A stretch of DNA of 64,000 nt from an uncultured Bacteroidota bacterium (GTDB lineage: Bacteria > Bacteroidota > Bacteroidia > Bacteroidales > P3), in assembly GCA_902776365.1 (NCBI GenBank), contig CACYPU010000001.1, positions 124,001 to 188,000 on the forward strand. Direction: 5' to 3'. The notes below the pieces were generated by a model. The model was not told the origin of the DNA and searched no databases. It worked only from the letters and a program-made list of their open reading frames with translations. Position numbers and translations under genes: made by a program. This document shows positions 1 to 64,000 of the stretch, one piece after another. Each line of letters begins with the position of its first letter. Position 1 is the stretch's first letter.

Positions 1-940
1 CAAGGTTGTATGTCTGACGTTCTGCAGGGAGAAAATCCATAACAGAGTCTTCGCCCCGCATAGCAAGGAAGGAGAAAAGGGAACGTTCGTTTTGACCATA
101 TCGTTGAATGGCCGAGGTGATGGCATAAGCGGAAAAAGTGTCCAAAGGATATAGCTGTGTGGCGATTTGCTCGTCGAAATCTTTAGCCACAAACCCCGTC
201 TCCACTGCAAGGCGATGAAGGTTCTTGGCGTTTGTCAATGCGGGAGTCTTTCCACCTTCTTGCAGTTGGACAGAGGCAAGGTGCAGTAGTTGCTCGATGG
301 GTTCAACAAAAGTGATTTCTTTGAAACGGCCCTTCACCTTCTTCCATTCGTTACGCTGCTCTTCACTGAGGTTCTTGGCATAGGATCCGAAGTTTTGGTG
401 GAGAGTGGTTAGGAGAATAATCTGCCGAGAAGGTTCGTTGACATATTCTGCCAGCTTTTGCAGAAAATAGAGTTCCTTTTCGGGATTGTTCTTGGCGGCA
501 TGTTCGAGAACTTTTCCAAATTCATCTATCGCAATGACGAGAAATTTTCCTTGCTTACGGCATTTCTTATAGAAGCTGTCGAGTGCATCGAGTACGCTGT
601 CGCCAGACTTCCCATAGTTCAACTTGCGCTGCAAGAGGGTGACGAGGTCGCAGTAATCGCCTACAATATTTAGAATCTCAAAGTTGGCTTTGTCTGAGAG
701 TATCGAAGGGTTGAACAAAAGATTCTTCGAAATGCCTTGCTGCATGTCGGACTCAACAGCCAGGAGAAAGCTGGATTTACCTGTGCCGTAGGTACCGATG
801 ATGGTGAATGAATGGATGCCTGACTTGAAGCTGTCAACAATATTGCCGATGGATTTCTTAGCATTGGGTGTTACTATATAGCGAACACCTTTGGGAAAGC
901 CATTTTCGATATTGGCCGATAAATTAAATGTTCGTTCCAT
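1..940 (-). CDS. P-loop ATPase, 3' part beyond the left edge
   Basis: The first 313 codons of an ATP-binding protein are present and the frame stays open to base 1, so the C-terminus is outside the window. A Walker A motif (GTYGTGKSS) lies near residue 48 and a Walker B-like motif (FLVIAIDEFGK) near residue 140, followed by a sensor-like strand ending in LLTTLH. This is the layout of AAA/STAND-like ATPases of defence and conflict systems. The ATG lies inside the last codons of the DUF4007 gene, a 17-base overlap that implies one transcript and translational coupling. The codons are AT-richer than in the core genes further right, which suggests acquired DNA. I do not recognise the exact family. 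The role in a defence module is inference from the DUF4007 partner. Confidence 0.8.
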   Translation of the reverse strand, partial: MERTFNLSANIENGFPKGVRYIVTPNAKKSIGNIVDSFKSGIHSFTIIGTYGTGKSSFLLAVESDMQQGISKNLLFNPSILSDKANFEILNIVGDYCDLVTLLQRKLNYGKSGDSVLDALDSFYKKCRKQGKFLVIAIDEFGKVLEHAAKNNPEKELYFLQKLAEYVNEPSRQIILLTTLHQNFGSYAKNLSEEQRNEWKKVKGRFKEITFVEPIEQLLHLASVQLQEGGKTPALTNAKNLHRLAVETGFVAKDFDEQIATQLYPLDTFSAYAITSAIQRYGQNERSLFSFLAMRGEDSVMDFLPAERQTYNL

Positions 941-1784
941 AGTAATCGTTCAGTATTTTTTCGGTTGAAATATCATTGGTGAACTGCAGCTGCCGAATGC
1001 CGGATTCGTCACTATAGGTGATACAGTCGGAATATTGGTCAGAAAGTGTTTTGAGCATTTCGATGATTTCAGAGTCATTCATACAGAACGGTATGCCTAC
1101 ATAGTGTCGAATGTCGTCGTATGGAAGTGTGTTGTCCTTGTCTCTGTTTTTGAGTTCCACGAGGGAATAGAGAAATATCTCCTTGGGGACTTTGCGCTTG
1201 CCTTCGGTGTTGAAATAGTATTCTTTGCCGTCTTCCGTGATGCGCAACAAGTCGAGGTCGATGAACAAAGAGGAAAAGTCTTCGTTGGATTGTGGCTTCC
1301 GAGGAAGGGCATAATTGTGGATGAGGACATCAATGTCCTTTTTGACGGTGTTCTCGTTGAATTGGCTTTTAAGATCCTCGTCGGCCAACTTATATTTGAT
1401 ATGATTCGTAAATTGCTCTTTAGTAAAACGAGTACGTTCGCGTTGAAAATCACAGAAGAACATCTTGTAAATGGAGGCCTGTCCACTGAATACAAGGTTG
1501 AAATGCAGCAGATAGAGCGTTGCTAAGTCTTCAAGATAGGGATCTTTGCCAGTATGGTCGTTGAAAAGGTAGTTTCCTAGCCAAGTTATTTCTTTTTCAT
1601 CGTATATATTACATACTTTAAGCCAATAACGAATAGAAGATACCATGTTTTTCCCCACACCGAGATATATAACCGCATCAGGTGCGTTGAAATCGCGATT
1701 CTGCACAACATAATCATATCCTTTCTTGAGCCATAACGACTTGCAAGCAAAGGACTCGTGACCAGAAAAGCTGTATTTTACCAT
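924..1784 (-). CDS. DUF4007 family protein
   Basis: The 286-residue product begins with the family signature (YSFSGHESFACKSLWLKKGY), which is how I recognise DUF4007. No catalytic motif is visible and no membrane segment or signal peptide is present, so it is probably a cytoplasmic, perhaps DNA-binding, component. From memory, DUF4007 genes are often found beside PAPS-reductase-like proteins, helicases and ATPases in defence islands; that is recall, not something shown here. It is the first gene of a two-gene transcript with the ATPase, and a good Bacteroidetes promoter lies just upstream. Base composition is AT-rich like its partner, in contrast to the GC-rich housekeeping genes to the right. 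Confidence 0.8.
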   Translation of the reverse strand: MVKYSFSGHESFACKSLWLKKGYDYVVQNRDFNAPDAVIYLGVGKNMVSSIRYWLKVCNIYDEKEITWLGNYLFNDHTGKDPYLEDLATLYLLHFNLVFSGQASIYKMFFCDFQRERTRFTKEQFTNHIKYKLADEDLKSQFNENTVKKDIDVLIHNYALPRKPQSNEDFSSLFIDLDLLRITEDGKEYYFNTEGKRKVPKEIFLYSLVELKNRDKDNTLPYDDIRHYVGIPFCMNDSEIIEMLKTLSDQYSDCITYSDESGIRQLQFTNDISTEKILNDYYGTNI

Positions 1785-1810
1785 TTATTTTAATCTTTAT
1801 TTTTAAAATG

Positions 1811-1841
1811 CAAAAATACGAAGATTATTTGAATTGACAAA
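1811..1841 (-). promoter_or_regulatory. promoter of the DUF4007-ATPase operon
   Basis: On the minus strand a TTTG box is followed after 19 bases by TATTTTTG, an exact match to the Bacteroidetes -33/-7 consensus. The start codon lies about 20 bases past the predicted transcription start, so the leader is short. Confidence 0.75.
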
Positions 1842-1865
1842 ATAATGTTTCGCGCGTGCGAGAAA

Positions 1866-2290
1866 ATGTAATGTTGTTATAAACGGGTCGCCGAGAGACC
1901 GTCGAAGGATCGTCGAAGGGTCGTTATGTTATATGTTGAAAATCTGCGAGTTGTCATTGTTTATGGATGGCTTATGCAATGTGCTGATTCTCAAGTGGTA
2001 CGTTATTGCGGCAAAGAAGGCATAAAGAAGGCATATAGAAGGGAGGAAGAATGCGGGAATTCGGGAATGCGTAAATGTGTTAATGCGTTTGCTCCAGCCC
2101 TTTGCACATTGTCGTGCTAGCGTCGCAGGCCATGTCTCCATTGGAGCCAGGCAGAATGCGTTTTTCGCTTGATTTTTTTATTCAGCGGTGCTATTCACTG
2201 CATTCTGTTTTATTTCCAAGGTGTTCATCACCCTTTCAGGGGTCGCAGGCATACCACAAGGCCTGCAAAGCAGGCAGAGTGAATGAGGGA
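1866..2290. repeat. gene-free spacer made of degenerate short repeats
   Basis: No convincing gene lies between DUF4007 and hipA. Near 1880-1923 a 10-base unit (GTCGAAGGAT, GTCGAAGGGT) repeats. Near 2009-2090 there are runs of AGAAGGCATA, GGGAATTC and AATGCGT-type units, the last being the same family as arrays found elsewhere in the window. Two diverged copies of a small element, each opening with GTCGCAGGC and closing with AGGCAGARTG, lie near 2114-2156 and 2242-2281. The second contains a perfect hairpin (GCCTGC, AAA, GCAGGC) at 2261-2275 that could help end the hipA transcript. Confidence 0.5.
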
Positions 2291-2295
2291 ATGTA

Positions 2296-3378
2296 CTATA
2301 AATCTTTGAGGATGACTTTTACTTCGTCGATAATTTGTTGGCAGCGAAGACGGGTCATCTTGGTGTTCGTGCCGACAACGATCATGTCCTCGTCGGTGGG
2401 CAAGCCTTTGAAGTTGATGGTGGTGGCATGCTCTCCAAGGGTCTGGTCGTTGGTGAGGTCGTAGGCAGGCGCCAGTTCCCAGCGGCCATCACGGCAGAGG
2501 AAGCTGAAATTGCGGGCATGGTCGTCGAAATTGCGAGCGTAGTGATTGAAGACCATACGACGGAATTGCTGCTCGACAGCCTCGGGCGACTGTGTGAGGT
2601 ATCCCGTGAGCTGCAGCAGGCTGTGGTAGTCCATCTTGGGAGGTGTGAGGGGCTCGTTGAGGAGGCCGCTGGCGGTGGCCATGTGAAGCCGGTTGCCCTG
2701 CTTGTCGATGTCAAATCGCCGTGTGGCGAAATACTTGCCGTCGATTAGTCGGAATTCTGGCACAACAATGCCTGCCTGCTGTGCCAATTCATTGTAATGG
2801 TATTCCTGCTGCCCAATATCAGTTGGGTCAAAGGTGTGACGGAACTTGACAAGCCAGTGTCCGGTCTCGTCTGTGTAAACGCATTTGGGACGCACTCCGC
2901 CGGAATTTCCGCTGCCCGCCAGCAACAACTCCGATCCTGTGTCTTTTTTTTCGGACAGCACCTCAAGGGCAAGTGTCTGCATTTCGTCGAGTGAAAGTGA
3001 GGATGGATTGCCACCGACAATGGTCTCAGGGACATAGCACAGGGCTCCCATCCCGGAGTTGCCAACAAGACTGAGTCTCTGCACGGGAGTAAGTCCGTAG
3101 TAATCTATGCCCTCGCGTCGCAGCACCTTGCTGAGCAGAAACTCGCCATAGCCTCCGGGGAGACTGTCCTCGAAGATGCCGAAATTGCCTTTGAAGGGTT
3201 GCCACTGGGCCGAGAAGAGACCAGCCTTCAGCGGCAGCTGCAAGGGAGAGATGGAAAAGCCGTCTCGCAGCCAAGCACGGTCATATTCGAACTGGCAACA
3301 CGACTGGTTACCCATAGATAATGTTCCTACCTTGCGTCCATGAAACAACACAATGACGCTTAAAATATTTTTAATCAT
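2296..3378 (-). CDS. hipA: HipA-family serine/threonine kinase toxin
   Basis: The 360-residue product has the HipA kinase fold. It shows a glycine-rich ATP loop (AGSGNSGGVRPK) near residue 155, the ATRRFDI strand, the catalytic loop (FNHYARNFDDHARNFSFL) near residue 280 with its Asp and Asn, and the metal-binding LAPAYDLT motif. E. coli HipA phosphorylates glutamyl-tRNA synthetase and induces persistence; whether this protein shares that target cannot be told. Its ATG overlaps the stop of the upstream antitoxin gene by four bases, the usual coupled arrangement. No frameshift or missing catalytic residue is seen, so it is likely active. Confidence 0.88.
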   Translation of the reverse strand: MIKNILSVIVLFHGRKVGTLSMGNQSCCQFEYDRAWLRDGFSISPLQLPLKAGLFSAQWQPFKGNFGIFEDSLPGGYGEFLLSKVLRREGIDYYGLTPVQRLSLVGNSGMGALCYVPETIVGGNPSSLSLDEMQTLALEVLSEKKDTGSELLLAGSGNSGGVRPKCVYTDETGHWLVKFRHTFDPTDIGQQEYHYNELAQQAGIVVPEFRLIDGKYFATRRFDIDKQGNRLHMATASGLLNEPLTPPKMDYHSLLQLTGYLTQSPEAVEQQFRRMVFNHYARNFDDHARNFSFLCRDGRWELAPAYDLTNDQTLGEHATTINFKGLPTDEDMIVVGTNTKMTRLRCQQIIDEVKVILKDL

Positions 3379-3686
3379 ACGCCTCGTTTACGGTTTTTGT
3401 TTTTGTTTATCTCCAAGAGTTCCTCCATGGTGTCGTATTTCGGCTCTGCAAGCAGCTGCATCAGTTCCTCGGAATAACCCAATGCCTTTGCCAGTTTGAC
3501 ATACGACTCGAGCGAGATGGAGTGCTTCAATTCGAAACGTTGGATTGACGATGCCGGCACACCGCTTATTGCGGACAGGCTTTTGGTGGAGAGTTTTCTC
3601 TCTAGCCGACGTGCTTTCAGATTTTCGGCTAATCGCTGCATGGTCACCGGCAATGGGTAGGGGTCGAATATGTATGCGTTATGCAT
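3375..3686 (-). CDS. hipB: HipB-like antitoxin with helix-turn-helix
   Basis: This 103-residue protein has an Xre-type helix-turn-helix at about residues 20-75 (LKARRLERKLSTKSLSAISG, then SSIQRFE). It is encoded directly upstream of, and overlapping, hipA, as expected for an antitoxin that binds the toxin and represses the operon. The ATG at the start of the frame was kept because it lies about 60 bases below a strong promoter. The C-terminal tail is short and basic (NKNKNRKR). An imperfect palindrome between promoter and start could be its operator. Assignment as HipB rests on fold and position. Confidence 0.85.
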   Translation of the reverse strand: MHNAYIFDPYPLPVTMQRLAENLKARRLERKLSTKSLSAISGVPASSIQRFELKHSISLESYVKLAKALGYSEELMQLLAEPKYDTMEELLEINKNKNRKRGV

Positions 3687-3720
3687 AATATATTATGTTT
3701 ATTTCTCTGTTTTTCTATTT

Positions 3721-3742
3721 AATGCATAAAATATGATGTATT
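3721..3742. promoter_or_regulatory. possible HipB operator
   Basis: AATGCAT and ATGTATT form an imperfect inverted repeat separated by eight bases, just downstream of the hipBA -7 box. The position fits autorepression by HipB, but this is only inference. Confidence 0.3.
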
Positions 3743-3752
3743 AAATATAATG

Positions 3753-3783
3753 CAAAGATACGAATAAATTTTAATATAGCAAA
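3753..3783 (-). promoter_or_regulatory. hipBA promoter
   Basis: The minus strand reads TTTG, 19 bases, TATCTTTG, an ideal Bacteroidetes promoter. Its -33 box touches the terminator of the convergent-spaced etf operon, so the two transcripts are packed back to back. Confidence 0.75.
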
Positions 3784-3816
3784 CAAAAAAGCGTCACAAA
3801 AGCAATTTTGTGACGC
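3784..3816 (-). terminator. terminator of the ridA-bcd-etfBA operon
   Basis: A perfect 11-base stem (GCGTCACAAAA with its complement) around a four-base GCAA loop lies 30 bases past the etfA stop and is followed on the minus strand by a run of T. The plus strand also has a T run, so it could work both ways. Confidence 0.85.
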
Positions 3817-3845
3817 TTTTTGTTGTATGCAAAACCGTCGAATGA

Positions 3846-4826
3846 TTATTTCTGCATGGTCTTCAATCTCTCCGTCAGCATGGGGACGATCTTGTGGAGG
3901 TCGCCCACGATGCCGAGGTCGGCCACCTGGAAGATGGGGGCGAACTTGTCTTTGTTGATGGCGACGATGAGTTCGCTTTCCTCCATGCCGGCGAGGTGCT
4001 GGATGGCACCGCTGATGCCGCAGGCCATGTAGAGGGCGGGACGCACGGTCTTGCCGGTCTGACCCACCTGGCGGCTGGCATCCATGACGCCGGCGTCGAC
4101 CATAGCACGGGAGCTGGAGACTTCGCCGCCGAGCTCTTTGGCCAGGGCCTCGAGTTTGGCGAAGCCGTCCTTAGTGCCGACGCCGCGGCCGCCGCTGACG
4201 AGGATCTTGGCCTCGCTGATGTCGGTGACGGTCTTTTCTTCCTTGACGGTCTTGACGAGCTTGACACGGGCAATCTTCTTCTCGTCGAAGTTGACTTTGT
4301 AGTCGACGACCTCGCCCTTACGGCTGGCGTCGGCGGCCATTTTCTGCATGACGCCGGGACGGACGGTGGACATCTGCGGGCGGTTGTTCTTGCAGAGGAT
4401 GGTGGCCATGAGGTTGCCGCCGAAAGCGGGACGGGTCATGCGGAACTCGTGTGCCTCGTCGTCGCTGATCTCGAGCTTGGTGGCGTCGGCGGTGAGGCCG
4501 GTGCGGTTGCGGGCACTGACGCGGGGGCCGAGATCGCGGCCAATGGTGGTGGCGCCGATGAGCATGATGCTGGGCTTCTCGCTCTCGATGATGGCGGTGA
4601 TGGCCTCGGTGTAAGGCTCGGTCATATAGTCTTTCAGCAGGTCGTGGTCGACAACCATGACGCGGTCGGCACCGTGCTCGATAAGGGTCTGGGCGAGGGG
4701 TTTGATGTCCTTGCCGAGGAGCATGGCGACGACTTTCTCGTTGTTGGCGTCGGCGAGCTCGCGGGCCTTGCCGAGGAGCTCAAGAGCCACATTCTGCAGT
4801 TTGCCGTTGCGCTGCTCGGCAAACAC
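3846..4826 (-). CDS. etfA: electron transfer flavoprotein alpha subunit
   Basis: EtfA pairs with EtfB to carry electrons to or from acyl-CoA dehydrogenase. The C-terminal FAD domain is clear from SGGRGVG, then [20 protein letters not shown], and the ending [19 protein letters not shown]. The start is awkward. The only usual initiator in frame is GTG at 4826, giving MFAEQRNG, but homologues begin three or four residues earlier. The upstream frame reads DKYKDVYV back to a TAA at 4851 with no ATG. The missing start region borders a repeat array filling the etfB-etfA spacer. Translation may begin at GTG, or at an unusual codon. It is the last gene of the operon. Confidence 0.93.
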
Positions 4827-4839
4827 GTATACGTCTTTA

Positions 4840-4968
4840 TATTTATCGCGTTATTGCGTTATTTCGTTAGTGGCTGGCGCGTCAGCAATTGTACTGCGTA
4901 GCACTAACGCATTAACACATTAACGCATTTACGCATTCAAATTTACGCATTCACGCATTTACGCATTA
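4840..4968. repeat. paired-arm repeat element in the etfB-etfA spacer
   Basis: The spacer holds an arm of GTTATTGC-like units, a GC-rich core, and a second arm of GCATTAAC-like units that is an imperfect complement of the first. The core contains AGTGGCTGGCGCGTC, which recurs in the crt-hbd and sdhA-sdhB spacers. The second arm runs up to the etfB stop codon. Confidence 0.75.
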
Positions 4969-5754
4969 TTAAATGATATGTTTCTCTTTGAGCTTGTTGA
5001 CGATGATTTCGACGGCCTCTTCGGGGCTGACCTCGAAGGTCTGGCCGGCGGGCTTGAGCTGCTTGGGGAACGACTTGAAGACGCTCGTGGGCGAACCGGC
5101 CTTGCCGATATGCTCCTCGGGCACGTTGATGCGGTCGGCACCCCACACTTCGACTTCCTTGTCGAAGGCGGTGACGATGCCGCTGACGGTCATATAGCGG
5201 GGCTGCACGCTGGAGGCCAGGGCGGTGACGACGCAGGGAGCCTGCATCTCGAGAATCTGGTAGCCGTCCTCGAGCTGTTTCTTGATGGTGAAGGTCTTGG
5301 TGGCCTCGTTGTACTGGAGGTCCTCCATGTAGGAGACCTGCGGCAGGTCGAGGTGTTCGGCAATCTGGGGACCCACCTGGGCGGTGTCGCCGTCGATGGC
5401 CTGGCGGCCGGTGATGATGAGGTCGACATCCATGGTGCGCAGGGCGCCGGCGAGGGCGCTGCTGGTGGCCAGCGTATCGGCACCGCCGAGCTTGCGGTCG
5501 GTGAGCAGGATGGCGCGGTCGACACCCATGGCGAGGGCCTCGCGGAGGATGGCCTCGGCCTGGGGCAGACCCATGGTGATGACGGTGACGTGGGCACCGT
5601 ACTTGTCCTTCAGCTGCAGGGCGTATTCAAGGCCGCCCTTGTCGTCGGGGTTCATGATCGAGGGAACGCCCTCGCGGATGAGCGTGCCGGTCACGGGATT
5701 GATTTTCACCTCGGTGGTGTCCGGCACTTGCTTTATGCAAACTACAATGTTCAT
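4969..5754 (-). CDS. etfB: electron transfer flavoprotein beta subunit
   Basis: The 261-residue product starts MNIVVCIKQVPDTTEVKINP, the standard EtfB N-terminus, and has the family motif ITGRQAIDGDTAQVGPQIAE near residue 115, which lines the nucleotide site. EtfB binds AMP, or a second FAD in bifurcating ETFs, and docks with acyl-CoA dehydrogenase. Whether this pair bifurcates cannot be decided by eye, but the gene set (bcd, etfBA, with Rnf elsewhere in the window) is the one used for bifurcating crotonyl-CoA reduction. It lies between bcd and etfA, separated from each by a repeat-filled spacer. Confidence 0.95.
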   Translation of the reverse strand: MNIVVCIKQVPDTTEVKINPVTGTLIREGVPSIMNPDDKGGLEYALQLKDKYGAHVTVITMGLPQAEAILREALAMGVDRAILLTDRKLGGADTLATSSALAGALRTMDVDLIITGRQAIDGDTAQVGPQIAEHLDLPQVSYMEDLQYNEATKTFTIKKQLEDGYQILEMQAPCVVTALASSVQPRYMTVSGIVTAFDKEVEVWGADRINVPEEHIGKAGSPTSVFKSFPKQLKPAGQTFEVSPEEAVEIIVNKLKEKHII

Positions 5755-5756
5755 TC

Positions 5757-5879
5757 TTTCTTTGGGTTTAAGGGGTTTAAAGGGTTTAAAAGGTTTTAAA
5801 GGTGACAGGTCGATGGCCTCGAACCTTTTTAACCTTTCAGCGACCGAAGGGAGCGCAACCTTTTCAACCTTTTTAACTA
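5757..5879. repeat. paired-arm repeat element in the bcd-etfB spacer
   Basis: An arm of GGTTTAAA-like units and a complementary arm of AACCTTTT-like units flank a core that includes GGTGACAGGT and, at 5835-5856, a 22-base block with GCGACCGAAGGGAGCGC. Both blocks are repeated without change in the ridA-bcd spacer. The array starts at the bcd stop codon. Confidence 0.8.
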
Positions 5880-7019
5880 TTATTTAAACAGTTTTCCGGC
5901 AATCACCATGCGCTGCACTTCGCTGGTGCCTTCGTAAATCTCGGTGATCTTGGCGTCGCGCATCATGCGCTCGACGGGGTACTCTCGGGTGTAGCCGTAG
6001 CCGCCGTGGAACTGGACGGCCTTGGTGGTCACCTCCATAGCGGTCTCGGCGGCGAAGAGCTTGGCCATAGCGGCATCGGCAGAGTAGGGGATGCCGTGGT
6101 CTTTCTTGTAGTGGGCCGAGCGGCAGAGCAGACGGGCGGCCTGCACCTTGGTCTCGAGGTCGGCCATCTGGAACTGCGTGTTCTGGAACTGGCTGATGGA
6201 GCGGCCGAACTGCTTACGCTCCTTGGTGTATTTGACGGTCTCGTCCATAGCACCCTGGGCGATGCCGAGGGCCTGGCAGGCGATACCGATGCGGCCGCCG
6301 TCGAGGGTCTTCATGGCGAGGCCGAAGCCTTTGCCCAGCTGCCCCAGCTGACGGTCCTTCGGGATGCGGCAGTCCTCGAAGATAAGCTCAGTGGTGGCGC
6401 TGCCGCGGATACCCATTTTCTTCTCCTTTTTGCCGATGCTGAAGCCCGGGTCGGTTTTCTCGACGATGAAGGCGCTGATGCCCTTGGTGCCGAGGCTCTT
6501 GTCGGTCATGGCGATGATGATGAACACGTTGGCGTAGGAGCCGTTGGTGATGAAGATCTTGCTGCCGTTGAGCACCCAGCTGTCACCGTCCTCGACGGCG
6601 ATGGTCTGCTGGCCGGCGGCATCGGTACCGGCGTTGGGCTCGGTGAGGCCGAAGGCACCGATCCACTCGCCGCTGGCGAGCTTGGGCAGGTATTTCATCT
6701 TCTGCTCCTCGGTGCCGGCCTCAAGGATGGGGGCGCAGCAGAGGGAGGTGTGGGCCGACAGGATGACGCCTGTGGTGGCGCAGACGCGGCTGAGCTCCTC
6801 GACGGCCATGCCGTACATGATGTTGGTGCCGCCGGCGCCGCCGTACTGAGTGGGGATGGGGATGCCCATGAGGCCTATCTTGGCCATCTTCTGGACGGTC
6901 TCCATGGGGAAACGCTCCTCTTCGTCGACTTCGGCGGCGAGGGGCTTGACTTCCTTCTCTGCAAACTCGCGAATCATCTGCAGGAAGAGTTCTTCTTGTT
7001 TGGTGAAGCTAAAATCCAT
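5880..7019 (-). CDS. bcd: short-chain acyl-CoA (butyryl-CoA) dehydrogenase
   Basis: This 379-residue flavoprotein belongs to the acyl-CoA dehydrogenase family. It has the N-terminal helical domain, the FAD-binding segment (AFGLTEPNAGTDA) and the catalytic glutamate in IYEGTSEVQ near residue 363, the position used by short-chain enzymes. In anaerobes it reduces crotonyl-CoA to butyryl-CoA with electrons from EtfAB. It is cotranscribed with ridA upstream and etfB and etfA downstream. Together with crt and hbd at 27-29 kb it supplies three of the steps between acetoacetyl-CoA and butyryl-CoA. Substrate length is inferred from context and the Glu position. Confidence 0.93.
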   Translation of the reverse strand: MDFSFTKQEELFLQMIREFAEKEVKPLAAEVDEEERFPMETVQKMAKIGLMGIPIPTQYGGAGGTNIMYGMAVEELSRVCATTGVILSAHTSLCCAPILEAGTEEQKMKYLPKLASGEWIGAFGLTEPNAGTDAAGQQTIAVEDGDSWVLNGSKIFITNGSYANVFIIIAMTDKSLGTKGISAFIVEKTDPGFSIGKKEKKMGIRGSATTELIFEDCRIPKDRQLGQLGKGFGLAMKTLDGGRIGIACQALGIAQGAMDETVKYTKERKQFGRSISQFQNTQFQMADLETKVQAARLLCRSAHYKKDHGIPYSADAAMAKLFAAETAMEVTTKAVQFHGGYGYTREYPVERMMRDAKITEIYEGTSEVQRMVIAGKLFK

Positions 7020-7020
7020 T

Positions 7021-7139
7021 TATCTTGGGTTTAAGGGGTTTTAAAGGTTTAAAAGGTTTAAAAGGTGACAGGTTGCTTTAACCTTTTTAACCTTTCAGCG
7101 ACCGAAGGGAGCGCAACCTTTTTAACCTTTCTAACTTTT
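7021..7139. repeat. paired-arm repeat element in the ridA-bcd spacer
   Basis: This is a sister copy of the bcd-etfB element: GGTTTAAA-type arm, GGTGACAGGT, the same 22-base core at 7093-7114, and an AACCTTTT-type arm ending at the ridA stop codon. The arms differ in unit number and sequence while the core blocks are identical. Confidence 0.8.
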
Positions 7140-7514
<375 letters not shown>

Positions 7515-7569
7515 GTTATATCGTTTTTAGTTAATTTTTTATATCGTTTCCGTACAATAAATTGAAGTG

Positions 7570-7577
7570 CAAAGTTA
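7570..7577 (-). promoter_or_regulatory. -7 box of the ridA-bcd-etfBA operon
   Basis: The minus strand reads TAACTTTG about 56 bases before the ridA start. No clear TTTG is found at -33, so the match is partial. Confidence 0.45.
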
Positions 7578-7665
7578 CGCAATTTTTCTGGATAAATGTT
7601 GCTTTTCTTAAAAAAATATTTTTCGGATTTTTTATCTTGCATGTTCACAATATGTTATAAGTACT

Positions 7666-7730
7666 ATCTCTTACTCAACTCTTACTCTTCTCTTACCCTT
7701 CTCTTAGGCCTCTCTTCCCGTGGTAAGAGA
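7666..7730. repeat. CTCTTAC array with inverted end, upstream of anmK
   Basis: Units of CTCTTACT and TCTCTTACC are followed by an AGGCCT core, and TCTCTTACC (7689-7697) is exactly complemented by GGTAAGAGA (7722-7730). The same array, inverted, lies upstream of tcdA at about 57.2 kb. Confidence 0.65.
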
Positions 7731-7737
7731 TGATAAA

Positions 7738-7767
7738 TTGCTGATAAGTTTTTTTTTCGTATCTTTG
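7738..7767 (+). promoter_or_regulatory. anmK promoter
   Basis: TTG, 19 bases, TATCTTTG matches the Bacteroidetes consensus, and the ATG follows about 21 bases after the -7 box. Confidence 0.75.
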
Positions 7768-7788
7768 CATCGGAAAAAGTAAGGAAAA

Positions 7789-8841
7789 ATGAAGATTCTG
7801 GGACTGATGTCGGGCACATCGCTCGACGGTATCGATTTGGCTTTCTGCGATATAGATGAAAATGACTACCGGATTTTGGCCGCCGAGACGGTGCCGTATT
7901 CAGAGGAGTGGCGCCAGCGGCTGTCGACACTCGAGAAGGCGTCGGCCTATGAGTATGCCCTTGCCCATGTGGAGCTCGGTCATCTTTTTGGACAGAGAAT
8001 CAATGCGTTTCTGCAAGGTAAGGAGCGTCCCGAGGCCATTGCTTCGCATGGCCACACTATCTTCCATCAGCCTCATTTGGGTTTGACGACGCAGATTGGC
8101 GACGGCGACGCTATCGCCGCCGAGACGGGCCTGCCCGTGGTCTTCAATTTCCGAACCCTCGATGTGGCCCTCGGCGGCCAGGGGGCACCGCTGGTACCGA
8201 TAGGGGATGAGTTGCTATTTGGCGAGTATGATGCCTGCCTGAATCTCGGCGGTATTGCTAATATTTCCTATCGTGCTGATGGAAAGCGTGTTGCCTATGA
8301 TATCTGTCCCTGCAATATGGCGCTCAACCGATTGTCGGCCCGGCTGGGTTTGCCCTATGACCCGCAAGGGGAGAATGCTCGCAAGGGCAATAATCACAGT
8401 TGTTTGATGACACGTCTCAACGACTTGTCCTACTATAGCGAGTCTGGACCTAAATCGCTTGGAAAAGAGTGGTTTGTCGGCCAATTCTGGCCCAAGGTTG
8501 AGGCGTCGGGGCTGGGTGTGGAAGACGCTTTGGCGACGGTGACATCCCACATAGCCCTACAGATAGCACGAGTGCTTGAACGTCAGCGGATAACGACTTT
8601 GCTCGTCACTGGTGGCGGCGCTTTCAACAGCTATCTTCTCGAACTTGTCAATGAATATTATCCTGCGGTTGCCATCACTGTTCCCGACCCGTTGATTATC
8701 AACTACAAAGAGGCTCTTGTTTTCGCCCTTCTGGGGTACTTGCGCCTCAAGGGGAAGGTGAACACGTTGGCCTCTGTTACGGGGGCGAAAATCGACTCAA
8801 TAGGAGGAAATATTTCAGGAAAAATGAAAACGGAGAAATGA
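7789..8841 (+). CDS. anmK: anhydro-N-acetylmuramic acid kinase
   Basis: The 350-residue protein starts with the AnmK signature MKILGLMSGTSLDGIDLAF. It contains ASHGHTIFHQP, the GQGAPLVPIGD loop and LNLGGIANIS, and the late LLVTGGGAFN motif, all of the sugar-kinase/actin fold. AnmK cleaves and phosphorylates 1,6-anhydro-MurNAc to MurNAc-6-phosphate in cytoplasmic peptidoglycan recycling. It is transcribed alone from a strong promoter. The lytic transglycosylase-type MltG encoded in this window works on the same polymer but is not linked to it. Length is close to the family norm for Bacteroidetes. Confidence 0.95.
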   Translation: MKILGLMSGTSLDGIDLAFCDIDENDYRILAAETVPYSEEWRQRLSTLEKASAYEYALAHVELGHLFGQRINAFLQGKERPEAIASHGHTIFHQPHLGLTTQIGDGDAIAAETGLPVVFNFRTLDVALGGQGAPLVPIGDELLFGEYDACLNLGGIANISYRADGKRVAYDICPCNMALNRLSARLGLPYDPQGENARKGNNHSCLMTRLNDLSYYSESGPKSLGKEWFVGQFWPKVEASGLGVEDALATVTSHIALQIARVLERQRITTLLVTGGGAFNSYLLELVNEYYPAVAITVPDPLIINYKEALVFALLGYLRLKGKVNTLASVTGAKIDSIGGNISGKMKTEK

Positions 8842-8920
8842 AAAGAAAAAAAATAATCTTCTGCAATTGGCTGATTTCTAATTTTTAATCTCGATTTTTT
8901 ATTTCTGGATTAAAATAAAT

Positions 8921-8951
8921 TTTGTCATATCGGGAATTGTTAGTACTTTTG
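8921..8951 (+). promoter_or_regulatory. tRNA promoter
   Basis: TTTG, 19 bases, TACTTTTG gives a consensus promoter whose transcript would begin about 25 bases before the mature tRNA. Confidence 0.75.
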
Positions 8952-8984
8952 CACCCGCTTTTGACAGAAAAAAACGCAAGAGTT

Positions 8985-9058
8985 GGCGGGATAGCTCAGC
9001 TGGTTAGAGCGCTGGATTCATAACCCGGAGGTCATCAGTTCAAGTCTGATTCCCGCTA
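8985..9058 (+). tRNA. tRNA with CAU anticodon, probably elongator Met
   Basis: The sequence folds into a full cloverleaf: acceptor stem GGCGGGA with TCCCGCT (a G-U pair at 1-72), D-stem GCTC/GAGC, anticodon CAT at 9019-9021, and TTCAAGT T-loop closed by ATCAG/CTGAT. CCA is not encoded. The anticodon stem lacks the three G-C pairs typical of initiator tRNA, so an elongator Met tRNA is most likely; a lysidine-modified Ile tRNA cannot be excluded by eye. Position 31-39 is an A-C mismatch. Confidence 0.93.
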
Positions 9059-9093
9059 CGTAATTTAGATGGATGAATTACATAATGATTGGT

Positions 9094-9126
9094 GTCGGTG
9101 CATTTTTTGCATCGACGCTTTTTTTT
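9094..9126 (+). terminator. terminator of the tRNA transcript
   Basis: A nine-base stem (GTCGGTGCA with TGCATCGAC, one G-T pair) and a T5 loop is followed by GC and eight T. It lies before the chosen meaB start and argues against an earlier start for that gene. Confidence 0.8.
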
Positions 9127-9173
9127 GTGACATGGGTGCAATAATCCATTTAATATCTCGTTATAATAATGTT

Positions 9174-10262
9174 ATGGACGACAAGCATCTTTACAGCAAC
9201 TTTGAATATGACTCGGCGCTCAGCGTGGCCCCCGGCATCCAGCAGCCCGAGCAGGTGAGCAACACCTATATTGAGCGCATGCGTGCCCGTAAGCGTCAGG
9301 AACCTAGTGTCGAAGAGCTTGTGAGTGGTATCCGCTACGGCGACCGCACGCTCCTCAGCCGTGCCATCACGTTGGTGGAAAGTTCGCGTTTTGAGCACCA
9401 GAAGAAGGCCCAGGAAGTTATTGAGCGCTGCCTGCCTTATAGTGGCAAGAGTGTCCGCCTCGGCATTACCGGTGTTCCAGGGGCTGGCAAGAGCACCCTT
9501 ATTGAGGCTTTGGGTAAGATGCTCACCGCTCATAATCACAAGGTTGCCGTGCTTGCCATCGACCCCAGCAGCGAGCGTTCGAAGGGTTCCATCCTCGGCG
9601 ACAAGACGCGCATGGAAGAACTCTCTGTCGACCCCAATGCCTTCATCCGGCCCAGTCCTTCGGCGGGTTCATTGGGTGGTGTGGCACGCAAGACACGCGA
9701 AATTATCACCCTCTGCGAGGCTGCGGGTTTCGATGTGGTTATTGTTGAGACTGTGGGTGTTGGACAGAGCGAGGTGGCGGCGCATTCGATGGTCGACTTC
9801 TTCCTGCTTCTTCAATTGGCCAATACCGGCGACGAACTGCAGGGCATCAAGCGCGGCATCATGGAGATGGCCGACATGATAGCCATTAACAAATGCGAAC
9901 TTGATAAGCAACGCTCCGAACTTTCTGCAGGTCAGTTCCGTAACGCTCTACACCTCTTCCCTATGCCTGAAAGTGGATGGACTGTCAAGGTGACGCTTTG
10001 TTCGGCCTACACCAAGGAGGGCGTGGAAGACCTTTGGAATTCGGTGATGGATTATGTAACCTTCACTAAAGGAAATGGTTATTTCTACCAGAAACGTCAA
10101 CAGCAGAACCTCCGCATCATGTCCGAGGCCATCGAGAACGGCCTGCGCGAGCGTTTCTATGGCACGCCGGGTATTGAGGAGCGCATCGAGGCCCTCAGCA
10201 AGGACATCCTTGAAAATAAAATCAGCCCCTATGCGGCTGCAGACCAACTCTTAGGAAACTAA
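9174..10262 (+). CDS. meaB: methylmalonyl-CoA mutase-associated GTPase MeaB
   Basis: The 362-residue G3E-family GTPase carries GITGVPGAGKST (Walker A), AIDPSS and ETVGVGQSE (Walker B and switch region) and INKCELD (base specificity). MeaB loads and protects adenosylcobalamin in methylmalonyl-CoA mutase, an enzyme of succinate-to-propionate fermentation; the mutase genes are not in the window. A longer frame begins at 9069, but it would run through the tRNA terminator and adds 35 residues unlike any homologue, so ATG 9174 (MDDKHLYSNFEYD) is preferred. hemW follows after 20 bases. Confidence 0.93.
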   Translation: MDDKHLYSNFEYDSALSVAPGIQQPEQVSNTYIERMRARKRQEPSVEELVSGIRYGDRTLLSRAITLVESSRFEHQKKAQEVIERCLPYSGKSVRLGITGVPGAGKSTLIEALGKMLTAHNHKVAVLAIDPSSERSKGSILGDKTRMEELSVDPNAFIRPSPSAGSLGGVARKTREIITLCEAAGFDVVIVETVGVGQSEVAAHSMVDFFLLLQLANTGDELQGIKRGIMEMADMIAINKCELDKQRSELSAGQFRNALHLFPMPESGWTVKVTLCSAYTKEGVEDLWNSVMDYVTFTKGNGYFYQKRQQQNLRIMSEAIENGLRERFYGTPGIEERIEALSKDILENKISPYAAADQLLGN

Positions 10263-10282
10263 GGGGTAAGAACTGTTAAGAG

Positions 10283-11344
10283 GTGGTTTACATTCACGTT
10301 CCATTCTGTCACCGCAAGTGTACCTATTGCGCCTTCTATTCGAAGCCTGTGGTCGGTAGCCAGTGGTCGGTGGCCAGTTACACCGATGCGCTTATAGAAG
10401 AGATGCGGTCGCGGTGTGGAGAACAGGCGCATCCTATCCGCACCGTCTATTTCGGCGGCGGTACTCCTTCGATATTGCCACTCGACGAGTTGGAGCGCAT
10501 TGTTAAAGCCCTGCACGAGTGCTTCGACCTCTCGCAGGTCGAGGAGGTAACCCTTGAGGCCAATCCTGAGGATTTGACTGTTGATTATCTGCAGGGTCTC
10601 AAGAGTTTAGGATTTGTCAATCGTCTTAGCATCGGCCTCCAGAGTCTCGATGACGGCATGCTGCGTCTCATCGGGCGCCGCCACACTGTAGTTCAGGCCC
10701 TGGCCGCCATTGAGAATGCTCATGCTACGGGTTTCCATAACCTTAGCGTTGACTTTATCTATGGGCTGCCGGTAAATTCTCAATTTTCAATTTTCAATTT
10801 TCAATTGGTTTCCCATGTTTCCGCCTATGCCCTCACGGTGGAGCCGGGGACGGCGTTGGCCGTGCAGGTGGAGCAGGGGAGGGTGGTGCTTCCCGACGAG
10901 GACGAGGTGGTGCGACAGTACTATACTCTACGTCAGCAGTTTGTAGAGCAGGGTCTCCGTCAGTATGAGATTAGCAACTTTGCCCGTCCGGGCTTTGAAT
11001 CGAAGCACAATAGTCGCTACTGGGACCGCACGCCCTATCTCGGTTTAGGGCCTGGCGCCCACAGTTTCGATGGTTTTCGTCGTCAATGGAACAGGCCCGA
11101 CGGCACATTTGAGGAAGAGACGCTCACCGAGGCCGACGCCTACAACGAACTCTTGATGACTGCCTTGCGCACTACGCGTGGCCTTGCCCTCGCGCAGGTG
11201 CCTGAGAAGTATAAAGAAAGGCTGCATCGGGGGATGCAACCTTATGTCGACTGTGGTTGGATGGTCAGGGGTGATGGTTCTTATAAGCCTACAGCAGAGG
11301 GTCTTCTTCATGCCGACGGCATCGCCGCCGCTCTCTTTGTTTGA
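10283..11344 (+). CDS. hemW: HemW-like radical SAM haem chaperone
   Basis: The radical SAM cluster is bound by C9, C13 and C16 (CHRKCTYC), followed by YFGGGTPSIL and, later, GLGPGAHSF and the HemN C-terminal region. HemW transfers haem; older annotation calls it oxygen-independent coproporphyrinogen oxidase. The start is GTG, directly after a repeat-like tract (GTAAGAACTGTTAAGAG). Two repeat-derived segments lie inside the gene: residues 23-32 (two copies of a 14-base unit) and residues 165-175 (three CAATTTT heptamers, giving QFSIFNFQL). The second stands where relatives have a longer helix. The frame is intact, and the core motifs are kept. Confidence 0.9.
   Translation: MVYIHVPFCHRKCTYCAFYSKPVVGSQWSVASYTDALIEEMRSRCGEQAHPIRTVYFGGGTPSILPLDELERIVKALHECFDLSQVEEVTLEANPEDLTVDYLQGLKSLGFVNRLSIGLQSLDDGMLRLIGRRHTVVQALAAIENAHATGFHNLSVDFIYGLPVNSQFSIFNFQLVSHVSAYALTVEPGTALAVQVEQGRVVLPDEDEVVRQYYTLRQQFVEQGLRQYEISNFARPGFESKHNSRYWDRTPYLGLGPGAHSFDGFRRQWNRPDGTFEEETLTEADAYNELLMTALRTTRGLALAQVPEKYKERLHRGMQPYVDCGWMVRGDGSYKPTAEGLLHADGIAAALFV
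10349..10379 (+). repeat. in-frame 14-base repeat in hemW
   Basis: GTGGTCGGTAGCCA is followed at once by GTGGTCGGTGGCCA, encoding VVGSQWSVAS in the loop after the radical SAM cysteines, a place that varies in length among homologues. Confidence 0.7.
10775..10807 (+). repeat. in-frame CAATTTT heptamer array in hemW
   Basis: Three and a half CAATTTT units encode FSIFNFQL. The same heptamer in the same reading register occurs in the SPOR gene and mltG. Confidence 0.8.
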
Positions 11345-11361
11345 AGTTTAGTTTTCCTCAA

Positions 11362-11835
11362 TCAAAACTCAAATTCCAGGTTGTCGGGAGCGTATTCCTC
11401 AACGGCGGGCGCCCCGGGATTGATGTTGTCTTTGATGATGTAGCCTTTGTATACCTCTTTGATTTGCTGGAGGAAGGCGTAAGCTTCGAGGCGTGTGCGG
11501 AAGTCGCCGACTTTCACCTTGAAGTTGGGTTCGTCGTAGATGATATAGGCTTGCACCGAGGGATAGTCTAGTGCAAAGCGGTCACGCAGGTTGAAGGCAC
11601 TGGTTTTCGAGTTGGCGCCCGAGAAAGAGGCTATCTGCACGCGGAATCCCGGGATGGTCTTCACGCGGTTGTTGAATTCCACATGGCGATCCACCATGGC
11701 GCTGACGGTGACGTCGCCGGTGATGGTGAAACGGCTGCTCTGGGCGCTAGCCGAATTGAAAATTGAAAATTGAAAATTGAAAATGATGCTGGCACAGAGC
11801 ATCATTTTCAATGTTTTTATTGTTTTACTTTTCAT
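11362..11835 (-). CDS. secreted SPOR-domain protein
   Basis: The product is about 157 residues with a signal peptide (residues 1-32, ending ASAQ) and one SPOR domain from about residue 65 (PGFRVQIASFSG to KGYIIKDN). SPOR domains bind denuded glycan strands of septal peptidoglycan, so a periplasmic or outer-membrane role in envelope maintenance is likely. ATG 11835 is taken over a GTG two codons earlier. The hydrophobic part of the signal peptide (IIFNFQFSIFN) is encoded by a CAATTTT heptamer array. It faces hemW tail to tail with 17 bases between. Confidence 0.82.
   Translation of the reverse strand: MKSKTIKTLKMMLCASIIFNFQFSIFNSASAQSSRFTITGDVTVSAMVDRHVEFNNRVKTIPGFRVQIASFSGANSKTSAFNLRDRFALDYPSVQAYIIYDEPNFKVKVGDFRTRLEAYAFLQQIKEVYKGYIIKDNINPGAPAVEEYAPDNLEFEF
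11753..11784 (-). repeat. CAATTTT array encoding signal-peptide core
   Basis: On the minus strand four CAATTTT units in tandem encode the hydrophobic stretch of the SPOR protein signal peptide. Confidence 0.75.
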
Positions 11836-11859
11836 TTTCACTTTTCACATTTCACGTTC

Positions 11860-12681
11860 CTAGTAGTTCGCTGTGTCAGCGAGCACCTTGCGAGGACGTA
11901 CGGTGAGGACCGGGACGGTCGACTGTGAGAGCATCTGCTGAGCGTAGGTGCCCATGATGAGAGAGGTGAGGGCACTTTCCTGCTCAGTCATGATGGCTAT
12001 CATGTCGGCGTTCACCTTGTTTGCATACTCGATGGTGTCGGTGGTGACGTTGCCTTTCACCTCGATGTATTCGGTGACGAATTCGACGTTGTTCTTGGTG
12101 AGGTACCGCTGCACCATGCTGACGTAGTTTCTCACCACCTGTTGCACGCTGGATGCCGAGGAGGTGAAGAGACCGAGGAGGTGGATGGTGGAACCGAAGG
12201 TCTTGGCAAAGGTAGCGGCTTGGGCGGCTTTCTGGCGTGTGTCGTCGCTGCTGTCGATAGGCACAACGATGGTTTCGAGATCCTTGTTGAAGTTGAAGTC
12301 CTCGCGGATGAGCAGCACAGGCACGGGCGAGAGTTCCACGGTGCGGTAGCTGTTGCGGCCCAGAAGACCTTTCTTGAGGCCGCTCATGCCGTGGGTACCC
12401 ACGATGAGGAGACTGGCGTCGTCTTCCTCAGCCTGTTTGGACAGCTCTTCGGCCGGGTTGCCCTGACGGAGTACATACTCCAACTTGATGCCTTTGAGCA
12501 GGTGTGCCACGCCGGCGTTACGGCGCTCGATTTCGGCCCGGATGGGAGCCTCATCTTCTTTTTTTTCTTTTACATATACCAGCCGAATGTCGTTTTGCCA
12601 ACGGTTGGCGATGTCTATAGCCAGGTCGACGGCATAGGCCGAACCCGAGGAAAAATCAAAGCCTACTACTACTTTGTTCAT
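11860..12681 (-). CDS. tandem universal stress protein
   Basis: The 273-residue protein consists of two UspA domains, starting MNKVVVGFDFSSGSAYAVD and again near residue 145 at TIVVPIDSSDDTRQKA. The first domain has the ATP-binding-type G-2X-G-9X-G pattern (GTHGMSGLKKGLLGRNS). Such proteins are cytoplasmic and are made under starvation or stress; the exact role is unknown. The frame is open further upstream, but ATG 12681 lies just below a consensus promoter and gives the normal Usp N-terminus. It is divergent from the rnf operon. Confidence 0.85.
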   Translation of the reverse strand: MNKVVVGFDFSSGSAYAVDLAIDIANRWQNDIRLVYVKEKKEDEAPIRAEIERRNAGVAHLLKGIKLEYVLRQGNPAEELSKQAEEDDASLLIVGTHGMSGLKKGLLGRNSYRTVELSPVPVLLIREDFNFNKDLETIVVPIDSSDDTRQKAAQAATFAKTFGSTIHLLGLFTSSASSVQQVVRNYVSMVQRYLTKNNVEFVTEYIEVKGNVTTDTIEYANKVNADMIAIMTEQESALTSLIMGTYAQQMLSQSTVPVLTVRPRKVLADTANY

Positions 12682-12708
12682 GTCTCGAAGCATTGTTATT
12701 TGTGGGTA

Positions 12709-12739
12709 CAAAATTACAAAAAAAAAAATAACTGGCAAA
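12709..12739 (-). promoter_or_regulatory. universal stress protein promoter
   Basis: The minus strand reads TTTG, 19 bases, TAATTTTG, about 28 bases before the start codon. Confidence 0.7.
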
Positions 12740-12817
12740 ATTTTTTTCAAAAAAAGGCAAAAAAAACTGTTTGTATGTCACGAAAAGCCCATAAACAGGT
12801 GATGTGGAAAAAAAAAT

Positions 12818-12848
12818 TTTGCTGGTTGAGATATTTTGTGTATTTTTG
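12818..12848 (+). promoter_or_regulatory. rnf operon promoter
   Basis: TTTG, 19 bases, TATTTTTG is a consensus promoter. The leader to rnfB is about 60 bases. Confidence 0.78.
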
Positions 12849-12913
12849 CATTCGCTATTTGGAATATTTTTAATATAAAAACGCAGTAGAAACCTAAAAC
12901 ACAAAATAATAAC

Positions 12914-13792
12914 ATGACTCAACAAATCTTGATAGCGGTGATTGTCCTGGGCGTGATAGGCGCTTTCTTCGCCGTGGTGCTCTATTTTGTAGCCCAAAAA
13001 TTCAAGGTGGTCGAAGACCCACTCATTGACGAGATTGCCGAGGTTTTGCCTGGCGCCAACTGTGGTGGCTGCGGCAAGGCCGGCTGCCGTGCTTTTGCTG
13101 AGGCCTGTGTGGCACAGCATAGCCTGGAGGGTCTTCGTTGCGCCCCCGGTGGTGACCCTGTGGCGGCTAAGATTGCCGAACTCCTCGGCTGTGCCGTCGA
13201 GCAGGGCGAGCCTCAGGTGGCTGTGGTACGTTGCCATCCTGCCAACTGCGGCGAGAACCGCCGTTCGAATTATGATGGTCTCCGCAGTTGCGCCTTCGCG
13301 GCGACGGTCTATACTGGCGAGAATGGGTGCCCCTTCGGCTGCCTGGGCTGTGGCGACTGTGTGGCCGCCTGCCAGTTCGACGCCATCCACATGGATGCCG
13401 AGACTGGAACTCCGGTGGTTGACGAGGAGAAATGCACCGCCTGTGGCGCATGTGCCAAGGCCTGCCCGCGTCGCGTCATAGAGTTGCGCAACAAGGGCAA
13501 CAAGGGCCGTCGTGTCTATGTGCGCTGCATCAACAAGGAGAAGGGTGCCGTGGCTATGAAGACTTGCAAGAATGCCTGTATCGGTTGTGGCAAGTGCGCC
13601 AAGGTGTGCCCCTTCGAGGCCATCACGGTGACCGACAATGTGGCCTACATCGACTTCACCAAGTGCAAGGCTTGCCGCAAGTGCGTCACCGAGTGCCCCG
13701 TGCACGCCATCACCGACGTCAACTTCCCGGCTCCCGCCAAGAAGCCTGAGGCCCCGAAGCCCGCCGAGGAACCCCAGCCCGCAAACAACTAA
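12914..13792 (+). CDS. rnfB: Rnf complex subunit B, ferredoxin-type
   Basis: RnfB is the ferredoxin-accepting subunit of the Rnf ferredoxin:NAD+ oxidoreductase. The 292-residue protein has an N-terminal membrane helix (residues 4-27), the NCGGCGKAGC cluster motif, and four 4Fe-4S motifs (CPFGCLGCGDCVAAC, CTACGACAKAC, CIGCGKCAKVC, CKACRKCVTEC). The C-terminus is a Pro/Ala/Glu-rich tail. It is the first gene of the operon, as is usual in Bacteroidetes. A short ACACTAA array joins it to rnfC. Confidence 0.95.
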   Translation: MTQQILIAVIVLGVIGAFFAVVLYFVAQKFKVVEDPLIDEIAEVLPGANCGGCGKAGCRAFAEACVAQHSLEGLRCAPGGDPVAAKIAELLGCAVEQGEPQVAVVRCHPANCGENRRSNYDGLRSCAFAATVYTGENGCPFGCLGCGDCVAACQFDAIHMDAETGTPVVDEEKCTACGACAKACPRRVIELRNKGNKGRRVYVRCINKEKGAVAMKTCKNACIGCGKCAKVCPFEAITVTDNVAYIDFTKCKACRKCVTECPVHAITDVNFPAPAKKPEAPKPAEEPQPANN

Positions 13793-13819
13793 ACACTAAC
13801 CACTAAACACTGAACACTG
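13788..13819 (+). repeat. ACACTAA heptamer array in the rnfB-rnfC spacer
   Basis: The whole spacer consists of ACACTAA/ACACTGA units that begin in the rnfB stop codon and end at the rnfC ATG. The same unit fills the rnfD-rnfG spacer. Confidence 0.75.
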
Positions 13820-15148
13820 ATGAAAACATTCCGAATGGGTGGTGTCCACCCCGAAGAAAACAAGATATCCAACGATGCCGCCATCGAAGTGATGCCGGTA
13901 CCGGCGCAGATGGTGGTGCTGATGAACCAGCACCTAGGAGCTCCCGCCACGCCGATAGTCCAGAAGGGCGACAAGGTCAAGGTGGGTCAGCTTATCGGCG
14001 AAGCCCAGGCCTTCATGTGTGCCAATGTCCATTCGCCCGTGAGTGGCACGGTGCTGAAGGTGGAGCCCTGCAAGGATGCTTTCGGCCTGGCCAAGCCCGC
14101 CGTCTATATCAATGTCGAGGGCGACGAGTGGATGGAGACCATTGACCGCACTCCCGACATCAAGCGCGAATGCACTCTGGAACCGAAACAGATTGTCGAC
14201 AAACTGAAAGAGATGGGCATCGTGGGCCTTGGCGGCGCCACCTTCCCTGCCCATATCAAATATAATATCCCTGAGGGCAAGAAGGCCGAGTACCTCATCA
14301 TCAATGCGGCCGAGTGCGAGCCCTACCTCACCTCCGACTATCGTGTGATGATGGAGCATGCCGAAGAGGTGTGCATCGGTGTGAGCATACTGCGCAAGGC
14401 GCTGGGTGTCCCCAATGCTTATATCGGCATCGAGAACAACAAGCCCCTGGCTATCGCCAAGATGCAGGAGACGGCCCGTCAGTTCGAGGGCATCGTCGTC
14501 GAACCCCTGAAGGTGAAATATCCGCAGGGTGCCGAGAAGCAGCTCATCAACGCCGTCACCGGCCGCAAGGTGCCCAGCGGCAAGCTGCCTATCGACGTGG
14601 GCTGCATGGTTTCCAACCTCGGCACCGCCTTCGCGGTCTACGAGGCCATTCAGAAGAACAAACCTCTCATCGAGAATATCCTCACCGTGACGGGTAAAAA
14701 ACTGCCTTCGCAGCACAACTACATCGTGCGCATCGGCACCACCTACAACGATATCATCAAGCACTCTCTCGGCGAGCTGCCTGCCACCACCGGCAAGATT
14801 ATCAGCGGCGGCACCATGATGGGAAAGGCCGTGGTGAACCTCGACGCCCCGACGGTGAAGGGCAACTCCAGCGTCCTTGTCATGGACGAAGGCGAGGCGC
14901 GTCGCAATCCTGAAACGGCTTGCATCCGCTGTGGCAAGTGCATGCACGCCTGCCCCATGGGACTGGAACCCTACATGTTCTCGGTGCTGGTGAAGAACAA
15001 CCGTATTGAAGAAGCCAAGGAGCATAACATTCTCGACTGCATCGAGTGCGGATGCTGCTTCTTCAGCTGTCCGGCCAACAAGCCCCTCACCGACGAGATA
15101 CGCCTCGGCAAGAATAAAGTTCGTGCCATGATGGCCGCCAAAAAGTAA
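13820..15148 (+). CDS. rnfC: Rnf complex subunit C
   Basis: RnfC is the peripheral NADH- and FMN-binding subunit. The 442-residue protein contains the N-terminal sandwich-hybrid barrel (MGGVHPEENKI), the NADH-site glycine motif (GIVGLGGATFPAHIK) and two C-terminal 4Fe-4S motifs (CIRCGKCMHACPMGLEP and CIECGCCFFSCPANKPL). Length and order match Bacteroidetes rnfC. rnfD follows after 32 bases that are not repetitive. Confidence 0.95.
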   Translation: MKTFRMGGVHPEENKISNDAAIEVMPVPAQMVVLMNQHLGAPATPIVQKGDKVKVGQLIGEAQAFMCANVHSPVSGTVLKVEPCKDAFGLAKPAVYINVEGDEWMETIDRTPDIKRECTLEPKQIVDKLKEMGIVGLGGATFPAHIKYNIPEGKKAEYLIINAAECEPYLTSDYRVMMEHAEEVCIGVSILRKALGVPNAYIGIENNKPLAIAKMQETARQFEGIVVEPLKVKYPQGAEKQLINAVTGRKVPSGKLPIDVGCMVSNLGTAFAVYEAIQKNKPLIENILTVTGKKLPSQHNYIVRIGTTYNDIIKHSLGELPATTGKIISGGTMMGKAVVNLDAPTVKGNSSVLVMDEGEARRNPETACIRCGKCMHACPMGLEPYMFSVLVKNNRIEEAKEHNILDCIECGCCFFSCPANKPLTDEIRLGKNKVRAMMAAKK

Positions 15149-15180
15149 TTTTTCTCAAACGAAAAAAACATTATTATAAT

Positions 15181-16230
15181 ATGAATCTATTAAATATATC
15201 GGGCTCGCCCCACGTGCATAGCGACGAGTCGACCAAACGAATCATGTGGCGCGTCAATATGGCGTTGATTCCAGCCTTGTTGGTGGCCATCGCCTATTTT
15301 GGAATGAGTGCACTCATCATCAGCGTCATCTCGGTGCTGAGCTGTGTGCTCTTCCAGTGGCTGATAGAGAAATATATAATGAAAGTGCCCAGCACTGTCG
15401 GCGACGGTTCGGCCATCGTCACGGGTCTCCTGTTGGCCTTCAACGTGCCCGCCACGGTCGAGATGATGTGGATTGTCGTCATCGGCGCCCTCGTGGCTAT
15501 CGGCGTTGGCAAGATGGCCTTCGGCGGCCTCGGCAAGAACCCCTTCAACCCCGCTTTGGTGGGACGTGTCTTCCTGCTCATCTCTTTCCCCGTGCAGATG
15601 ACCACCTGGCCCAAGGTGGGCGGTTTGTTCAGCCACATGGGCATTAGCGCGACCATTACTCCCGACCAGGCGGTGCAGCTGGGTGTCGATGCCACCACAG
15701 GTGCCACTCCGCTGGGTATCATCAAAGAGCACGGCCTCGATGCCCTGCCTCAGGCATGGGATCTTTTTATCGGCCATCTGGGTGGTTCCTTCGGCGAGGT
15801 TTCGGCCTTGGCCATCCTCCTCGGTGCTGCCTACCTCCTCTGGAAGAAAATCATTTCCTGGCACATTCCCGTGGCCTTTATCGGCACCGCTTTCGTCTTC
15901 AGTGCCATCCTGTATTTTGTCGATCCCATCCATGTGGAAGTCATCGACAAAGTGAAGCAGACGATGGGCACCGTGGGCTATATCGACCCCTTGACCACCA
16001 TTCTCACCGGCGGCATCATGCTGGGTGCCTGCTTTATGGCCACCGACATGGTCACGTCGCCCATGGCCAAGAGCGGACAGATTATCTTCGGCGTGGGCTG
16101 TGGCCTGCTGACGGTCATCATCCGCACCTGGGGCGCCTACCCCGAAGGTGTCAGCTTCGCCATCCTGCTGATGAACAGCGTCACCCCGCTCATCAACCGC
16201 TGGTGCAAACCGAAACGCTTTGCTTGTTAA
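15181..16230 (+). CDS. rnfD: Rnf complex subunit D
   Basis: RnfD is a membrane subunit with covalently bound FMN. The 349-residue product is strongly hydrophobic with about nine to ten predicted helices, and it holds the flavinylation motif TGAT at residues 173-176, where the final Thr would be linked to FMN. The FGGLGKNPFNPALVGRVFL region is typical of RnfD/NqrB. It lies in the operon between rnfC and rnfG; the spacer to rnfG is an ACACTAA-type array. Confidence 0.95.
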   Translation: MNLLNISGSPHVHSDESTKRIMWRVNMALIPALLVAIAYFGMSALIISVISVLSCVLFQWLIEKYIMKVPSTVGDGSAIVTGLLLAFNVPATVEMMWIVVIGALVAIGVGKMAFGGLGKNPFNPALVGRVFLLISFPVQMTTWPKVGGLFSHMGISATITPDQAVQLGVDATTGATPLGIIKEHGLDALPQAWDLFIGHLGGSFGEVSALAILLGAAYLLWKKIISWHIPVAFIGTAFVFSAILYFVDPIHVEVIDKVKQTMGTVGYIDPLTTILTGGIMLGACFMATDMVTSPMAKSGQIIFGVGCGLLTVIIRTWGAYPEGVSFAILLMNSVTPLINRWCKPKRFAC

Positions 16231-16262
16231 ACTAAACACTAAACACTTAACACTAAACACCG
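16230..16262 (+). repeat. ACACTAA heptamer array in the rnfD-rnfG spacer
   Basis: Units of ACACTAA and ACACTTA run from the rnfD stop codon to within a few bases of the rnfG start, matching the array between rnfB and rnfC. Confidence 0.75.
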
Positions 16263-16269
16263 AATAGTT

Positions 16270-16881
16270 ATGGCAAAGAAAGCAAAATCCACACTCATAA
16301 ATATGCTCCTGTCGCTGACGGCCATTGCCCTCGTGGCAGCCGCGGCGCTGGCGGCCATGAATGCCGTCACCGAAAAGCCCATCGAGGTCGCCAAACAGAA
16401 CAAAGTGAACAAGGCCATCGAAAACGTGCTGAAGCAGGTCGACGAGAACGGCAAGACACTCGACTCAATCGATTACAAGACCCTCAAAGATACCATCGTG
16501 AAAGTTGACGGCGAGGAAATAGTTTGTCACTTGGCCTACAACGCCGAGGGCGAGTACGCGGGTGCGGCCGTTGAGACCTCCGACCCCAATGGCTTCGGCG
16601 GCACCCTCAAGGTGATGGTCGGTTTCGACAAGGACGGCAACGTCTATGGCTACAGCATCCTCGAAAGTCATGAAACCCCGGGTCTCGGTGCCAAGGCCGA
16701 CAAATGGTTCCAGAAAGGCCAGAAAGGCGACATCGTTGGCAAGTCGCCTGCCTCCGAGCTTATGGTGAAGAAAGACAAGGGCGATGTGGATGCCATCACA
16801 GGTTCCACTATCACCTCGCGCGCCTTCCTCCGCTGTGTCAACAAAGCCTATACCCATCTGCAGTCTGTCCTCAACAAATAA
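16270..16881 (+). CDS. rnfG: Rnf complex subunit G
   Basis: RnfG carries the second covalent FMN on the outer face of the membrane. The 203-residue protein has one N-terminal helix (residues 9-31), the ETPGLGAKADKW motif and the flavinylation site TGST at residues 177-180. An export-side ApbE-type flavin transferase is needed for modification; none is encoded in this window. Order and length are normal. Confidence 0.94.
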   Translation: MAKKAKSTLINMLLSLTAIALVAAAALAAMNAVTEKPIEVAKQNKVNKAIENVLKQVDENGKTLDSIDYKTLKDTIVKVDGEEIVCHLAYNAEGEYAGAAVETSDPNGFGGTLKVMVGFDKDGNVYGYSILESHETPGLGAKADKWFQKGQKGDIVGKSPASELMVKKDKGDVDAITGSTITSRAFLRCVNKAYTHLQSVLNK

Positions 16882-16890
16882 AATCGCCTT

Positions 16891-17490
16891 ATGAAAGCAA
16901 AAGATATAATCAAGAATGGTCTCATTAAGGAGAACCCCACATGGGTGCTTATCCTCGGTATGTGCCCCACGTTGGCTACCACTACTTCGGCCATCAACGG
17001 CATGATGATGGGTCTCGCTACGGCCTTCGTGCTCATGATGTCCAATATTGTCATCTCGCTTCTCAAGAGTGTTATCCCCGACAAGGTGCGTATTCCTGCA
17101 TTCATTGTGGTTATCGCCACCTTCGTCACCATCGTCCAGATGGTCATGCAGGCCTTCATGCCCGACATGTATGAGACCCTCGGCCTCTTCATCCCCCTCA
17201 TCGTGGTGAACTGCATCGTCCTCGGCCGTGCCGAAGCCTTCGCCTCGAAGAACACCGTATGGCATTCCCTGCTCGACGGCCTCTTCATGGGATTGGGATT
17301 CACCTGGGCTTTGACGCTCCTCGGCATGGTGCGTGAACTCCTGGGCACGGGTTGCTTCTTTGGCATCAGCATCATCGGCGGTGCCGACGGTATGCTTTTG
17401 ATGATTCTTCCCGCGGGAGGCTTCATCTGCCTCGGTTTCCTTATGGCGCTCATCAACCATCTGCGCAACCGAAATGTTAAAAAAGCTTAA
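16891..17490 (+). CDS. rnfE: Rnf complex subunit E
   Basis: The 199-residue integral membrane protein begins with GLIKENPTWVLILGMCPTLA and contains IPLIVVNCIVLGRAEAFA, both diagnostic for RnfE rather than for its paralogue RnfA. About six helices are predicted. RnfE and RnfA form the pseudo-symmetric membrane core that binds a 2Fe-2S cluster. In most Bacteroidetes clusters rnfA follows directly; here the operon ends and an unrelated gene begins 90 bases later. Confidence 0.93.
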   Translation: MKAKDIIKNGLIKENPTWVLILGMCPTLATTTSAINGMMMGLATAFVLMMSNIVISLLKSVIPDKVRIPAFIVVIATFVTIVQMVMQAFMPDMYETLGLFIPLIVVNCIVLGRAEAFASKNTVWHSLLDGLFMGLGFTWALTLLGMVRELLGTGCFFGISIIGGADGMLLMILPAGGFICLGFLMALINHLRNRNVKKA

Positions 17491-17580
17491 TAATTGTTAA
17501 AAGTGTGACCCAAAAATGGCACCTCGCCGTCTTTATAGTGAAGGGAAAAATAATGTTGAATCAGAAAAAGAAAAAATGAT

Positions 17581-18039
17581 ATGAAAAAACTGGTCTTTTT
17601 TGCCGCCCTCTTCATGGCGTCCATCGGTGTGAATGCACAGGACTGCGATGCCCTGCTGTTGCCCTATTTCCGCAACGATGCAGCCAGGATGGAGAGCTAC
17701 AAGGCTTTTACACCGGAGAAGTTCGATTGGCGTTGCGCCTATGTGCGTTCTGCCTTCTATGAATCGGACACCATCCCTGCTGGGGCCGATGTGTATCAGA
17801 TTAGCGAGGTGAAATTTGCCTTCTCGGACGAGCATCTGGGCGATGACTTTGTTGTCGATCTCTACACCCTGAGCTATTACGCATACAACTTTAACCAGTT
17901 CCAGTTGTCCTATCCCCGTGGCAACAAGGTGTTGTGCTTCGCCACGCCGGGGTCGGCTCACCCTTACCTTGTCCTCAACTCGCTCGAGGAGACCAACCGT
18001 CTCGCCACCGAATTGTGGGAAAAAGAAAGAGCCCGTTAA
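17581..18039 (+). CDS. secreted protein of unknown function
   Basis: The 152-residue product has a clear signal peptide (MKKLVFFAALFMASIGVNAQ) followed by an acidic soluble domain with two early cysteines of which one is in QDCDALL. No family is recognised. Repeated Tyr/Phe residues (LSYYAYNFNQFQLSY) suggest a compact beta-rich fold. It lies between rnfE and a T9SS cargo gene, and the three genes could be on one transcript because no terminator is visible between them. Confidence 0.7.
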   Translation: MKKLVFFAALFMASIGVNAQDCDALLLPYFRNDAARMESYKAFTPEKFDWRCAYVRSAFYESDTIPAGADVYQISEVKFAFSDEHLGDDFVVDLYTLSYYAYNFNQFQLSYPRGNKVLCFATPGSAHPYLVLNSLEETNRLATELWEKERAR

Positions 18040-18075
18040 TAGCCTGGTATTGTTAAACATGAAATTTCGACTGTT

Positions 18076-21000
18076 ATGAAAAAGATAGTGTCATATTTGC
18101 CGTTACTGCTTGCGCTGCTGCTGCCGAGCCTGATGAATGCTCAGCAGATAGTGGTACGTCTGGATGCCTCTACAAACGGAACCACGGTTTCGACGGAAGG
18201 AGGTACCGTTGTCGTCAGGGATGACGACTCTCAGGGAGCAGGAGCCCCCGATGCAGGTTCCCCTATGCATGGAGTCGACTACTATACCACTTTCGAAGGT
18301 GAGTGCGGAGAGGGTTTGCGCATGCGTGTCACTCTTAACGAGCTCTCAGTCAGTTGTATTGATACTGTGTATGTTTATGAGGGTGAAGGTATTACGGGTC
18401 CGCTGCTGGTCAAGTTCAACAATTTCACCGGCAACGTGACGCAGGGGCAAACTATCTATGAAAGCCCTACCAATACTACGGGTAAGATTACCATCCGTTT
18501 CCGCACGGGCGATATCACCGATCCTGCCCTCGCCAACCTTGACTGCTTCCGCAATAACAATGGTGTCGGTAAGGGCTTTGCGTTGGCAGTTTCCTGCGGC
18601 AAACCCTGCGAGTCGCTAGTTCCGGTCATCAACGACAAGTTCTACCGCACACGCAATGGTGTGATTTACGACTCGGGCTATGTCCGAATGGTGACTATCC
18701 TCGACACCGTATGGAACGACGACGAGGACCATTCTCAGGGATATTCTGGAGTGGACACCGTACGCTTCATGGGTGCCCACGTATGTGTCGGCGATGGCGC
18801 CATCTTCCAGGCTCATGGCGAATATTCGCACAGATACGGCTACTACGATCCGAGCGATGCAACGACGCTCTTCCGTTGGGATATGGACAATGAGGGCGAC
18901 ACCGCTGTGGGGCTGGGCCTGACTACGCTCGAATATAATGATTATCAACGTACAGGATGCTTCGACCTGAGTCTTCGTATGGTCGATGCTTTCGGTTGCG
19001 GATCGGATATGTTCACCTCTGTCAAGGTCCGCACCTCTGTCAACCCCATCAAAACCATCTTCACGTTGGCGGATATCTGCAACCGCGACTCGCTGCGAGT
19101 CAACATGGGTTACTCGGGCGAGAATGCCACGCTGACCCTCCGCGAGGTGGAAAACGAGGAGTCTGTCTCCAAGGTTAATGAGGTCCGCACCTTTATTCCT
19201 GATGGTTGCGACTGTGGCACAGCGACTTTCCCGTATAGCTATTACGAGGCTCCCGTCGACTTCACCGAGTTTCCCTCTGGTAGGTCGGTGACCTCTGCGG
19301 CCGACATCTGTTCCGTCTGCATCAACATGGAACACTCCTTTATGGGTGACATCTTTATCTCTTTGGTGTGCCCCAATGGTTCGGAGGCAGTTATGAAGTT
19401 TGGTAACCGTGCCAGCCCGAATTGTGATTATCCTGAAGGTTACGAAAGTGGAAATCCCACAGAGCCTGGTTCTGCTCATGGCGGTGGTACATATTTGGGA
19501 TTCCCCCTCGACGGTTACACCAGTAATGCTACAGGTAGTAATCCGGGTACTACCTATAGTGATGGAAACCCCAGATGCGATTCGCTTGTCAATCCCTTTG
19601 GTCAAGGTTTGGACTACTGCTTCAGCCGCGACGGTCACTACACCCTTATCACTGGCGACAATGCGGGTGCTGTATGGTCCGCGTTCAACCCTCACCCGGC
19701 AGGCGATTTCTATATCTCCAGTACTGGCTATACCGTCAATTTGCCTTTCGACATGACTGGCCCCGATTATATTCCTACCTATTTCACCAGTCATGGCGGC
19801 GAGAGCCCGGGATCAGGCACAATGCCTACCAAGCATCCGAGCAATCACCTGGACAAGGAAGACTACTACCTTCCCTATACCACGTTCAACGAACTGGTTG
19901 GCTGCCCGCTCAACGGCACTTGGAAAATCCGCATCTACGACACGTGGGGTGCTGATAATGGTTGGGTATTCAACTGGGCCATGGACATCTGCAACCTCTC
20001 GCAGAATGACGACTGCAAATACACCGTCGGCATCGACTCCCTCGTCTGGCGTCCCAACCCCGACCCGCAATACAACGACTACGACCTCGGCCACTATCGC
20101 GGACTTGTCGTCGACAGGGCCACTCCCACTGTCTCCTATATCCTTTCGCCCGACACTGCCGGTACCTTCCCCATCGACGTGCTTATCTACGATGAGTTTG
20201 GTTGCATCTGGGATACCGTCACCGAAATCACTACTTACTGGACTCCGCAACCCAACTTGGGCGAGGACTTTGCCCTCTGCGGTGTCAATCAGGCTACGCT
20301 CGATGCTACCGACCGCCACACTGCCACCCAGAACTACTCCTACGTCTGGGAACCCTATGGCCAGAATACTCCCACTATCATCACCAAATACGAGCCCGGT
20401 AGCGATGTCCGCTATGTGGTCAACGTCGCAAACACCCAGGCTCAGCTGGTCTGCGAATCACGCGACACCATTGATGTCTCTCTCCGTACACAGCCCCTGC
20501 CCAACTTCTCACCCATCCCCTTCACCTTCGAGGGCTGCGACCCGCTGACGCTCACTTTCGACAACAAATCCATCGATGCTACCCACTACTTCTGGGACTT
20601 CGGCGATGGCGTCACCTCTGAACTCGAGAGCCCCACGCATACCTATGCCGAGGGTATCTATACCTTGAAATACTATGCCTACTCCGACGACGGATGTGTC
20701 GACTCGGTAATCTCCGAAGGCGGTGTCGCCGTCTATCCCACGCCGCAGGCCGCCTTCTCGTGGGAGCCTGTCTATCCTTCGGTGCTCAACCCTGTGGTTA
20801 CCTTCGTCAACAACACCCAGCCCGACATCTCCTCCAATAAATACTTCTGGGAGATTCAGTACAACCGCGACAACCCACTCTCTGTCGAGACCATGACCAC
20901 TCACAACGCTACCTTCAACTTCTCGCAGTATGCCACCGACGGCGACGTATCGGGCACCTACGGTGTACGTCTCATCGCCCGCACCGACAACTTGGCGCCT

Positions 21001-21336
21001 TCGGGCAAGCAGATTTTCTGCTCCGACACCGCCGCCAACTCGGTGCTCGTCGTCAACGACTTCCTCCAGTTCCCCAATGTGGTTACTCCCAATGGCGACG
21101 GCATCAACGACCGCTTCGTCATCCTCAACCTTCTCGACGGCTTTGGCTATCCCATCAACACCCTCGACATCTACAACAAGTGGGGCACGCGCGTCTACCA
21201 CAAGGAGAATATCTCCTCGGATGCCGACTTCTGGGATCCTGCCGACATGCCTGCCGGCACCTACTTCTACCGCTTCTCCGCACAGGGCTACAATGGCAAT
21301 ATCGAACATAACGGAGCCATTGAAGTGATAAGGTAA
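18076..21336 (+). CDS. T9SS cargo protein with P-domain, PKD and type-B sorting domain
   Basis: This 1086-residue secreted protein has a signal peptide ending in MNAQ, a CUB-like region (residues 60-175), a proprotein-convertase P-like region (residues 405-640, from CSVCINMEHSFMGDIFISL to GTWKIRIYDTWGADNGWVFN), a PKD domain near residue 815 (ATHYFWDFGDG), and a C-terminal gliding-motility-type domain (VVTPNGDGINDRF to PAGTYFYRFSA). That last domain is the type-B sorting signal of the type IX secretion system, so the protein is exported to or beyond the cell surface. An adhesive or structural role is likely; a substrate cannot be named. Confidence 0.9.
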   Translation: MKKIVSYLPLLLALLLPSLMNAQQIVVRLDASTNGTTVSTEGGTVVVRDDDSQGAGAPDAGSPMHGVDYYTTFEGECGEGLRMRVTLNELSVSCIDTVYVYEGEGITGPLLVKFNNFTGNVTQGQTIYESPTNTTGKITIRFRTGDITDPALANLDCFRNNNGVGKGFALAVSCGKPCESLVPVINDKFYRTRNGVIYDSGYVRMVTILDTVWNDDEDHSQGYSGVDTVRFMGAHVCVGDGAIFQAHGEYSHRYGYYDPSDATTLFRWDMDNEGDTAVGLGLTTLEYNDYQRTGCFDLSLRMVDAFGCGSDMFTSVKVRTSVNPIKTIFTLADICNRDSLRVNMGYSGENATLTLREVENEESVSKVNEVRTFIPDGCDCGTATFPYSYYEAPVDFTEFPSGRSVTSAADICSVCINMEHSFMGDIFISLVCPNGSEAVMKFGNRASPNCDYPEGYESGNPTEPGSAHGGGTYLGFPLDGYTSNATGSNPGTTYSDGNPRCDSLVNPFGQGLDYCFSRDGHYTLITGDNAGAVWSAFNPHPAGDFYISSTGYTVNLPFDMTGPDYIPTYFTSHGGESPGSGTMPTKHPSNHLDKEDYYLPYTTFNELVGCPLNGTWKIRIYDTWGADNGWVFNWAMDICNLSQNDDCKYTVGIDSLVWRPNPDPQYNDYDLGHYRGLVVDRATPTVSYILSPDTAGTFPIDVLIYDEFGCIWDTVTEITTYWTPQPNLGEDFALCGVNQATLDATDRHTATQNYSYVWEPYGQNTPTIITKYEPGSDVRYVVNVANTQAQLVCESRDTIDVSLRTQPLPNFSPIPFTFEGCDPLTLTFDNKSIDATHYFWDFGDGVTSELESPTHTYAEGIYTLKYYAYSDDGCVDSVISEGGVAVYPTPQAAFSWEPVYPSVLNPVVTFVNNTQPDISSNKYFWEIQYNRDNPLSVETMTTHNATFNFSQYATDGDVSGTYGVRLIARTDNLAPSGKQIFCSDTAANSVLVVNDFLQFPNVVTPNGDGINDRFVILNLLDGFGYPINTLDIYNKWGTRVYHKENISSDADFWDPADMPAGTYFYRFSAQGYNGNIEHNGAIEVIR

Positions 21337-21355
21337 CTTTTTGACAACCAACCAC

Positions 21356-21395
21356 AGAAGCCTTCTCTCCTGCAGGGAAGGCTTCTTTCTTTTCC
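21356..21395 (+). terminator. terminator after the T9SS cargo gene
   Basis: AGAAGCCTTC pairs perfectly with GAAGGCTTCT around an 11-base loop and is followed by TTCTTTT. It separates this transcript from dnaG. Confidence 0.85.
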
Positions 21396-21436
21396 TAAAA
21401 AAAACTAATGGTAACATCCAAATGAAAAAAAAGTTG

Positions 21437-21444
21437 TATCTTTG
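21437..21444 (+). promoter_or_regulatory. -7 box of dnaG
   Basis: TATCTTTG is a perfect -7 box; a -33 TTTG is not clear. The ATG is only 12 bases past the box, so the leader would be about six bases. The box also excludes the earlier TTG in the frame as a start. Confidence 0.6.
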
Positions 21445-21456
21445 CAATTTGTTTCA

Positions 21457-23463
21457 ATGATAGACCAGGAGACCATACAACGGATTATGGACGCCGCCCG
21501 TATCGAGGAGGTGATAGGTGACTTCGTGTCGCTGAAGAAGCGCGGAGCCAACCATATAGGCTGTTGCCCCTTCCACAACGAGAAGACACCGTCGTTCTAT
21601 GTGTCGCCCTCGAAAGGCATCTTCAAGTGCTTCGGCTGCGGCGAGGCCGGCGACGTGGTTTCCTTCCTCAAGAAACACGAACACTTCACCTACCCGGAAG
21701 CGCTCCGCTGGCTTGCCAAGAAGTACAATATCGAAATCCAGGAGGAGGAACAAACCCAGGAGCAAAAGGAGCGCCAGAACGAACGCGACGCCCTTTTCCA
21801 TCTCTCCGAGTTCGCCCAGCAGTATTTTGCCGACTTGCTGTACAACGACGAGATGGGGCGCGCCGTGGGCCTCAGCTATTTCCATGGTCGTGGCCTCAGT
21901 GACGAGATTATCAAGCGCTTCGGCCTCGGCTACTGCCTCGACGAGTGGACCAACTTCACCGACCACGCCCGGAAGAACGGCTACAGCGACACCATCCTCG
22001 AGAAGACAGGCCTCACCATCTTCAAAGACCCCGAATCCCAAACCCCGAACTCCGAACTCCGCCGTAAGGCCTACGACCGCTTCCGCGGACGCGTGATGTT
22101 CCCCATCTACAGCATCTCCGGCCGTGTGCTGGGATTTTCCGGCCGTGTCCTCAGTTCCGAGAAACAGGCCGCCAAGTATGTCAACTCCCCCGACTCCGAC
22201 ATCTACAACAAGAGCCGCATCCTCTACGGTCTCTTCCAGGCCCGCTCTGCCATCTCCAAGGCCGACAAGTGCTATCTCGTCGAAGGCAACATCGACGTCA
22301 TCTCCATGCATCAGTCGGGAGTGGAGAACACCGTGGCCTCCTGCGGCACCTCCCTCACTACCGAACAGATACGGCTCATCAAGCGTTACACCCCTAACGT
22401 CACGGTGCTCTACGACGGTGATTCGGCGGGCATCAAAGCAGCCCTCCGTGCCGTCAACCTCCTCTTCGCCGAGGGGATGCATGTGCGCTGTGTCCTCTTC
22501 CCCGACGGCGAGGACCCCGACAGCTATGCCCAGAAAAACGGTTCCACAGCCCTGCAGGAATACCTTGCCACCCACGAGGACAACTTCCTCATCTTCAAGA
22601 CGCGCGTGCTCCTCGACGGTGTCAAGAACGACCCCATCCGCAAGGCCGAGCTCGTCAAGGATACTGTGGCCACCATCGCCTTGGTGCCCGACCTCATCGA
22701 GCGCACCGAGTATATCGCCCAGTGTGCCCACCTCCTCGACGTCCCCGAAGAGGCCCTAGCTTCGGAACTTTCCAAGGCCATCAACCAGAATCGCCTGAAA
22801 GCTTACGAGGAAGAGAAAAAAACAACCACCCAGGAAAAACCTGATAATCCGGTAAATCCGGAATTTCCGGCAACCCCGAATCCCGAACCCCGAACGTCGA
22901 ATCCCGAACTTCCCACCGACCCCTCCGAGCGCCACCTCATCCAGCTCCTCCTCAACTACGGAAACCATACCATCGATTTTCCCGTAACGGCCGAGGATGG
23001 CTCACAGCAATACGACACCTATTCCCTCGCCGAGCTGGTGGTCAACGAGCTTCAGGCCGACGAGCTCTCTTTCACCGACCCCCTTTGTCAGCAGGTATAC
23101 CAATACTACTGCGACGCCATCGACCGAGGCGAAGCCCCCGATGCCTCGCGTTTCATCACGATTGACGACGAGGCTTTGCGCTCCTTTGCCATCTCGCTGA
23201 TGCTCGACACCTACCGCATCAGCGACACCTGGCGCCAGAAGCAGGTCTTCGTGCCTTCGCTGGAGGACAACCTGCAGAGTGACCTCACCGAGACAATTCT
23301 GACGTTTAAGATGAAGTGTGTCGACGGCCGCATTGCCGACAACGCCCGTAGCTTCCGCGAGGCAAAGACCGAAGAGGACATCGACCGGCTGCTCGCCGAG
23401 AAGAAACAACTTGTCGACCTCCGCCGCCAAATAGGCCTGATGCTACATAGAGTAATAAATTGA
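21457..23463 (+). CDS. dnaG: DNA primase
   Basis: The 668-residue primase has the CHC2 zinc finger (CPFH...CFGC, residues 35-60), the RNA polymerase/Toprim core (VEGNIDVISMHQSG and VLYDGDSAG, residues 275-325) and a C-terminal helicase-interacting domain. It makes RNA primers at the fork with DnaB. Two repeat-derived stretches lie in the coding region: residues 192-202, before YDRFRGRVMFPI, and residues 462-486, in the linker before the C-terminal domain, where CCCGAAT/CCGAACC units encode an NPEPRTSNPEL-like run. Both fall in variable parts, and the frame is kept. ATG 21457 is the standard start (MIDQETIQRIMDAA). Confidence 0.95.
   Translation: MIDQETIQRIMDAARIEEVIGDFVSLKKRGANHIGCCPFHNEKTPSFYVSPSKGIFKCFGCGEAGDVVSFLKKHEHFTYPEALRWLAKKYNIEIQEEEQTQEQKERQNERDALFHLSEFAQQYFADLLYNDEMGRAVGLSYFHGRGLSDEIIKRFGLGYCLDEWTNFTDHARKNGYSDTILEKTGLTIFKDPESQTPNSELRRKAYDRFRGRVMFPIYSISGRVLGFSGRVLSSEKQAAKYVNSPDSDIYNKSRILYGLFQARSAISKADKCYLVEGNIDVISMHQSGVENTVASCGTSLTTEQIRLIKRYTPNVTVLYDGDSAGIKAALRAVNLLFAEGMHVRCVLFPDGEDPDSYAQKNGSTALQEYLATHEDNFLIFKTRVLLDGVKNDPIRKAELVKDTVATIALVPDLIERTEYIAQCAHLLDVPEEALASELSKAINQNRLKAYEEEKKTTTQEKPDNPVNPEFPATPNPEPRTSNPELPTDPSERHLIQLLLNYGNHTIDFPVTAEDGSQQYDTYSLAELVVNELQADELSFTDPLCQQVYQYYCDAIDRGEAPDASRFITIDDEALRSFAISLMLDTYRISDTWRQKQVFVPSLEDNLQSDLTETILTFKMKCVDGRIADNARSFREAKTEEDIDRLLAEKKQLVDLRRQIGLMLHRVIN
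22029..22062 (+). repeat. in-frame CCGAACT/CCGAATC array in dnaG (first)
   Basis: Units of about seven bases (CCGAATC, CCGAACT, CCGAACT) encode ESQTPNSELR just before a conserved primase motif. Confidence 0.65.
22841..22914 (+). repeat. in-frame CCGGAAT/CCGAATC array in dnaG (second)
   Basis: An AATCCGGTAA-type stretch grades into CCCGAAT, CCCGAAC units of the same family as the first dnaG array. It encodes the linker before the C-terminal domain. Confidence 0.65.
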
Positions 23464-23537
23464 TAATAATATGACAAATAAGGAGTTCATGAAGTTCCCT
23501 ACACTCCTTGCACTCCCTACCAAATAATCTCCTTGAA

Positions 23538-24752
23538 ATGGACATTCAAACCCTGAAACAACGATACGACATCATCGGCAACGACCCCAAGCTGCTGATG
23601 GCCCTGAACAAGGCCATCCAGGTGGCTCCCACCAACCTCTCTATCCTCATCACGGGCGAGAGCGGCGTGGGCAAGGATGTCTTCTCGCGCATCATCCACG
23701 AGAATAGCATCCGCAAGCATGTGCGTCAAGGCCGTGGCCTCATCTCCGTCAACTGTGGCGCCATACCCGAGGGAACCATCGAGAGCGAGCTCTTCGGTCA
23801 TGTGAAAGGAGCCTTCACCGGCGCCGACCGCACCCGCAAAGGCTATTTCGAGGAAGCCGACGGCGGCACCATCTTTCTCGACGAAATCGGCGAGCTGCCT
23901 TTGGCCATGCAGGTCAAGCTGCTGCGTGTGCTCGAGAACGGCGAGATTATCCCCGTGGGTTCCTCCACTCCGCTGAAAATCGACGTCCGCGTGGTGTCCG
24001 CCACGAATGTGGACATCGTGAAGGCCGTGCGTGAAGGCCGCTTCCGCGAGGACCTCTACTACCGCCTGAACCAATTGTCGATTTACCTGCCGCCGCTGCG
24101 CGAACGCAAGGAGGATATCCCGCTGCTTTTCAGAAAATTCTCCTCCGATGTGGCGGAGAAATACCACATGCCGCCCATCGTGCTCACCGAGGATGCGCGC
24201 ACCATGCTGATGAACTACCCGTGGTACGGCAACGTCCGCGAGCTCAAGAACATCACCGAGCAGATTGCCGTCGTCGAGACCGCCCGCAGCATCACGCCCG
24301 ACATCCTGCAGAACTACCTCGCCTATATCCCGGCCGAGCGGATGCCCGCCATCATCCCCGAGGCGCAGGCACCAGCGGCAGCCAGCCAGATTACCGACCG
24401 TGAGCTGCTTCTCAAAGCACTCTCCATGGGGCAGATGATTAACGAGTTGCGTGGCGAAATCAACGACCTGCGCCAGATGGTCTCTCAGCTCACAGCCAAC
24501 AACGCCAACAATAACTCAAACTATCAACTACCCACTACCCACTACCCACTACCCACTCAGAACAACGAAGAAGAATTCATCTCCCCCGAAATCATCGAGG
24601 AGGAGTCCTTGGGTCTCGAAGACCGCGAGCGCCGCGCCATCATCCGTGCTCTCGAACACAGCCAGGGCAACCGCAAGCAGGCGGCCGCCGACCTCCACAT
24701 CTCCGAGCGCTCGCTCTATCGTAAACTCAAACAATACAATATAAGTGACTAG
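23538..24752 (+). CDS. sigma-54-dependent transcriptional activator
   Basis: The 404-residue protein has an AAA+ domain with Walker A (ITGESGVGKD), the sigma-54 contact motif GAFTGA, Walker B (GGTIFLDEIGE) and the sensor region (WYGNVREL), then a Fis-type helix-turn-helix at the C-terminus (GNRKQAAADLHISERSLYRKLKQY). There is no receiver or other sensory domain in front of the AAA+ domain, so its signal is unknown. A CCCACTA array in the linker between AAA+ and HTH encodes QLPTTHYPLPTQ. ATG 23538 is used; the open frame upstream runs into a GCACTCCCT-type repeat. Confidence 0.92.
   Translation: MDIQTLKQRYDIIGNDPKLLMALNKAIQVAPTNLSILITGESGVGKDVFSRIIHENSIRKHVRQGRGLISVNCGAIPEGTIESELFGHVKGAFTGADRTRKGYFEEADGGTIFLDEIGELPLAMQVKLLRVLENGEIIPVGSSTPLKIDVRVVSATNVDIVKAVREGRFREDLYYRLNQLSIYLPPLRERKEDIPLLFRKFSSDVAEKYHMPPIVLTEDARTMLMNYPWYGNVRELKNITEQIAVVETARSITPDILQNYLAYIPAERMPAIIPEAQAPAAASQITDRELLLKALSMGQMINELRGEINDLRQMVSQLTANNANNNSNYQLPTTHYPLPTQNNEEEFISPEIIEEESLGLEDRERRAIIRALEHSQGNRKQAAADLHISERSLYRKLKQYNISD
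24527..24558 (+). repeat. in-frame CCCACTA heptamer array in the sigma-54 activator
   Basis: Four CCCACTA units encode PTTHYPLPT in the interdomain linker. The same heptamer is found in miaA, cca and tcdA. Confidence 0.85.
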
Positions 24753-24776
24753 TGTTAAGTGTTCTGTGAAAAAGAT

Positions 24777-26012
24777 ATGAAGACTAACGACATACGCATT
24801 TCCCTCCCGGCTTCCAAGAGCATGAGCAATCGCTGGTTGATGATTAATCATCTCACTGGCTGTTTCTTCCGCATCAGCAAACCTTCCACTTCCGGCGACA
24901 CACGCCTGCTGCGGCGCCTCCTCAATCAAATCGAGAGCGAGAACTCCTCCCATGTCTACTACTGCAACAATGCCGGCTCTGTGGCACGCTTCCTGATGCC
25001 CCTGCTGGCCATCACCCCCGGCCACCATATCCTCACCGGCGACGACCGCCTCTGTCAGCGTCCCATGGCGCCGCTCATCGAGGCCCTCCGGCAGATGGGT
25101 CTGCGGGTGGAATGCACCGAGAAAGAGGGCTTCCTGCCTGTGCAGATACAAGGCAGTGTGCCCACGAAGCGCACCGTCTCCGTCGACCCACTCCTCAGCA
25201 GCCAGTTCGTCAGCTCCCTGCTCCTCATCGCTCCCCGCATGCCCGAAGGAATCTCCCTCACCATGACCCAGCGGCCTACCTCGCGACCCTACATCGAGAT
25301 GACCTGCGACATCCTCCGTCAGGCAGGCATCGAAGCCCGGCGCTCCTCCAACGGCCGCACCTACTATGTGAACCACCTCGCCAGCAAGCCCAAGTCCGCC
25401 GCTGTGTCCATTGAGCGCGACTGGTCGTCGGCTTCCTATTTCTACACCATGGCCCTTCTGCGCCCCGACCTCCGCATCCGCTTGCTGGGACTCCAGCTCG
25501 ACTCCTGCCAGGGCGACAGCGCCACCGACAACTTCTTCCGCCTCCTCGGCGTCACCTCCACCGAGGTGCGCTCGCCCTATCGCTCCGCCGGACGCTCCAT
25601 CACCATCCAGGGAGGCGGCGACTGCCCCAAGAGCCTGCAGTTCAACTGCATCGACTGCCCCGACTTGGTGCCCACCTTCGCTGTGGCCGCCGCCGCCGCC
25701 AGGGTCAAGGCCACCCTCAAGGGGGTTAGCAACATTGCCCTCAAGGAAAGCGACCGCATGCAGGCCATCAGCACCGAACTCCAGCGTATGGGTGGCAAGG
25801 TCAACTGCACGGCAGAGGAGATGGTCATCCTCCCCTCCGAACTCCACCCCGTGGAGCCCGTCCACACCTGGGGCGACCACCGCATCGCTATGGCTTTCGC
25901 ACCCCTCAAACTACGCTTCCCCGACCTCCAAATCGAGAATCCCGAGGTGGTCGAGAAATCCTTCCCGGAATTCTGGGAACAGTTCGACCTCGTCCTCCAG
26001 AATAAGCAATGA
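24777..26012 (+). CDS. aroA: 3-phosphoshikimate 1-carboxyvinyltransferase (EPSP synthase)
   Basis: AroA joins phosphoenolpyruvate to shikimate-3-phosphate in aromatic amino-acid synthesis. The 411-residue protein shows LPASKSMSNRWLMI near the start, NNAGSVARF, DRLCQRPMAPLIEAL, SSQFVSSLLL, SRPYIEMT, RDWSSASYFY and the late LKESDRMQAI and TWGDHRIAMAFA motifs, so both halves of the inside-out barrel are complete. ATG 24777 gives the family N-terminus; six upstream codons in the open frame are not needed. Its stop overlaps the miaA start by four bases. Confidence 0.95.
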   Translation: MKTNDIRISLPASKSMSNRWLMINHLTGCFFRISKPSTSGDTRLLRRLLNQIESENSSHVYYCNNAGSVARFLMPLLAITPGHHILTGDDRLCQRPMAPLIEALRQMGLRVECTEKEGFLPVQIQGSVPTKRTVSVDPLLSSQFVSSLLLIAPRMPEGISLTMTQRPTSRPYIEMTCDILRQAGIEARRSSNGRTYYVNHLASKPKSAAVSIERDWSSASYFYTMALLRPDLRIRLLGLQLDSCQGDSATDNFFRLLGVTSTEVRSPYRSAGRSITIQGGGDCPKSLQFNCIDCPDLVPTFAVAAAAARVKATLKGVSNIALKESDRMQAISTELQRMGGKVNCTAEEMVILPSELHPVEPVHTWGDHRIAMAFAPLKLRFPDLQIENPEVVEKSFPEFWEQFDLVLQNKQ

Positions 26013-26878
26013 CGGAACAAATGCTACCCACGACCCACTGCCCACTACCCACTAAAAAACTATTAATCATCACAGGCCCCACAGCCTCGGGCAAGACCGC
26101 CGAGGCCGTCGCCCTGGCCCGTGAGAGGAACACCGAGATACTCTCCTGCGACTCGCGCCAGTTCTACCGTGAGATGCGTATCGGCGTGGCTCGCCCCACC
26201 GACGACGAACTCGCCGCCGCCACACACCATTTCATCGCCTGCCGTCCCGTTACCGAGCCTTACAATATCTCCGACTATGAGCGCGACGCCATGAAGGTGG
26301 CGCAAAAGCTCTTCGCCGAGGGACGCGACACCGTCATCGCCGTCGGCGGCAGCGGCCTCTATGTCGACGCCCTGCGTCAGGGCGTCACCGCCATGCCCGA
26401 CCCCACACCCGAGCTCCGCGCACGCCTCCAACAGATGCCCCTCGAGGAGAAACGTGCACAGCTGCAATTGCTTGACCCTGACTACTATCGACGCGTCGAC
26501 CTCCGCAACCCCGTGCGCCTCCAACGCGCCCTCGAGGTGTGCTACATGACCGGCCGCCCCTATTCGCAAGTCATCGCGGAATCGAAACCCTCTGAGCGAC
26601 CCTTCGACATCGAGGTCCGCGTGACCCAGATTCCTCATTCCGACCTCCGGCTTCGTATCGACCGCCGCGTCGACCAGATGATGGCCGACGGCCTCCTCGA
26701 CGAGGTCGAAAGCCTCCTTCCTTACCGCCACCTCTCCACCCTCCGCACCGTCGGCTACCGCGAACTCTTCCCCGTCCTCGACGGTACCAAGAAACTTGAA
26801 GATGCAGTGGCCGAAATCAAGCTAAATACCTGGCACTATGCACGTAAGCAGCTCACCTGGTGCCGCCGTTACCTCTGA
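26009..26878 (+). CDS. miaA: tRNA dimethylallyltransferase
   Basis: MiaA adds a dimethylallyl group to A37 of tRNAs that read codons starting with U. The 289-residue protein has the P-loop ITGPTASGKT at residues 21-30, SCDSRQFYREM, the AVGGSGLYVDAL motif and the late TVGYRELFPVLDG and YARKQLTWCRR motifs. The first 15 residues (MTEQMLPTTHCPLPT) are mostly encoded by a CCCACTA array and are absent from normal MiaA, which starts a few residues before the P-loop strand. Start codon overlap with aroA as ATGA indicates coupling. Confidence 0.95.
   Translation: MTEQMLPTTHCPLPTKKLLIITGPTASGKTAEAVALARERNTEILSCDSRQFYREMRIGVARPTDDELAAATHHFIACRPVTEPYNISDYERDAMKVAQKLFAEGRDTVIAVGGSGLYVDALRQGVTAMPDPTPELRARLQQMPLEEKRAQLQLLDPDYYRRVDLRNPVRLQRALEVCYMTGRPYSQVIAESKPSERPFDIEVRVTQIPHSDLRLRIDRRVDQMMADGLLDEVESLLPYRHLSTLRTVGYRELFPVLDGTKKLEDAVAEIKLNTWHYARKQLTWCRRYL
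26024..26054 (+). repeat. in-frame CCCACTA array at the start of miaA
   Basis: Four slightly diverged units (CCCACGA, CCCACTG, CCCACTA, CCCACTA) encode the added N-terminal LPTTHCPLPT. Confidence 0.8.
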
Positions 26879-26915
26879 TTTGCAGGTCCGCGTATTCCAT
26901 TGATTCCAAAGCATT

Positions 26916-26975
26916 TCAACCTTTGTTCTACCATTGTTCTTCCATTGTTCTTTCATTTAAATGAAAGAACAATGG
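26916..26975. repeat. CCATTGTTCTT repeats ending in a 34-base perfect palindrome
   Basis: Three CCATTGTTCTT-like units lead into a perfect, loop-free inverted repeat at 26942-26975 centred on TTTAAA. No T run follows on either strand, so it is not a normal terminator. It lies between the convergent miaA and hbd genes, and its structure matches the paired-arm elements elsewhere. Confidence 0.7.
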
Positions 26976-27012
26976 TAAAACAGACTGAGAATGAATGAAA
27001 TAAGGGAGAATA

Positions 27013-27047
27013 TGAAAAGGAGACAAGCGCTCAGCGCTTGTCTCCTT
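27013..27047 (-). terminator. terminator of the crt-hbd operon
   Basis: A 14-base perfect stem (AAGGAGACAAGCGC and complement) with a three-base loop is followed on the minus strand by TTTTC. It lies 30 bases past the hbd stop. The T run is short, so efficiency is uncertain. Confidence 0.7.
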
Positions 27048-27076
27048 GGTTTGAGTGTCCTGTAAATGGCTGGCTA

Positions 27077-27913
27077 TTAGTATTTGTAGAAGCCTTCGCC
27101 GGTCTTGCGGCCGAGGAGGCCGGCGCGGACCATCTTGCGGAGCAGGGGGTGGGGACGATACTTGGGATCGCCGAACTCTTTGTAGAGCACTTCCATGATG
27201 GCCAGGTTGACATCGTTGCCGATGAGGTCGGCAAGGGCGAGGGGTCCCATGGGGTGGTTGGCGCCGAGCATCATGCACTTGTCGATGTCTTCGGCGGAGG
27301 CGATGCCGTCGGCGAGGATGCCGACAGCCTCGTTGATCATGGGGATGAGGATGCGGTTGACCACGAAGCCGGGGGCTTCCTTGACCTCGACGGGCTGCTT
27401 GCCGATTTCGGTGGCGAGGTCGACGACGGTCTTGGTGACTTCGTCGCTGGTGAGCTGTCCGCGGATGACCTCGACGAGGGCCATGCGGTCGGCGGGGTTG
27501 AAGAAGTGCATGCCGATGAACTGAGCCGGACGCTTGGTGCAGGCGGCAATCTCGGTGATGGAGAGCGAGCTGCTGTTGGTGGCGAAGATGGTCTCGGGCT
27601 TGCAGATGCCGTCGAGTTCGGTGAAGACATCTTTCTTGAGCTGCATCTCCTCGACGGCGGCCTCGATGACGAGGTCGGCATCGGCGAAGGTGGCGTAGTC
27701 GGTGGTGGTGGTGATGTTGGCGAGCAGGGCGTCGACGGCCTCCTGGGTCATCTTGCCTTTCTCGACGAGTTTGCCGTAGCCTTTGGCGATGGAGGCCATA
27801 GCCTTGTCGAGGCTGGCCTGGGTGCGGCTCTTCATGGTGACGGGCATCTTTGCGGCGAAGGCTTTCACGATGCCTTTGGCCATAGTGCCGGTTCCGATAA
27901 CACAGATTTTCAT
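27077..27913 (-). CDS. hbd: 3-hydroxybutyryl-CoA dehydrogenase
   Basis: The 278-residue protein begins with a Rossmann NAD(P) site ([20 protein letters not shown]) and contains [14 protein letters not shown], the catalytic histidine in [11 protein letters not shown], and the C-terminal helical domain ([19 protein letters not shown]). It would reduce acetoacetyl-CoA to 3-hydroxybutyryl-CoA. The open frame extends upstream into the repeat spacer, but ATG 27913 is the only start that fits homologues. It is cotranscribed with crt. Confidence 0.94.
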
Positions 27914-27920
27914 GTTAATT

Positions 27921-28026
27921 AATGTTTGATTGTTTGAATGTTTGATTGTCTGAGTATTTTTGTTGCAAGATTGTTCGACGCGCCAGCCACTCAAGCATTA
28001 ACGCAATCAAGCAATCAAGCAATAAC
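27921..28026. repeat. paired-arm repeat element in the crt-hbd spacer
   Basis: An arm of TTTGATTG units and a second arm of CAATCAAG units, nearly its complement, flank a core. The core has, on the minus strand at 27976-27991, AGTGGCTGGCGCGTCG, matching the cores of the etfB-etfA and sdhA-sdhB elements. The array reaches the crt stop codon. Confidence 0.78.
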
Positions 28027-28832
28027 TACTTTCCTTGAAATTCGCATTTGCCTTTGGTGAGGAAGGCCTGCATGCCGTTTTTCTGGTCCTCGGTGTTGAA
28101 GCAGAGGCCGAAGGCGCGGTTTTCGAAGGCTATGGCGTCCTCGGCTTCCATGTCCCACTCGGTGTTGATGCAGAGTTTGGCGGCTCTGACGGCCAGAGGG
28201 GCGTTGGCGGCGATTTGTTCGGCGAGTTCGATGGCGCGGTTCATGAGGTCGGAATTACCCTCATTGCTCCCATCCGGTCGCGACGAGGGTACTACCTCGT
28301 TGACGAGGCCTATGCGGAGGGCTTCGTTGGCCTTGATGGCCTTGCCGGTGTAGATGAGCTGCTTGGCCATGCCCATGCCCACGAGGCGTGCCAGACGCAC
28401 GGTGCCGCTGAAGCCGGGGATGATGCCGAGACCCACCTCGGGTTGGCCGAACTTGGCGTTGTCGGAGCAGAGGCGGATGTCGCAGGCCATAGCGAGCTCG
28501 CAGCCGCCGCCGAGGGCGAAGCCGTTGACGGCAGCAATGACGGGGCAGGGGAGGGTCTCGATGCGACGGAACACTTCGGCGCCTTTGCGGCCGAAGGTCT
28601 CGCCCTGCTGGGGGCCGAGGGGAGCCATCTCGCTGATATCGGCGCCGGCCACGAAGCTCTTCTCGCCGTCGCCGGTGATGATGAGGCAGCGGTAGTTGCC
28701 GCCCTCGAATTCGTCGAGATACTCGTCAATCTCTCCCAGAATGGTGCTGTTGAGCGCGTTGAGGCTCTTGGGAGCGGAGATGGTCATGATGGCGATGTTG
28801 CCTTTTTCTTCTATTTTCAGGTGTTCGTACAT
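28026..28832 (-). CDS. crt: enoyl-CoA hydratase (crotonase)
   Basis: The 268-residue protein has the crotonase oxyanion-hole motifs (FVAGADISEM and NGFALGGGCELAMACDIRL) and the catalytic-glutamate region (FGQPEVGLGIIPGFSGT). It would convert 3-hydroxybutyryl-CoA to crotonyl-CoA. ATG 28832 (MYEHLKIEEKG) is taken in place of an earlier start that would precede the promoter leader. A small inverted-repeat insertion encodes VPSSRPDGSNEGNSD near residues 181-193, in a loop that varies in the family. It is the first gene of crt-hbd. Confidence 0.94.
   Translation of the reverse strand: MYEHLKIEEKGNIAIMTISAPKSLNALNSTILGEIDEYLDEFEGGNYRCLIITGDGEKSFVAGADISEMAPLGPQQGETFGRKGAEVFRRIETLPCPVIAAVNGFALGGGCELAMACDIRLCSDNAKFGQPEVGLGIIPGFSGTVRLARLVGMGMAKQLIYTGKAIKANEALRIGLVNEVVPSSRPDGSNEGNSDLMNRAIELAEQIAANAPLAVRAAKLCINTEWDMEAEDAIAFENRAFGLCFNTEDQKNGMQAFLTKGKCEFQGK
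28256..28291 (-). repeat. in-frame mini element with TACCCTC arms inside crt
   Basis: On the minus strand TACCCTC and GAGGGTA flank GCGACCGGATGGGAGC, a close relative of the 22-base core in the etf operon spacers. The gene stays in frame. Confidence 0.55.
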
Positions 28833-28868
28833 ATCCTGTTTATTGCTTGATTGTTTGAGTTGAGGCTG

Positions 28869-28900
28869 CAAAATTACGAAATAAATATGAATTGGCCAAA
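28869..28900 (-). promoter_or_regulatory. crt-hbd promoter
   Basis: The minus strand reads TTTG, 20 bases, TAATTTTG, directly behind the stop of the upstream cca gene. Confidence 0.7.
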
Positions 28901-28901
28901 T

Positions 28902-30461
28902 TTATTTTACAGGGTGGAGGCCGAGGGTGGCGGCGATGGAGAGCATCATCTGCCAGGCGGCGTCGCGGTCGTTGGGGATTTGGCCGTCGAGGATGGCATC
29001 TTTGATGGCGTCTTTGATGGTTCCTATCTCGCGGCAGGGGCCGATGCCGAAAGTGGTCATGATGTCTTCGCCGGAGACGGGGGGCTGGAAGTTACGGATG
29101 CGGTCGCGTTCCTCGAGTTCGACAAGTTTGCGTTTCACCAGTTCGAAGTTGGAGCGGTGGCGGCGTTGCTTCTCTTCGTTGCGGGTGGTGATGTCGGCGT
29201 TGCAGAGGAGCATGAGGTCGTCGATGTCGTCGCCGGCCTCGAAGAGGAGGCGGCGCACGGCGCTGTCGGTGACGACGTCCTCGGCGAGGATGATGGGACG
29301 CATGTGGAGCATGACGAGTTTCTCGACATAGCGCATCTCTTCGCCCAGAGGCAGGCGGAGGCGTTTGAAGATGCGTTTGACCATGTGGGCGCCACGGGCT
29401 TCGTGGCCGTGGAAGGTCCATCCCTGCTTGGGGTCGTAGCGCTTCACGCCGGGTTTGCCGACATCGTGGAGCAGGGCCGCCCAGCGGAGCCAGAGGGTTT
29501 GAGTGGGTAGTGGGTAGTGGGTAGTGGGTAGCATATCGCCCCCTGTGCTACTCACTACATTGTCGAGGACCTGCATGGTGTGGAAGAAGATGTCCTTGTG
29601 GCCTTTCAAGACAGTGACTCCACTTCGGTCGTCCACGTCTTTGACGGTTTCGATGCCGGCGAGGGCGGAAATTTCGGGGAGGATGAGTGGCATGAGGCCG
29701 CCCTTCTGCATCAGTTTGAGACCCAGGGAAGGGTTGGGGGAGAGCATGATTTTGTTGAGTTCGACGGTGATGCGTTCGGCGGAGACAATCTCGATGCGGT
29801 GGGCGTTGCGTGCGATGGCTTCGAAGGTGTCGTCGGCGATGCGGAATCCCAGCTGGGCGGCGAAGCGCACGGCGCGCATCATGCGCAGAGGGTCGTCGGA
29901 GAAGGTGATGTCGGGGTCGAGTGGGGTGCGAAGGATGCCGAGGTTGAGGTCCTGGATGCCGCCGAAGGGGTCCATGAGTTCACCAAAGCGGTTGGCGTTG
30001 AGACAGACGGCGAGGGCGTTGACGGTGAAGTCGCGCCGCCGCTGGTCGTCCTCGAGGGTGCCGTTTTCGACGATGGGTTTGCGGCTGTCGTGGGAGTAGC
30101 TCTCGCGGCGGGCACCGACGAATTCGAGCTCCAGGTCGTGATAGCGGAAGGAGGCGGTGCCGAAGTTCTTGAAAACGGAGACCTTGGAACCTCCCACAGC
30201 TTCGGAGACGGCTTTGGCGAGTTCGATGCCGACGGAAGGAGTGTCTGAGTGACTGAGTGACTGAGTGGCAGAGTGGGGCTCAGATACTTGGTCACTTGGC
30301 AACTCATTCACTCTTTGTATGCATACGATGTCTATATCGGTGCAAGGGCGTTGTAGGAAATGGTCGCGCACGACACCGCCGACGAAGTAGGCGTCGATGC
30401 CCATGCGGTCGGCTTCAGCGCCGATGATGCGGCCAAGTTCGGGATAGAGGTCGGTGATCAA
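28902..30461 (-). CDS. CCA-adding-type tRNA nucleotidyltransferase with HD domain
   Basis: The 519-residue protein has the nucleotidyltransferase core (YFVGGVVRDHFLQRPCTDIDIV; RRRDFTVNALAV; DPLRMMRAVRFAAQLGF) and a C-terminal HD phosphohydrolase domain (KDIFFHTMQVL and WAALLHDVGK). It should add or repair tRNA CCA ends; the tRNA in this window lacks an encoded CCA. Two repeat-derived insertions are in frame: residues 50-74 (TCACTCAG octamers) and residues 311-320 (CCCACTA heptamers). The start is TTG at the edge of a long octamer tract, with a TAA a few codons upstream, and no ATG is available. Length exceeds the usual 470-490 residues, in line with the insertions. Confidence 0.9.
   Translation of the reverse strand: MITDLYPELGRIIGAEADRMGIDAYFVGGVVRDHFLQRPCTDIDIVCIQRVNELPSDQVSEPHSATQSLSHSDTPSVGIELAKAVSEAVGGSKVSVFKNFGTASFRYHDLELEFVGARRESYSHDSRKPIVENGTLEDDQRRRDFTVNALAVCLNANRFGELMDPFGGIQDLNLGILRTPLDPDITFSDDPLRMMRAVRFAAQLGFRIADDTFEAIARNAHRIEIVSAERITVELNKIMLSPNPSLGLKLMQKGGLMPLILPEISALAGIETVKDVDDRSGVTVLKGHKDIFFHTMQVLDNVVSSTGGDMLPTTHYPLPTQTLWLRWAALLHDVGKPGVKRYDPKQGWTFHGHEARGAHMVKRIFKRLRLPLGEEMRYVEKLVMLHMRPIILAEDVVTDSAVRRLLFEAGDDIDDLMLLCNADITTRNEEKQRRHRSNFELVKRKLVELEERDRIRNFQPPVSGEDIMTTFGIGPCREIGTIKDAIKDAILDGQIPNDRDAAWQMMLSIAATLGLHPVK
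29501..29531 (-). repeat. in-frame CCCACTA array in cca
   Basis: On the minus strand four CCCACTA units encode LPTTHYPLPTQ between the two histidine motifs of the HD domain. Confidence 0.85.
30241..30313 (-). repeat. in-frame octamer array with inverted arms in cca
   Basis: ACTCAGTC-type octamers form one arm and GAGTTGCCAAGTGACC-type sequence the other, an imperfect complement. The insertion sits directly after the DIDIV catalytic strand. Confidence 0.65.
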
Positions 30462-30655
30462 TGCGTTAATGTGTTAATGTGTTAATGCGTTAATGTGTTA
30501 ATGTGTTAATGTGTTAATGTGTTAATGCGTTAATGTGTTAATGCGTTAATGTGTTAATGCGTTAATGTGTTAATGCGTTAATGTGTTAATGCGTTAATGT
30601 GTTAATGCGTTTTAATGCGTAAATGTGTTAATGCGTTAGTGTGTGAATGTGTTAG
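30458..30655. repeat. about 24 tandem TTAATGCG/TTAATGTG octamers
   Basis: The whole spacer between the MORN lipoprotein stop and the cca start is one tract of eight-base units, mostly alternating TTAATGCG and TTAATGTG, all in one orientation. Variation (AAATGTG, TTAGTGTG, one TT insertion) is concentrated at the lipoprotein end. It is the longest uninterrupted array in the window. Confidence 0.9.
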
Positions 30656-31230
30656 TATTGGTTGGTGCCGAGGAGGTTGCCTTCTTTGTCAAAGAAGGAC
30701 CATTCGCCGGTACGTTGTCCCAGGGTGTATTGGCCGGTGATGCTGGGAGTGCCGTTTTCGTTGTAGACGGTGTAGGGACCGTTTTCGATGCCATCGGTGA
30801 AGTGGGTCTCGGATTGTATCTTTCCGGTGTTCATGTCGTAGGCCGTCCAGAGGCCGTTGCGCTGGCCATTTTTTAGGTCGCCTTCGGCGAGTTTCTCCAT
30901 ATTGCTCCAGAAGGTGAGCATGGATTGCTGCCCTTTGTGGTGGAAGATGACCTCTTTGGGCTGGCCGTTGGCGGTGTCGGTGAAGACCGAAAGGGAGTCG
31001 CAGCCAGGGACGAGGGGCTCGCCGAGGGCGTTGTTGAACTCCCATGTGGTATCGGTGCCCTGGATGGTGCGGCTGACGATGATGTCGCCTTTCGGGGAGC
31101 GGAACTCGACGGTGCCGTCGTTGGAGGCAGTGCTATTGCTGCCGCAGGAGGCGAGAAGGAGGACTAGAAGGAGGGAGTGAAAGGGAGTGAAAGGGAGTGA
31201 AAGGGAGTGAAAGGACAAATGTTTTTTCAT
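30652..31230 (-). CDS. lipoprotein with MORN-like repeats
   Basis: The 192-residue product has a lipoprotein signal ending in LLLASCG, then a domain with repeated MORN-variant motifs (EGDLKNGQRNGLWTAYD, THFTDGIENGPYTVYNENG, QYTLGQRTGEWSFFDKEG). Proteins of this YwqK type are common in Bacteroidetes and probably sit on the periplasmic face of the outer membrane; their function is unknown. The signal peptide (SFHSLSLPFTPFHSL) is encoded by a CTTTCACTCC decamer array. It lies between uvrC and cca in a minus-strand run. Confidence 0.78.
   Translation of the reverse strand: MKKHLSFHSLSLPFTPFHSLLLVLLLASCGSNSTASNDGTVEFRSPKGDIIVSRTIQGTDTTWEFNNALGEPLVPGCDSLSVFTDTANGQPKEVIFHHKGQQSMLTFWSNMEKLAEGDLKNGQRNGLWTAYDMNTGKIQSETHFTDGIENGPYTVYNENGTPSITGQYTLGQRTGEWSFFDKEGNLLGTNQY
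31171..31214 (-). repeat. decamer array encoding a lipoprotein signal peptide
   Basis: Four CTTTCACTCC units on the minus strand encode the hydrophobic part of the MORN lipoprotein signal. Confidence 0.75.
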
Positions 31231-31268
31231 GGTAATTTTTTGTATTTATTTTTAATTTTTTTTATTCT

Positions 31269-33089
31269 TCAATTGTGCAGGTGGTTATATACCAGTTGGG
31301 CTTTGGCGGGGCCTATGGCGTCGGTGAGGTCGGCGAGGGTTTGTAGTTGGATTTGCTTCACGGAGTTGAAGCGGAGAAGGAGGTCGCGGGCGGTCTTGGG
31401 GCCGATGCCGGGGATGTCGGTGAGTGAGGTGCGGAAGGTTCCTTTGGAGCGTTTGTCGCGGTGGAAGGTGATGGCGAAGCGGTGGACTTCGTTTTGAATC
31501 TGTTCGAGGAGGTGGAAGAGAGGATCGGTGGGCTTGAGCTGGACGACTTTTATTTGGGGAGCGGTGGAGTGCGAGACATTACCACTATTTTCAAAGCATA
31601 AAAGCTCGTTGGTTTTGTGCTTGTCGTCTTTGGCGAGGCCGGCGATGGGAATAGCGAGGTTCAGCTTGTTGTGGACGACCTCCCAGGCAACATGCATCTG
31701 GCCTTCGCCGCCGTCAACAATGAGCAAGTTTGGAGGTGTGTTTTTGGAATACCTTCGCTCAATGACTTCGGCCATAGAGGCGTAGTCGTCGTTACCTTCC
31801 CCTTTGATATTAAATTTGCGGTATTCGTTGCGGTTGGGTTTGCCGGAGGTGAAGCGTACCATGCCGGCCACAGGGTAGGCCCCCTGGATATGGCTGTTGT
31901 CGAAGCAGTCGATTTCCATGGGTAGCGTGGGGAGGTTGAGGGCTTTCTGCAGGCGTTCCAGCGTTTTGAGGGCTTTGGGAGCCGCTTCGCCGTCGGTGAG
32001 GGCACGCTGGTGGCGGCATTGTTTCTGGTAGCTCTCGACATTGCGCAGGGAGAGTTCGAGGAGTTTCCTCCGGTCGCCTTTGGGGTCGGCATTTTGGAGG
32101 AGGTAGTCGTCGGGAATATCGTCGATACGGAAGGGGAGGACCACCTCACGGGCGCTGCTCCCTGTTTGTTCGTGGAGGGCCGGCAGGACGGTGGCGAGGA
32201 TTTCGGGGTCGCTCTCGTCGAGCTGCTTTTTTATCTCGTGGTTGAAACTGTAGATGATGGCGCCGTTCTTGATGCGCATGAAGTGGATGTAGGCATATTT
32301 CTCGTCGCTGAGGATGGAGATGACGTCAACATCTTTCACATTGGTGTCGACCACCGTGGAGCGGCTCTGGTATTCCTCGAGGAGGTGTATCTTCCGTTTG
32401 ACGGCTTCAGCCTCTTCGAAGCGCAGCTCGTTGGCGAGGGCGAGCATGTTGTCTTTGAGGATGTTGAGGATGTCGCCGATGTCGCCCTTAAGGATGCGAC
32501 GGATGTTTTCGATGGTGGACAGGTAGTCCTCACGGCTCTGTTTGCCGGCGCAGGGGGCGTCGCAGAGGCCTATCTGGTGCTTCATACAGGGCCGATTGCC
32601 CATCTTGTCGCAGGTGCGGTATTTGAAGAGTTGGCGTATGATGTCTTGCAGTTCGCGGAGGATGCGGCCATTGGGGTAGGGACCGTAGTATTGCCCTTTG
32701 ATGCCGCGCTTGCGGGTGTAGAGGAGTCGCGGATAGGGCTCGTCGGTGAGAACCAGGTAGGGATAGCTCTTGTCGTCCTTGAGCATGGAGTTATAGCGGG
32801 GCTGGTAGCGTTTGATGAGCGAGTTCTCGAGGAGGAGGGCGTCGACCTCGGTGGCGACGACGGTGACGCGGGTGTCGTAGATATGTCGGACGAGCATCTT
32901 GATTTTGGCGCTCTTGTCGTCATAGTGCGAGAAGTAGGAGGCCACGCGGCGCTGGAGGTTGCGAGCTTTACCCACATAGATGACTTTCCCCGAAGCGTCG
33001 AGGTGTTGGTACACACCGGGGTTTTCGGGGATGGTCTTCAGCCGCAGGGCGATGCGGTCGATGTTGGGGTTGATGCTACTGTCGATCAT
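31269..33089 (-). CDS. uvrC: excinuclease ABC subunit C
   Basis: UvrC makes both incisions in nucleotide excision repair. The 606-residue protein has the GIY-YIG domain (PGVYQHLDASGKVIYVGKAR, residues 24-43), the cysteine cluster (CDKMGNRPCMKHQIGLCDAPC), a UVR motif (ALANELRFEEAEAVKRKIHLL), the RNase H-like nuclease domain (IDCFDNSHIQG and LLIVDGGEGQ) and C-terminal helix-hairpin-helix motifs (LTDIPGIGPKTARDLL). The start overlaps the end of the upstream gldH-like gene by 14 bases. No repeat insertion is visible in it. Confidence 0.97.
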   Translation of the reverse strand: MIDSSINPNIDRIALRLKTIPENPGVYQHLDASGKVIYVGKARNLQRRVASYFSHYDDKSAKIKMLVRHIYDTRVTVVATEVDALLLENSLIKRYQPRYNSMLKDDKSYPYLVLTDEPYPRLLYTRKRGIKGQYYGPYPNGRILRELQDIIRQLFKYRTCDKMGNRPCMKHQIGLCDAPCAGKQSREDYLSTIENIRRILKGDIGDILNILKDNMLALANELRFEEAEAVKRKIHLLEEYQSRSTVVDTNVKDVDVISILSDEKYAYIHFMRIKNGAIIYSFNHEIKKQLDESDPEILATVLPALHEQTGSSAREVVLPFRIDDIPDDYLLQNADPKGDRRKLLELSLRNVESYQKQCRHQRALTDGEAAPKALKTLERLQKALNLPTLPMEIDCFDNSHIQGAYPVAGMVRFTSGKPNRNEYRKFNIKGEGNDDYASMAEVIERRYSKNTPPNLLIVDGGEGQMHVAWEVVHNKLNLAIPIAGLAKDDKHKTNELLCFENSGNVSHSTAPQIKVVQLKPTDPLFHLLEQIQNEVHRFAITFHRDKRSKGTFRTSLTDIPGIGPKTARDLLLRFNSVKQIQLQTLADLTDAIGPAKAQLVYNHLHN

Positions 33090-33642
33090 TCCTCATTTTT
33101 TCGAAGTCGAGCTCGGCTTTTTGTATATCGATGGTGAACGAGTGGATACCTTCGAGGTTGAACTGCGAGGTGGCTTGTCGGACTTCGATGCGCTGTTTCC
33201 CGCCTTTGCTGAAGGGGAAGTATTCGTAGAGCTTCTTGGATATGACGCGGTAGCCGTCACGCATCTCGCCCTTCCAGCGGCCGTATTGTTTGACCGGAAA
33301 CTCGGGCGTGAGGTGTCGGTGGGTGCCGTCGGGGGTATAGATATCGGTGTAGAAGGGGAAGGTCTCGTAGCGGTAGACGGCCGTGTCGATGGCAACGGTG
33401 AACACGAAGGTGTAGTAGGCGTTGGAATCGGTGATGTCGATTTCAAAGACTTCGGGACTTTGCGAGTTCCAGATGTTGTTTCTGAAAGTGCGTTCCTCGA
33501 CGAGTGTACCAGGGGCATTGACGGTAGCGCTCTTGGTGTCGCCGCCAGAGACAGTATTGTCCTGAGGATTGCCCTCGCCCCCGCAGGAAGCTAGTAAAAT
33601 GAAAAATGAAAAATGAAAAATGAAAAATGCTTTCAGCTTCAT
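33076..33642 (-). CDS. gldH: GldH-like gliding motility/T9SS lipoprotein
   Basis: The 188-residue lipoprotein has a signal ending LLASCG and a domain with the GldH pattern: an N-terminal W and F/ID strand (WNSQSPEVFEIDITDSNAYYTF), then GRWKGEMRDGYRVISKK, FPFSKGGKQRIEVRQAT and the closing LEGIHSFTIDIQKAE. In Flavobacterium GldH stabilises GldK of the type IX secretion machinery. The assignment is by motif pattern and by the presence of T9SS cargo genes nearby, so it is only probable. Its signal peptide codons are a GAAAAAT heptamer array read on the other strand. It sits between asd and uvrC. Confidence 0.6.
   Translation of the reverse strand: MKLKAFFIFHFSFFILLASCGGEGNPQDNTVSGGDTKSATVNAPGTLVEERTFRNNIWNSQSPEVFEIDITDSNAYYTFVFTVAIDTAVYRYETFPFYTDIYTPDGTHRHLTPEFPVKQYGRWKGEMRDGYRVISKKLYEYFPFSKGGKQRIEVRQATSQFNLEGIHSFTIDIQKAELDFEKMRNDRQ
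33596..33629 (-). repeat. heptamer array encoding the GldH-like signal peptide
   Basis: Plus-strand GAAAAAT repeated four to five times, read on the minus strand as ATTTTTC units, encodes IFHFSFFIL. Confidence 0.75.
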
Positions 33643-33668
33643 AGTTCTTAGTTCTTAGTTCTTAGTTT
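33642..33668. repeat. TTCTTAG heptamer array at the asd-gldH junction
   Basis: TTCTTAG is repeated three times across the last codons of asd and the five-base spacer to the gldH-like gene, so it contributes the C-terminal LRTKN of Asd. Confidence 0.65.
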
Positions 33669-34664
33669 AATAAGTTCTTGCATAATCTGTATCGCATTCG
33701 TGGCTGCCCCTTTGCGGATATTGTCGGCCACCACCCACAGGTTGAGGGTACAGGGCTGCGAGGGGTCGCGGCGCAGACGTCCCACGAACACTTCGTCGCG
33801 GTGGTGCGAAGTGATGGGCATGGGGTAGAGGTTGTGCGTGGGGTCGTCGTAGAGCACCACCCCCGGGGTCATCTCGATGAGGCGCCGCACGTCGGCGAGG
33901 TCGTATTCCCGGCGGAGCTCCACATTCACCGACTCGCTGTGCCCTCCCACCACGGGGACGCGTGCCACCGTCGCGGAAACCATAATCGAGGGGTCGCCAA
34001 AGATTTTGCGGGTCTCGTCGACCAGCTTCTGCTCCTCGGTGGTATAGCCGCTGTCGAGCCAGTCGCCGCCATGGGGGAAGAGGTTGCGGTGGATGGGGTA
34101 GGGGTAGGCCATCTCATCAGGCTTCACCCCTCTCTCTTCAGCCTCCAGTTGGCGCACGGCTTTGATGCCCGTGCCCGTGATGCTCTGGTAGGTGGAGACA
34201 ACGATGCGGCGGATGCCGTATTCCCGCTCGAGGGCCGAGATGGCGAGAACCATCTGGATCGTGCTGCAGTTCGGGTTGGCGATGATGATTGCGTTATTGC
34301 TTGATTGCGTTAATGCGTTAGTGGCGGTGGCGATATTGATTTCGGGTACCACCAGAGGTATCGCGGGGTCTTTGCGCCAAGCCGACGAATTGTCGATAAC
34401 CGTGGTGCCGACGGCGGCGAAAAGCGGCGCATACTGGCGCGAAGCTGCGGCACCGGCTGAGAAGATGGCATAGTCGGGATGTGCGGCAATGGCGTCGTCG
34501 ACCGAGACAACGGTCAGTTCACGGCCGGCGAACGATATCTTCTTGCCGATAGACTTCGGCGATGCCGCCACAATAACATCCTCTTGCCCGAATCCGCGCT
34601 CCTCGAGCACGGTCAGCATCTCGCGCCCCACAAGCCCCGTCGCCCCAACAACTGCAATCTTCAT
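33648..34664 (-). CDS. asd: aspartate-semialdehyde dehydrogenase
   Basis: Asd reduces aspartyl phosphate to the semialdehyde for lysine/diaminopimelate, threonine and methionine synthesis. The 338-residue protein has the NADP site (MKIAVVGATGLVGREM), SSAWR, the active-site C133 in ANPNCSTIQ, and the histidine region (GHSESVNVEL). Residues 114-125, just in front of the catalytic strand, are encoded by GCGTTAAT/GCTTGATT octamers (ATNALTQSSNNAI) and make the protein roughly nine residues longer here than relatives. Confidence 0.95.
   Translation of the reverse strand: MKIAVVGATGLVGREMLTVLEERGFGQEDVIVAASPKSIGKKISFAGRELTVVSVDDAIAAHPDYAIFSAGAAASRQYAPLFAAVGTTVIDNSSAWRKDPAIPLVVPEINIATATNALTQSSNNAIIIANPNCSTIQMVLAISALEREYGIRRIVVSTYQSITGTGIKAVRQLEAEERGVKPDEMAYPYPIHRNLFPHGGDWLDSGYTTEEQKLVDETRKIFGDPSIMVSATVARVPVVGGHSESVNVELRREYDLADVRRLIEMTPGVVLYDDPTHNLYPMPITSHHRDEVFVGRLRRDPSQPCTLNLWVVADNIRKGAATNAIQIMQELIKLRTKN
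34291..34323 (-). repeat. in-frame octamer array in asd
   Basis: Units ACTAACGC, ATTAACGC, AATCAAGC and AATAACGC on the minus strand belong to the family seen in the sdhA-sdhB and crt-hbd spacers. Confidence 0.7.
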
Positions 34665-34709
34665 ACTTTAAACTTTAAACCTTAAACTTTAAATTTTAAC
34701 CGTTAACCG
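34664..34709. repeat. ACTTTAA array between the T9SS cargo gene and asd
   Basis: The spacer consists of CTTTAAA/CCTTAAA heptamers and then two CCGTTAA units, from the cargo stop codon to the asd start. Confidence 0.7.
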
Positions 34710-37286
34710 TTACCTCAGCAGCGTCACCGTCCCTCTTTTCACTTTCGTCTTCTGCGGCTCGAACTCGTTGGTGTAGCGGATGATGTAGACGTAGGCATCC
34801 TGCACGCAGGGATTGCCGTTGAGGTCGCGACCGTCCCAGGTGCAATCCGGCTCGTTGCAGCGGAAGACCAGTTCCCCGCGGCGGTTGTAGATGAGCATTT
34901 CCTGGTAGAGGGTCTTTGAACTCACGGAACCGAACGTATTGTTGCCGGCCGGATTGTCGGGAGTGAAAATGTTCGGCACCCAGAAATTCTCCTTGTTGAA
35001 GGGGATATAGATGCTGGCGGTATCCACGCAGCCGTATTCGCTGCTCTCTATCAGGAGAATTTCTGCGCCGTCCATCTCGACAGGTATCGAATAGTAGGCG
35101 GTCGGTGTCGTCTGGTCAGGCATCGAGGGCAACTTCCACACTCGGCCGTTGCCGTTCGTGGAAATGTCGGTCAGCACCGCGTCGAGGTTGTCGAAGGTGA
35201 ACTGCTCCACGTTCGAATGCAGACGCGCCGTCAGGGGATAAAGCGTGAAATTCAGCTGCACCACAGAGTCGCAGTCGTAGCGGTTCTTCAGCACCACCGT
35301 GTCCCTCTCCGTCGTCGCTGTGTTCGTCTGCGTGTATGTCTCCCCGTTCAGCCACGTGATGGGCTTGCAGTCGTTGATATAGTCCACTGTGTGCGAAACA
35401 TCGAAGACCGTCAGGTTCAGGTGCACCGTACTGTCGCAGCCCGGCGTCGACGTCAGCGTCACACTCGTCGTCGCGGGGTCCGTGTTCTCGGTGTACTCCT
35501 GGCCGTTCGCACTCCACGTGTACGTCTCGCCCCGGCAGATGCCGTCGGTAATTACCGTGTCAAAATTCGGGAAGACGCGCAGCAGAATCAGGTCGTTGTT
35601 GTGGCATCCGCTCGTGAAATCCACTATCGAGCGGATATAGATGGAGTCTATCTTGTTCCTCGTCCCCGGAGAAGGCAAGTTGTTCGTGTTCAGCGTCACC
35701 GGCAAAATCTTCACCGTGTCCTGTACGTTGATGAATCCAAACTGCAGCACCGAGTTCGGAAGCTCTGTCTGCTCCCCGTTCAACTCCCTGTACACATGCC
35801 ACTCCGACGTCGCTATATCCTGCAGGTCTGTCATCTTCAGGCTCATCGTCGCCGTCCGTCCTTGGCAGATATCCAGCACATGTGGGTCTCCCTCGCTGCT
35901 GGTTTTCACAAGGTCGAGGTCGTTTACGGTGTCGATGCCCACAAACACCGTGTCGTAAAGCCTATACCAGTCGCCGTTCGCATTCTGGAACCTGAGGTGG
36001 TACACATACTTCGACGGTATCGTCGGCCTGATATACGCCTTCGTCAGCGTCGGACACGAACTGTTCGGGTCCATCGGTATCACATAACCGTTCGTGTCGT
36101 TCATCGCCTCCGGACTGTTCACCGGGTCATACACCGGCAGCAGCACTGAATCGCGCCCATCGTCGAAAATCCTGTACCATATCGACACCTTAGCCGTCTG
36201 CCCCTGGGGCGTGAAGCGGAACGCCATATTGTTTATCGAAGTCTCAAACGTATTGTAGCCCGTCGGATAAAACGCCGCCGGCGAACCCGGATTCACATAC
36301 GCGTTCGGCAACAACGTCCCGTTACTAGCCGTCACCGGATTCGGCCTCTCCTGCGGCAATCCCGTCGCGTTCTGGATGCCAATGATGCCCTTCCCACCGT
36401 TGTTCCACGACGTGCACACCTGACGCTGCTTCACATGCACCTCGATGATATTCGAACCCTCGTAGCACACAATCTGGTACGTGCACCGCATGCTCGTGCA
36501 GCTGAACTGCGGCACATCGTTCCACGAACAGATAATCTTTCGGCAGGGGAATTCGTCAATCACACCATAGTAAATACCCCAGTTCGGGTCTCCCGTCGTC
36601 CCATGCACCGACGGACTCGGATATGTGTCCTCGTAAACACCATAGATGGCGTCGTGCATACGGTTGAAATTCGCACTCGTCGCTCCGTCACTCGGCGTAC
36701 CACTCGACGTCGGCGTCCACGGCAACGCCGCACTGTAGTTCCACGGACACGACGTACCCGAGCCGAAATCCGTCGTGAACGTCACCAAGCCGTTAGCCCC
36801 CAGCCGGAAATAATTCTTCCGGATGCCGAAGAAATAAAACGGATACGGAATAGTCGTCGACGACGCCGCAAAGTCGTCGTCCGTGCTGATAGGCATCTTC
36901 TTCCTGTTAGGGTCGTTCATATTCGCCAATGCAGCACCATACGTCAGGCAGAACGTCGTGTCTGGCGGCGCATACGGTATCTCGTCCACCGTATACGTAC
37001 CGTTGAAATACTGCACCGGGATATACGGCATACACGACAGCACGATACCCTCGCGGGTGTTGCAGTCTATCACCGTGTCCCACCCATAATGCCTATACTG
37101 CGGCTTCGGCGTGTGGTCGTGCTTCTGCTTCACCTGCACCTCAGGGCACGGCGACTGCACCGCCGGCCACTGCCACTCTCCGCACTCCAACGGCTCACTA
37201 GGCGTCGACTGCCCCCACACCATCCCTCCGCAGAGGAAAAAGACTGCAGCAAATGCAAATTTCTTGTTTATCATCGTTTTATACAT
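34710..37286 (-). CDS. T9SS cargo protein with type-B C-terminal sorting domain
   Basis: The protein of about 858 residues has a signal peptide (FAFAAVFFLCGGMVWGQ), a large cysteine-containing extracellular region and a C-terminal gliding-motility-type domain (NIFTPDNPAGNNTF, LIYNRRGELVFRC, WDGRDLNGNPCVQDAYVYIIRY, ending KRGTVTLLR). The middle has short repeats of the CDSTVHLNLTVF / CDSVVQLNFTLY kind typical of surface adhesins. An open frame continues to 37334, but a -7 box lies between, so ATG 37286 (or 37274) is the start. The function of the N-terminal domain is unknown. Confidence 0.87.
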   Translation of the reverse strand: MYKTMINKKFAFAAVFFLCGGMVWGQSTPSEPLECGEWQWPAVQSPCPEVQVKQKHDHTPKPQYRHYGWDTVIDCNTREGIVLSCMPYIPVQYFNGTYTVDEIPYAPPDTTFCLTYGAALANMNDPNRKKMPISTDDDFAASSTTIPYPFYFFGIRKNYFRLGANGLVTFTTDFGSGTSCPWNYSAALPWTPTSSGTPSDGATSANFNRMHDAIYGVYEDTYPSPSVHGTTGDPNWGIYYGVIDEFPCRKIICSWNDVPQFSCTSMRCTYQIVCYEGSNIIEVHVKQRQVCTSWNNGGKGIIGIQNATGLPQERPNPVTASNGTLLPNAYVNPGSPAAFYPTGYNTFETSINNMAFRFTPQGQTAKVSIWYRIFDDGRDSVLLPVYDPVNSPEAMNDTNGYVIPMDPNSSCPTLTKAYIRPTIPSKYVYHLRFQNANGDWYRLYDTVFVGIDTVNDLDLVKTSSEGDPHVLDICQGRTATMSLKMTDLQDIATSEWHVYRELNGEQTELPNSVLQFGFINVQDTVKILPVTLNTNNLPSPGTRNKIDSIYIRSIVDFTSGCHNNDLILLRVFPNFDTVITDGICRGETYTWSANGQEYTENTDPATTSVTLTSTPGCDSTVHLNLTVFDVSHTVDYINDCKPITWLNGETYTQTNTATTERDTVVLKNRYDCDSVVQLNFTLYPLTARLHSNVEQFTFDNLDAVLTDISTNGNGRVWKLPSMPDQTTPTAYYSIPVEMDGAEILLIESSEYGCVDTASIYIPFNKENFWVPNIFTPDNPAGNNTFGSVSSKTLYQEMLIYNRRGELVFRCNEPDCTWDGRDLNGNPCVQDAYVYIIRYTNEFEPQKTKVKRGTVTLLR

Positions 37287-37309
37287 AAATTTCTTTGTAT
37301 TATAAAATG

Positions 37310-37317
37310 CAAAAATA
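37310..37317 (-). promoter_or_regulatory. -7 box of the T9SS cargo-asd region
   Basis: TATTTTTG on the minus strand, without a clear -33 box, 24 bases before the chosen start codon. Confidence 0.45.
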
Positions 37318-37405
37318 CGTTTTTTTACCGACATAGACGGAAAAATTATAAAAACGCTGCACCGCAGTGTTCAAATTTATGATTTTTTAACAATGGAAAG
37401 GCGCA

Positions 37406-38440
37406 TTATCTGATGCCACGGGCATTGAGGACATGGTGGAAGGCTGCCGCGTTGCGGTTGTGCTCCGCAAGGCTCGCCGCGAAGCGGTGCGTGCCATCCA
37501 TTTTCTCGCTGGCACAGAAGTAGAGGTATTCCGTCTCCGGCGCGTTGACGACCGCCTCGACCGAGGCGTCGGAGGGGAGGCAGATGGGTGCCGGCGGCAG
37601 CCCCGTGTGGAGGTAGGTATTGAAGGGACTTTCCGTGGTGAGGTGGCGGTTGAGGATGCGCTGGAGCGTGAAGTCCCCGACGGCATATTTCACCGTCGGG
37701 TCGGCCTGCAGCGGCATCCCGCGCCGCAGCCGGTTCAGGTAGACGCTGGCAATGAGTGGCTTCTCGGGGTTATAGTTCGACTCTTCCTCGACGATGGAGG
37801 CCAAGATGATTATTTCTTTGGGAGTGCAAGGAGTGCCATGGAGTGCAGGGGAGTGCAAGACAATTGTTTCCGTCTGGTCTATTGTCCCAGCACTCCCTTG
37901 CACTCCCTTGCACTCCCTTGCACTCCAAAAAATTTCATACTCTTTCTTCATGCGTTGCATGAACTGCTCGGGGGTAACTGTCCAGTAGAATTCATAGGTG
38001 TTGGGACGTATAAGGTAGAAGCTATCGAGCGAAATGTCGAAGTCGTCGCACATCAGTTTGCTGTTGAGATATTCGTTGAGTTGCTGAGGGGTGCGGAATT
38101 TCCCTATGGTGAGTCGTACCGGGTCCTGCTGCCCGTTGCGGAAACGCCGCACGAGAGTGAAACTCTTGGAGTGGGGTTCCACCACATAGGAGCCAGCGCG
38201 GACTTTTGAATTGAGAATTGAGAATTGAGAATTGAAAATTTTTGTGTTCAGCCCCTCTTCGAGGATGCCGAGACTCTGGAGGGTGTCGACGAGGGCTTCC
38301 TGGGAGGTCCCTTCCGGGATGTAGATGCGTATAGGGGTGGTATTGTGCGTCTTGGAGCAGAAGAAGAGGCTGCCGGCGACGGCCCCCAGAACGAGCAGCA
38401 CCCCCACGATGATTAGTATGATTATTGTCTTTCGCTTCAT
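37406..38440 (-). CDS. mltG: endolytic murein transglycosylase
   Basis: MltG cuts nascent peptidoglycan strands and sets their length. The 344-residue protein has one N-terminal membrane helix (residues 5-27), a LysM-like region, and the YceG catalytic domain (ILASIVEEES with the catalytic Glu, ASVYLNRLRRGMPLQADPTVKYA, GLPPAPICLPSDASVEAV, YLYFCASEKMDGTHRF). Two repeat insertions are in frame: residues 66-78 (CAATTCT/CAATTTT heptamers, IFNSQFSILNS) and residues 171-207, a complete paired-arm element. The start overlaps the acetyltransferase stop by four bases. Confidence 0.93.
   Translation of the reverse strand: MKRKTIIILIIVGVLLVLGAVAGSLFFCSKTHNTTPIRIYIPEGTSQEALVDTLQSLGILEEGLNTKIFNSQFSILNSKVRAGSYVVEPHSKSFTLVRRFRNGQQDPVRLTIGKFRTPQQLNEYLNSKLMCDDFDISLDSFYLIRPNTYEFYWTVTPEQFMQRMKKEYEIFWSARECKGVQGSAGTIDQTETIVLHSPALHGTPCTPKEIIILASIVEEESNYNPEKPLIASVYLNRLRRGMPLQADPTVKYAVGDFTLQRILNRHLTTESPFNTYLHTGLPPAPICLPSDASVEAVVNAPETEYLYFCASEKMDGTHRFAASLAEHNRNAAAFHHVLNARGIR
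37819..37926 (-). repeat. complete paired-arm element in frame inside mltG
   Basis: One arm has three to four AGTGCAAGGG decamers and the other CACTCCCTTG decamers. Next to the loop, GACAAT and ATTGTC are exact complements around 16 bases. The 108-base element encodes about 36 residues just before the catalytic motif, and the frame is kept. Confidence 0.85.
38208..38240 (-). repeat. in-frame CAATTCT/CAATTTT array in mltG
   Basis: Four heptamers on the minus strand encode IFNSQFSILNS, the same register as the hemW and SPOR arrays. Confidence 0.8.
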
Positions 38441-38820
38441 TTCAGTATCTTTTGCATGCGGATGGAATCAACATATTGCTCCTTGACGACGAGCCAATCG
38501 CGGAAAAGGCCGCACTGGCTGTAGCCAGCCTTGGCGAAGAGCGCGATGGAGGCGGCGTTTGGGGCGGCGATATCGGCAAATAAAGTGTGTATTTGATAGT
38601 TGTCTGTGGAGAGCTCTTCTAATGCATGGAGCATAGCTAGGGCGTACCCTTGGCGCCGGAACTCCCGTGCCACCATAATGCCCACCGCCGCTCGGCGGTT
38701 AAGAGGGTCGTAGCCATAAAGGTCGACGGCACCGTAAGGCAATGCATACAACCTCAGGCTGCCGCTCGACAGCGACGCCCCCTCTTCTGCCACCAGTGTT
38801 ATGTTTTTTTTACCTTTCAT
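38437..38820 (-). CDS. GNAT-family acetyltransferase, N-terminally short
   Basis: The 127-residue protein has the GNAT acetyl-CoA motif (GIMVAREFRRQGYALAMLHAL, with R/Q-x-x-G-x-G/A) and a C-terminal AALFAKAGY-like segment (SIALFAKAGYSQCGLF). Family members of this kind are usually 160-175 residues; here the first strand and helix are missing. The ATG and first codons (MKGKK) merge into the heptamer array that follows recG. The substrate is unknown. Either the gene has lost its N-terminus to the array, or it is a short variant. Confidence 0.75.
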   Translation of the reverse strand: MKGKKNITLVAEEGASLSSGSLRLYALPYGAVDLYGYDPLNRRAAVGIMVAREFRRQGYALAMLHALEELSTDNYQIHTLFADIAAPNAASIALFAKAGYSQCGLFRDWLVVKEQYVDSIRMQKILK

Positions 38821-38860
38821 TTTTTTTACCTTTCACCTTTCATCTTTCACCTTTCACCTT
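38811..38860. repeat. TTTCACC heptamer array between recG and the acetyltransferase gene
   Basis: CTTTCAC/CTTTCAT units occupy the spacer, take in the recG stop codon at one end and the first codons of the acetyltransferase at the other. Confidence 0.8.
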
Positions 38861-40940
38861 AAGAAATCTTCCCCCATAGCATTTTGTTTTTGGAGTTGGC
38901 AATATGTTGTTGGAGGAGAGGATAGCGCGAGAGCGTGGGGTCGTCGGCGAGGAGGTCGTGGACGGTGTCGCGAGTGGCGCGGACGAGCGGCTCGTCGTCG
39001 ACGATGGAAGCCACGCGGAGGTCGAGGGCGCCGCTCTGTTGCAGACCTTGGAGGTCGCCGGGGCCGCGGAGGCGCAGGTCCGCTTCGGCAATCTCGAAGC
39101 CGTCGGTGGTGCTGCACATGGTGCGTATACGTTCCTGCGAAGTGTAAGAGAGGCTATCCTTGGTCATAAGGATGCAGTAGCTCTGTTCGGCGCCACGCCC
39201 CACACGGCCACGCAGCTGGTGAAGCTGACTGAGCCCGAAGCGTTCGGCATTCTCGATGACCATGACTGTGGCGTTGGGCACATCGACCCCCACTTCAATA
39301 ACCGTGGTGGCCACCATAATATGGGTGATGCCGCGTTTGAAGCGGTCCATCTCGAAGGCTTTCTCCTCGGGCGTCAGTTGTCCGTGGACGATAGATACCT
39401 GGTAGTCGGGACGCGGGAAATAGGAGGTCACCATATCGAAGCCGGCGTAGAGGTTGCGTAGGTCGAGTTTCTCGCTTTCATGGACCAGAGGATAGACAAA
39501 ATAGACCTGACGGCCGGCATCTATCTGTTTCTTGAGGAAAGAGAATACCAGTGGCCGTCGGGGTTCGGTGCGGTGGAAAGTGCGCACAGGATGCCGTCCC
39601 GGCGGCAGCTCGTCGATGACGGAGCAGTCGAGGTCGCCGTAGAGCGTCATTGCGAGGGTGCGAGGGATGGGAGTGGCCGTCATCACGAGGATATGGGGTG
39701 GAATAGCCGACTTGTTCCAAAGTTTGGATCTCTGCTCGACGCCGAAGCGGTGCTGCTCGTCGATAACCACGAGGCCTAGGTCGCGGAACTGCACATTGTC
39801 TTCTATGAGGGCGTGGGTACCGATAAGTATCTTTATGTCGCCTTCGGCGAGTTGCTTTTTTATGCGTTTCTTTTCGGAGGCTTTCAGCGAGCCGATGAGG
39901 AGTTCGGCATGGATTCCGAGGCCGTCGAGCATGCGGAGGAAGGTCTGGTAGTGTTGTGTGGCGAGAATCTCGGTGGGAGCCATAAGGCAGGCCTGACAGC
40001 CGTTGTCGAGCGCCAGTAGCATGCACATCAGCGCCACGAGGGTCTTGCCGCTGCCCACGTCGCCCTGCAGCAGCCGGTTCATTTGGCGTCCGGAACGCAT
40101 ATCTTCACGCATCTCACGGATGACACGCTTCTGTGCATCTGTCAAAGGGAAGGGAATCTTCTCCTTGTAGAAGCGGTTGAAGTGGTCGCCGACATGGGCG
40201 AAGATGCGTCCTTCGGAGTGCATGGAGCGCTGCTGGTGAGCGTACTGGTAGTCGAGTTGCAGGAAGAAAAGTTCTTCGAATTTCAAGCGTGTGCGAGCAG
40301 CGTCGAGCATCGTCTGGCTCTCGGGATAGTGTATGACTCTGAGTGCCTGGTCGTGGCTGAGGAGTTTATAGTGGTCGATAATCGTTTGGGGCAGGTTCTC
40401 CTCGATGGGTGGTAACGACTGGATAATGGAGTCGATAATGCGAGCAATGGTGCGGGTGCCAAGTCCGCTTTGCTTCATGCGGTCGGTAGTGTTGTAGACA
40501 GGCATTAGCGGGTGCTGGCTCTGTACGGCATTGGCGGCGGGTTCGATTTCCGGATGTATCATCTGCCATTGGCCGTTGAAGGGAGTCGCTTTGCCAATGA
40601 CGAGATAATCTGTGTCGGGCTTTAGTTTCTTGCTTATCCATTTGGTGCCGGCAAACCACACCAACTGGATGTATCCGGAGCCATCGAAGAAGTCGACGGT
40701 GAGACGTTCCCGGTGAGGCCCCGTCTTGAGGGTCTGCATGTTGCTGAGTTTGCCGTTGAGCACCACAATGGTGTCAGCAGTCAATGTGGAGACGGTACTC
40801 TTTTGCGACTGGTCGATATAGCGGTAGGGTAGATGGTCGAGCATATCCCCGACGGTGTACACGCCGAGCTCTTTGTTGAGAACTTTCGCTCGTTCCTGCC
40901 AAACCTCTTTGGCGTTTATTATGTTGTCATAAAGAGTCAT
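38859..40940 (-). CDS. recG: ATP-dependent DNA helicase RecG
   Basis: RecG remodels stalled forks and Holliday junctions. The 693-residue protein has the N-terminal wedge OB fold and the SF2 helicase motifs: LLQGDVGSGKT (I), APTEILATQHY (Ia), VVIDEQHRFG (II, DEQH), TATPIPRTLA (III), and VATTVIEVGVDVPNA and QLRGRVGRG (V, VI). Length is normal. Its start overlaps the coaD stop by four bases. Confidence 0.97.
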   Translation of the reverse strand: MTLYDNIINAKEVWQERAKVLNKELGVYTVGDMLDHLPYRYIDQSQKSTVSTLTADTIVVLNGKLSNMQTLKTGPHRERLTVDFFDGSGYIQLVWFAGTKWISKKLKPDTDYLVIGKATPFNGQWQMIHPEIEPAANAVQSQHPLMPVYNTTDRMKQSGLGTRTIARIIDSIIQSLPPIEENLPQTIIDHYKLLSHDQALRVIHYPESQTMLDAARTRLKFEELFFLQLDYQYAHQQRSMHSEGRIFAHVGDHFNRFYKEKIPFPLTDAQKRVIREMREDMRSGRQMNRLLQGDVGSGKTLVALMCMLLALDNGCQACLMAPTEILATQHYQTFLRMLDGLGIHAELLIGSLKASEKKRIKKQLAEGDIKILIGTHALIEDNVQFRDLGLVVIDEQHRFGVEQRSKLWNKSAIPPHILVMTATPIPRTLAMTLYGDLDCSVIDELPPGRHPVRTFHRTEPRRPLVFSFLKKQIDAGRQVYFVYPLVHESEKLDLRNLYAGFDMVTSYFPRPDYQVSIVHGQLTPEEKAFEMDRFKRGITHIMVATTVIEVGVDVPNATVMVIENAERFGLSQLHQLRGRVGRGAEQSYCILMTKDSLSYTSQERIRTMCSTTDGFEIAEADLRLRGPGDLQGLQQSGALDLRVASIVDDEPLVRATRDTVHDLLADDPTLSRYPLLQQHIANSKNKMLWGKIS

Positions 40941-41353
40941 CTGTGGCTGATCTTTTCACGTTCCAGCGTGGATGAGATATTGACATGCTCCGGGTCGGCA
41001 AGCAGGAGGAGGGTTTCAATGGAGGAGTCTTGTAGGCGGTTGACGGCGGCAATGGTCTGCTCGTATTCAAAGTCGGCAGCGGTGCGGATGCCTCGGATAA
41101 TGACCTGTGCGCCCAGTTGGTGGCAGAGGTCGACGGTCATGCCGGAGTAGGAAGTTATTGCGACATTGGGACAGTCGGCCAGTTTTTGACGGATGAGTGC
41201 AAGGCGCTCCTCGACGCTGAACATGTAGTGCTTGTCGGTGTTGACACCTACGGCCACCACCACTTTGTCGAAGAGTGGCAACACACGGCGTAGGATAGCC
41301 TCGTGACCGGCGGTGAAGGGGTCGAATGAACCTGGGAACAATGCGGTAGCCAT
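40937..41353 (-). CDS. coaD: phosphopantetheine adenylyltransferase, short C-terminus
   Basis: CoaD makes dephospho-CoA from 4'-phosphopantetheine. The 138-residue protein has the nucleotidyltransferase motif GSFDPFTAGHEAI near the start and IIRGIRTAADFEYE. The ISST motif near the end is also present (ISSTLEREKISHR). Bacteroidetes homologues continue for about 15-20 residues past this point, so the C-terminal helix seems lost where the gene now overlaps recG. The active site should be complete. Confidence 0.93.
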   Translation of the reverse strand: MATALFPGSFDPFTAGHEAILRRVLPLFDKVVVAVGVNTDKHYMFSVEERLALIRQKLADCPNVAITSYSGMTVDLCHQLGAQVIIRGIRTAADFEYEQTIAAVNRLQDSSIETLLLLADPEHVNISSTLEREKISHR

Positions 41354-41365
41354 AACCTTTAACCT

Positions 41366-42082
41366 TTAGAATTGCCAGATGAGACGGAAGACGAGCGTGT
41401 TGCTATAACAATCGTTGGACCAAGTGATTTTTCGAGGAACCATGACGGTGCTCCCATCGGGGTTGAGGACGGGGTTGCCATTGTCGTCGAGCAGAGGGGT
41501 GGTGCCACGAAATTCGGTGAACCCCCAGTCCTTCTTGATGGCCACGAGGGAGTACATCCATCGGATATTGAACCAGAGGCCTTTCCAGACGGGGAACCGT
41601 ATGTCGGCGACAATCATCAAGTCGTTGTTGAGGAAGGTCATGTCGTTGGTGTCGGGGAAGAAATAGGCTGGATTGTATTTCATGACATTATGGGGCTGCT
41701 GCACGAGTCGGCTGTAATTGAGGCCGACACCGACAAGCATACCGCCCCAGGGGTCGCGGTAGTGGAGCATGAGAGGAATATCGACATAGTCGAGGGTGAG
41801 TGAGATGCTGTAGGGGTCGCCGGAGCTGTTGTAGGAGCCTCGTTGTGTGTAGAGAGCCTCGATGCTAAGCCTCCAGTCCTCGTTTTTGTCGAGATTCACG
41901 ATAGCTCCCACGCCTCCCGTATATCCCCATTGACGGAAGCCTTTCAACTCATCACCTTCGATTTGCGAGAGTGTGACACCCGAGGAGATGAAGCCACGAA
42001 TGCGCTGGGCCTGCAAGGTTAGAGGTGCGAGGTGAATGGTGAAAATCGACAACAGGACTGTTAGATATATGGTTCTTTTCAT
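41366..42082 (-). CDS. PorT-like outer-membrane beta-barrel protein
   Basis: The 238-residue product has a signal peptide (LLSIFTIHLAPLTLQAQ) and then alternating amphipathic strands in the style of small outer-membrane beta-barrels (GFISSGVTLSQIEGD, VDIPLMLHYRD, LVFRLIWQF at the C-terminus). It most resembles PorT/OmpW-like proteins of Bacteroidetes; function cannot be assigned. A T9SS role is possible for PorT proteins but is not shown here. ATG 42082 is chosen because upstream codons are not signal-like. coaD follows after 12 bases. Confidence 0.75.
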   Translation of the reverse strand: MKRTIYLTVLLSIFTIHLAPLTLQAQRIRGFISSGVTLSQIEGDELKGFRQWGYTGGVGAIVNLDKNEDWRLSIEALYTQRGSYNSSGDPYSISLTLDYVDIPLMLHYRDPWGGMLVGVGLNYSRLVQQPHNVMKYNPAYFFPDTNDMTFLNNDLMIVADIRFPVWKGLWFNIRWMYSLVAIKKDWGFTEFRGTTPLLDDNGNPVLNPDGSTVMVPRKITWSNDCYSNTLVFRLIWQF

Positions 42083-42122
42083 GAGGATTAACTGCAAAAT
42101 AGGGTCTACTTAAACTACTAAA

Positions 42123-44027
42123 TCAAATCATTCTCCAGTTATGGAGCAAAATGGCGGCGTCGGTGGTGATGCGGTAGCGGCGCATGTAGCGCAGCATGAG
42201 GCGCTCTTTCACACTGTCGGAGGGACTGTCGAAGAGGTCGGCAGGAAGGAAGATGCCCTTGCGGCCTGTATATCCCACCCAACTGTAGCGTCCCACAAGG
42301 ACGGAAAAGCAGTGGGAAAAGTAGGAACGCTTACGTCGTTGGAACCAAAAGAGCAATGGAGAGAGCAGGATAAGTGCCAGAGAGGTGGTGAAATCGAACA
42401 GGCGCTTGTTGCGGCGACAGGTGTCGGTGCTGATGGTGTTGAGGTTGTCGAGATAGAGGTTGTCTGCCGAGAGTATACTTTCGCTTCCAATGATATAGTC
42501 GCCCTCGGCAGGGGCAATCTTGTATTCCACCGCTGAGGTCTTGAGCGAGGCCATGAGTTCGATGATGCGTTGCAGTTCGATGTCGGCTCCGCAGAAAATG
42601 ACCTCGTCCACATGTTCGATACGAATCAGTTCCTGGAGATGGTGTGTGTCAAGTGAGGAATGGTAGGTGATGAATGATGAATGGTGATAGGAAAGCGACT
42701 GATAGAGGGTGCGGACGCGAGAGGCCTCCTGTTCGCTTCCTACAATGAGTGTTTTCTCGCGTCGAGGGGTCAGCGTATAGCCTTTCACATGGAGTGCGCT
42801 GAGGAAAAGGCGTATGAGAAGGGTGGAGGCGAGGGTCCACAAGGAACCTGTGATGAGGAGCATGCGAGAATAGCGCTGTCCCTCGTCGAGGAGGGAGTAG
42901 AACGCCAGCAGGAGCAGCAGCCCTAAGCCCATGCCTTTTACTATCTTCATGGGACGTACAGGCTTGTCGTAGCCGCCATTCAGCCAGCTGGTGGTCATAA
43001 GGATGAGTATGTAGAGAGGAATGACCAGATAGGTGTATTGTGCGGGATAGTAGTCGATGTTGTTGGCCCAGTGTGAAGCCCACAGTTGCTTGAGTAGGAT
43101 GAATCCGCCGTAGGCTACGCCGAAATCGAACAGCGGCAGCGCCAGGTGTTGTGCACAGCGTTTCAGCCACGCTGCCCCTGCACGCAGCCAGATGGCCAGG
43201 TGTAGCAGCGCGGAGAACAACTTGGCGTTGCCGCCACTGAAATAGCGCTTCACGAAAATGGCCATGGCGTTGTAGAAAGTGTAGACATAGTTCATCGACC
43301 CCTTCTTTGTACTCTCTCCCTTGTAGTGGATGATGTGGGTCTCGGGGAAGTAGTAGTTTTTCCACCCCGCCAGGTGTATGCGCCAAGAGAAGTCGATGTC
43401 TTCGCCATACATGAAATAACTCTCGTCGAGGCTGCCGATTTTCTCGTAGACCTCGTGGCGAAACATCAGAAAGGCTCCCGGCATGATTTCTATTTCGTTC
43501 ACCTCGTCCTCCGGCAGGTGCCCCATGTAGTAGGCACCGATGCGTTTGGAATGGGGGAAAAGATGGATGAGTCCCGAAATCTTATAAAACGAGGACTCTG
43601 GTGACGGGAAACCACGTTTGCTTTCTTTGAGGAAATTGCCCTCGCCATCCACCATCTTCACACAGAGACCGCCACAATCGGGATGACTGCGCATGAAGTT
43701 CACACATTTCACGAATGTGTTGTCCTCAACCACCGTGTCGGGATTCAGTAGCAAACAGAACCCATCTCCCGAATCCGTCTCCTTTAACGCTTGGTTGTTC
43801 GCTCTCGCAAACCCCACATTCTCATGGTTCTCGATGACGTGAACCCCGGGGAAGTCCCGTCGTACCATCTCCACGCTGCCGTCCACCGAGTCGTTGTCAA
43901 CCACCCACACATCGATGTCAAGCTCGCTGCCATCCGCCAACGTCCGTTCCGACCCCAGCACCGACGCCAGGCATTGTTTCAGGAAATACTTGACGTTGTA
44001 GTTGACTATGACTATCGATAGCTTCAT
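42123..44027 (-). CDS. GT2 glycosyltransferase fused to a polyprenyl sugar-transferase-like region
   Basis: Residues 1-260 form a GT2 (GT-A) glycosyltransferase of the rhamnosyltransferase type (IVIVNYNVKYFLKQCL, VVDNDSVDGS, LLLNPDTVV, YFMYGEDIDFSWR). After membrane helices near 305-415, a nucleotide-fold segment (KTLIVGSEQEA, VDEVIFCGADIELQRII) and a closing KRLFDFTTSLALILLSPLLFWF helix recall WcaJ-type initiating transferases, but their catalytic C-terminal part is missing. The fusion suggests a membrane-bound step in surface polysaccharide assembly. A heptamer array encodes SYHHSSFITYHSSLDTHH between the halves. topA lies three bases upstream. Confidence 0.83.
   Translation of the reverse strand: MKLSIVIVNYNVKYFLKQCLASVLGSERTLADGSELDIDVWVVDNDSVDGSVEMVRRDFPGVHVIENHENVGFARANNQALKETDSGDGFCLLLNPDTVVEDNTFVKCVNFMRSHPDCGGLCVKMVDGEGNFLKESKRGFPSPESSFYKISGLIHLFPHSKRIGAYYMGHLPEDEVNEIEIMPGAFLMFRHEVYEKIGSLDESYFMYGEDIDFSWRIHLAGWKNYYFPETHIIHYKGESTKKGSMNYVYTFYNAMAIFVKRYFSGGNAKLFSALLHLAIWLRAGAAWLKRCAQHLALPLFDFGVAYGGFILLKQLWASHWANNIDYYPAQYTYLVIPLYILILMTTSWLNGGYDKPVRPMKIVKGMGLGLLLLLAFYSLLDEGQRYSRMLLITGSLWTLASTLLIRLFLSALHVKGYTLTPRREKTLIVGSEQEASRVRTLYQSLSYHHSSFITYHSSLDTHHLQELIRIEHVDEVIFCGADIELQRIIELMASLKTSAVEYKIAPAEGDYIIGSESILSADNLYLDNLNTISTDTCRRNKRLFDFTTSLALILLSPLLFWFQRRKRSYFSHCFSVLVGRYSWVGYTGRKGIFLPADLFDSPSDSVKERLMLRYMRRYRITTDAAILLHNWRMI
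42648..42690 (-). repeat. in-frame TTCATCA-type array in the glycosyltransferase
   Basis: ATTCATC and related heptamers on the minus strand encode a His/Ser-rich run in the loop of the nucleotide-fold region. Confidence 0.65.
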
Positions 44028-44030
44028 GCA

Positions 44031-46367
44031 TTACTTCTTCTTCGTTTTCTTCTTGCTGGGGCTCTCGATGATTTTCAAGGCTTCTTCCAGTGTCAGCGTC
44101 AGAGGATCCACATCCTTGGACAGACGGAAGTTCTCGCCCTTATAGGTCAGGTAGGGACCGAAACGGCCAATGTTCGACAACACGGCCTCGCCATCTTTCA
44201 CGCCGATTTCGTGCGGGAAATTCTTTTTCAGCTCTTCCTTCTTTGCTTCGGCTTCGCGCTTGGTCTTGATAATCTCGATGCAACGCTCCTCGTTGATTTC
44301 ATACGGGTCGTCGTTTTTGCCCAGCGAGTAGAACTTGCTGTTGTGGCGCACGTAGGGACCGAATTTGCCTATGCTCACGATAATCTCCTTGTCTTCGAAT
44401 TTGCCTAGTGTGCGTGGCAGCGCGAAGAGTCCCAAGGCCTCCTCGAGGGTGATGGTCTCGATGCTTTGGCCCTTTTTCATGCTTGCGAACAGCGGCTTCT
44501 CGTCGGTGTTCGTCTCGCCAATCTGTACCAGCGTTCCGTAGCGGCCAATCTTGGCATAGACGTTCTTCCCACTCTTGGGGTCGACGCCGAGCAGGCGGCT
44601 GCCCGTGGTGCGCTGCGAGGTCTGCTGTGTCTGCCGTATGTTCTTATGGAAGGGCACATAGAAGCGGTCGATAACCTTGCGCCATTCTTTCTTGCCGGCG
44701 GCAATCTCGTCGAAATCCTTCTCCACCGTAGCGGTGAAGTTGTAGTCCATGATGTTGGGGAAGTGGACCATCAGGAAGTCGTTCACCACGCATCCAATAT
44801 CCGTGGGGAATAGCTTGCCCTTCTCGGCAAAGCCCTTCTCGGTGCGCTCTTCGCGCGAGATTTTACCCTCTTTCAGGGTCAGCGCCACGCAGTGCAGCGG
44901 TGTGCCCTCGCGGTCTTCCTTGATAATGTATTCTCGTTTGAGGATGGTGCTGATGGTGGGCGCGTAGGTCGAAGGACGGCCGATGCCGAGGTCTTCGAGC
45001 TTCTTCACCAGGCTCGCCTCGGTGTAGCGCGGCGGGTGCTGTGTGTAATGCTCCGCGGCCTCGCAACTCTCGAGGGTGAGGCGTGTGCCTTCGGGCAGGC
45101 GCGGCAGCATGCGCTCACCGGTGGTGGGCTCTTCGTCGTCAGTGCTCTCCAGATATACCTTCAAGAAGCCGTCGAACTTCACTTGCTCGCCGAAGCACTG
45201 GAATTTCTCACTCTTCGCCTTGGTCTTTCCGAGGATGGAGATTTCCATCTCGGTCTTTTCAATTTCGGCATCCGCCATCTGGCTGGCCACGGTACGCTTC
45301 CAGATGAGTTCGTAGAGGCGTCGCTGTGCGCTCTCGGCGTTGATGGACTGGGCGGTGAGGTCGGTGGGACGGATGGCTTCGTGAGCTTCCTGAGCGCCTT
45401 TGGTCTTGGTCTGATAGCGACGGGTCTTCACATATTCTGCACCATATTGCGAGGTGATTTCCTTTTTGGCCATGTTGAGTGCCAGGTCGCTGAGGTTCAC
45501 ACTGTCGGTACGCATGTAGGTGATGTATCCGCTTTCGTAGAGTTGCTGTGCCACCTGCATGGTGCGTGCCACGCTGAAACCCAGCTTGCGGCTGGCTTCC
45601 TGCTGCAGTGTCGAGGTGGTGAAAGGCGGTGCCGGCGTACGGTGCGCAGGTTTCGTCTCGATGCGGTTCACTTTGAAGTCGGTGCCGACGAGGCTCTCGA
45701 GGAAGGCTTTGGCCTCGCTCTCGGTGTCGTAATGGTGGCTCAGTTCGGCGCTGAGCATACGGGGGCTGTCCACGGGGTGGAATTGTGCCGTCACCTTGAA
45801 ATAGGGCTTGCTCTCGAAGGCTTTGATTTCGTTCTCGCGCTCCACGATGAGACGCACTGCCACGCTCTGTACGCGGCCGGCGCTGAGGGCGGGCTTGATT
45901 TTGCTCCACAGGATAGGACTGATTTCATAGCCCACCAGTCGGTCGAGCACGCGGCGTGCCTGCTGGGCGTCGACGAGGTTCATGTCAATCTGGCGCGGGT
46001 TCTCGATGGCGTGGAGGATAGCCGTCTTGGTGATTTCGTTGAAGACGATACGTTGTGTCGTCTCGGGGTTCAGTTTCAGGGTCTCCTGCAGGTGCCAGGC
46101 GATGGCCTCTCCCTCGCGGTCCTCATCGGATGCGAGCCACACCTTCTCGGCGCCCTTCACGGCTTTCTGCAGCTCGCTCACCAGCGCCCGCTTCTCATCG
46201 CTTATCTGGTACTGCGGCTCGTAGTTGCCTTCTACGTCAATGCTCATCTCCTTCTTTGCCAGGTCGCGGATATGGCCGTAGCTCGACTTTACCGTGTAGT
46301 CCTTGCCGAGGAACTTTTCAATGGTCTTCGCCTTGGCTGGCGACTCTACAATAACAAGATTCTTCAT
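44031..46367 (-). CDS. topA: DNA topoisomerase I
   Basis: TopA relaxes negative supercoils. The 778-residue protein starts KNLVIVESPAKAKTIEKFLG (Toprim domain), has WLASDEDREGEAIAWHL, the active-site tyrosine in YITYMRTDS near residue 285, and the Bacteroidetes-type C-terminal repeats (GRYGTLVQIG, GKFGPYVRHNSKFYSL, GRFGPYLTYKGENFRL), ending in a lysine-rich tail. No repeat insertion is seen. It is the first gene of the long minus-strand run that ends with mltG; the leader contains TTCTTAA-type heptamers. Confidence 0.97.
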   Translation of the reverse strand: MKNLVIVESPAKAKTIEKFLGKDYTVKSSYGHIRDLAKKEMSIDVEGNYEPQYQISDEKRALVSELQKAVKGAEKVWLASDEDREGEAIAWHLQETLKLNPETTQRIVFNEITKTAILHAIENPRQIDMNLVDAQQARRVLDRLVGYEISPILWSKIKPALSAGRVQSVAVRLIVERENEIKAFESKPYFKVTAQFHPVDSPRMLSAELSHHYDTESEAKAFLESLVGTDFKVNRIETKPAHRTPAPPFTTSTLQQEASRKLGFSVARTMQVAQQLYESGYITYMRTDSVNLSDLALNMAKKEITSQYGAEYVKTRRYQTKTKGAQEAHEAIRPTDLTAQSINAESAQRRLYELIWKRTVASQMADAEIEKTEMEISILGKTKAKSEKFQCFGEQVKFDGFLKVYLESTDDEEPTTGERMLPRLPEGTRLTLESCEAAEHYTQHPPRYTEASLVKKLEDLGIGRPSTYAPTISTILKREYIIKEDREGTPLHCVALTLKEGKISREERTEKGFAEKGKLFPTDIGCVVNDFLMVHFPNIMDYNFTATVEKDFDEIAAGKKEWRKVIDRFYVPFHKNIRQTQQTSQRTTGSRLLGVDPKSGKNVYAKIGRYGTLVQIGETNTDEKPLFASMKKGQSIETITLEEALGLFALPRTLGKFEDKEIIVSIGKFGPYVRHNSKFYSLGKNDDPYEINEERCIEIIKTKREAEAKKEELKKNFPHEIGVKDGEAVLSNIGRFGPYLTYKGENFRLSKDVDPLTLTLEEALKIIESPSKKKTKKK

Positions 46368-46461
46368 ATATTCTTAATTCTTAATTTTTAATTCTTATTT
46401 TCACTCATAACGTATATATATTTTATTTATTGTACGTGCACGAAAAAAAATAAAAATAAAA

Positions 46462-46490
46462 TTGCTTTTTTCGGAAAAACTGTATCTTTG
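46462..46490 (+). promoter_or_regulatory. promoter upstream of the small peptide gene and nadE
   Basis: TTG, 18 bases, TATCTTTG. The predicted start lies about 14 bases before the small open frame and 220 bases before nadE. Confidence 0.7.
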
Positions 46491-46510
46491 CAATATGTTT
46501 GATTTTAATA

Positions 46511-46612
46511 ATGAACGTTAAAATAAATGTAAGTGATTTATGCTTAATAATATGTGCGGTACTGTGCGTATTGGTTGCATCGTCGATTCCTGTAGCACCC
46601 GCCGTCTCGTAG
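46511..46612 (+). CDS. small hydrophobic peptide, 33 residues
   Basis: An ATG close behind a consensus promoter opens a frame of 33 codons with one hydrophobic segment (LCLIICAVLCVLVASSIPVA) and three cysteines. The distance between promoter and ATG is what is seen for other genes in this window. It could be a free membrane peptide or a leader peptide in the nadE 5' region. It is too short to recognise a family, and no homology claim is made. Confidence 0.45.
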   Translation: MNVKINVSDLCLIICAVLCVLVASSIPVAPAVS

Positions 46613-46656
46613 TGAACCACTAGCGTCGCCTTTTGACATCCTAATATAATTTTTTT

Positions 46657-46688
46657 CGCGGGCGCATAATAAATAATTTGCGCCCGCG
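46657..46688 (+). other. strong hairpin in the nadE leader
   Basis: CGCGGGCGCA pairs perfectly with TGCGCCCGCG around an AT-only 12-base loop, followed by TTATTT. It may be a weak terminator for the small peptide gene or a control hairpin about 28 bases before nadE. Confidence 0.6.
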
Positions 46689-46716
46689 TTATTTATGAAT
46701 AGTAAAAAGAAAAGTT

Positions 46717-48273
46717 ATGAATATCCATATCGTACAGCATGATGTTTTGACGAATCGGCCGGAGGAGAACCTGCAGTGGATTCTTGCGGAGTTGGACAGC
46801 CAGTCCTCGCGCGAGGCGCTGCTGACGGTGTTTCCGGCCTGCACCCTCTGTGGCTCACCGCTCTACGCCTCGGCGGGTTATACCGACTTGCAGAAGCGCG
46901 CTCAGGCCGCCCTGCAGGAGTTGGTGGCGCAGAGCGAGCACAGGGCGTTCCTGGTAGGTCTGCCCCTGCAGATTCAGGACAAGGGGCTCTGCAACGCCAT
47001 CGTCTTCGTGCAGAACTGCGCAATCCGCGCAATAGTGACGAAGAAATACTTGGCGCCCGACGAGCAGCGCTGCTTCGTGAGGGGCGAGGGTGTGCAGGTT
47101 ATCCAGTTCCATGACCAACGCATCGCCATAGGCTTCTACGAGGACCTGAAGGAGCTCTCGAAAGGCCATGTGGAGCAGCCCGACTTGGTGGTGTGCTGCG
47201 GGTGCAACATCTTCGACTATCAGAAGCCCTACCGCACACGCTACCGCATGACGAAGATTGTGGAGACTCTGAATGCCGGCCTTGTGTATGTGAACCGCAT
47301 CGGCGGCGAGGGGTGCTATCTCTTCGCCGGCGGCAGCTTGGCGATGAACGCCGCTGGCGGCGTGCTGATGCAGCTTCCCTACTTCGAGGCCGCCTGCCAG
47401 ACGGTGGATATGCAGCAGATTGAGGAGATAGACGACGAGAAGCCCGAGGCAGTGGAGTTGGTGTACAAGGCTCTGGTGACGGGCATCCATGACTACTTCC
47501 ATAAGAACGGCATCCAACGTGCCGTGCTGGGTCTCAGCGGCGGCATCGATTCGGCGCTGGTGGCCACGCTGGCTGTCGACGCCCTGGGCGCCGAGAATGT
47601 CCACGGATTGCTGATGCCAAGTCAGTATAGTACCGACCACTCGGTGAAGGACGCCGAGGATCTGGCACGCAACTTGGGCATGCAATACGACATCGTGCCG
47701 ATACGTCCCATCTTCGACCAGTTGCGTGAGAGCATGAAGCCTGTCTTCGGTGACCGTGCCGAGGATGTGACGGAAGAGAATATGCAGGCGCGTGTGCGCG
47801 GCACGCTGGTGATGTCTTACGCCAATAAGTTTGGCGCTATGGCCCTCAACACCACCAACCGCTCGGAGGCGGCCATGGGTTACGGCACCCTCTATGGTGA
47901 CAGCTGCGGCGGTCTGGCCGTCATCGGCGACCTCTATAAGACGGAGGTGTACCAGCTGAGCGAATGGATTAATCGCGACGGCATCCGCATCCCGCAGAAC
48001 AGCATCACCAAGGCCCCTAGCGCCGAGCTGCGTCCGGGGCAGAAGGACAGCGACTCGCTGCCCGACTACGACACCCTCGATGCCGTGCTCAACCTCTACC
48101 TCGACGAGAGCCTCTGCGAGGAGGAGATTGTCGCCGAAGGCTACGACCGCGAGCTGGTGCAAAAGGTTATCCGCAAGGTGGCGCAGAATGAATGGAAACG
48201 ACTCCAGTTCGCTCCGCAACTCAAGGTGAGCCCCGTGAGTTTCGGCCTCGACCGCCGCTGGCCAATCAGTTGA
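46717..48273 (+). CDS. nadE: NAD synthetase with degenerate glutaminase domain
   Basis: The C-terminal synthetase domain (from about residue 265) is complete: the PP-loop LGLSGGIDSALVATLA, MPSQYSTDHSVKDA and NTTNRSEAAMGYGTLYGD are present, so it should make NAD+ from deamido-NAD+. The N-terminal half has the nitrilase fold of glutamine-dependent enzymes, but the catalytic Glu of the FPE motif is Ala (FPACTLCG, residue 41), and the nucleophilic Cys of the G-x-CED motif is Tyr (GFYEDL, residue 141). Lys in TKKYLAPDE may remain. The enzyme may use free ammonia instead of glutamine. The leader is unusually long. Confidence 0.92.
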   Translation: MNIHIVQHDVLTNRPEENLQWILAELDSQSSREALLTVFPACTLCGSPLYASAGYTDLQKRAQAALQELVAQSEHRAFLVGLPLQIQDKGLCNAIVFVQNCAIRAIVTKKYLAPDEQRCFVRGEGVQVIQFHDQRIAIGFYEDLKELSKGHVEQPDLVVCCGCNIFDYQKPYRTRYRMTKIVETLNAGLVYVNRIGGEGCYLFAGGSLAMNAAGGVLMQLPYFEAACQTVDMQQIEEIDDEKPEAVELVYKALVTGIHDYFHKNGIQRAVLGLSGGIDSALVATLAVDALGAENVHGLLMPSQYSTDHSVKDAEDLARNLGMQYDIVPIRPIFDQLRESMKPVFGDRAEDVTEENMQARVRGTLVMSYANKFGAMALNTTNRSEAAMGYGTLYGDSCGGLAVIGDLYKTEVYQLSEWINRDGIRIPQNSITKAPSAELRPGQKDSDSLPDYDTLDAVLNLYLDESLCEEEIVAEGYDRELVQKVIRKVAQNEWKRLQFAPQLKVSPVSFGLDRRWPIS

Positions 48274-48312
48274 GGTGAAAGATGTTTTGAATCAAAAACA
48301 ATAATTTGTGAT

Positions 48313-49863
48313 ATGAAGAAATTTTTTAATAAACGGATTGTGTTGGGAATGGTGTTAGTTTTCACCTTTCACCTTTCACCTTTCACCTCCGTTAGGGCAC
48401 AGATGCAGGCGGTGTTTGCCTACAGCACGTTCTATGCACAGACGGCCGACATGCCTTATGTGGAGACCTACCTCTCCTTCGACGCATGGACCATGCAGTT
48501 CGTCCAGATGGACAACGGTTCCTATCGCGCCACCGCCGAGGTGCTTACGGTGCTCAAACAAAGCGACTCTGTGTGCTATGTGAAGAAATACGACCTCAAC
48601 AGCCCCACGGTGGCTTCTCTCGATGAACTCAACTTCAACTTCCTCGACGTGCAGCGTTTCTCGGTCAAGAATGGTATTTACGACCTCGAAATCACTCTGC
48701 GCGACAAGGGCAGCGACCGGCCCGCGTCGACGGTGACAGAGAAGTTGGTGGTGAACTACGACAAAGCCCATCCCGCGATGTCGAGCCTCCAGCTTATGTC
48801 GTCGGCCACGCCGACCCAGAAGGAGAACATCCTCTCGCGTGGCGGCTACGACATGGAGCCTTATGTGAGTGATTTCTACCCCGAGCAGGTGGCGCAGCTG
48901 CACTACTACTTCGAGGTGTATAATATCGATCAGGAGTTGGGCCAGAAACCGTTCATCGTCATGGCTTTTATCGAACAGCAGGAGACGGGAATCCGTGTGG
49001 ACGGACTGCAGACGGTGGTTCGTAAGAACAGTTCCTCATTAGTGCCTGTCTACGGCAGCCTTGACATCGCACAGCTCTCTTCGGGCAACTACAACCTTGT
49101 TGTGGAGCTTCGCAACAAGGACAACCAGTTGATGCTCTACAAGAAGGTGCCGTTTTTCCGCTCGAATCCGGGTGTGATGGGAGCGGAACTGAGCGACTTC
49201 GCGACGACCTTCGCCGGCCGTTATACCAACGAGGACCAGCTGAATGTCTATCTGGATGCCCTCTATCCGTTGGCTTCCAACCAGGAGCGCACTGTGGCAA
49301 GCGAACTCATACGCCGTCCGGGTCTCGAAGAGAAGCAGGCCTTCCTCTACCGCTTTTGGCAGGTACGCTACCCCATGAGCGCTGAAGCTGAATGGCTGAA
49401 ATACAAAGAACGTGTGGATTATGTGCAGGCCACTTTCAGCTACCCCCTTACCCAGGGTATCCATACCGACCGTGGTCGTGTCTATCTGCAGTATGGTCCT
49501 CCCGACTTTGTGAGGGACGAGAAGAATTTTGTTTCGGTGAGCAAATTGGGTACCACTTTCAAAGGCTCTACCGAGACCATGCAGACTCGCGGCACCATCA
49601 GCAACGACGAGATGACCAACCCTTCGCAGGGACATATCTACTATCTGCCCTACCAGCTCTGGCGTTACAACAAACTGCCCACCGACGACCCCGACCGTGT
49701 GTTCCTGTTCTGGGACGAGCATCGTAGCGGCTACTACACGTTGCTTAACAGCAACGCCCGCGGCGAGGTGCAGGACCCCCTCTGGGAGCGCCGCCTCAGC
49801 CGCCAGCAGATTGGCGAGAACATGGTGGGTGAAGTGGGGGAACAGTTCAACAGGGGATACTAG
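48313..49863 (+). CDS. GWxTD-domain secreted protein
   Basis: The 516-residue protein has a signal peptide (FTFHLSPFTSVRAQ) and a C-terminal GWxTD domain (TDRGRVYLQYGPPDFVRD, YLPYQLWRYNKLP, VFLFWDEH, YTLLNSNARGEVQDPLWERR), a conserved fold of unknown role in Bacteroidetes and Acidobacteria. The N-terminal half is beta-rich and may be Ig-like. The signal peptide is encoded by TTTCACC heptamers. It is followed by an acyltransferase gene after 18 bases. Confidence 0.85.
   Translation: MKKFFNKRIVLGMVLVFTFHLSPFTSVRAQMQAVFAYSTFYAQTADMPYVETYLSFDAWTMQFVQMDNGSYRATAEVLTVLKQSDSVCYVKKYDLNSPTVASLDELNFNFLDVQRFSVKNGIYDLEITLRDKGSDRPASTVTEKLVVNYDKAHPAMSSLQLMSSATPTQKENILSRGGYDMEPYVSDFYPEQVAQLHYYFEVYNIDQELGQKPFIVMAFIEQQETGIRVDGLQTVVRKNSSSLVPVYGSLDIAQLSSGNYNLVVELRNKDNQLMLYKKVPFFRSNPGVMGAELSDFATTFAGRYTNEDQLNVYLDALYPLASNQERTVASELIRRPGLEEKQAFLYRFWQVRYPMSAEAEWLKYKERVDYVQATFSYPLTQGIHTDRGRVYLQYGPPDFVRDEKNFVSVSKLGTTFKGSTETMQTRGTISNDEMTNPSQGHIYYLPYQLWRYNKLPTDDPDRVFLFWDEHRSGYYTLLNSNARGEVQDPLWERRLSRQQIGENMVGEVGEQFNRGY
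48359..48390 (+). repeat. TTTCACC array encoding a signal peptide
   Basis: Four TTTCACC units encode TFHLSPFT in the GWxTD protein signal. The same heptamer lies between recG and the acetyltransferase gene. Confidence 0.8.
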
Positions 49864-49885
49864 GGAATTAAGAGTTAAGAGTTGT
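49864..49885 (+). repeat. AGAGTTA array between GWxTD and the acyltransferase gene
   Basis: GAATTAAGAGTTAAGAGTTG fills the spacer from the GWxTD stop codon into the TTG start of the next gene. Confidence 0.6.
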
Positions 49886-50706
49886 ATTTAATTTCCGACA
49901 TAATCTATCTGGTTGCCTATAAGATTCTGGGTTACCGCACCAAGGTGGTGAGACGCAACCTTGCCGTTTCTTTCCCTGAGAAAAGCGAGGAGGAGTGCCG
50001 TAAGCTCGAACACCGTTTCTATCATCACCTCTGCGATATCCTTGTCGAGGGTATTTGGAATCTCTTCGCCTCGCGGCGCTGGATAATGAAGCGCTACCGT
50101 GTGACCAACCGCAATCTGGTGACCCGCTACTACGAGCAGGGTAGGAGTGTGGTGCTGATGTCGGCACACTACAACAGTTGGGAGTACATGGTCACCTCGC
50201 TCAATATGCAGCTCTTCCACCAGGGTATTGGTGTGGGCAAACCGTTGAGCAATAAGGTGCTTGAGCCGTGGGTGTTCCGTCGCCGTACGAGGTTTGGCAC
50301 CGAGGTGGTTTATTCCGACACCGTCCGCGACGTGGTCTCTTTCTACGACCGGCACCATGTGCCCTGTGCACTGATGATGCTCAGCGACCAGTCTCCGGCA
50401 CATGCCGACAAGGCCTACTGGACCACATTCTTCCACCAAGACACCGCGTTCCTCTATGGTGCCGAATATTTCGCCCGCAAGTATGACTACCCCGTGCTCT
50501 ACTACCGTGTCGACAAAGTGAAGCGCGGCTACTACACCGTTACTTTCGATTTGCTATGCGAGCATCCTCAGCAGGTTCCGCAGTATAGCATCGTGGAGAG
50601 CTATGTACGTCGCCTTGAGCAGGATATCCGTGAGAAACCCGAATACTGGCTATGGAGCCATAGACGATGGAAGATACAACGACCAGACAAACCACTCATA
50701 CATTAA
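49882..50706 (+). CDS. LpxL/HtrB-like lysophospholipid acyltransferase, N-terminally short
   Basis: The 274-residue protein matches the Bacteroidetes late acyltransferases of lipid A synthesis from SDIIYLVAYKILGYRTKVVRRNL onward, with the catalytic HX4E motif in SAHYNSWEYM and LMMLSDQSP. Homologues have about 20 more residues, including most of the membrane helix, before this point. Here a TAA lies two codons upstream of the only initiator, a TTG inside an AGAGTTA array. The protein may be poorly membrane-anchored, or an unusual start may be used. Confidence 0.85.
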   Translation: MYLISDIIYLVAYKILGYRTKVVRRNLAVSFPEKSEEECRKLEHRFYHHLCDILVEGIWNLFASRRWIMKRYRVTNRNLVTRYYEQGRSVVLMSAHYNSWEYMVTSLNMQLFHQGIGVGKPLSNKVLEPWVFRRRTRFGTEVVYSDTVRDVVSFYDRHHVPCALMMLSDQSPAHADKAYWTTFFHQDTAFLYGAEYFARKYDYPVLYYRVDKVKRGYYTVTFDLLCEHPQQVPQYSIVESYVRRLEQDIREKPEYWLWSHRRWKIQRPDKPLIH

Positions 50707-50731
50707 AACATTCACTCATTAACGCATTCAC
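50695..50731 (+). repeat. ACATTCACTCATTAACGC-type array before the GT2 gene
   Basis: ACATTAAA, ACATTCACTC and ATTAACGC units span the end of the acyltransferase gene and the spacer to the next start; they belong to the GCATTAAC family. Confidence 0.6.
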
Positions 50732-51763
50732 ATGAAACACGTTGCTGTCGTTATATTGAACTGGAATGGTCGCTCGATGATGGAGCGCTTTCTGCCGTCG
50801 GTGTTGGAACATTCACAATCTGACAAGAACCTGAAGGTGTCGGTTGTCGTGGCTGATAATGGCTCCACCGATGACTCTATAGCCTTCATGCGAGACCATT
50901 ATCCCCAGGTGTCACTCATCCTGCTCGACAAAAACTATGGTTTCGCTGAAGGTTACAACCGAGCCCTCAAGCAGGTGGAGGCCGACTACTATGTGCTGCT
51001 CAACAGCGACGTGGAATGCACTCCGAACTGGATTCAACCGGTTGTCGGAATGATGGAACGCAACCCTCAGGTGGCGATAGCACAGCCGAAACTCCGGATG
51101 TACGACCAGAAGGACTCTTTCGAGTATGCCGGCGGTGCCGGTGGCTTTATCGACTGCTACGGTTATCCTTTCTGCCGCGGTCGCCTCTTTGGCATCCTCG
51201 AGAAGGACAATGGGCAGTATGACGACGAGCGCAATGTCTTTTGGGCCACTGGCGCCGCCATGTTTGTCAAAGCCCCGGTGTTCCACGAACTAGGTGGTCT
51301 CGATGGCGATTTCTTTGCCCACATGGAGGAGATAGACTTCTGCTGGCGGGCGCACAACAATGGCTATGTCGTCCGCTACTGCCCTGACTCGGTGCTCTAT
51401 CATGTCGGTGGCGGTACACTCCCCAAGTCTTCGCCGTTCAAGACACGACTCAATTTCCGCAATAATCTCTCGATGCTCTATAAGAATCTGCCTGACGACA
51501 GACTCGGACGTGTCCTGCGCCGTAGGATGGTCCTCGACGGAGTGGCAGCCTTCAAGTTCCTTCTCCAAGGTCATCTCGGCGAGTTCAAGGCTGTCCGTGC
51601 TGCCCATAAGGAGTACCGCGCCCTGTTGCCGCAGTTGAAGGAAAAACGTGCCACCCTGAAACAATCAGCAGTCGCCGGCGTGTACCAACGACTGCTGCTG
51701 ACGGATTATTATTTGCGGGGCTGCAAGACTTTCTCAAGCCTCAAAGGCTGCTTCAGCAAATAA
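50732..51763 (+). CDS. GT2-family glycosyltransferase
   Basis: The 343-residue protein is a GT-A fold glycosyltransferase: VVILNWNGRSMMERFLPS at the N-terminus, VVADNGSTDDS, the DXD-type LLNSDVE, and FAHMEEIDFCWRAHNNGY. It has a C-terminal helical tail but no clear membrane helices. Members act in O-antigen or exopolysaccharide synthesis (rhamnosyltransferase-like). The location after a lipid A-type acyltransferase gene suggests envelope glycan work; donor and acceptor are unknown. It converges with the skp-like gene, with eight bases between stops. Confidence 0.87.
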   Translation: MKHVAVVILNWNGRSMMERFLPSVLEHSQSDKNLKVSVVVADNGSTDDSIAFMRDHYPQVSLILLDKNYGFAEGYNRALKQVEADYYVLLNSDVECTPNWIQPVVGMMERNPQVAIAQPKLRMYDQKDSFEYAGGAGGFIDCYGYPFCRGRLFGILEKDNGQYDDERNVFWATGAAMFVKAPVFHELGGLDGDFFAHMEEIDFCWRAHNNGYVVRYCPDSVLYHVGGGTLPKSSPFKTRLNFRNNLSMLYKNLPDDRLGRVLRRRMVLDGVAAFKFLLQGHLGEFKAVRAAHKEYRALLPQLKEKRATLKQSAVAGVYQRLLLTDYYLRGCKTFSSLKGCFSK

Positions 51764-51771
51764 CCCCTGAC

Positions 51772-52449
51772 TTATTCATTTTCGCTTTTTACCTTTTTGT
51801 ACTCTTCGTTGAGACCGTTGACAATCTCTTCGGTGATGTCCATGCCTTCGTCGCCGTAGAGGATGATGGGCAGTTCTGAGCCGGTCTTGGCAAAGATGAG
51901 GTTGAACTGCTGGTTGTCAGCGTTGTATTCCCGGATGAAGGCATAGACGGCATTGATCATTTTTTTGTTCTCGTTCGTCTGCCTCTCCAAAATCTGGGCG
52001 GTATACTCCTGCTCCAGTCTTGCCAACTTCTCAGCACGCTGGTTGAGTTCGGTTTCGCGCTTCTTCAGCTCGGACTCCTTGTTCTGCTGCTCTGTGAGGG
52101 TCATGTTGGCACCATTCTGCAGGTAATTTTGGTAGTCGGCCTGCAGCTTTTTCCCATCGGCCTGCAGTTTCTCTGCTTGCTGCTTGAGGCTGTTCTCTTT
52201 GCCCTGCTTGAAGGCATTGAGGTCTTTCTCCAGGTCTTTGATGTATTCGTATTTGGCATTGAGAGTGTCGACATTGACGTAGGCAATCTTCAGGCCGTCC
52301 TTGGTCATCACAGGCGCTTTGGCATTGGCGTTGACCTTGCTGTTGCTTCCGCTGTTGCCGGTGAAATGAAGGACATAAAGGGCTGCCAGTCCAACGAACA
52401 GCACGGCAACGCAAATCAAAAGAATCTTGTTGGTTTTGTTGTTTTCCAT
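51772..52449 (-). CDS. OmpH/Skp-family periplasmic chaperone-like protein
   Basis: The 225-residue protein has an uncleaved-looking N-terminal helix (ILLICVAVLFVGLAALYVL), a low-complexity Asn/Ala segment and then the OmpH pattern: IAYVNVDTLNAKYEY, a long charged coiled coil (residues 75-160) and a C-terminal strand (FNLIFAK...ILYGDEGMDITEEIVNGLNEEYKK). Skp-type proteins hold unfolded outer-membrane proteins. It is the last gene of the DPP4-OMP-gltX-skp run. Confidence 0.83.
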   Translation of the reverse strand: MENNKTNKILLICVAVLFVGLAALYVLHFTGNSGSNSKVNANAKAPVMTKDGLKIAYVNVDTLNAKYEYIKDLEKDLNAFKQGKENSLKQQAEKLQADGKKLQADYQNYLQNGANMTLTEQQNKESELKKRETELNQRAEKLARLEQEYTAQILERQTNENKKMINAVYAFIREYNADNQQFNLIFAKTGSELPIILYGDEGMDITEEIVNGLNEEYKKVKSENE

Positions 52450-52468
52450 GTTATGAAACTATTATCTT

Positions 52469-53992
52469 TTAACTATTAACTCTTATCTTTTCAATGGCTC
52501 TCTCCACGCGACGGATGGTCTCCTCCTTGCCGATGGTGAGGATGAGCGTAATCATGTCGGGTCCCACGGTGCGTCCCACCACGGCGATGCGCAGCGAGTT
52601 CATCACCTTGCCGGTATTCAGGCCGTTGGCGGCGATGTAGTCGTCCAGCAGGGCTTTGTGGATGGCGTCGTGCTCAAAAGGCACGGTATTCAGTATCTCG
52701 ATGACTTTGGCCATGTGGATGTGCATGTCGGGTGTCCAGCGCTTGGCCACGTCTTTCTCGTTGTATTCTGTCGGTGCCTCGAAGAAGTAGCAGCAGGTCT
52801 CCCACAGATCGCTGGGGAAGGTAATACGCTCCTTCATCATGCCCGCCACCTTCACAACATAGTCGTGGCTCGCGGTAATGCCGCGAGCATCCAGCTCTTT
52901 CTGCAAATAGGCGGCCACCTCTTTGTCGCTGAGCATCTGGAAGTATTCGTGCTGGAACCATTTGGCTTTGTCGAGGTTGAATTTGGCACCGTTTTTGCTA
53001 ATATGTTCCACGTTGAAGAGTTTTATCAGTTCATCCATGGACATAATCTCCTGCTCGGTACCAGGGTTCCAACCCATCAGTGCCAGCATGTTGACCACGG
53101 CCTGCGGCAGGTAGCCACGCTCGCGGTATCCGCTGCTGATTTCGCCACTCTTGGGGTCGTGCCATTCCAGTGGGAAGACAGGGAATCCCAGACGGTCGCC
53201 GTCGCGCTTGCTGAGCTTGCCGTTGCCCTCGGGTTTCAGCAGCAGAGGCAGGTGGGCGAAACGCGGCATGGTGTCTTCCCAGCCGAAGGCTTTGTAGAGC
53301 ATCACATGCAGCGGGGCACTTGGCAGCCACTCTTCGCCACGGATGACGTGGGTGATGTCCATCGTGTGGTCGTCGACGATATTGGCCAGGTGGTAGGTGG
53401 GCATTCCGTCGCTCTTGAACAGCACTTTGTCGTCCAGCAGACGGCTGTTCATCGTCACGTCGCCGCGAATCATGTCGTGTACCGTGATGTCGATATTGTC
53501 AGGGAACTGGAAGCGGACGACATAAGGCTCGCCGGCGTCGATGCGGCGCTGCGCCTCTTCCATGCCGAGGCTGAGGCTGTTCTCCATCTGAAGTCGTGTG
53601 TTGCAGTCGTATTGGAAAGTCTTCTTCTGAGCTTCGTATTCCTTGCGCTTGGTCTCCAAGGCTTCGGGCTTGTCGAAGGCATAGTAGGCCCAGCCGTCGC
53701 GGATAAGCTGCTCGGCATACTGGCGGTACATCGCCTTGCGGTCACTCTGGCGGTAGGGACCGTACGGGCCGCCGATATGCACGCCTTCGTCGAACTGGAT
53801 GCCCAGCCAGTCAAGGGCCTCGATAATGTATTGCTCGGCACCCGGCACGAAGCGGTTTTGGTCGGTGTCTTCGATGCGGAGAATCATTTTGCCGCCGTTC
53901 TGGCGGGCGAAGAGGTAGTTGTAGAGGGCGGTACGTACGCCGCCGATGTGGAGTGGCCCCGTCGGACTGGGGGCGAATCTTACTCTTACCAT
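52469..53992 (-). CDS. gltX: glutamyl-tRNA synthetase
   Basis: The class I synthetase signature is complete: the HIGH motif in [20 protein letters not shown] at residues 8-27 and the KMSKS equivalent [12 protein letters not shown] near residue 260. The 507-residue length is normal. It charges tRNA-Glu and is the known target of HipA kinase in E. coli, and a hipBA pair lies in this window, although the two are not linked. The start is three bases after the stop of the upstream outer-membrane protein gene. Confidence 0.97.
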
Positions 53993-53995
53993 GTA

Positions 53996-54760
53996 TTATT
54001 TGTTAGTAGTTCCAAGTTTATAGCTCAGTGTGAGCATGTAGGCTACGTTGTGGCCGTTGGGTATCTTTACATTCACGTCGCTGCTGCCTCCCTGGCTGTT
54101 CTCGATGATGCGCAGCACGTCGTTGCCCTCCGACGTGGCCAGGAAGCCACGGTCGATATACAGCGACACCGTGAACTCTTTATACTCATAGCTGACGCCG
54201 AAGATGGCACCCACGTCGAAGCGGTTGATGTGGTTGAACACCTGACGGTCGGCATCCGTGCCGTTGAAGTTCACATCATAGTTGGCCGCCGCCGAGGGTA
54301 TGCTGGGCGTGATCTTACGGTCGCCATAGGCGCCGAAGAGGCCGAAACTAATCTGCGGACCTAGGAACACTCCCAGCACATGGCCGGAAGCACGGATGGG
54401 CAGCTCGTAATGGAGTCCCACAAGGATGGGCATCTGCAGGTACCAAGCGTGGTAGTAGCCTTCGCGGTGCATCAGGCTGGTGCCCGTCTCGAGGGTCTCC
54501 TCGAAGTTGCTGCCGCGACGGTTCAGGTTCAGGCCTGTCTGCAGAAAGAAGGTCTCCTGCAGCACACTCTCACTCTGCGTGAAGTTGAAATTGAGGTAAC
54601 CGCCCACGGTGGCGCCCAGAATCGGTGCCGACGTCGACAGGTCGTCGTCCATCGTCGCCAGTCCAATGCCGGCCTTCACGCCATAGTCAAGGCTAAACTG
54701 TGCATGAGCGCCCAAGAAACCCATTAGACCCATTAAACCCAATAAAAATATCTTCTTCAT
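53996..54760 (-). CDS. outer-membrane beta-barrel protein
   Basis: The 254-residue product has a signal peptide (FLLGLMGLMGFLGAHAQ) and a barrel-like body with amphipathic strands (FSLDYGVKAGIGLATM, YYHAWYLQMPILVGLHYELP, VAYMLTLSYKLG). It fits the PorT/opacity-like small barrel families of Bacteroidetes. The signal peptide is encoded by repeated TTTAATGGG/TCTAATGGG nonamers. Its position between DPP4 and gltX suggests only shared transcription. Confidence 0.77.
   Translation of the reverse strand: MKKIFLLGLMGLMGFLGAHAQFSLDYGVKAGIGLATMDDDLSTSAPILGATVGGYLNFNFTQSESVLQETFFLQTGLNLNRRGSNFEETLETGTSLMHREGYYHAWYLQMPILVGLHYELPIRASGHVLGVFLGPQISFGLFGAYGDRKITPSIPSAAANYDVNFNGTDADRQVFNHINRFDVGAIFGVSYEYKEFTVSLYIDRGFLATSEGNDVLRIIENSQGGSSDVNVKIPNGHNVAYMLTLSYKLGTTNK
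54717..54747 (-). repeat. nonamer array encoding a signal peptide
   Basis: TTTAATGGG, TCTAATGGG and TTTCTTGGG in tandem on the minus strand encode the hydrophobic core GLMGLMGFLG. Confidence 0.7.
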
Positions 54761-54763
54761 ATA

Positions 54764-54793
54764 TTCTTAGTTCTTTAAACTTTAAACTTTATG
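54764..54793. repeat. CTTTAAA array between DPP4 and the outer-membrane protein gene
   Basis: The 33-base spacer contains TTAGTT and CTTTAAA heptamers, the family also seen in front of asd. Confidence 0.6.
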
Positions 54794-57091
54794 TTATAAT
54801 TTTCTGAGGATGAAATCAGTCATCAGCTGGTAGAGGTTCAGTCGGGTGCGACCCGTGTTGTCGTAGATGGAGTGGTTCTTGTTGGGATAGATGCGGAACT
54901 CGAACTGCTTGCCGGCATTCTCCAGCTTCTCCACCATCTCGGCCGAGTTCTGGAAGTGCACGTTGTCGTCGCCGGTACCGTGGATAAGCAGGTAGTTGCC
55001 CTTTAGGCGCTCGGCGAAGTTCAGCGGCGAATTGTCGTCGTAGCCCTTGGCGTTGTCCTGCGGCAGGGCCAGGAAGCGCTCGGTATAGATGTTGTCGTAG
55101 TAACGCCAGTTCATCACGGGAGCCACGGCGATGGCGGTCTTGAAGACATCGTCGCCCTTCAGGATGCTGAGCGTCGAGAGGTATCCGCCGAAGCTCCAGC
55201 CCCAGATGCCGATGCGGTCTTTGTTCGCCCAACTCTGCTGACCCAGCCAGCGGGCCGCCTCGATGGCGTCCTCGCATTCCATGCGGCCCAAGTTGCGGTA
55301 GGTCTGCTTCTTGAAGTCGGCACCACGGCCGCCGGTACCGCGACCGTCGAAGCACATCACTATATAGCCTTTCTGCGCCAGCATGTGGTACCAGTAGTAG
55401 TCTGAGTAGCCGTAGCTGTTGGTCACCTGCTGGTTGCCGGGACCGCCATAGACGTAGATAAGCACGGGATACTTCTGCTGCGCACGGACGCCCTCTTCCA
55501 CCTTAAAGCCACTCGGGGTAATCAGGTAGTAGTTCAGCTCCGTGCCCTTGGAGGTCTTGAAAGTGCCGAACGTCTTGTGCTGGGTGCCGTAGTCGAACAT
55601 CTTGTCCTGCAGCTCGCTGTTGTTCTCCAGCACCTTCACAAGCGCCCCTTTCGAATTGTGGAGGGTGTAGATGGGCGGCATGTTGGCATTGCTGTAGGTG
55701 CAGATATAGTATTTGCAGCCGTTGCTGAAGGTGGCATTGTAGGTGCCTTCCACAAAACCGTTCGAGCGGTCGCCGTAGGAGTACATCCTCGTTTCGCCGT
55801 CGTAGATGTTGTACATCTGGTTGGGCTTGTAGTTGAGGCACTGCTTCTTGCTGCCGTCGAAATTCACCATAAACAGGCTCTTGTTGATGGCGCCGTGCTC
55901 GCGGCTGGTATAGTAGATTTTCTGGTTATTGACGTCGATGCCGGGAACATCGCACACCTCCCACTCGCCTTTGGTCACCTGGTTCACCAAGTTGCCCTGC
56001 ATGTCGTAGAGGTAGATATGGCGGTAGCCGTCTTTCTCGCTGGTAATCAGCATCTGTTCCTTGGTCTTCTTGCCCTTGCCCACGGTGATGAACTGCCATG
56101 TGTCGGGCACGTCGACGTAGGTGTCGCACGACTCATCGTAAATCGGCTTCTCCACGAGGGTCGGCTCGAACTCGATGGTCATGATTCTCATGTGGTTCTG
56201 CAGGCGGTTCATCAGCATGTATGCCAGCGTGTTCTCGTTGGCCCACTGGAAACGGGGGATGTATTCCCACGTCTGGCTGGTGGTGGCGCAACGGGCGGTG
56301 CCGTTCCGCTCAACGTTGTACACCCACAGCTCCACCTTCGAGTTGTCCTCACCGGCCTTGGGGTACTTGTACTTATAGTCTTCGGGGTAAAGTTCGCCCC
56401 ACATCTGCATGTTGTATTCCTTCACCTTGCTCTCGTCGAAGCGCATGTAGGCTATCTTCTTCGAGTCGGGGCTCCACTGAAAACCTCGGGTGATGGCAAA
56501 CTCCTCTTCGTAGACCCAATCAGTGGTGCCATAGATGATTTCGTTCAAGCGGCCGTCGGTCGTGATGGCGTACTCCTCCAGCGTGCCGAGGTCCATCCAG
56601 TAGAGGTTGTTGTCGCGCACGAAGGCTACCTTGGTGCCGTCGGGGCTGAGGGTGGTGAGGCGCTGCTTGCCATTGACACTCAGCTTGGTGAATGTCTTTT
56701 CCTTCACATCGTAGAGGTAGTAGTCACTCACGCCGCTGTGACGGTAGATGGGCTCGAAACCACTGGAAAGCAGTATCTTCTGCTCGTCCTGGCTGAACTC
56801 GTAGTCCTCCATCGGGGGCAGGGGTTTGGCCTTCTTGCTCATCTGGGGGCTGTTGAAGAGGCACACGTCCTCCACCTTCTCGCCCTTGGCATAGCTGTAC
56901 TTGGTGATGCCCGTGCGGCTCATGGTACAATAATGCTCGCCGTCGGCCATCGAGCGGATGCCGTAGACACCTTTTGCACGGAAGGTTCCCCGGGTCCAGA
57001 TGTCCTCCAGGGTGATATTCTTCGTTTGGGCACTGGCGACGCCAACACCTCCAATCATTGCAAAAGCCAATATAACAAGCAGTTTCTTCAT
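54794..57091 (-). CDS. dipeptidyl peptidase IV (S9B)
   Basis: The 765-residue exopeptidase has a signal peptide (LLVILAFAMIGGVGVASAQ), a beta-propeller with the double-Glu region (WVYEEEF) and the alpha/beta hydrolase domain with the catalytic Ser in GWSFGGYLS, Asp in HGTGDDNVHF and His in YPNKNHSIY. S9B enzymes release X-Pro dipeptides in the periplasm and supply peptide-fermenting Bacteroidales. ATG 57091 is chosen since an earlier Met would lie on the predicted transcription start. It heads the DPP4-OMP-gltX-skp run. Confidence 0.94.
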   Translation of the reverse strand: MKKLLVILAFAMIGGVGVASAQTKNITLEDIWTRGTFRAKGVYGIRSMADGEHYCTMSRTGITKYSYAKGEKVEDVCLFNSPQMSKKAKPLPPMEDYEFSQDEQKILLSSGFEPIYRHSGVSDYYLYDVKEKTFTKLSVNGKQRLTTLSPDGTKVAFVRDNNLYWMDLGTLEEYAITTDGRLNEIIYGTTDWVYEEEFAITRGFQWSPDSKKIAYMRFDESKVKEYNMQMWGELYPEDYKYKYPKAGEDNSKVELWVYNVERNGTARCATTSQTWEYIPRFQWANENTLAYMLMNRLQNHMRIMTIEFEPTLVEKPIYDESCDTYVDVPDTWQFITVGKGKKTKEQMLITSEKDGYRHIYLYDMQGNLVNQVTKGEWEVCDVPGIDVNNQKIYYTSREHGAINKSLFMVNFDGSKKQCLNYKPNQMYNIYDGETRMYSYGDRSNGFVEGTYNATFSNGCKYYICTYSNANMPPIYTLHNSKGALVKVLENNSELQDKMFDYGTQHKTFGTFKTSKGTELNYYLITPSGFKVEEGVRAQQKYPVLIYVYGGPGNQQVTNSYGYSDYYWYHMLAQKGYIVMCFDGRGTGGRGADFKKQTYRNLGRMECEDAIEAARWLGQQSWANKDRIGIWGWSFGGYLSTLSILKGDDVFKTAIAVAPVMNWRYYDNIYTERFLALPQDNAKGYDDNSPLNFAERLKGNYLLIHGTGDDNVHFQNSAEMVEKLENAGKQFEFRIYPNKNHSIYDNTGRTRLNLYQLMTDFILRKL

Positions 57092-57126
57092 TTTGGGCAG
57101 TTGGTTTATATATATATTCAAAAATG

Positions 57127-57134
57127 CAAATATA
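57127..57134 (-). promoter_or_regulatory. -7 box of the DPP4 operon
   Basis: TATATTTG on the minus strand, without a clear -33 box, 36 bases before the start. Confidence 0.45.
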
Positions 57135-57208
57135 CGAAATATTTTTATTTTATAAAAAAGAAAATCACCTTTCTCTTCTTGCTTGTCAACTTTTACCGAA
57201 GAAAAAGA

Positions 57209-57255
57209 AGGATAAGGCCAGGATAAGAGAAGAGTAAGAGAAGAGTAAGAGTTGG
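57209..57255. repeat. AAGAGAAGAGT array between DPP4 and tcdA
   Basis: AAGGCCAGGAT leads into AAGAGAAGAGT units that, inverted, match the CTCTTAC array upstream of anmK almost base for base, including the GGCC core. Confidence 0.7.
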
Positions 57256-57336
57256 TTGCTACATAGTGTTGATTATTAGATGGTTAAAAAATGTGGTTTT
57301 GGGCAATATTTTTAATTTTTTCGCGTTATTGGAAAT

Positions 57337-58035
57337 ATGAGTGATAACACACACATTTTCAGTCGCACAGAGATGTTGATGGGTGCCGAGGCGATGGAAC
57401 GGCTGCGGAGAACGAGGGTCGTTGTCTTCGGACTCGGTGGCGTGGGGTCCTGGTGTGCCGAGGCGTTGGTGCGCAGCGGGGTGGGACACCTGACGATGGT
57501 GGACCCCGACTATGTGGATGTGACCAACATCAACCGGCAGCTGCCGGCCCTCTCGTCCACCCTCGGACGGCCGAAGGTGGAGGTGCTTCGCGAGCGGTTT
57601 CTGGATATTAATCCCGAGGCAGAAATTGTAGCCCGTCAGGAACGTTTCACTGCCGATACTGCTGCAAGTTTTGAGATAGAAAAGTTTGACTATGTGATAG
57701 ATGCTATCGACAGCATACAGGATAAAATTGAGTTGATACTTTCCACCACCCATTATCCACTACCCACTCTTTACTCTTCCATGGGCGCCGCGCGGAAGAT
57801 GGACCCGCAGCAGGTGAGAGTGACGGAGTTCTGGAAGGTGGACGGTTGCCCGCTGGCGGCGACGCTCCGCAAGCGCATGAGGAAGCAGAAGCGCTTCCCC
57901 GAGCGTAAGTTTAAGTGTGTCTGGTCGCCAGAAAGAAACGATGACGCGGAGCCCAAAGGCACAATGATGCCCGTTACGGCGACTTTCGGCCTCACGCTGG
58001 CCAGCCTGATAATAAAAGATGCACATCATGAATAA
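57337..58035 (+). CDS. tcdA: tRNA threonylcarbamoyladenosine dehydratase (TcdA/ThiF-like)
   Basis: The 232-residue E1-like protein has FSRTEMLMGAEAMERL, the adenylation Rossmann motif VVVFGLGGVGSWCAEALVRSG, DVTNINRQLPAL, VIDAIDS and the late VTATFGLTLAS. TcdA cyclises t6A37 to ct6A in tRNA. Residues 136-144 (STTHYPLPT) are encoded by CCCACTA-type heptamers. They stand exactly where E. coli TcdA has a helix and strand (YCRRNKIPLVTT), with almost no change of length, so native sequence has been replaced rather than displaced. The next gene overlaps its end. Confidence 0.92.
   Translation: MSDNTHIFSRTEMLMGAEAMERLRRTRVVVFGLGGVGSWCAEALVRSGVGHLTMVDPDYVDVTNINRQLPALSSTLGRPKVEVLRERFLDINPEAEIVARQERFTADTAASFEIEKFDYVIDAIDSIQDKIELILSTTHYPLPTLYSSMGAARKMDPQQVRVTEFWKVDGCPLAATLRKRMRKQKRFPERKFKCVWSPERNDDAEPKGTMMPVTATFGLTLASLIIKDAHHE
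57743..57770 (+). repeat. in-frame CCCACTA-type array in tcdA
   Basis: CCACCA, CCCATTA, TCCACTA and CCCACTC units encode STTHYPLPTL between DAIDS and the GAARKMDPQQ strand. Confidence 0.75.
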
Positions 58036-59002
58036 CAGAGGTAAAGATATCTGCAAGGAGTTGAAGGCTGTCCGCAAGCGCATTGCCGAAGAGAACGGCA
58101 TTGCGCTGGAGATTCCGGAGTGCACCTATCAGGGGCCCTGCAAGGGCACCTGCCCGAGGTGCGAGAGCGAGGTGCGATACCTCGAGAACGCCTTGGCCCA
58201 GAAGATCCGCATGGGCAAGGTGGCCACGGTGGCAGGTCTGGCGCTGACGCTGGGTGTCACCGGCAGTGCCGCAGCGCAAAGCACTGAGGTGGAAAAGGTT
58301 CCGCCGTCGCACGAACGCCAGACGGGCGATTGCGAGGTGACGGGCGTGGTTGTCGATGCTAGAACCCATGAGCCGCTACCGTTCGCACAGGTGATGCTCT
58401 ACCAGGACACCGCACAGGCTATGGTGGTGCAGACCGATTTTGACGGCCGCTATCGATTCAGTGTCCATAGAGGGAAATATACACTGGTAGTGCGAGGTGT
58501 TGTGGGATATAACGAATACCGTCGCGAGGTGAGGGTGCGAAGGAGCGAGGAACAGTGTGTTATGGAATTGACTTACAGTCCTAACACTTGTAACATTTTC
58601 GATTTTCCTAAGGTGGATACAGTGGGAGTGGCGATTGCGTTCGAAACCAAGGGCACTGTGGTGGACCTCAAGACCAAGGAGCCTCTGCCGTTTGTCAATG
58701 TCATAGTTAAGGAGGACGGAAAGATGGTGACTGGAACTAGCACCGATTTCGACGGAAACTTCCAGCTAGAGTTGGGGGAAGGTGAATATGAGTTCTTTTT
58801 TTCGACTTTCGGCTATGCCCAGAAGAGTTTTCCTGTGAAGGTGCCTGGCGATAAACCGCTTGATGTCATCGAGTTGGAATCCACAGGTCAGCCACTGGAG
58901 GGTATTCTCATCGAGGCTGACCCGAGGCCCCTAATAGAAATAGGACCCGAGGGTGGCACCAACAACGAAATCCAAGGTGTCCCGCTGCGGATACAATATT
59001 AA
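58028..59002 (+). CDS. Cys-motif membrane protein with two carboxypeptidase-regulatory-like domains
   Basis: The 324-residue protein starts with a conserved helix (DICKELKAVRKRIAEENGIAL) and a cysteine motif (C-x4-C-x3-C-x2-C, ECTYQGPCKGTCPRCESEV), followed by a membrane-type segment (VATVAGLALTLGVTGSAAAQ) and two CarboxypepD_reg-like beta-sandwich repeats (GVVVDARTHEPLPFAQVML; GTVVDLKTKEPLPFVNVIV). I know similar N-termini from other Bacteroidetes proteins but not their function. The four cysteines could bind zinc. ATG 58028 gives the family N-terminus and overlaps tcdA by eight bases. Confidence 0.72.
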   Translation: MNNRGKDICKELKAVRKRIAEENGIALEIPECTYQGPCKGTCPRCESEVRYLENALAQKIRMGKVATVAGLALTLGVTGSAAAQSTEVEKVPPSHERQTGDCEVTGVVVDARTHEPLPFAQVMLYQDTAQAMVVQTDFDGRYRFSVHRGKYTLVVRGVVGYNEYRREVRVRRSEEQCVMELTYSPNTCNIFDFPKVDTVGVAIAFETKGTVVDLKTKEPLPFVNVIVKEDGKMVTGTSTDFDGNFQLELGEGEYEFFFSTFGYAQKSFPVKVPGDKPLDVIELESTGQPLEGILIEADPRPLIEIGPEGGTNNEIQGVPLRIQY

Positions 59003-59006
59003 AAGA

Positions 59007-59040
59007 AAACCCCTACGAACTGTAGGGGTTTCCTTTTTGT
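59007..59040. terminator. bidirectional terminator
   Basis: AAACCCCTAC pairs with GTAGGGGTTT around a five-base loop, with T runs in both directions. It serves the converging genes on either side. Confidence 0.88.
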
Positions 59041-59049
59041 TTGTATTCA

Positions 59050-59871
59050 TCAACGGTCCGGTCCAGCTACGAAGATGTAGTTCTCTACTGGTGTTGTGGC
59101 CCAACGTTTAGGGGCTACCAGCTTCTTGAGATCTTCGTCGCTGACGGACATGTTTTGCTTGTTTTCCTTGTTCAACTCCACTATGCGGTCGATGATCAGG
59201 TGATAGTTGTATGATATAGCCTCGCTACGTTGCATGTAATTTTGGAACGGTACGTACTCCATAATGGCTTTCATCTTCTGACGTGTATCAAGTATTTTGT
59301 CCATTCCGGCATCGGCAGATAGTTGGTATATGATTCCCATATCTCTTCGATACAAATCCAGGAACGCGTTCTCATAGGCATAGCAGTTGCCGATGCGGCG
59401 TATCAGAGGTATGTCTTCCAGATAGTCCCACAATTCGAATGTGGTGCAGAAAGTTAGCTCAGGCGATTTGTTGATGGCGAAAACGTCCCATCCTTCAAGG
59501 TAGGCCACAAATACACTGCAGAGTGAGTCGGGCACTGCATTATAGTCGGGAGCCGATGCTTTTATCTTGCTGTACATGTCGCGAAAGTCGTCATAGTAGG
59601 TGGTTACTATGTCAAGGTTGTTCACTACCTCGTCTATGTTGCTCAGTGTGACAAGCGCGATGTTTCTTGCAGTGCGTTTCTTGGCTTTGGTTTTCGACAT
59701 TTCGTTAGAGAACAGTGTGAGCGAGAAAGCCAACAGAGTGGCTGTCACACTGACGCTGAGTTTGAACCACCAGAGGTTGCCCAGTAGTTTGTGTTCCAGT
59801 TTCGGTTCTTTGCGTCTTTTCTTTGAAGAGGTGTCAGTCTGTACGGTATCGTCGGTGTGATGTTCGGCCAT
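59050..59871 (-). CDS. single-pass membrane protein of unknown function
   Basis: The 273-residue protein has a charged cytoplasmic N-terminus (residues 1-30, KKRRKEPKLEHKLLGNLWW), one membrane helix (residues 36-55) and a helical domain outside. The residues after the helix (NEMSKTKAKKRTARNIALVTLSNIDEV) form a pattern I have seen in Bacteroidetes proteins of unknown role. No catalytic motif is visible. It is a single-gene unit between a consensus promoter and a terminator. AT content is a little higher than in its neighbours. Confidence 0.72.
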   Translation of the reverse strand: MAEHHTDDTVQTDTSSKKRRKEPKLEHKLLGNLWWFKLSVSVTATLLAFSLTLFSNEMSKTKAKKRTARNIALVTLSNIDEVVNNLDIVTTYYDDFRDMYSKIKASAPDYNAVPDSLCSVFVAYLEGWDVFAINKSPELTFCTTFELWDYLEDIPLIRRIGNCYAYENAFLDLYRRDMGIIYQLSADAGMDKILDTRQKMKAIMEYVPFQNYMQRSEAISYNYHLIIDRIVELNKENKQNMSVSDEDLKKLVAPKRWATTPVENYIFVAGPDR

Positions 59872-59919
59872 GTGTTGTTTTGTTCTTTATGAATAATAAA
59901 CGTCTCTTTTTTGAAAATG

Positions 59920-59951
59920 CAAAAGTACATAGTTTATTTTATATGGCCAAA
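59920..59951 (-). promoter_or_regulatory. promoter of the membrane protein gene
   Basis: TTTG, 20 bases, TACTTTTG on the minus strand, about 49 bases before the start codon. Confidence 0.7.
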
Positions 59952-60025
59952 TTTTTTTTAATAATACAAAAACATGTTTGCCCTGTTTCCTGCCGTTTTG
60001 GGATGGCAATCTCTGTGGGAAATAG

Positions 60026-60991
60026 CTAGCAGCAATTCACATCCTTGCAATGCGAGCTCTTCGTTTCCAGCTCCAGGGTGCTGTGGTGGATGTTGAGGCT
60101 GTCGAGGAGGGTTTTTACGCGGTCGGTGACCTCTTCGAGCATCGTGGCTTCCGGGATGACGATGTGGCAGGTGAGGGCGGTCTCCGTCGTCGATACAGCC
60201 CAGATGTGGATGTGATGTACATCTAATACACCCTCCTGACTTTCAATCTTTTTCTTTATCTCGTCCACATCGAAGCCTTCGGGCACGGCGTCGGTGCTCA
60301 TGCGGAGGCTTTCGGAGAGCAGGCTCCAGGTGGAAATGAGGATGACGACGGCGATGACGAGGCCGATGATGGGGTCGACGAGGGTCCATCCGGTGAGGTT
60401 GATGACCACGCCGGAGACCACCACTCCGACGCTCACCAGCGTGTCGGCCAGCATGTGCAGGAAGGCACCGCGTGTGTTGATGTCGTGCTGCTGCTGACGG
60501 CTTAACGCCCAGGCGGTGAGACCGTTGATGACGATGCCCACGGCGGCCGTCCAGATGATGAGGGTGCCGTTGACTTCCGTGGGGGTGAAGAATTTCTCAA
60601 TGCTCTCGACGATGATGGCACCCACGGCGACAAGGAGAATGATGGCGTTGAGCAGCGAGATGAGCACCGAGGCCTTGCGGTGGCCGTAGGTGAAGCGCTT
60701 GGTGGCGTGGCTCGAGGCCAGCTTGAGGGCTATCATGGCCAGGAGCAGCGAGAAGACGTCGCTGAGGTTATGTCCGGCGTCGGAGAGGAGGCCGAGGCTG
60801 TGTCCCATGAAGCCTGCGACGGCCTCGACGATGACGAAAGCCAGGTTGAGCGCGACTGCTACAATATATATGGTAGACAGTTTCTCTATCGCGTGCGCGT
60901 GGTGATGGTGGAGACCGTGATGGTCATGATGGTCATGGTGGTGATGTTCGCTCGGCAGGTTCGCGGAGCATGCTTCGTGTGTATGTTCCAT
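60026..60991 (-). CDS. CDF-family Zn/Cd/Co efflux transporter
   Basis: The 321-residue cation diffusion facilitator has a His-rich N-terminus (EHHHHDHHDHHGLHHHHAHA), six membrane helices with the metal-site motifs SDAGHNLSD in helix II and HMLADTLVSVG in helix V, and a C-terminal ZT dimer domain (VHHIHIWAVSTTETALTCHI) ending in CKDVNCC. It is of the CzcD/ZitB type and would export zinc or related ions in exchange for protons. It appears to be transcribed alone. Confidence 0.93.
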   Translation of the reverse strand: MEHTHEACSANLPSEHHHHDHHDHHGLHHHHAHAIEKLSTIYIVAVALNLAFVIVEAVAGFMGHSLGLLSDAGHNLSDVFSLLLAMIALKLASSHATKRFTYGHRKASVLISLLNAIILLVAVGAIIVESIEKFFTPTEVNGTLIIWTAAVGIVINGLTAWALSRQQQHDINTRGAFLHMLADTLVSVGVVVSGVVINLTGWTLVDPIIGLVIAVVILISTWSLLSESLRMSTDAVPEGFDVDEIKKKIESQEGVLDVHHIHIWAVSTTETALTCHIVIPEATMLEEVTDRVKTLLDSLNIHHSTLELETKSSHCKDVNCC

Positions 60992-61035
60992 AATTTTGTT
61001 TTTTTTGTTTTATTTGAGCTTTAAATTTCAGTTTG

Positions 61036-61043
61036 CAAAATTA
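61036..61043 (-). promoter_or_regulatory. -7 box of the efflux transporter gene
   Basis: TAATTTTG on the minus strand about 45 bases before the start; no clear -33 box. Confidence 0.4.
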
Positions 61044-61095
61044 CGAACATTTCCTATGACGGACACCTCACCATTGTTGGTGATTGATGGCGGAA

Positions 61096-61857
61096 TCAAT
61101 CTTCCCTGCGGTCTCGCCCGAAAGCCTGTGCTATCCAGCAACGGTTGAGTCTGGCGATGTTCTGGCGTTTGATTTGCTTTGGGCATTCGGCCTCGCAGGC
61201 ATAGGTGTTGGTGCAGCCGCCGAAGCCCAGTTCATCCATCTTGCATACCATCTTCTTGACGCGGTCGGCGGCTTCGGGCTTGCCTTGGGGCAGTAGGGCG
61301 AGGTGGCTCACCTTGGCACCGACGAAGAGCATTGCGCTGGCGTTCTTACAGGCTGCCACACAGGCGCCACAGCCGATGCAGGCGGCGGCATCCATGGACT
61401 GGTCTGCCTTGTGCTTTGGAATGAGGATGTTGTTGGCGTCGGGCACGCCGCCGGTGGTGGCGCTGATGTAGCCGCCGGCCTGGATAATCTTGTCGAAGGC
61501 GGTGCGGTCGACCACGAGATCCTTGATGATGGGGAAGGCTTTGGCACGCCACGGCTCCACCCAGATCTCGTCGCCGTCGTGGAAGTGGCGCATGTGGAGC
61601 TGGCAGGTGGTGACGCCGTCGTCGTTGCCATGGGGACGGCCGTTGATATAGAGGCCGCACATGCCGCAGATGCCCTCGCGGCAGTCGTTGTCGAAGCAGA
61701 CAGGGTGGGCTATCTTGTCGTTGATGAGTTTTTCATTGAGCTGGTCGAGCATCTCGAGGAACGAGCAGTCGGCGCTGATGTTGTCAATCTCGTAGGTCTC
61801 GAAGTGCCCCTTGGCGCGGGCGTTCTCCTGGCGCCAGATATGTAGTGTGAATTTCAT
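61096..61857 (-). CDS. sdhB: succinate dehydrogenase/fumarate reductase iron-sulfur subunit
   Basis: The 253-residue protein has the 2Fe-2S motif [10 protein letters not shown], the [13 protein letters not shown] motif and the late [17 protein letters not shown] motif for the 4Fe-4S and 3Fe-4S clusters. Of the b-type (SdhCAB) kind, it passes electrons between the flavoprotein and a dihaem membrane anchor. In anaerobic Bacteroidales the complex runs as a menaquinol:fumarate reductase. sdhA lies upstream, separated by a paired-arm repeat spacer. Confidence 0.95.
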
Positions 61858-61867
61858 CTTATCGAAT

Positions 61868-61953
61868 GTGTTATTGTGTTATTGCGTTATTGCGTTAGTG
61901 TTTTGTCGCGTCAGCCACTTACACATTAACACATTAACGCATTAACGCATTAT
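61868..61953. repeat. paired-arm repeat element in the sdhA-sdhB spacer
   Basis: An arm of GTTATTGC octamers and an arm of GCATTAAC octamers, complementary at about seven of eight positions per unit, flank a short core. On the minus strand this core (61905-61919) reads AGTGGCTGACGCGAC. The array reaches into the sdhA stop codon. Confidence 0.82.
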
Positions 61954-63887
61954 TTATAATTCCTTTTAACAATCTGTATGTGCTCGTAGTTGAGCTCTTC
62001 CTTGTACATCACTTCGGGCTTGTCGTGGCCTTGGTACTCCCAGGCGGCCACGAACATGAAGTTGTCGTCGTCGCGGAGTGTCTCGCCGTCCTCGGTCTGG
62101 TGCTCGATGCGGAAGTGGCCGCCGCAACTCTCCTCGCGCTGGGTGGCGTCGTCCACGATGAGGCGTGCCAGCTCGAAGTAGTCTTCGAGGCGGTAGGCTT
62201 TCTCCAGCTCGGGGTTCATCTCGGCGGGTTTGCCGGGAATGAAGACATGCTGGTAGAAGTCGGCCTCGAGTTCGGTAATTTTCTCCTTGGCGGTGGCTAG
62301 GCTCTCCTTGCTGCGGGCCATGCCACAGTATTCCCACATGATGCGGCCGAGGGCTTTGTGGTAGTGGTCGACAGAGTGCTCGCCATGGATGTTCATGAGG
62401 TTGTCCATGCGGGCGCGTACGTTGGCTTCGGCTTCGTCGAATTCGGGACCTTCGGCCTTGATTTTGCCAACATATATTTGGTCGGCCAGGTAGTTCTGCA
62501 GCGTGTAGGGGAGGACGAAATAGCCGTCGGCGAGGCCCTGCATGAGGGCGCTGGCGCCGAGACGGTTGGCGCCGTGGTCGCTGAAGTTGGCCTCACCCGC
62601 GGCGAAGAGGCCGGGAATGGTGGTCTGCAGCTCGTAGTCGACCCACAGGCCGCCCATGGTGTAGTGCACGGCGGGGTAGATCATCATCGGGTATTCGTAG
62701 GGGTCGACGTCGACAATCTTCTGATACATCTGGAAGAGGTTGCCATATTTCTGCTCCACGACATCGCGGCCGAGACGCTTGATGGCGTCGGCGAAGTCGA
62801 GGTAGACGGCCAAGCCCGTGGGACCCACGCCGTAGCCGGCATCGCAACGCTCCTTGGCGGCGCGGCTGGCGACGTCGCGGGGCACCAGGTTGCCGAAGGC
62901 GGGATAGCGGCGTTCGAGGTAGTAGTCGCGGTCTTCCTCGGCGATGTCGAGAGCGCTCTTCTCGCCGCGGCGGATGGCCTCGGCGTCCTCTTTCTTCTTG
63001 GGCACCCAGATGCGGCCGTCGTTACGCAGCGACTCGCTCATCAGCGTGAGCTTCGATTGGTAGTCGCCGTGGACGGGGATGCAGGTGGGGTGTATCTGCA
63101 CGTAGCAGGGGTTGGCGAAGGCGGCGCCGCGACGGTGGCACACCCATGCGGCACTGCCGTTAGAGTTCATGGCGTTGGTGCTCAGGTAATACACGTTGCC
63201 GTAGCCACCCGTGGCCACCACGACGGCATGGGCGGCGTAACGCTCCAGCTCGCCGGTGACGAGGTTGCGGACGATGATGCCGCGGGCGCGGCCGTCCTTG
63301 ATGACCAGGTCCATCATCTCGTGACGCTCGTGGAGGACGACGGTGCCGCGGGCAATCTCGCGGCTCAGGGCGCCGTAGGCTCCCAGCAGCAGCTGCTGGC
63401 CGGTCTGGCCGCGGGCGTAGAAGGTGCGGCTCACCTGTGCGCCGCCGAAGGAGCGGTTGTCCAGCAGGCCGCTATAGTCGCGGGCGAAGGGCACACCCTG
63501 CGCCACACACTGGTCGATGATGTCGCCGCTGACCTCGGCCAGACGGTAGACGTTGGCCTCGCGGGCACGGTAGTCGCCACCCTTGATGGTGTCCTTGAAG
63601 AGACGCTCCACGCTGTCGCCGTCGTTCTGATAGTTCTTGGCGGCATTGATACCGCCCTGGGCGGCGATGGAGTGCGCACGGCGCGGCGAGTCCTGGATGC
63701 AGAAAATGTCCACGTGGAAACCTAAAGCACCGAGCGAGGCGGCGGCCGAGGCACCGGCCAGGCCGGTACCGACGACGATGATGTCGAGCTTGCGCTTGTT
63801 GGCCGGGTTCACCAGCTTCTGCGCGGCTTTGTAGTTGGTCCATTTCTGACTGAGCGGACCTTCGGGTATCTTGGAGTCTAATATCAT
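61950..63887 (-). CDS. sdhA: succinate dehydrogenase/fumarate reductase flavoprotein subunit
   Basis: The 645-residue flavoprotein has the FAD Rossmann motif ([18 protein letters not shown]), the FAD-linking histidine in [15 protein letters not shown], the substrate region ([15 protein letters not shown]) and the late [23 protein letters not shown]. Length and C-terminus fit the SdhA of Bacteroidetes SdhCAB complexes. It catalyses fumarate reduction or succinate oxidation at the cytoplasmic side of the membrane. Confidence 0.96.
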
Positions 63888-63907
63888 AATGTTATGTTTT
63901 TCGTTGA

Positions 63908-64000
63908 TTATAGTGTGAAATTAAGCCCTGTGCTCAGGGAAATCGGGATGTATCGGATGGCGCCGGTTCTGGGCCAGTCGGACAGGTAGGTGTAACCCAG
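63908..64000 (-). CDS. C-terminal end of a gene cut by the right edge
   Basis: One frame is open for 30 codons and ends 20 bases before sdhA ([20 protein letters not shown] then LSTGLNFTL). sdhC is expected here in Bacteroidales, but this end does not look like the last helix of SdhC; it looks more like the last strand of an outer-membrane barrel. The piece is too short to decide, and the other two frames are also open for more than 20 codons. Confidence 0.3.

What the first reader, a model, noticed from the sequence alone, without database searches (positions are those of the whole stretch)
4840..61953. A genome-wide system of short-unit repeat arrays that fills spacers and enters conserved genes
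More than thirty sites carry arrays of 7-, 8-, 9- or 10-base units. Distinct unit families (CCCACTA, CAATTTT, TTTCACC, ACACTAA, CTTTAAA, GCATTAAC, AGTGCAAGGG, CCGAACT and others) each occur at several unlinked sites, so they spread as well as expand locally. In spacers they run from the upstream stop codon nearly to the next start codon. In genes they keep the frame. This is not a known IS, MITE, REP or CRISPR pattern. The closest analogue I know is the cyanobacterial heptamer STRR family, including the paired heptamers in stem P6b of a tRNA-Leu intron. I know of no account in Bacteroidales; that absence is from memory only.
Basis: partly seen in the sequence, partly recalled or inferred. Interest (0 to 1): 0.9.

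Follow-up and report, generated by a model that had tools for sequence, protein, structure and literature searches.

The report
Translated hairpin repeats in rumen bacteria
This gut bacterium and its relatives are full of short repeated DNA units, and some form small hairpin elements that have settled, without breaking the reading frame, inside many important proteins.

Summary
My detector finds 31 arrays in the window; 20 shuffles gave 0 (19 times) or 1. A 464-kb sample of this genome holds 191, densest in co-directional spacers (19.1 per 10 kb, genes 1.9). Over 59 genus genomes density is 0-5.7 per 10 kb.

The interpretation needs changing. Of 183 arrays, 42 have an inverted partner arm (control 6). 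The CCCACTA family is a 76-bp palindromic element: four imperfect heptamers, a 16-nt loop, four heptamers. It is translated in one frame (about VDSGECVVDSSRGQVLPTTHYPLPT). The peptide is found in 21 of 119 genus genomes and in none of 392 other genomes across the order, nearly all of other genera. It sits in frame in LeuS, IleS, ValS, ThyA, UvrA, UvrC, RadA, RecG, NrdD, DapF and others. In the window it left remnants in MiaA and CCA tRNA nucleotidyltransferase; MltG carries a second family.

It works like Rickettsia palindromic elements, with STRR-like heptamer arms. No target duplication was found, and array density showed no link to Y1 transposase, reverse transcriptase or SbcCD in a weak test. 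The spreading mechanism is inferred, not shown.

The parts
4843..4968 (.). GCGTTATT / AACGCATT arrays as two inverted arms around a core TGGCGCGTCAGC, co-directional spacer
   Evidence: a similar core lies between other arrays of this genome (C1:151977, 185903, 404615, 441868). Single-strand fold not better than shuffles (z -0.64)
5764..5878 (.). GGGTTTAAA / AACCTTTTT inverted arrays, spacer
   Evidence: DNA fold z -3.26
7028..7142 (.). second copy of the GGTTTAAAA / AACCTTTTT inverted arrays, sharing CAGCGACCGAAGGGAGCGC with the copy at 5764
10775..10806 (.). CAATTTT array
11754..11854 (.). AATTGAA array with inverted partner, at 5' end of a predicted gene
13783..13818 (.). ACACTAA array filling a short spacer up to the next start codon
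16231..16260 (.). ACACTAA array filling a short spacer up to the next start codon
24527..24557 (+). CCCACTA array inside a sigma-54-type regulator gene (NYQLPTTHYPLPTQN); nearest relative L001 has a similar stretch at the same site
26009..26054 (+). 5' end of miaA built from the CCCACTA element (MTEQMLPTTHCPLPT); absent in L001, L004, L006, L039
   Evidence: loop remnant GGAACAAATG
26915..26982 (.). 11-mer palindrome (TTGTTCTTCCA)n in a convergent spacer, loop 2 nt
   Evidence: DNA fold z -4.71
27921..28023 (.). TGTTTGAT / GCAATCAA inverted arrays around core GACGCGCCAGCC; no array in this spacer in L001 and L039
   Evidence: single-strand fold not better than shuffles (z -0.21)
29502..29561 (-). 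decayed CCCACTA element inside the CCA tRNA nucleotidyltransferase gene (VVSSTGGDMLPTTHYPLPT); genome G112 has the full element at the same site
   Evidence: E 1.1e-4; L335
30239..30275 (.). GAGTGACT array in the same gene, at a loop where L019 carries a similar repeat-like insert
30460..30654 (.). about 24 units AATGTGTT/AATGCGTT filling a spacer; 3 units in L001, none in L002-L006
31172..31214 (-). AGGGAGTGAA array in the signal-peptide region (read by eye) of a predicted lipoprotein, ending at the border GGACAAATG seen at other sites
33596..33629 (-). AAAATGA array in the signal-peptide region (read by eye) of a predicted lipoprotein
33638..33667 (.). TTCTTAG array at the end of asd and in the spacer after it; other units at this spacer in L003, L010, L019
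34665..34706 (.). CTTTAAA array in a spacer; TTGATAGG in L002, AATTGAA in L019, GGTTTAA in L039, none in L003, L004, L006
37820..37926 (-). full GGAGTGC palindromic element inserted in frame in mltG; absent in L001 and L003
   Evidence: DNA fold z -8.49
38208..38240 (-). AATTGA array in mltG (NTKIFNSQFSILNSKV), similar in L001, L003, L004; other relatives have a different sequence there
38804..38860 (.). TTTCACC array, spacer
48360..48388 (+). TTTCACC array at the 5' end (signal-peptide region, read by eye) of a GWxTD-domain ORF 48313-49863
61867..61952 (.). TGTGTTAT / ACACATTA inverted arrays around TTTTGTCGCGTCAGCC, spacer

Best explanation
Two linked layers. (1) Heptamer-like arrays of several unit families, of the kind called STRR or long simple sequence repeats, arise and change length locally and turn over between species. 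(2) Some are assembled as palindromic elements: an array, a loop that is conserved within some families, and the inverted array. The CCCACTA family is a 76-bp element of this kind that has been copied to scattered sites, with no target-site duplication found. Its left arm carries changes that keep one of the six frames open, so copies that land in that frame in a loop of a protein are tolerated and then kept in frame for a long time, like Rickettsia palindromic elements. Some solo CCCACTA arrays are decayed elements (clear for the CCA gene, likely for miaA). I think the copies spread as single-stranded hairpin DNA by template switching at replication forks without a dedicated transposase, and that slippage then adjusts unit number. 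Shown: arrays, families, inverted pairing, fixed element, in-frame positions, shared and unshared sites. Inferred: the copying mechanism and the slippage.
For: Inverted pairing: 42 of 183 arrays against 6 of 183 with the array complemented. The element has the same ends and the same arm-loop-arm form at 44 copies, most with different flanks (that search pattern fixes the length and frame). Without any frame requirement, 15 full copies in 861 kb, 10 of them in an ORF of at least 200 aa. Of 62 rows with E <= 1e-6 in the genus search, 59 are stop-free in open frames of 252 aa or more (my tally; those 59 rows listed; stops lower the score, so this favours open copies). UvrC of G012 carries it; the window's UvrC and 19 other orthologues aligned do not. 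The remnant in the window's CCA gene matches a full copy in G112. The element folds as DNA with z -6.86. No clear excess of target duplications at 44 copies. No link of array density with Y1 transposase, RT or SbcCD. Heptamer units lack G or C on one strand in 76 of 92 arrays, against 25% of genomic and 44% of intergenic random 7-mers.
Against: No insertion was caught in the act: one genome per species, so presence or absence is only between species. Most arrays (141 of 183) show no inverted partner at my threshold. Two of the window's paired sites (4843, 27921) do not fold better than shuffles. The density test is noisy: G012 shows 0 in its 20-kb test locus but 2.3 per 10 kb in 397 kb. In UvrC the insertion also replaces some native codons, so insertion is not clean. 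CCCACTA arrays without the palindrome also occur in unrelated-looking viral contigs, so that unit can arise independently or travel.
Confidence: 0.6

Rival explanations
1. Only local slippage: each array grows at its own site from a chance seed, and the same units recur because polymerase favours certain heptamers.
For: Unit number varies (3 units in L001 against about 24 at 30460). Multi-unit super-periods occur (16-mer at 30460; 21-mer near C1:320313). CCCACTA arrays occur in unrelated-looking viral contigs. Units are strongly biased to three letters.
Against: Conserved loops or borders and fixed ends around CCCACTA and GGAGTGC arrays at unlinked sites cannot come from slippage. The imperfect, frame-compatible left arm recurs at many loci.
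Confidence: 0.2
2. The palindromic elements are moved by a RAYT-like (Y1) or other transposase acting in trans, as proposed for REP sequences.
For: Y1 transposase domains are present in 40 of 59 genus genomes. REPs are also reported inside replication and repair genes (PMC3733652, passages), and here UvrA, UvrC, RadA, RecG and a RarA-like gene are hit.
Against: This genome has one weak partial Y1 match (31.6 bits). None of the four Y1 loci fetched (3 in G012, 1 here) shows the palindromic element in the 1.5-3.2 kb held on either side; one has a solo array 1.7 kb away. G009 has arrays and neither Y1 nor RT. No association of density with Y1 (p 0.41). No target duplication.
Confidence: 0.2
3. 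The arrays are kept by selection as RNA structures (terminators, mRNA stabilisers or regulators).
For: 11-mer palindromes with 2-8 nt loops are common in convergent spacers; 7 of 8 convergent-spacer arrays tested have an inverted partner. Strong folds for some.
Against: The same spacers lack them in close relatives. Position inside unrelated enzymes has no obvious regulatory sense. Rfam has no match in the window apart from a tRNA.
Confidence: 0.12
4. Assembly artefact of metagenome-assembled genomes.
For: The 80 named loci that came up are from MAGs or uncultured-bacterium assemblies.
Against: The same elements at the same gene positions in genomes of different species; open frames through the insert.
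Confidence: 0.01

Closest known systems
Rickettsia (and Wolbachia) palindromic elements, RPE/WPE
   Same: Palindromic repeat families of several kinds inserted in frame inside unrelated conserved genes, several at the same site in related species; solvent-exposed positions reported there, positions between neighbouring conserved stretches here for ThyA and IleS
   Different: 76 bp rather than 100-150 bp; arms are tandem heptamers; different phylum and sequence; rumen Bacteroidales rather than intracellular Rickettsiales
Cyanobacterial STRR heptamers, and the paired heptamers in stem P6b of the tRNA-Leu intron
   Same: Tandem heptamers, paired as two arms of a stem, multi-unit insertions (PMC4476775, passages; STRR itself recalled)
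   Different: Here genome-wide, with conserved loops, fixed-form dispersed copies and in-frame insertion into proteins
Heptamer long simple sequence repeats: TAACTGA in Beggiatoaceae, GGGAATC in Xanthomonas, GGGGA(C/T)T in Nostoc
   Same: Heptamers, mostly intergenic, some inverted arrangements, TAACTGA also in five Bacteroidetes and inside some ORFs (PMC4679880, PMC4692102, passages)
   Different: One dominant unit there; many units and defined palindromic elements here
REP/BIME palindromes (GTAG- and CGTC-tagged)
   Same: Palindromic, high copy, some intragenic, many of those in replication and repair genes (PMC3733652, passages)
   Different: 20-40 bp with a terminal tag and, for GTAG types, RAYT transposases; here 76 bp, tandem arms, no RAYT linkage found
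Borg tandem repeats
   Same: Fast-evolving repeats in spacers and genes (PMC9879509, passages)
   Different: Repeats in Borg ORFs have unit lengths divisible by three; here heptamers lie in ORFs

Membership tests
Rickettsia palindromic element (RPE) | Palindromic, able to form a hairpin | tested here: met
   fold z -6.86, 0 of 200 shuffles as good, one copy folded; pairing kept in most copies, 24 of 32 pairs in at least 36 of 40
Rickettsia palindromic element (RPE) | In-frame insertion inside unrelated genes | tested here: met
Rickettsia palindromic element (RPE) | 100-150 bp length | tested here: not met
   76 bp
Rickettsia palindromic element (RPE) | Insert lies in solvent-exposed regions | tested here: inconclusive
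   Sequence alignment to solved ThyA, IleS and RadA shows the insert as a gap between conserved stretches; no model made
Rickettsia palindromic element (RPE) | Sequence relationship to RPE families | not tested
   no RPE sequences compared; not claimed
STRR / heptamer LSSR | Tandem units of about 7 nt, dispersed, over-represented in spacers | tested here: met
   92 of 191 arrays have period 7; 19.1 per 10 kb in co-directional spacers against 1.9 in genes
REP with RAYT | RAYT gene flanked by the repeats | tested here: not met
   4 Y1 loci, none with the palindromic element nearby; only two genomes looked at
MITE | Target-site duplication | tested here: not met
   no clear excess of direct repeats at 44 copies: best of all offsets tried 4 copies against 0.8 expected, for 3 nt
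CRISPR | Repeats separated by unique spacers of constant size | tested here: not met
   head-to-tail units without spacers

The most novel reading that the evidence does not exclude
A class of self-spreading DNA hairpins whose arms are tandem three-letter heptamers: the hairpin itself is the mobile entity, copied by replication template switching without its own enzyme, and one family has evolved a stop-free arm that lets it live, translated, inside essential proteins. It would join two separate puzzles, cyanobacterial STRR heptamers and Rickettsia coding palindromes, as one process.
Probability: 0.3. Interest if true: 0.9.

Novelty: new variant of a known kind. Interest (0 to 1): 0.78.

Why it matters
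In the papers read, in-frame selfish palindromes are above all a feature of Rickettsiales, apart from scattered intragenic REPs. Here is a separate, dense case in rumen bacteria, with more than 20 named or family-assigned host genes, including aminoacyl-tRNA synthetases, thymidylate synthase and DNA-repair enzymes. The orthologous empty sites and the 120 genomes of the genus held here make birth, decay and protein tolerance of such inserts measurable. If the arms and the heptamer arrays share one copying process, it gives a testable answer to how STRR-type repeats spread.

Tried and rejected
Loss of SbcCD (hairpin nuclease) as the permissive cause: SbcCD looked absent in the nearest relatives, but array density is not associated with it over 59 genomes (27 with, 32 without, p 0.90). 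Loss of MutS: MutS1 is over the cut-off in 54 of 59. RT as driver: 25 of 59, p 0.17. Y1 transposase: 40 of 59, p 0.41. These density tests rest on 4-84 kb per genome and are weak.

A GC-rich core (GGCTGGCGCGTC) as a single common core of all families: 31 hits with up to one mismatch against 14 in the reversed control, so many are chance outside a few array sites. Loop pattern GGRACAARTGCTAC across 120 genus genomes: 4 hits here and 1 in each of six others, near the control level. Phage or plasmid carriage of the peptide: no match in phages, one E = 2 match in plasmids. Viral contigs with (CCCACTA)3 (16 stretches) showed bare arrays; I saw no element form in the stretches printed. Rfam: only a tRNA in the window. 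Papers holding the unit or peptide letters: 0. Absence in print is limited to searches of the open-access library.
Full report
What the window is. The window is G000:C1:124001-188000 of a 2.23-Mb, 18-contig genome, estimated 89.65% complete. Its nearest named relatives are uncultured rumen Bacteroidales of the RUG, RGIG and UBA sets, with Candidatus Colimorpha further off. Genes near the arrays include uvrC, topA, miaA, mltG and the CCA tRNA nucleotidyltransferase gene.

The arrays are real. TRF lists 65 overlapping rows. My detector finds 31 arrays; 20 dinucleotide shuffles gave 0 in 19 cases and 1 in one. In 464 kb of this genome there are 191 arrays, 4.1 per 10 kb: 92 of period 7, 23 of 9, 21 of 11, 17 of 8, 11 of 14, 10 of 10, 9 of 16, 8 of other periods. 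If the rest is alike, the genome holds about 900 (inference). Co-directional spacers hold 88 of the 191 (19.1 per 10 kb), genes 72 (1.9 per 10 kb), divergent spacers 12 (7.7), convergent 9 (10.2), and 10 lie on gene edges, with my own gene calls. Of the 80 most repeated 14-mers shown (161 have five or more places), all but three are, as I read them, array units or arrays with their border. Heptamer units use only three letters on one strand in 76 of 92 arrays, against 25% of random genomic and 44% of random intergenic 7-mers.

They are a feature of the genus. Over 59 genus genomes, sampled at the mutS locus and where held the uvrC locus, density ranges from 0 to 5.7 per 10 kb. Twelve genomes of twelve other families of the order gave 4 arrays in 180 kb. 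I compared five spacers around uvrC with up to nine relatives. The spacer before asd (34665) has CTTTAAA here, TTGATAGG in L002, AATTGAA in L019, GGTTTAA in L039 and little or nothing in the six others. The spacer at 30460 has about 24 units here, 3 of the same unit in L001, and no such array in the others compared. So these spacers turn over faster than species split.

A quarter have a partner arm. For 183 arrays I sought an inverted arm nearby: 42 have one with score 12 or more; 6 do when the array is complemented as control. An independent 9-mer test gives 36 of 163 for the reverse complement, 14 for direct copies, 8 and 5 for the two controls. Non-redundant, there are 33 elements. Two forms stand out: 11-mer palindromes with 2-8 nt loops, in convergent and co-directional spacers, and arms of other periods with loops of 13-64 nt. 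Ten of the 33 lie in called genes, seven of these outside the CCCACTA family. Families have borders: GGAGTGC arrays often end at GACAAATG or GACAATA and the opposite arm starts after TATTGTC; CCCACTA arrays often begin at ATG or GTG followed by CTACCC. DNA folding supports some pairs (z -8.49 in mltG, -4.71 at 26915, -3.26 at 5764) but not those at 27921 and 4843 (z -0.21 and -0.64).

The CCCACTA element. In G012 many copies have one stereotyped form: an imperfect four-unit left arm (AGTGGAT AGTGGGG AGTGTGT AGTGGAT), a loop, and four CCCACTA-type units. Forty-four copies from held loci line up without gaps, most with different flanks; the search pattern used there fixes length and frame, so I repeated the search by structure alone: 15 full copies in 861 kb of the two genomes, 10 in an ORF of at least 200 aa (7 of 8 in G012, 3 of 7 here). 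In the imperfect arm the unit whose TAG would be in frame has lost it, while other units keep theirs out of frame; the antisense strand of the typical copy has TAG in every frame, so only one of six frames is open (my reading of the copies).

Distribution. The 25-residue peptide matches 21 of 119 genus genomes at E <= 0.01, with 35 matches in G012, 26 here, 23 in G125. In 393 genomes across the order (206 genera), only this genome matches at E <= 0.001; that draw held one other genome of the genus and three of another genus of the family. Of 62 rows with E <= 1e-6, 59 have no stop and lie in frames of at least 252 aa (rows listed); stops cost score, so this share is biased upward.

Host proteins. 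I held 52 of the 59 ORFs at the time and scanned 50 (45 with NCBIfam; the other 5 with Pfam); 8 of the 45 had no NCBIfam match at E <= 1e-10. Several ORFs are cut by the locus end and several matches lie below NCBI's cut-off, so some names are family-level. Hosts include IleS, LeuS, ValS, NrdD, DapF, dihydroorotase, RdgB, a MurC/Mpl-like ligase, an LplA-like ligase, RecG, UvrA, UvrC, RadA, a RarA-like ATPase, a UvrD-like helicase, a PIF1-like helicase, TruA, TrmB, an RlmI-like methyltransferase, MiaA, ThyA, GalE, and ManC-like, LacZ-type, RapZ-domain and amidohydrolase proteins. Against solved structures by sequence, the ThyA insert of G037 falls between FQFYV and the GRLSCQLYQRSAD stretch, the IleS insert just before WTTTPWTLP, and RadA also aligns with a gap there. 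UvrC of G012 carries the insert between YRTCD and RPCM; the window's UvrC and 19 others aligned do not, and a few native codons are replaced there. Several inserts are, by eye on the flanks, at the same site in two or three species: RadA (G012, G125), RecG (G112, G031), dihydroorotase (G012, G125, G037), a hexosaminidase-like protein (G000, G125, G035), a MurL-like protein (G058, G000), a radical-SAM protein (G012, G031), a peptidase-like protein (G000, G058). These I take to be inherited.

Back to the window. The CCA gene's array at 29502-29561 reads VVSSTGGDMLPTTHYPLPT; G112 has the full element at that place (VGSGQCVVCSTEDDMLPTTHYPLPT). MiaA begins MTEQMLPTTHCPLPT, which matches the loop and right arm, where four relatives lack it; G012 has a full element near the start of its MiaA. 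The sigma-54-type regulator has the array at a site that L001 shares. MltG has a full GGAGTGC element that L001 and L003 lack, and an AATTGA array that is similar in L001, L003 and L004 where other relatives have a different sequence. So 'solo' arrays in genes are at least partly remains of elements.

How it may work. No clear target duplication is seen. Density is not linked with Y1 transposase, RT or SbcCD, though the test is weak: G012 scores 0 in its test locus but 2.3 per 10 kb in 397 kb. None of four Y1 loci fetched carries the palindrome. I therefore favour copying of hairpin DNA by template switching, with slippage for unit number, and a filter of selection for stop-free frames. This step is inference.

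Known relatives. Rickettsia palindromic elements insert in frame in genes (PMC10969869 and PMC3767692, passages). REPs occur in replication and repair genes (PMC3733652, passages). Heptamer arrays are known in cyanobacteria, Xanthomonas, Beggiatoaceae and five Bacteroidetes (PMC4679880, PMC4692102, passages); PMC4679880 also reports TAACTGA repeats inside ORFs. P6b stems pair two heptamers (PMC4476775, passages). Borg repeats (PMC9879509) and a general satellite survey (PMC6749651) were read in passages. The combination found here was not met in the listings of searches.

Noticed in passing
G012:C7:18572 region, L266:18050-19999: UvrA of G012 also carries several copies of another insert (about LTPGPSPNGEG); a palindromic 14-mer CTCCGATTGGAGAG that may belong to it is at 10 places in 397 kb.
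   Followed up: partly
window 31172-31214, 33596-33629, 48360-48388; own genome C1:13241, 45789, 261204, 310655: Arrays sit repeatedly in what look like signal-peptide coding regions; TTTCACC reads SPFTFHL there (by eye).
   Followed up: partly
L147-L162 (viral contigs): Bare CCCACTA arrays occur in 16 stretches of viral contigs of unlike composition, in some just before a start codon, some mixed with other xxCACTA units.
   Followed up: partly
genus genomes: SbcCD is patchy in this genus: 27 of 59 genomes show sbcD or sbcC at strong scores, in some beside a MutS-like gene.
   Followed up: no
own genome, TGCAAAGATACGAA at 14 places in 464 kb: A repeated 14-mer that is not an array; it looks like the Bacteroidota promoter motif (recalled).
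   Followed up: no
window 8985-9058: One tRNA gene by Rfam.
   Followed up: no
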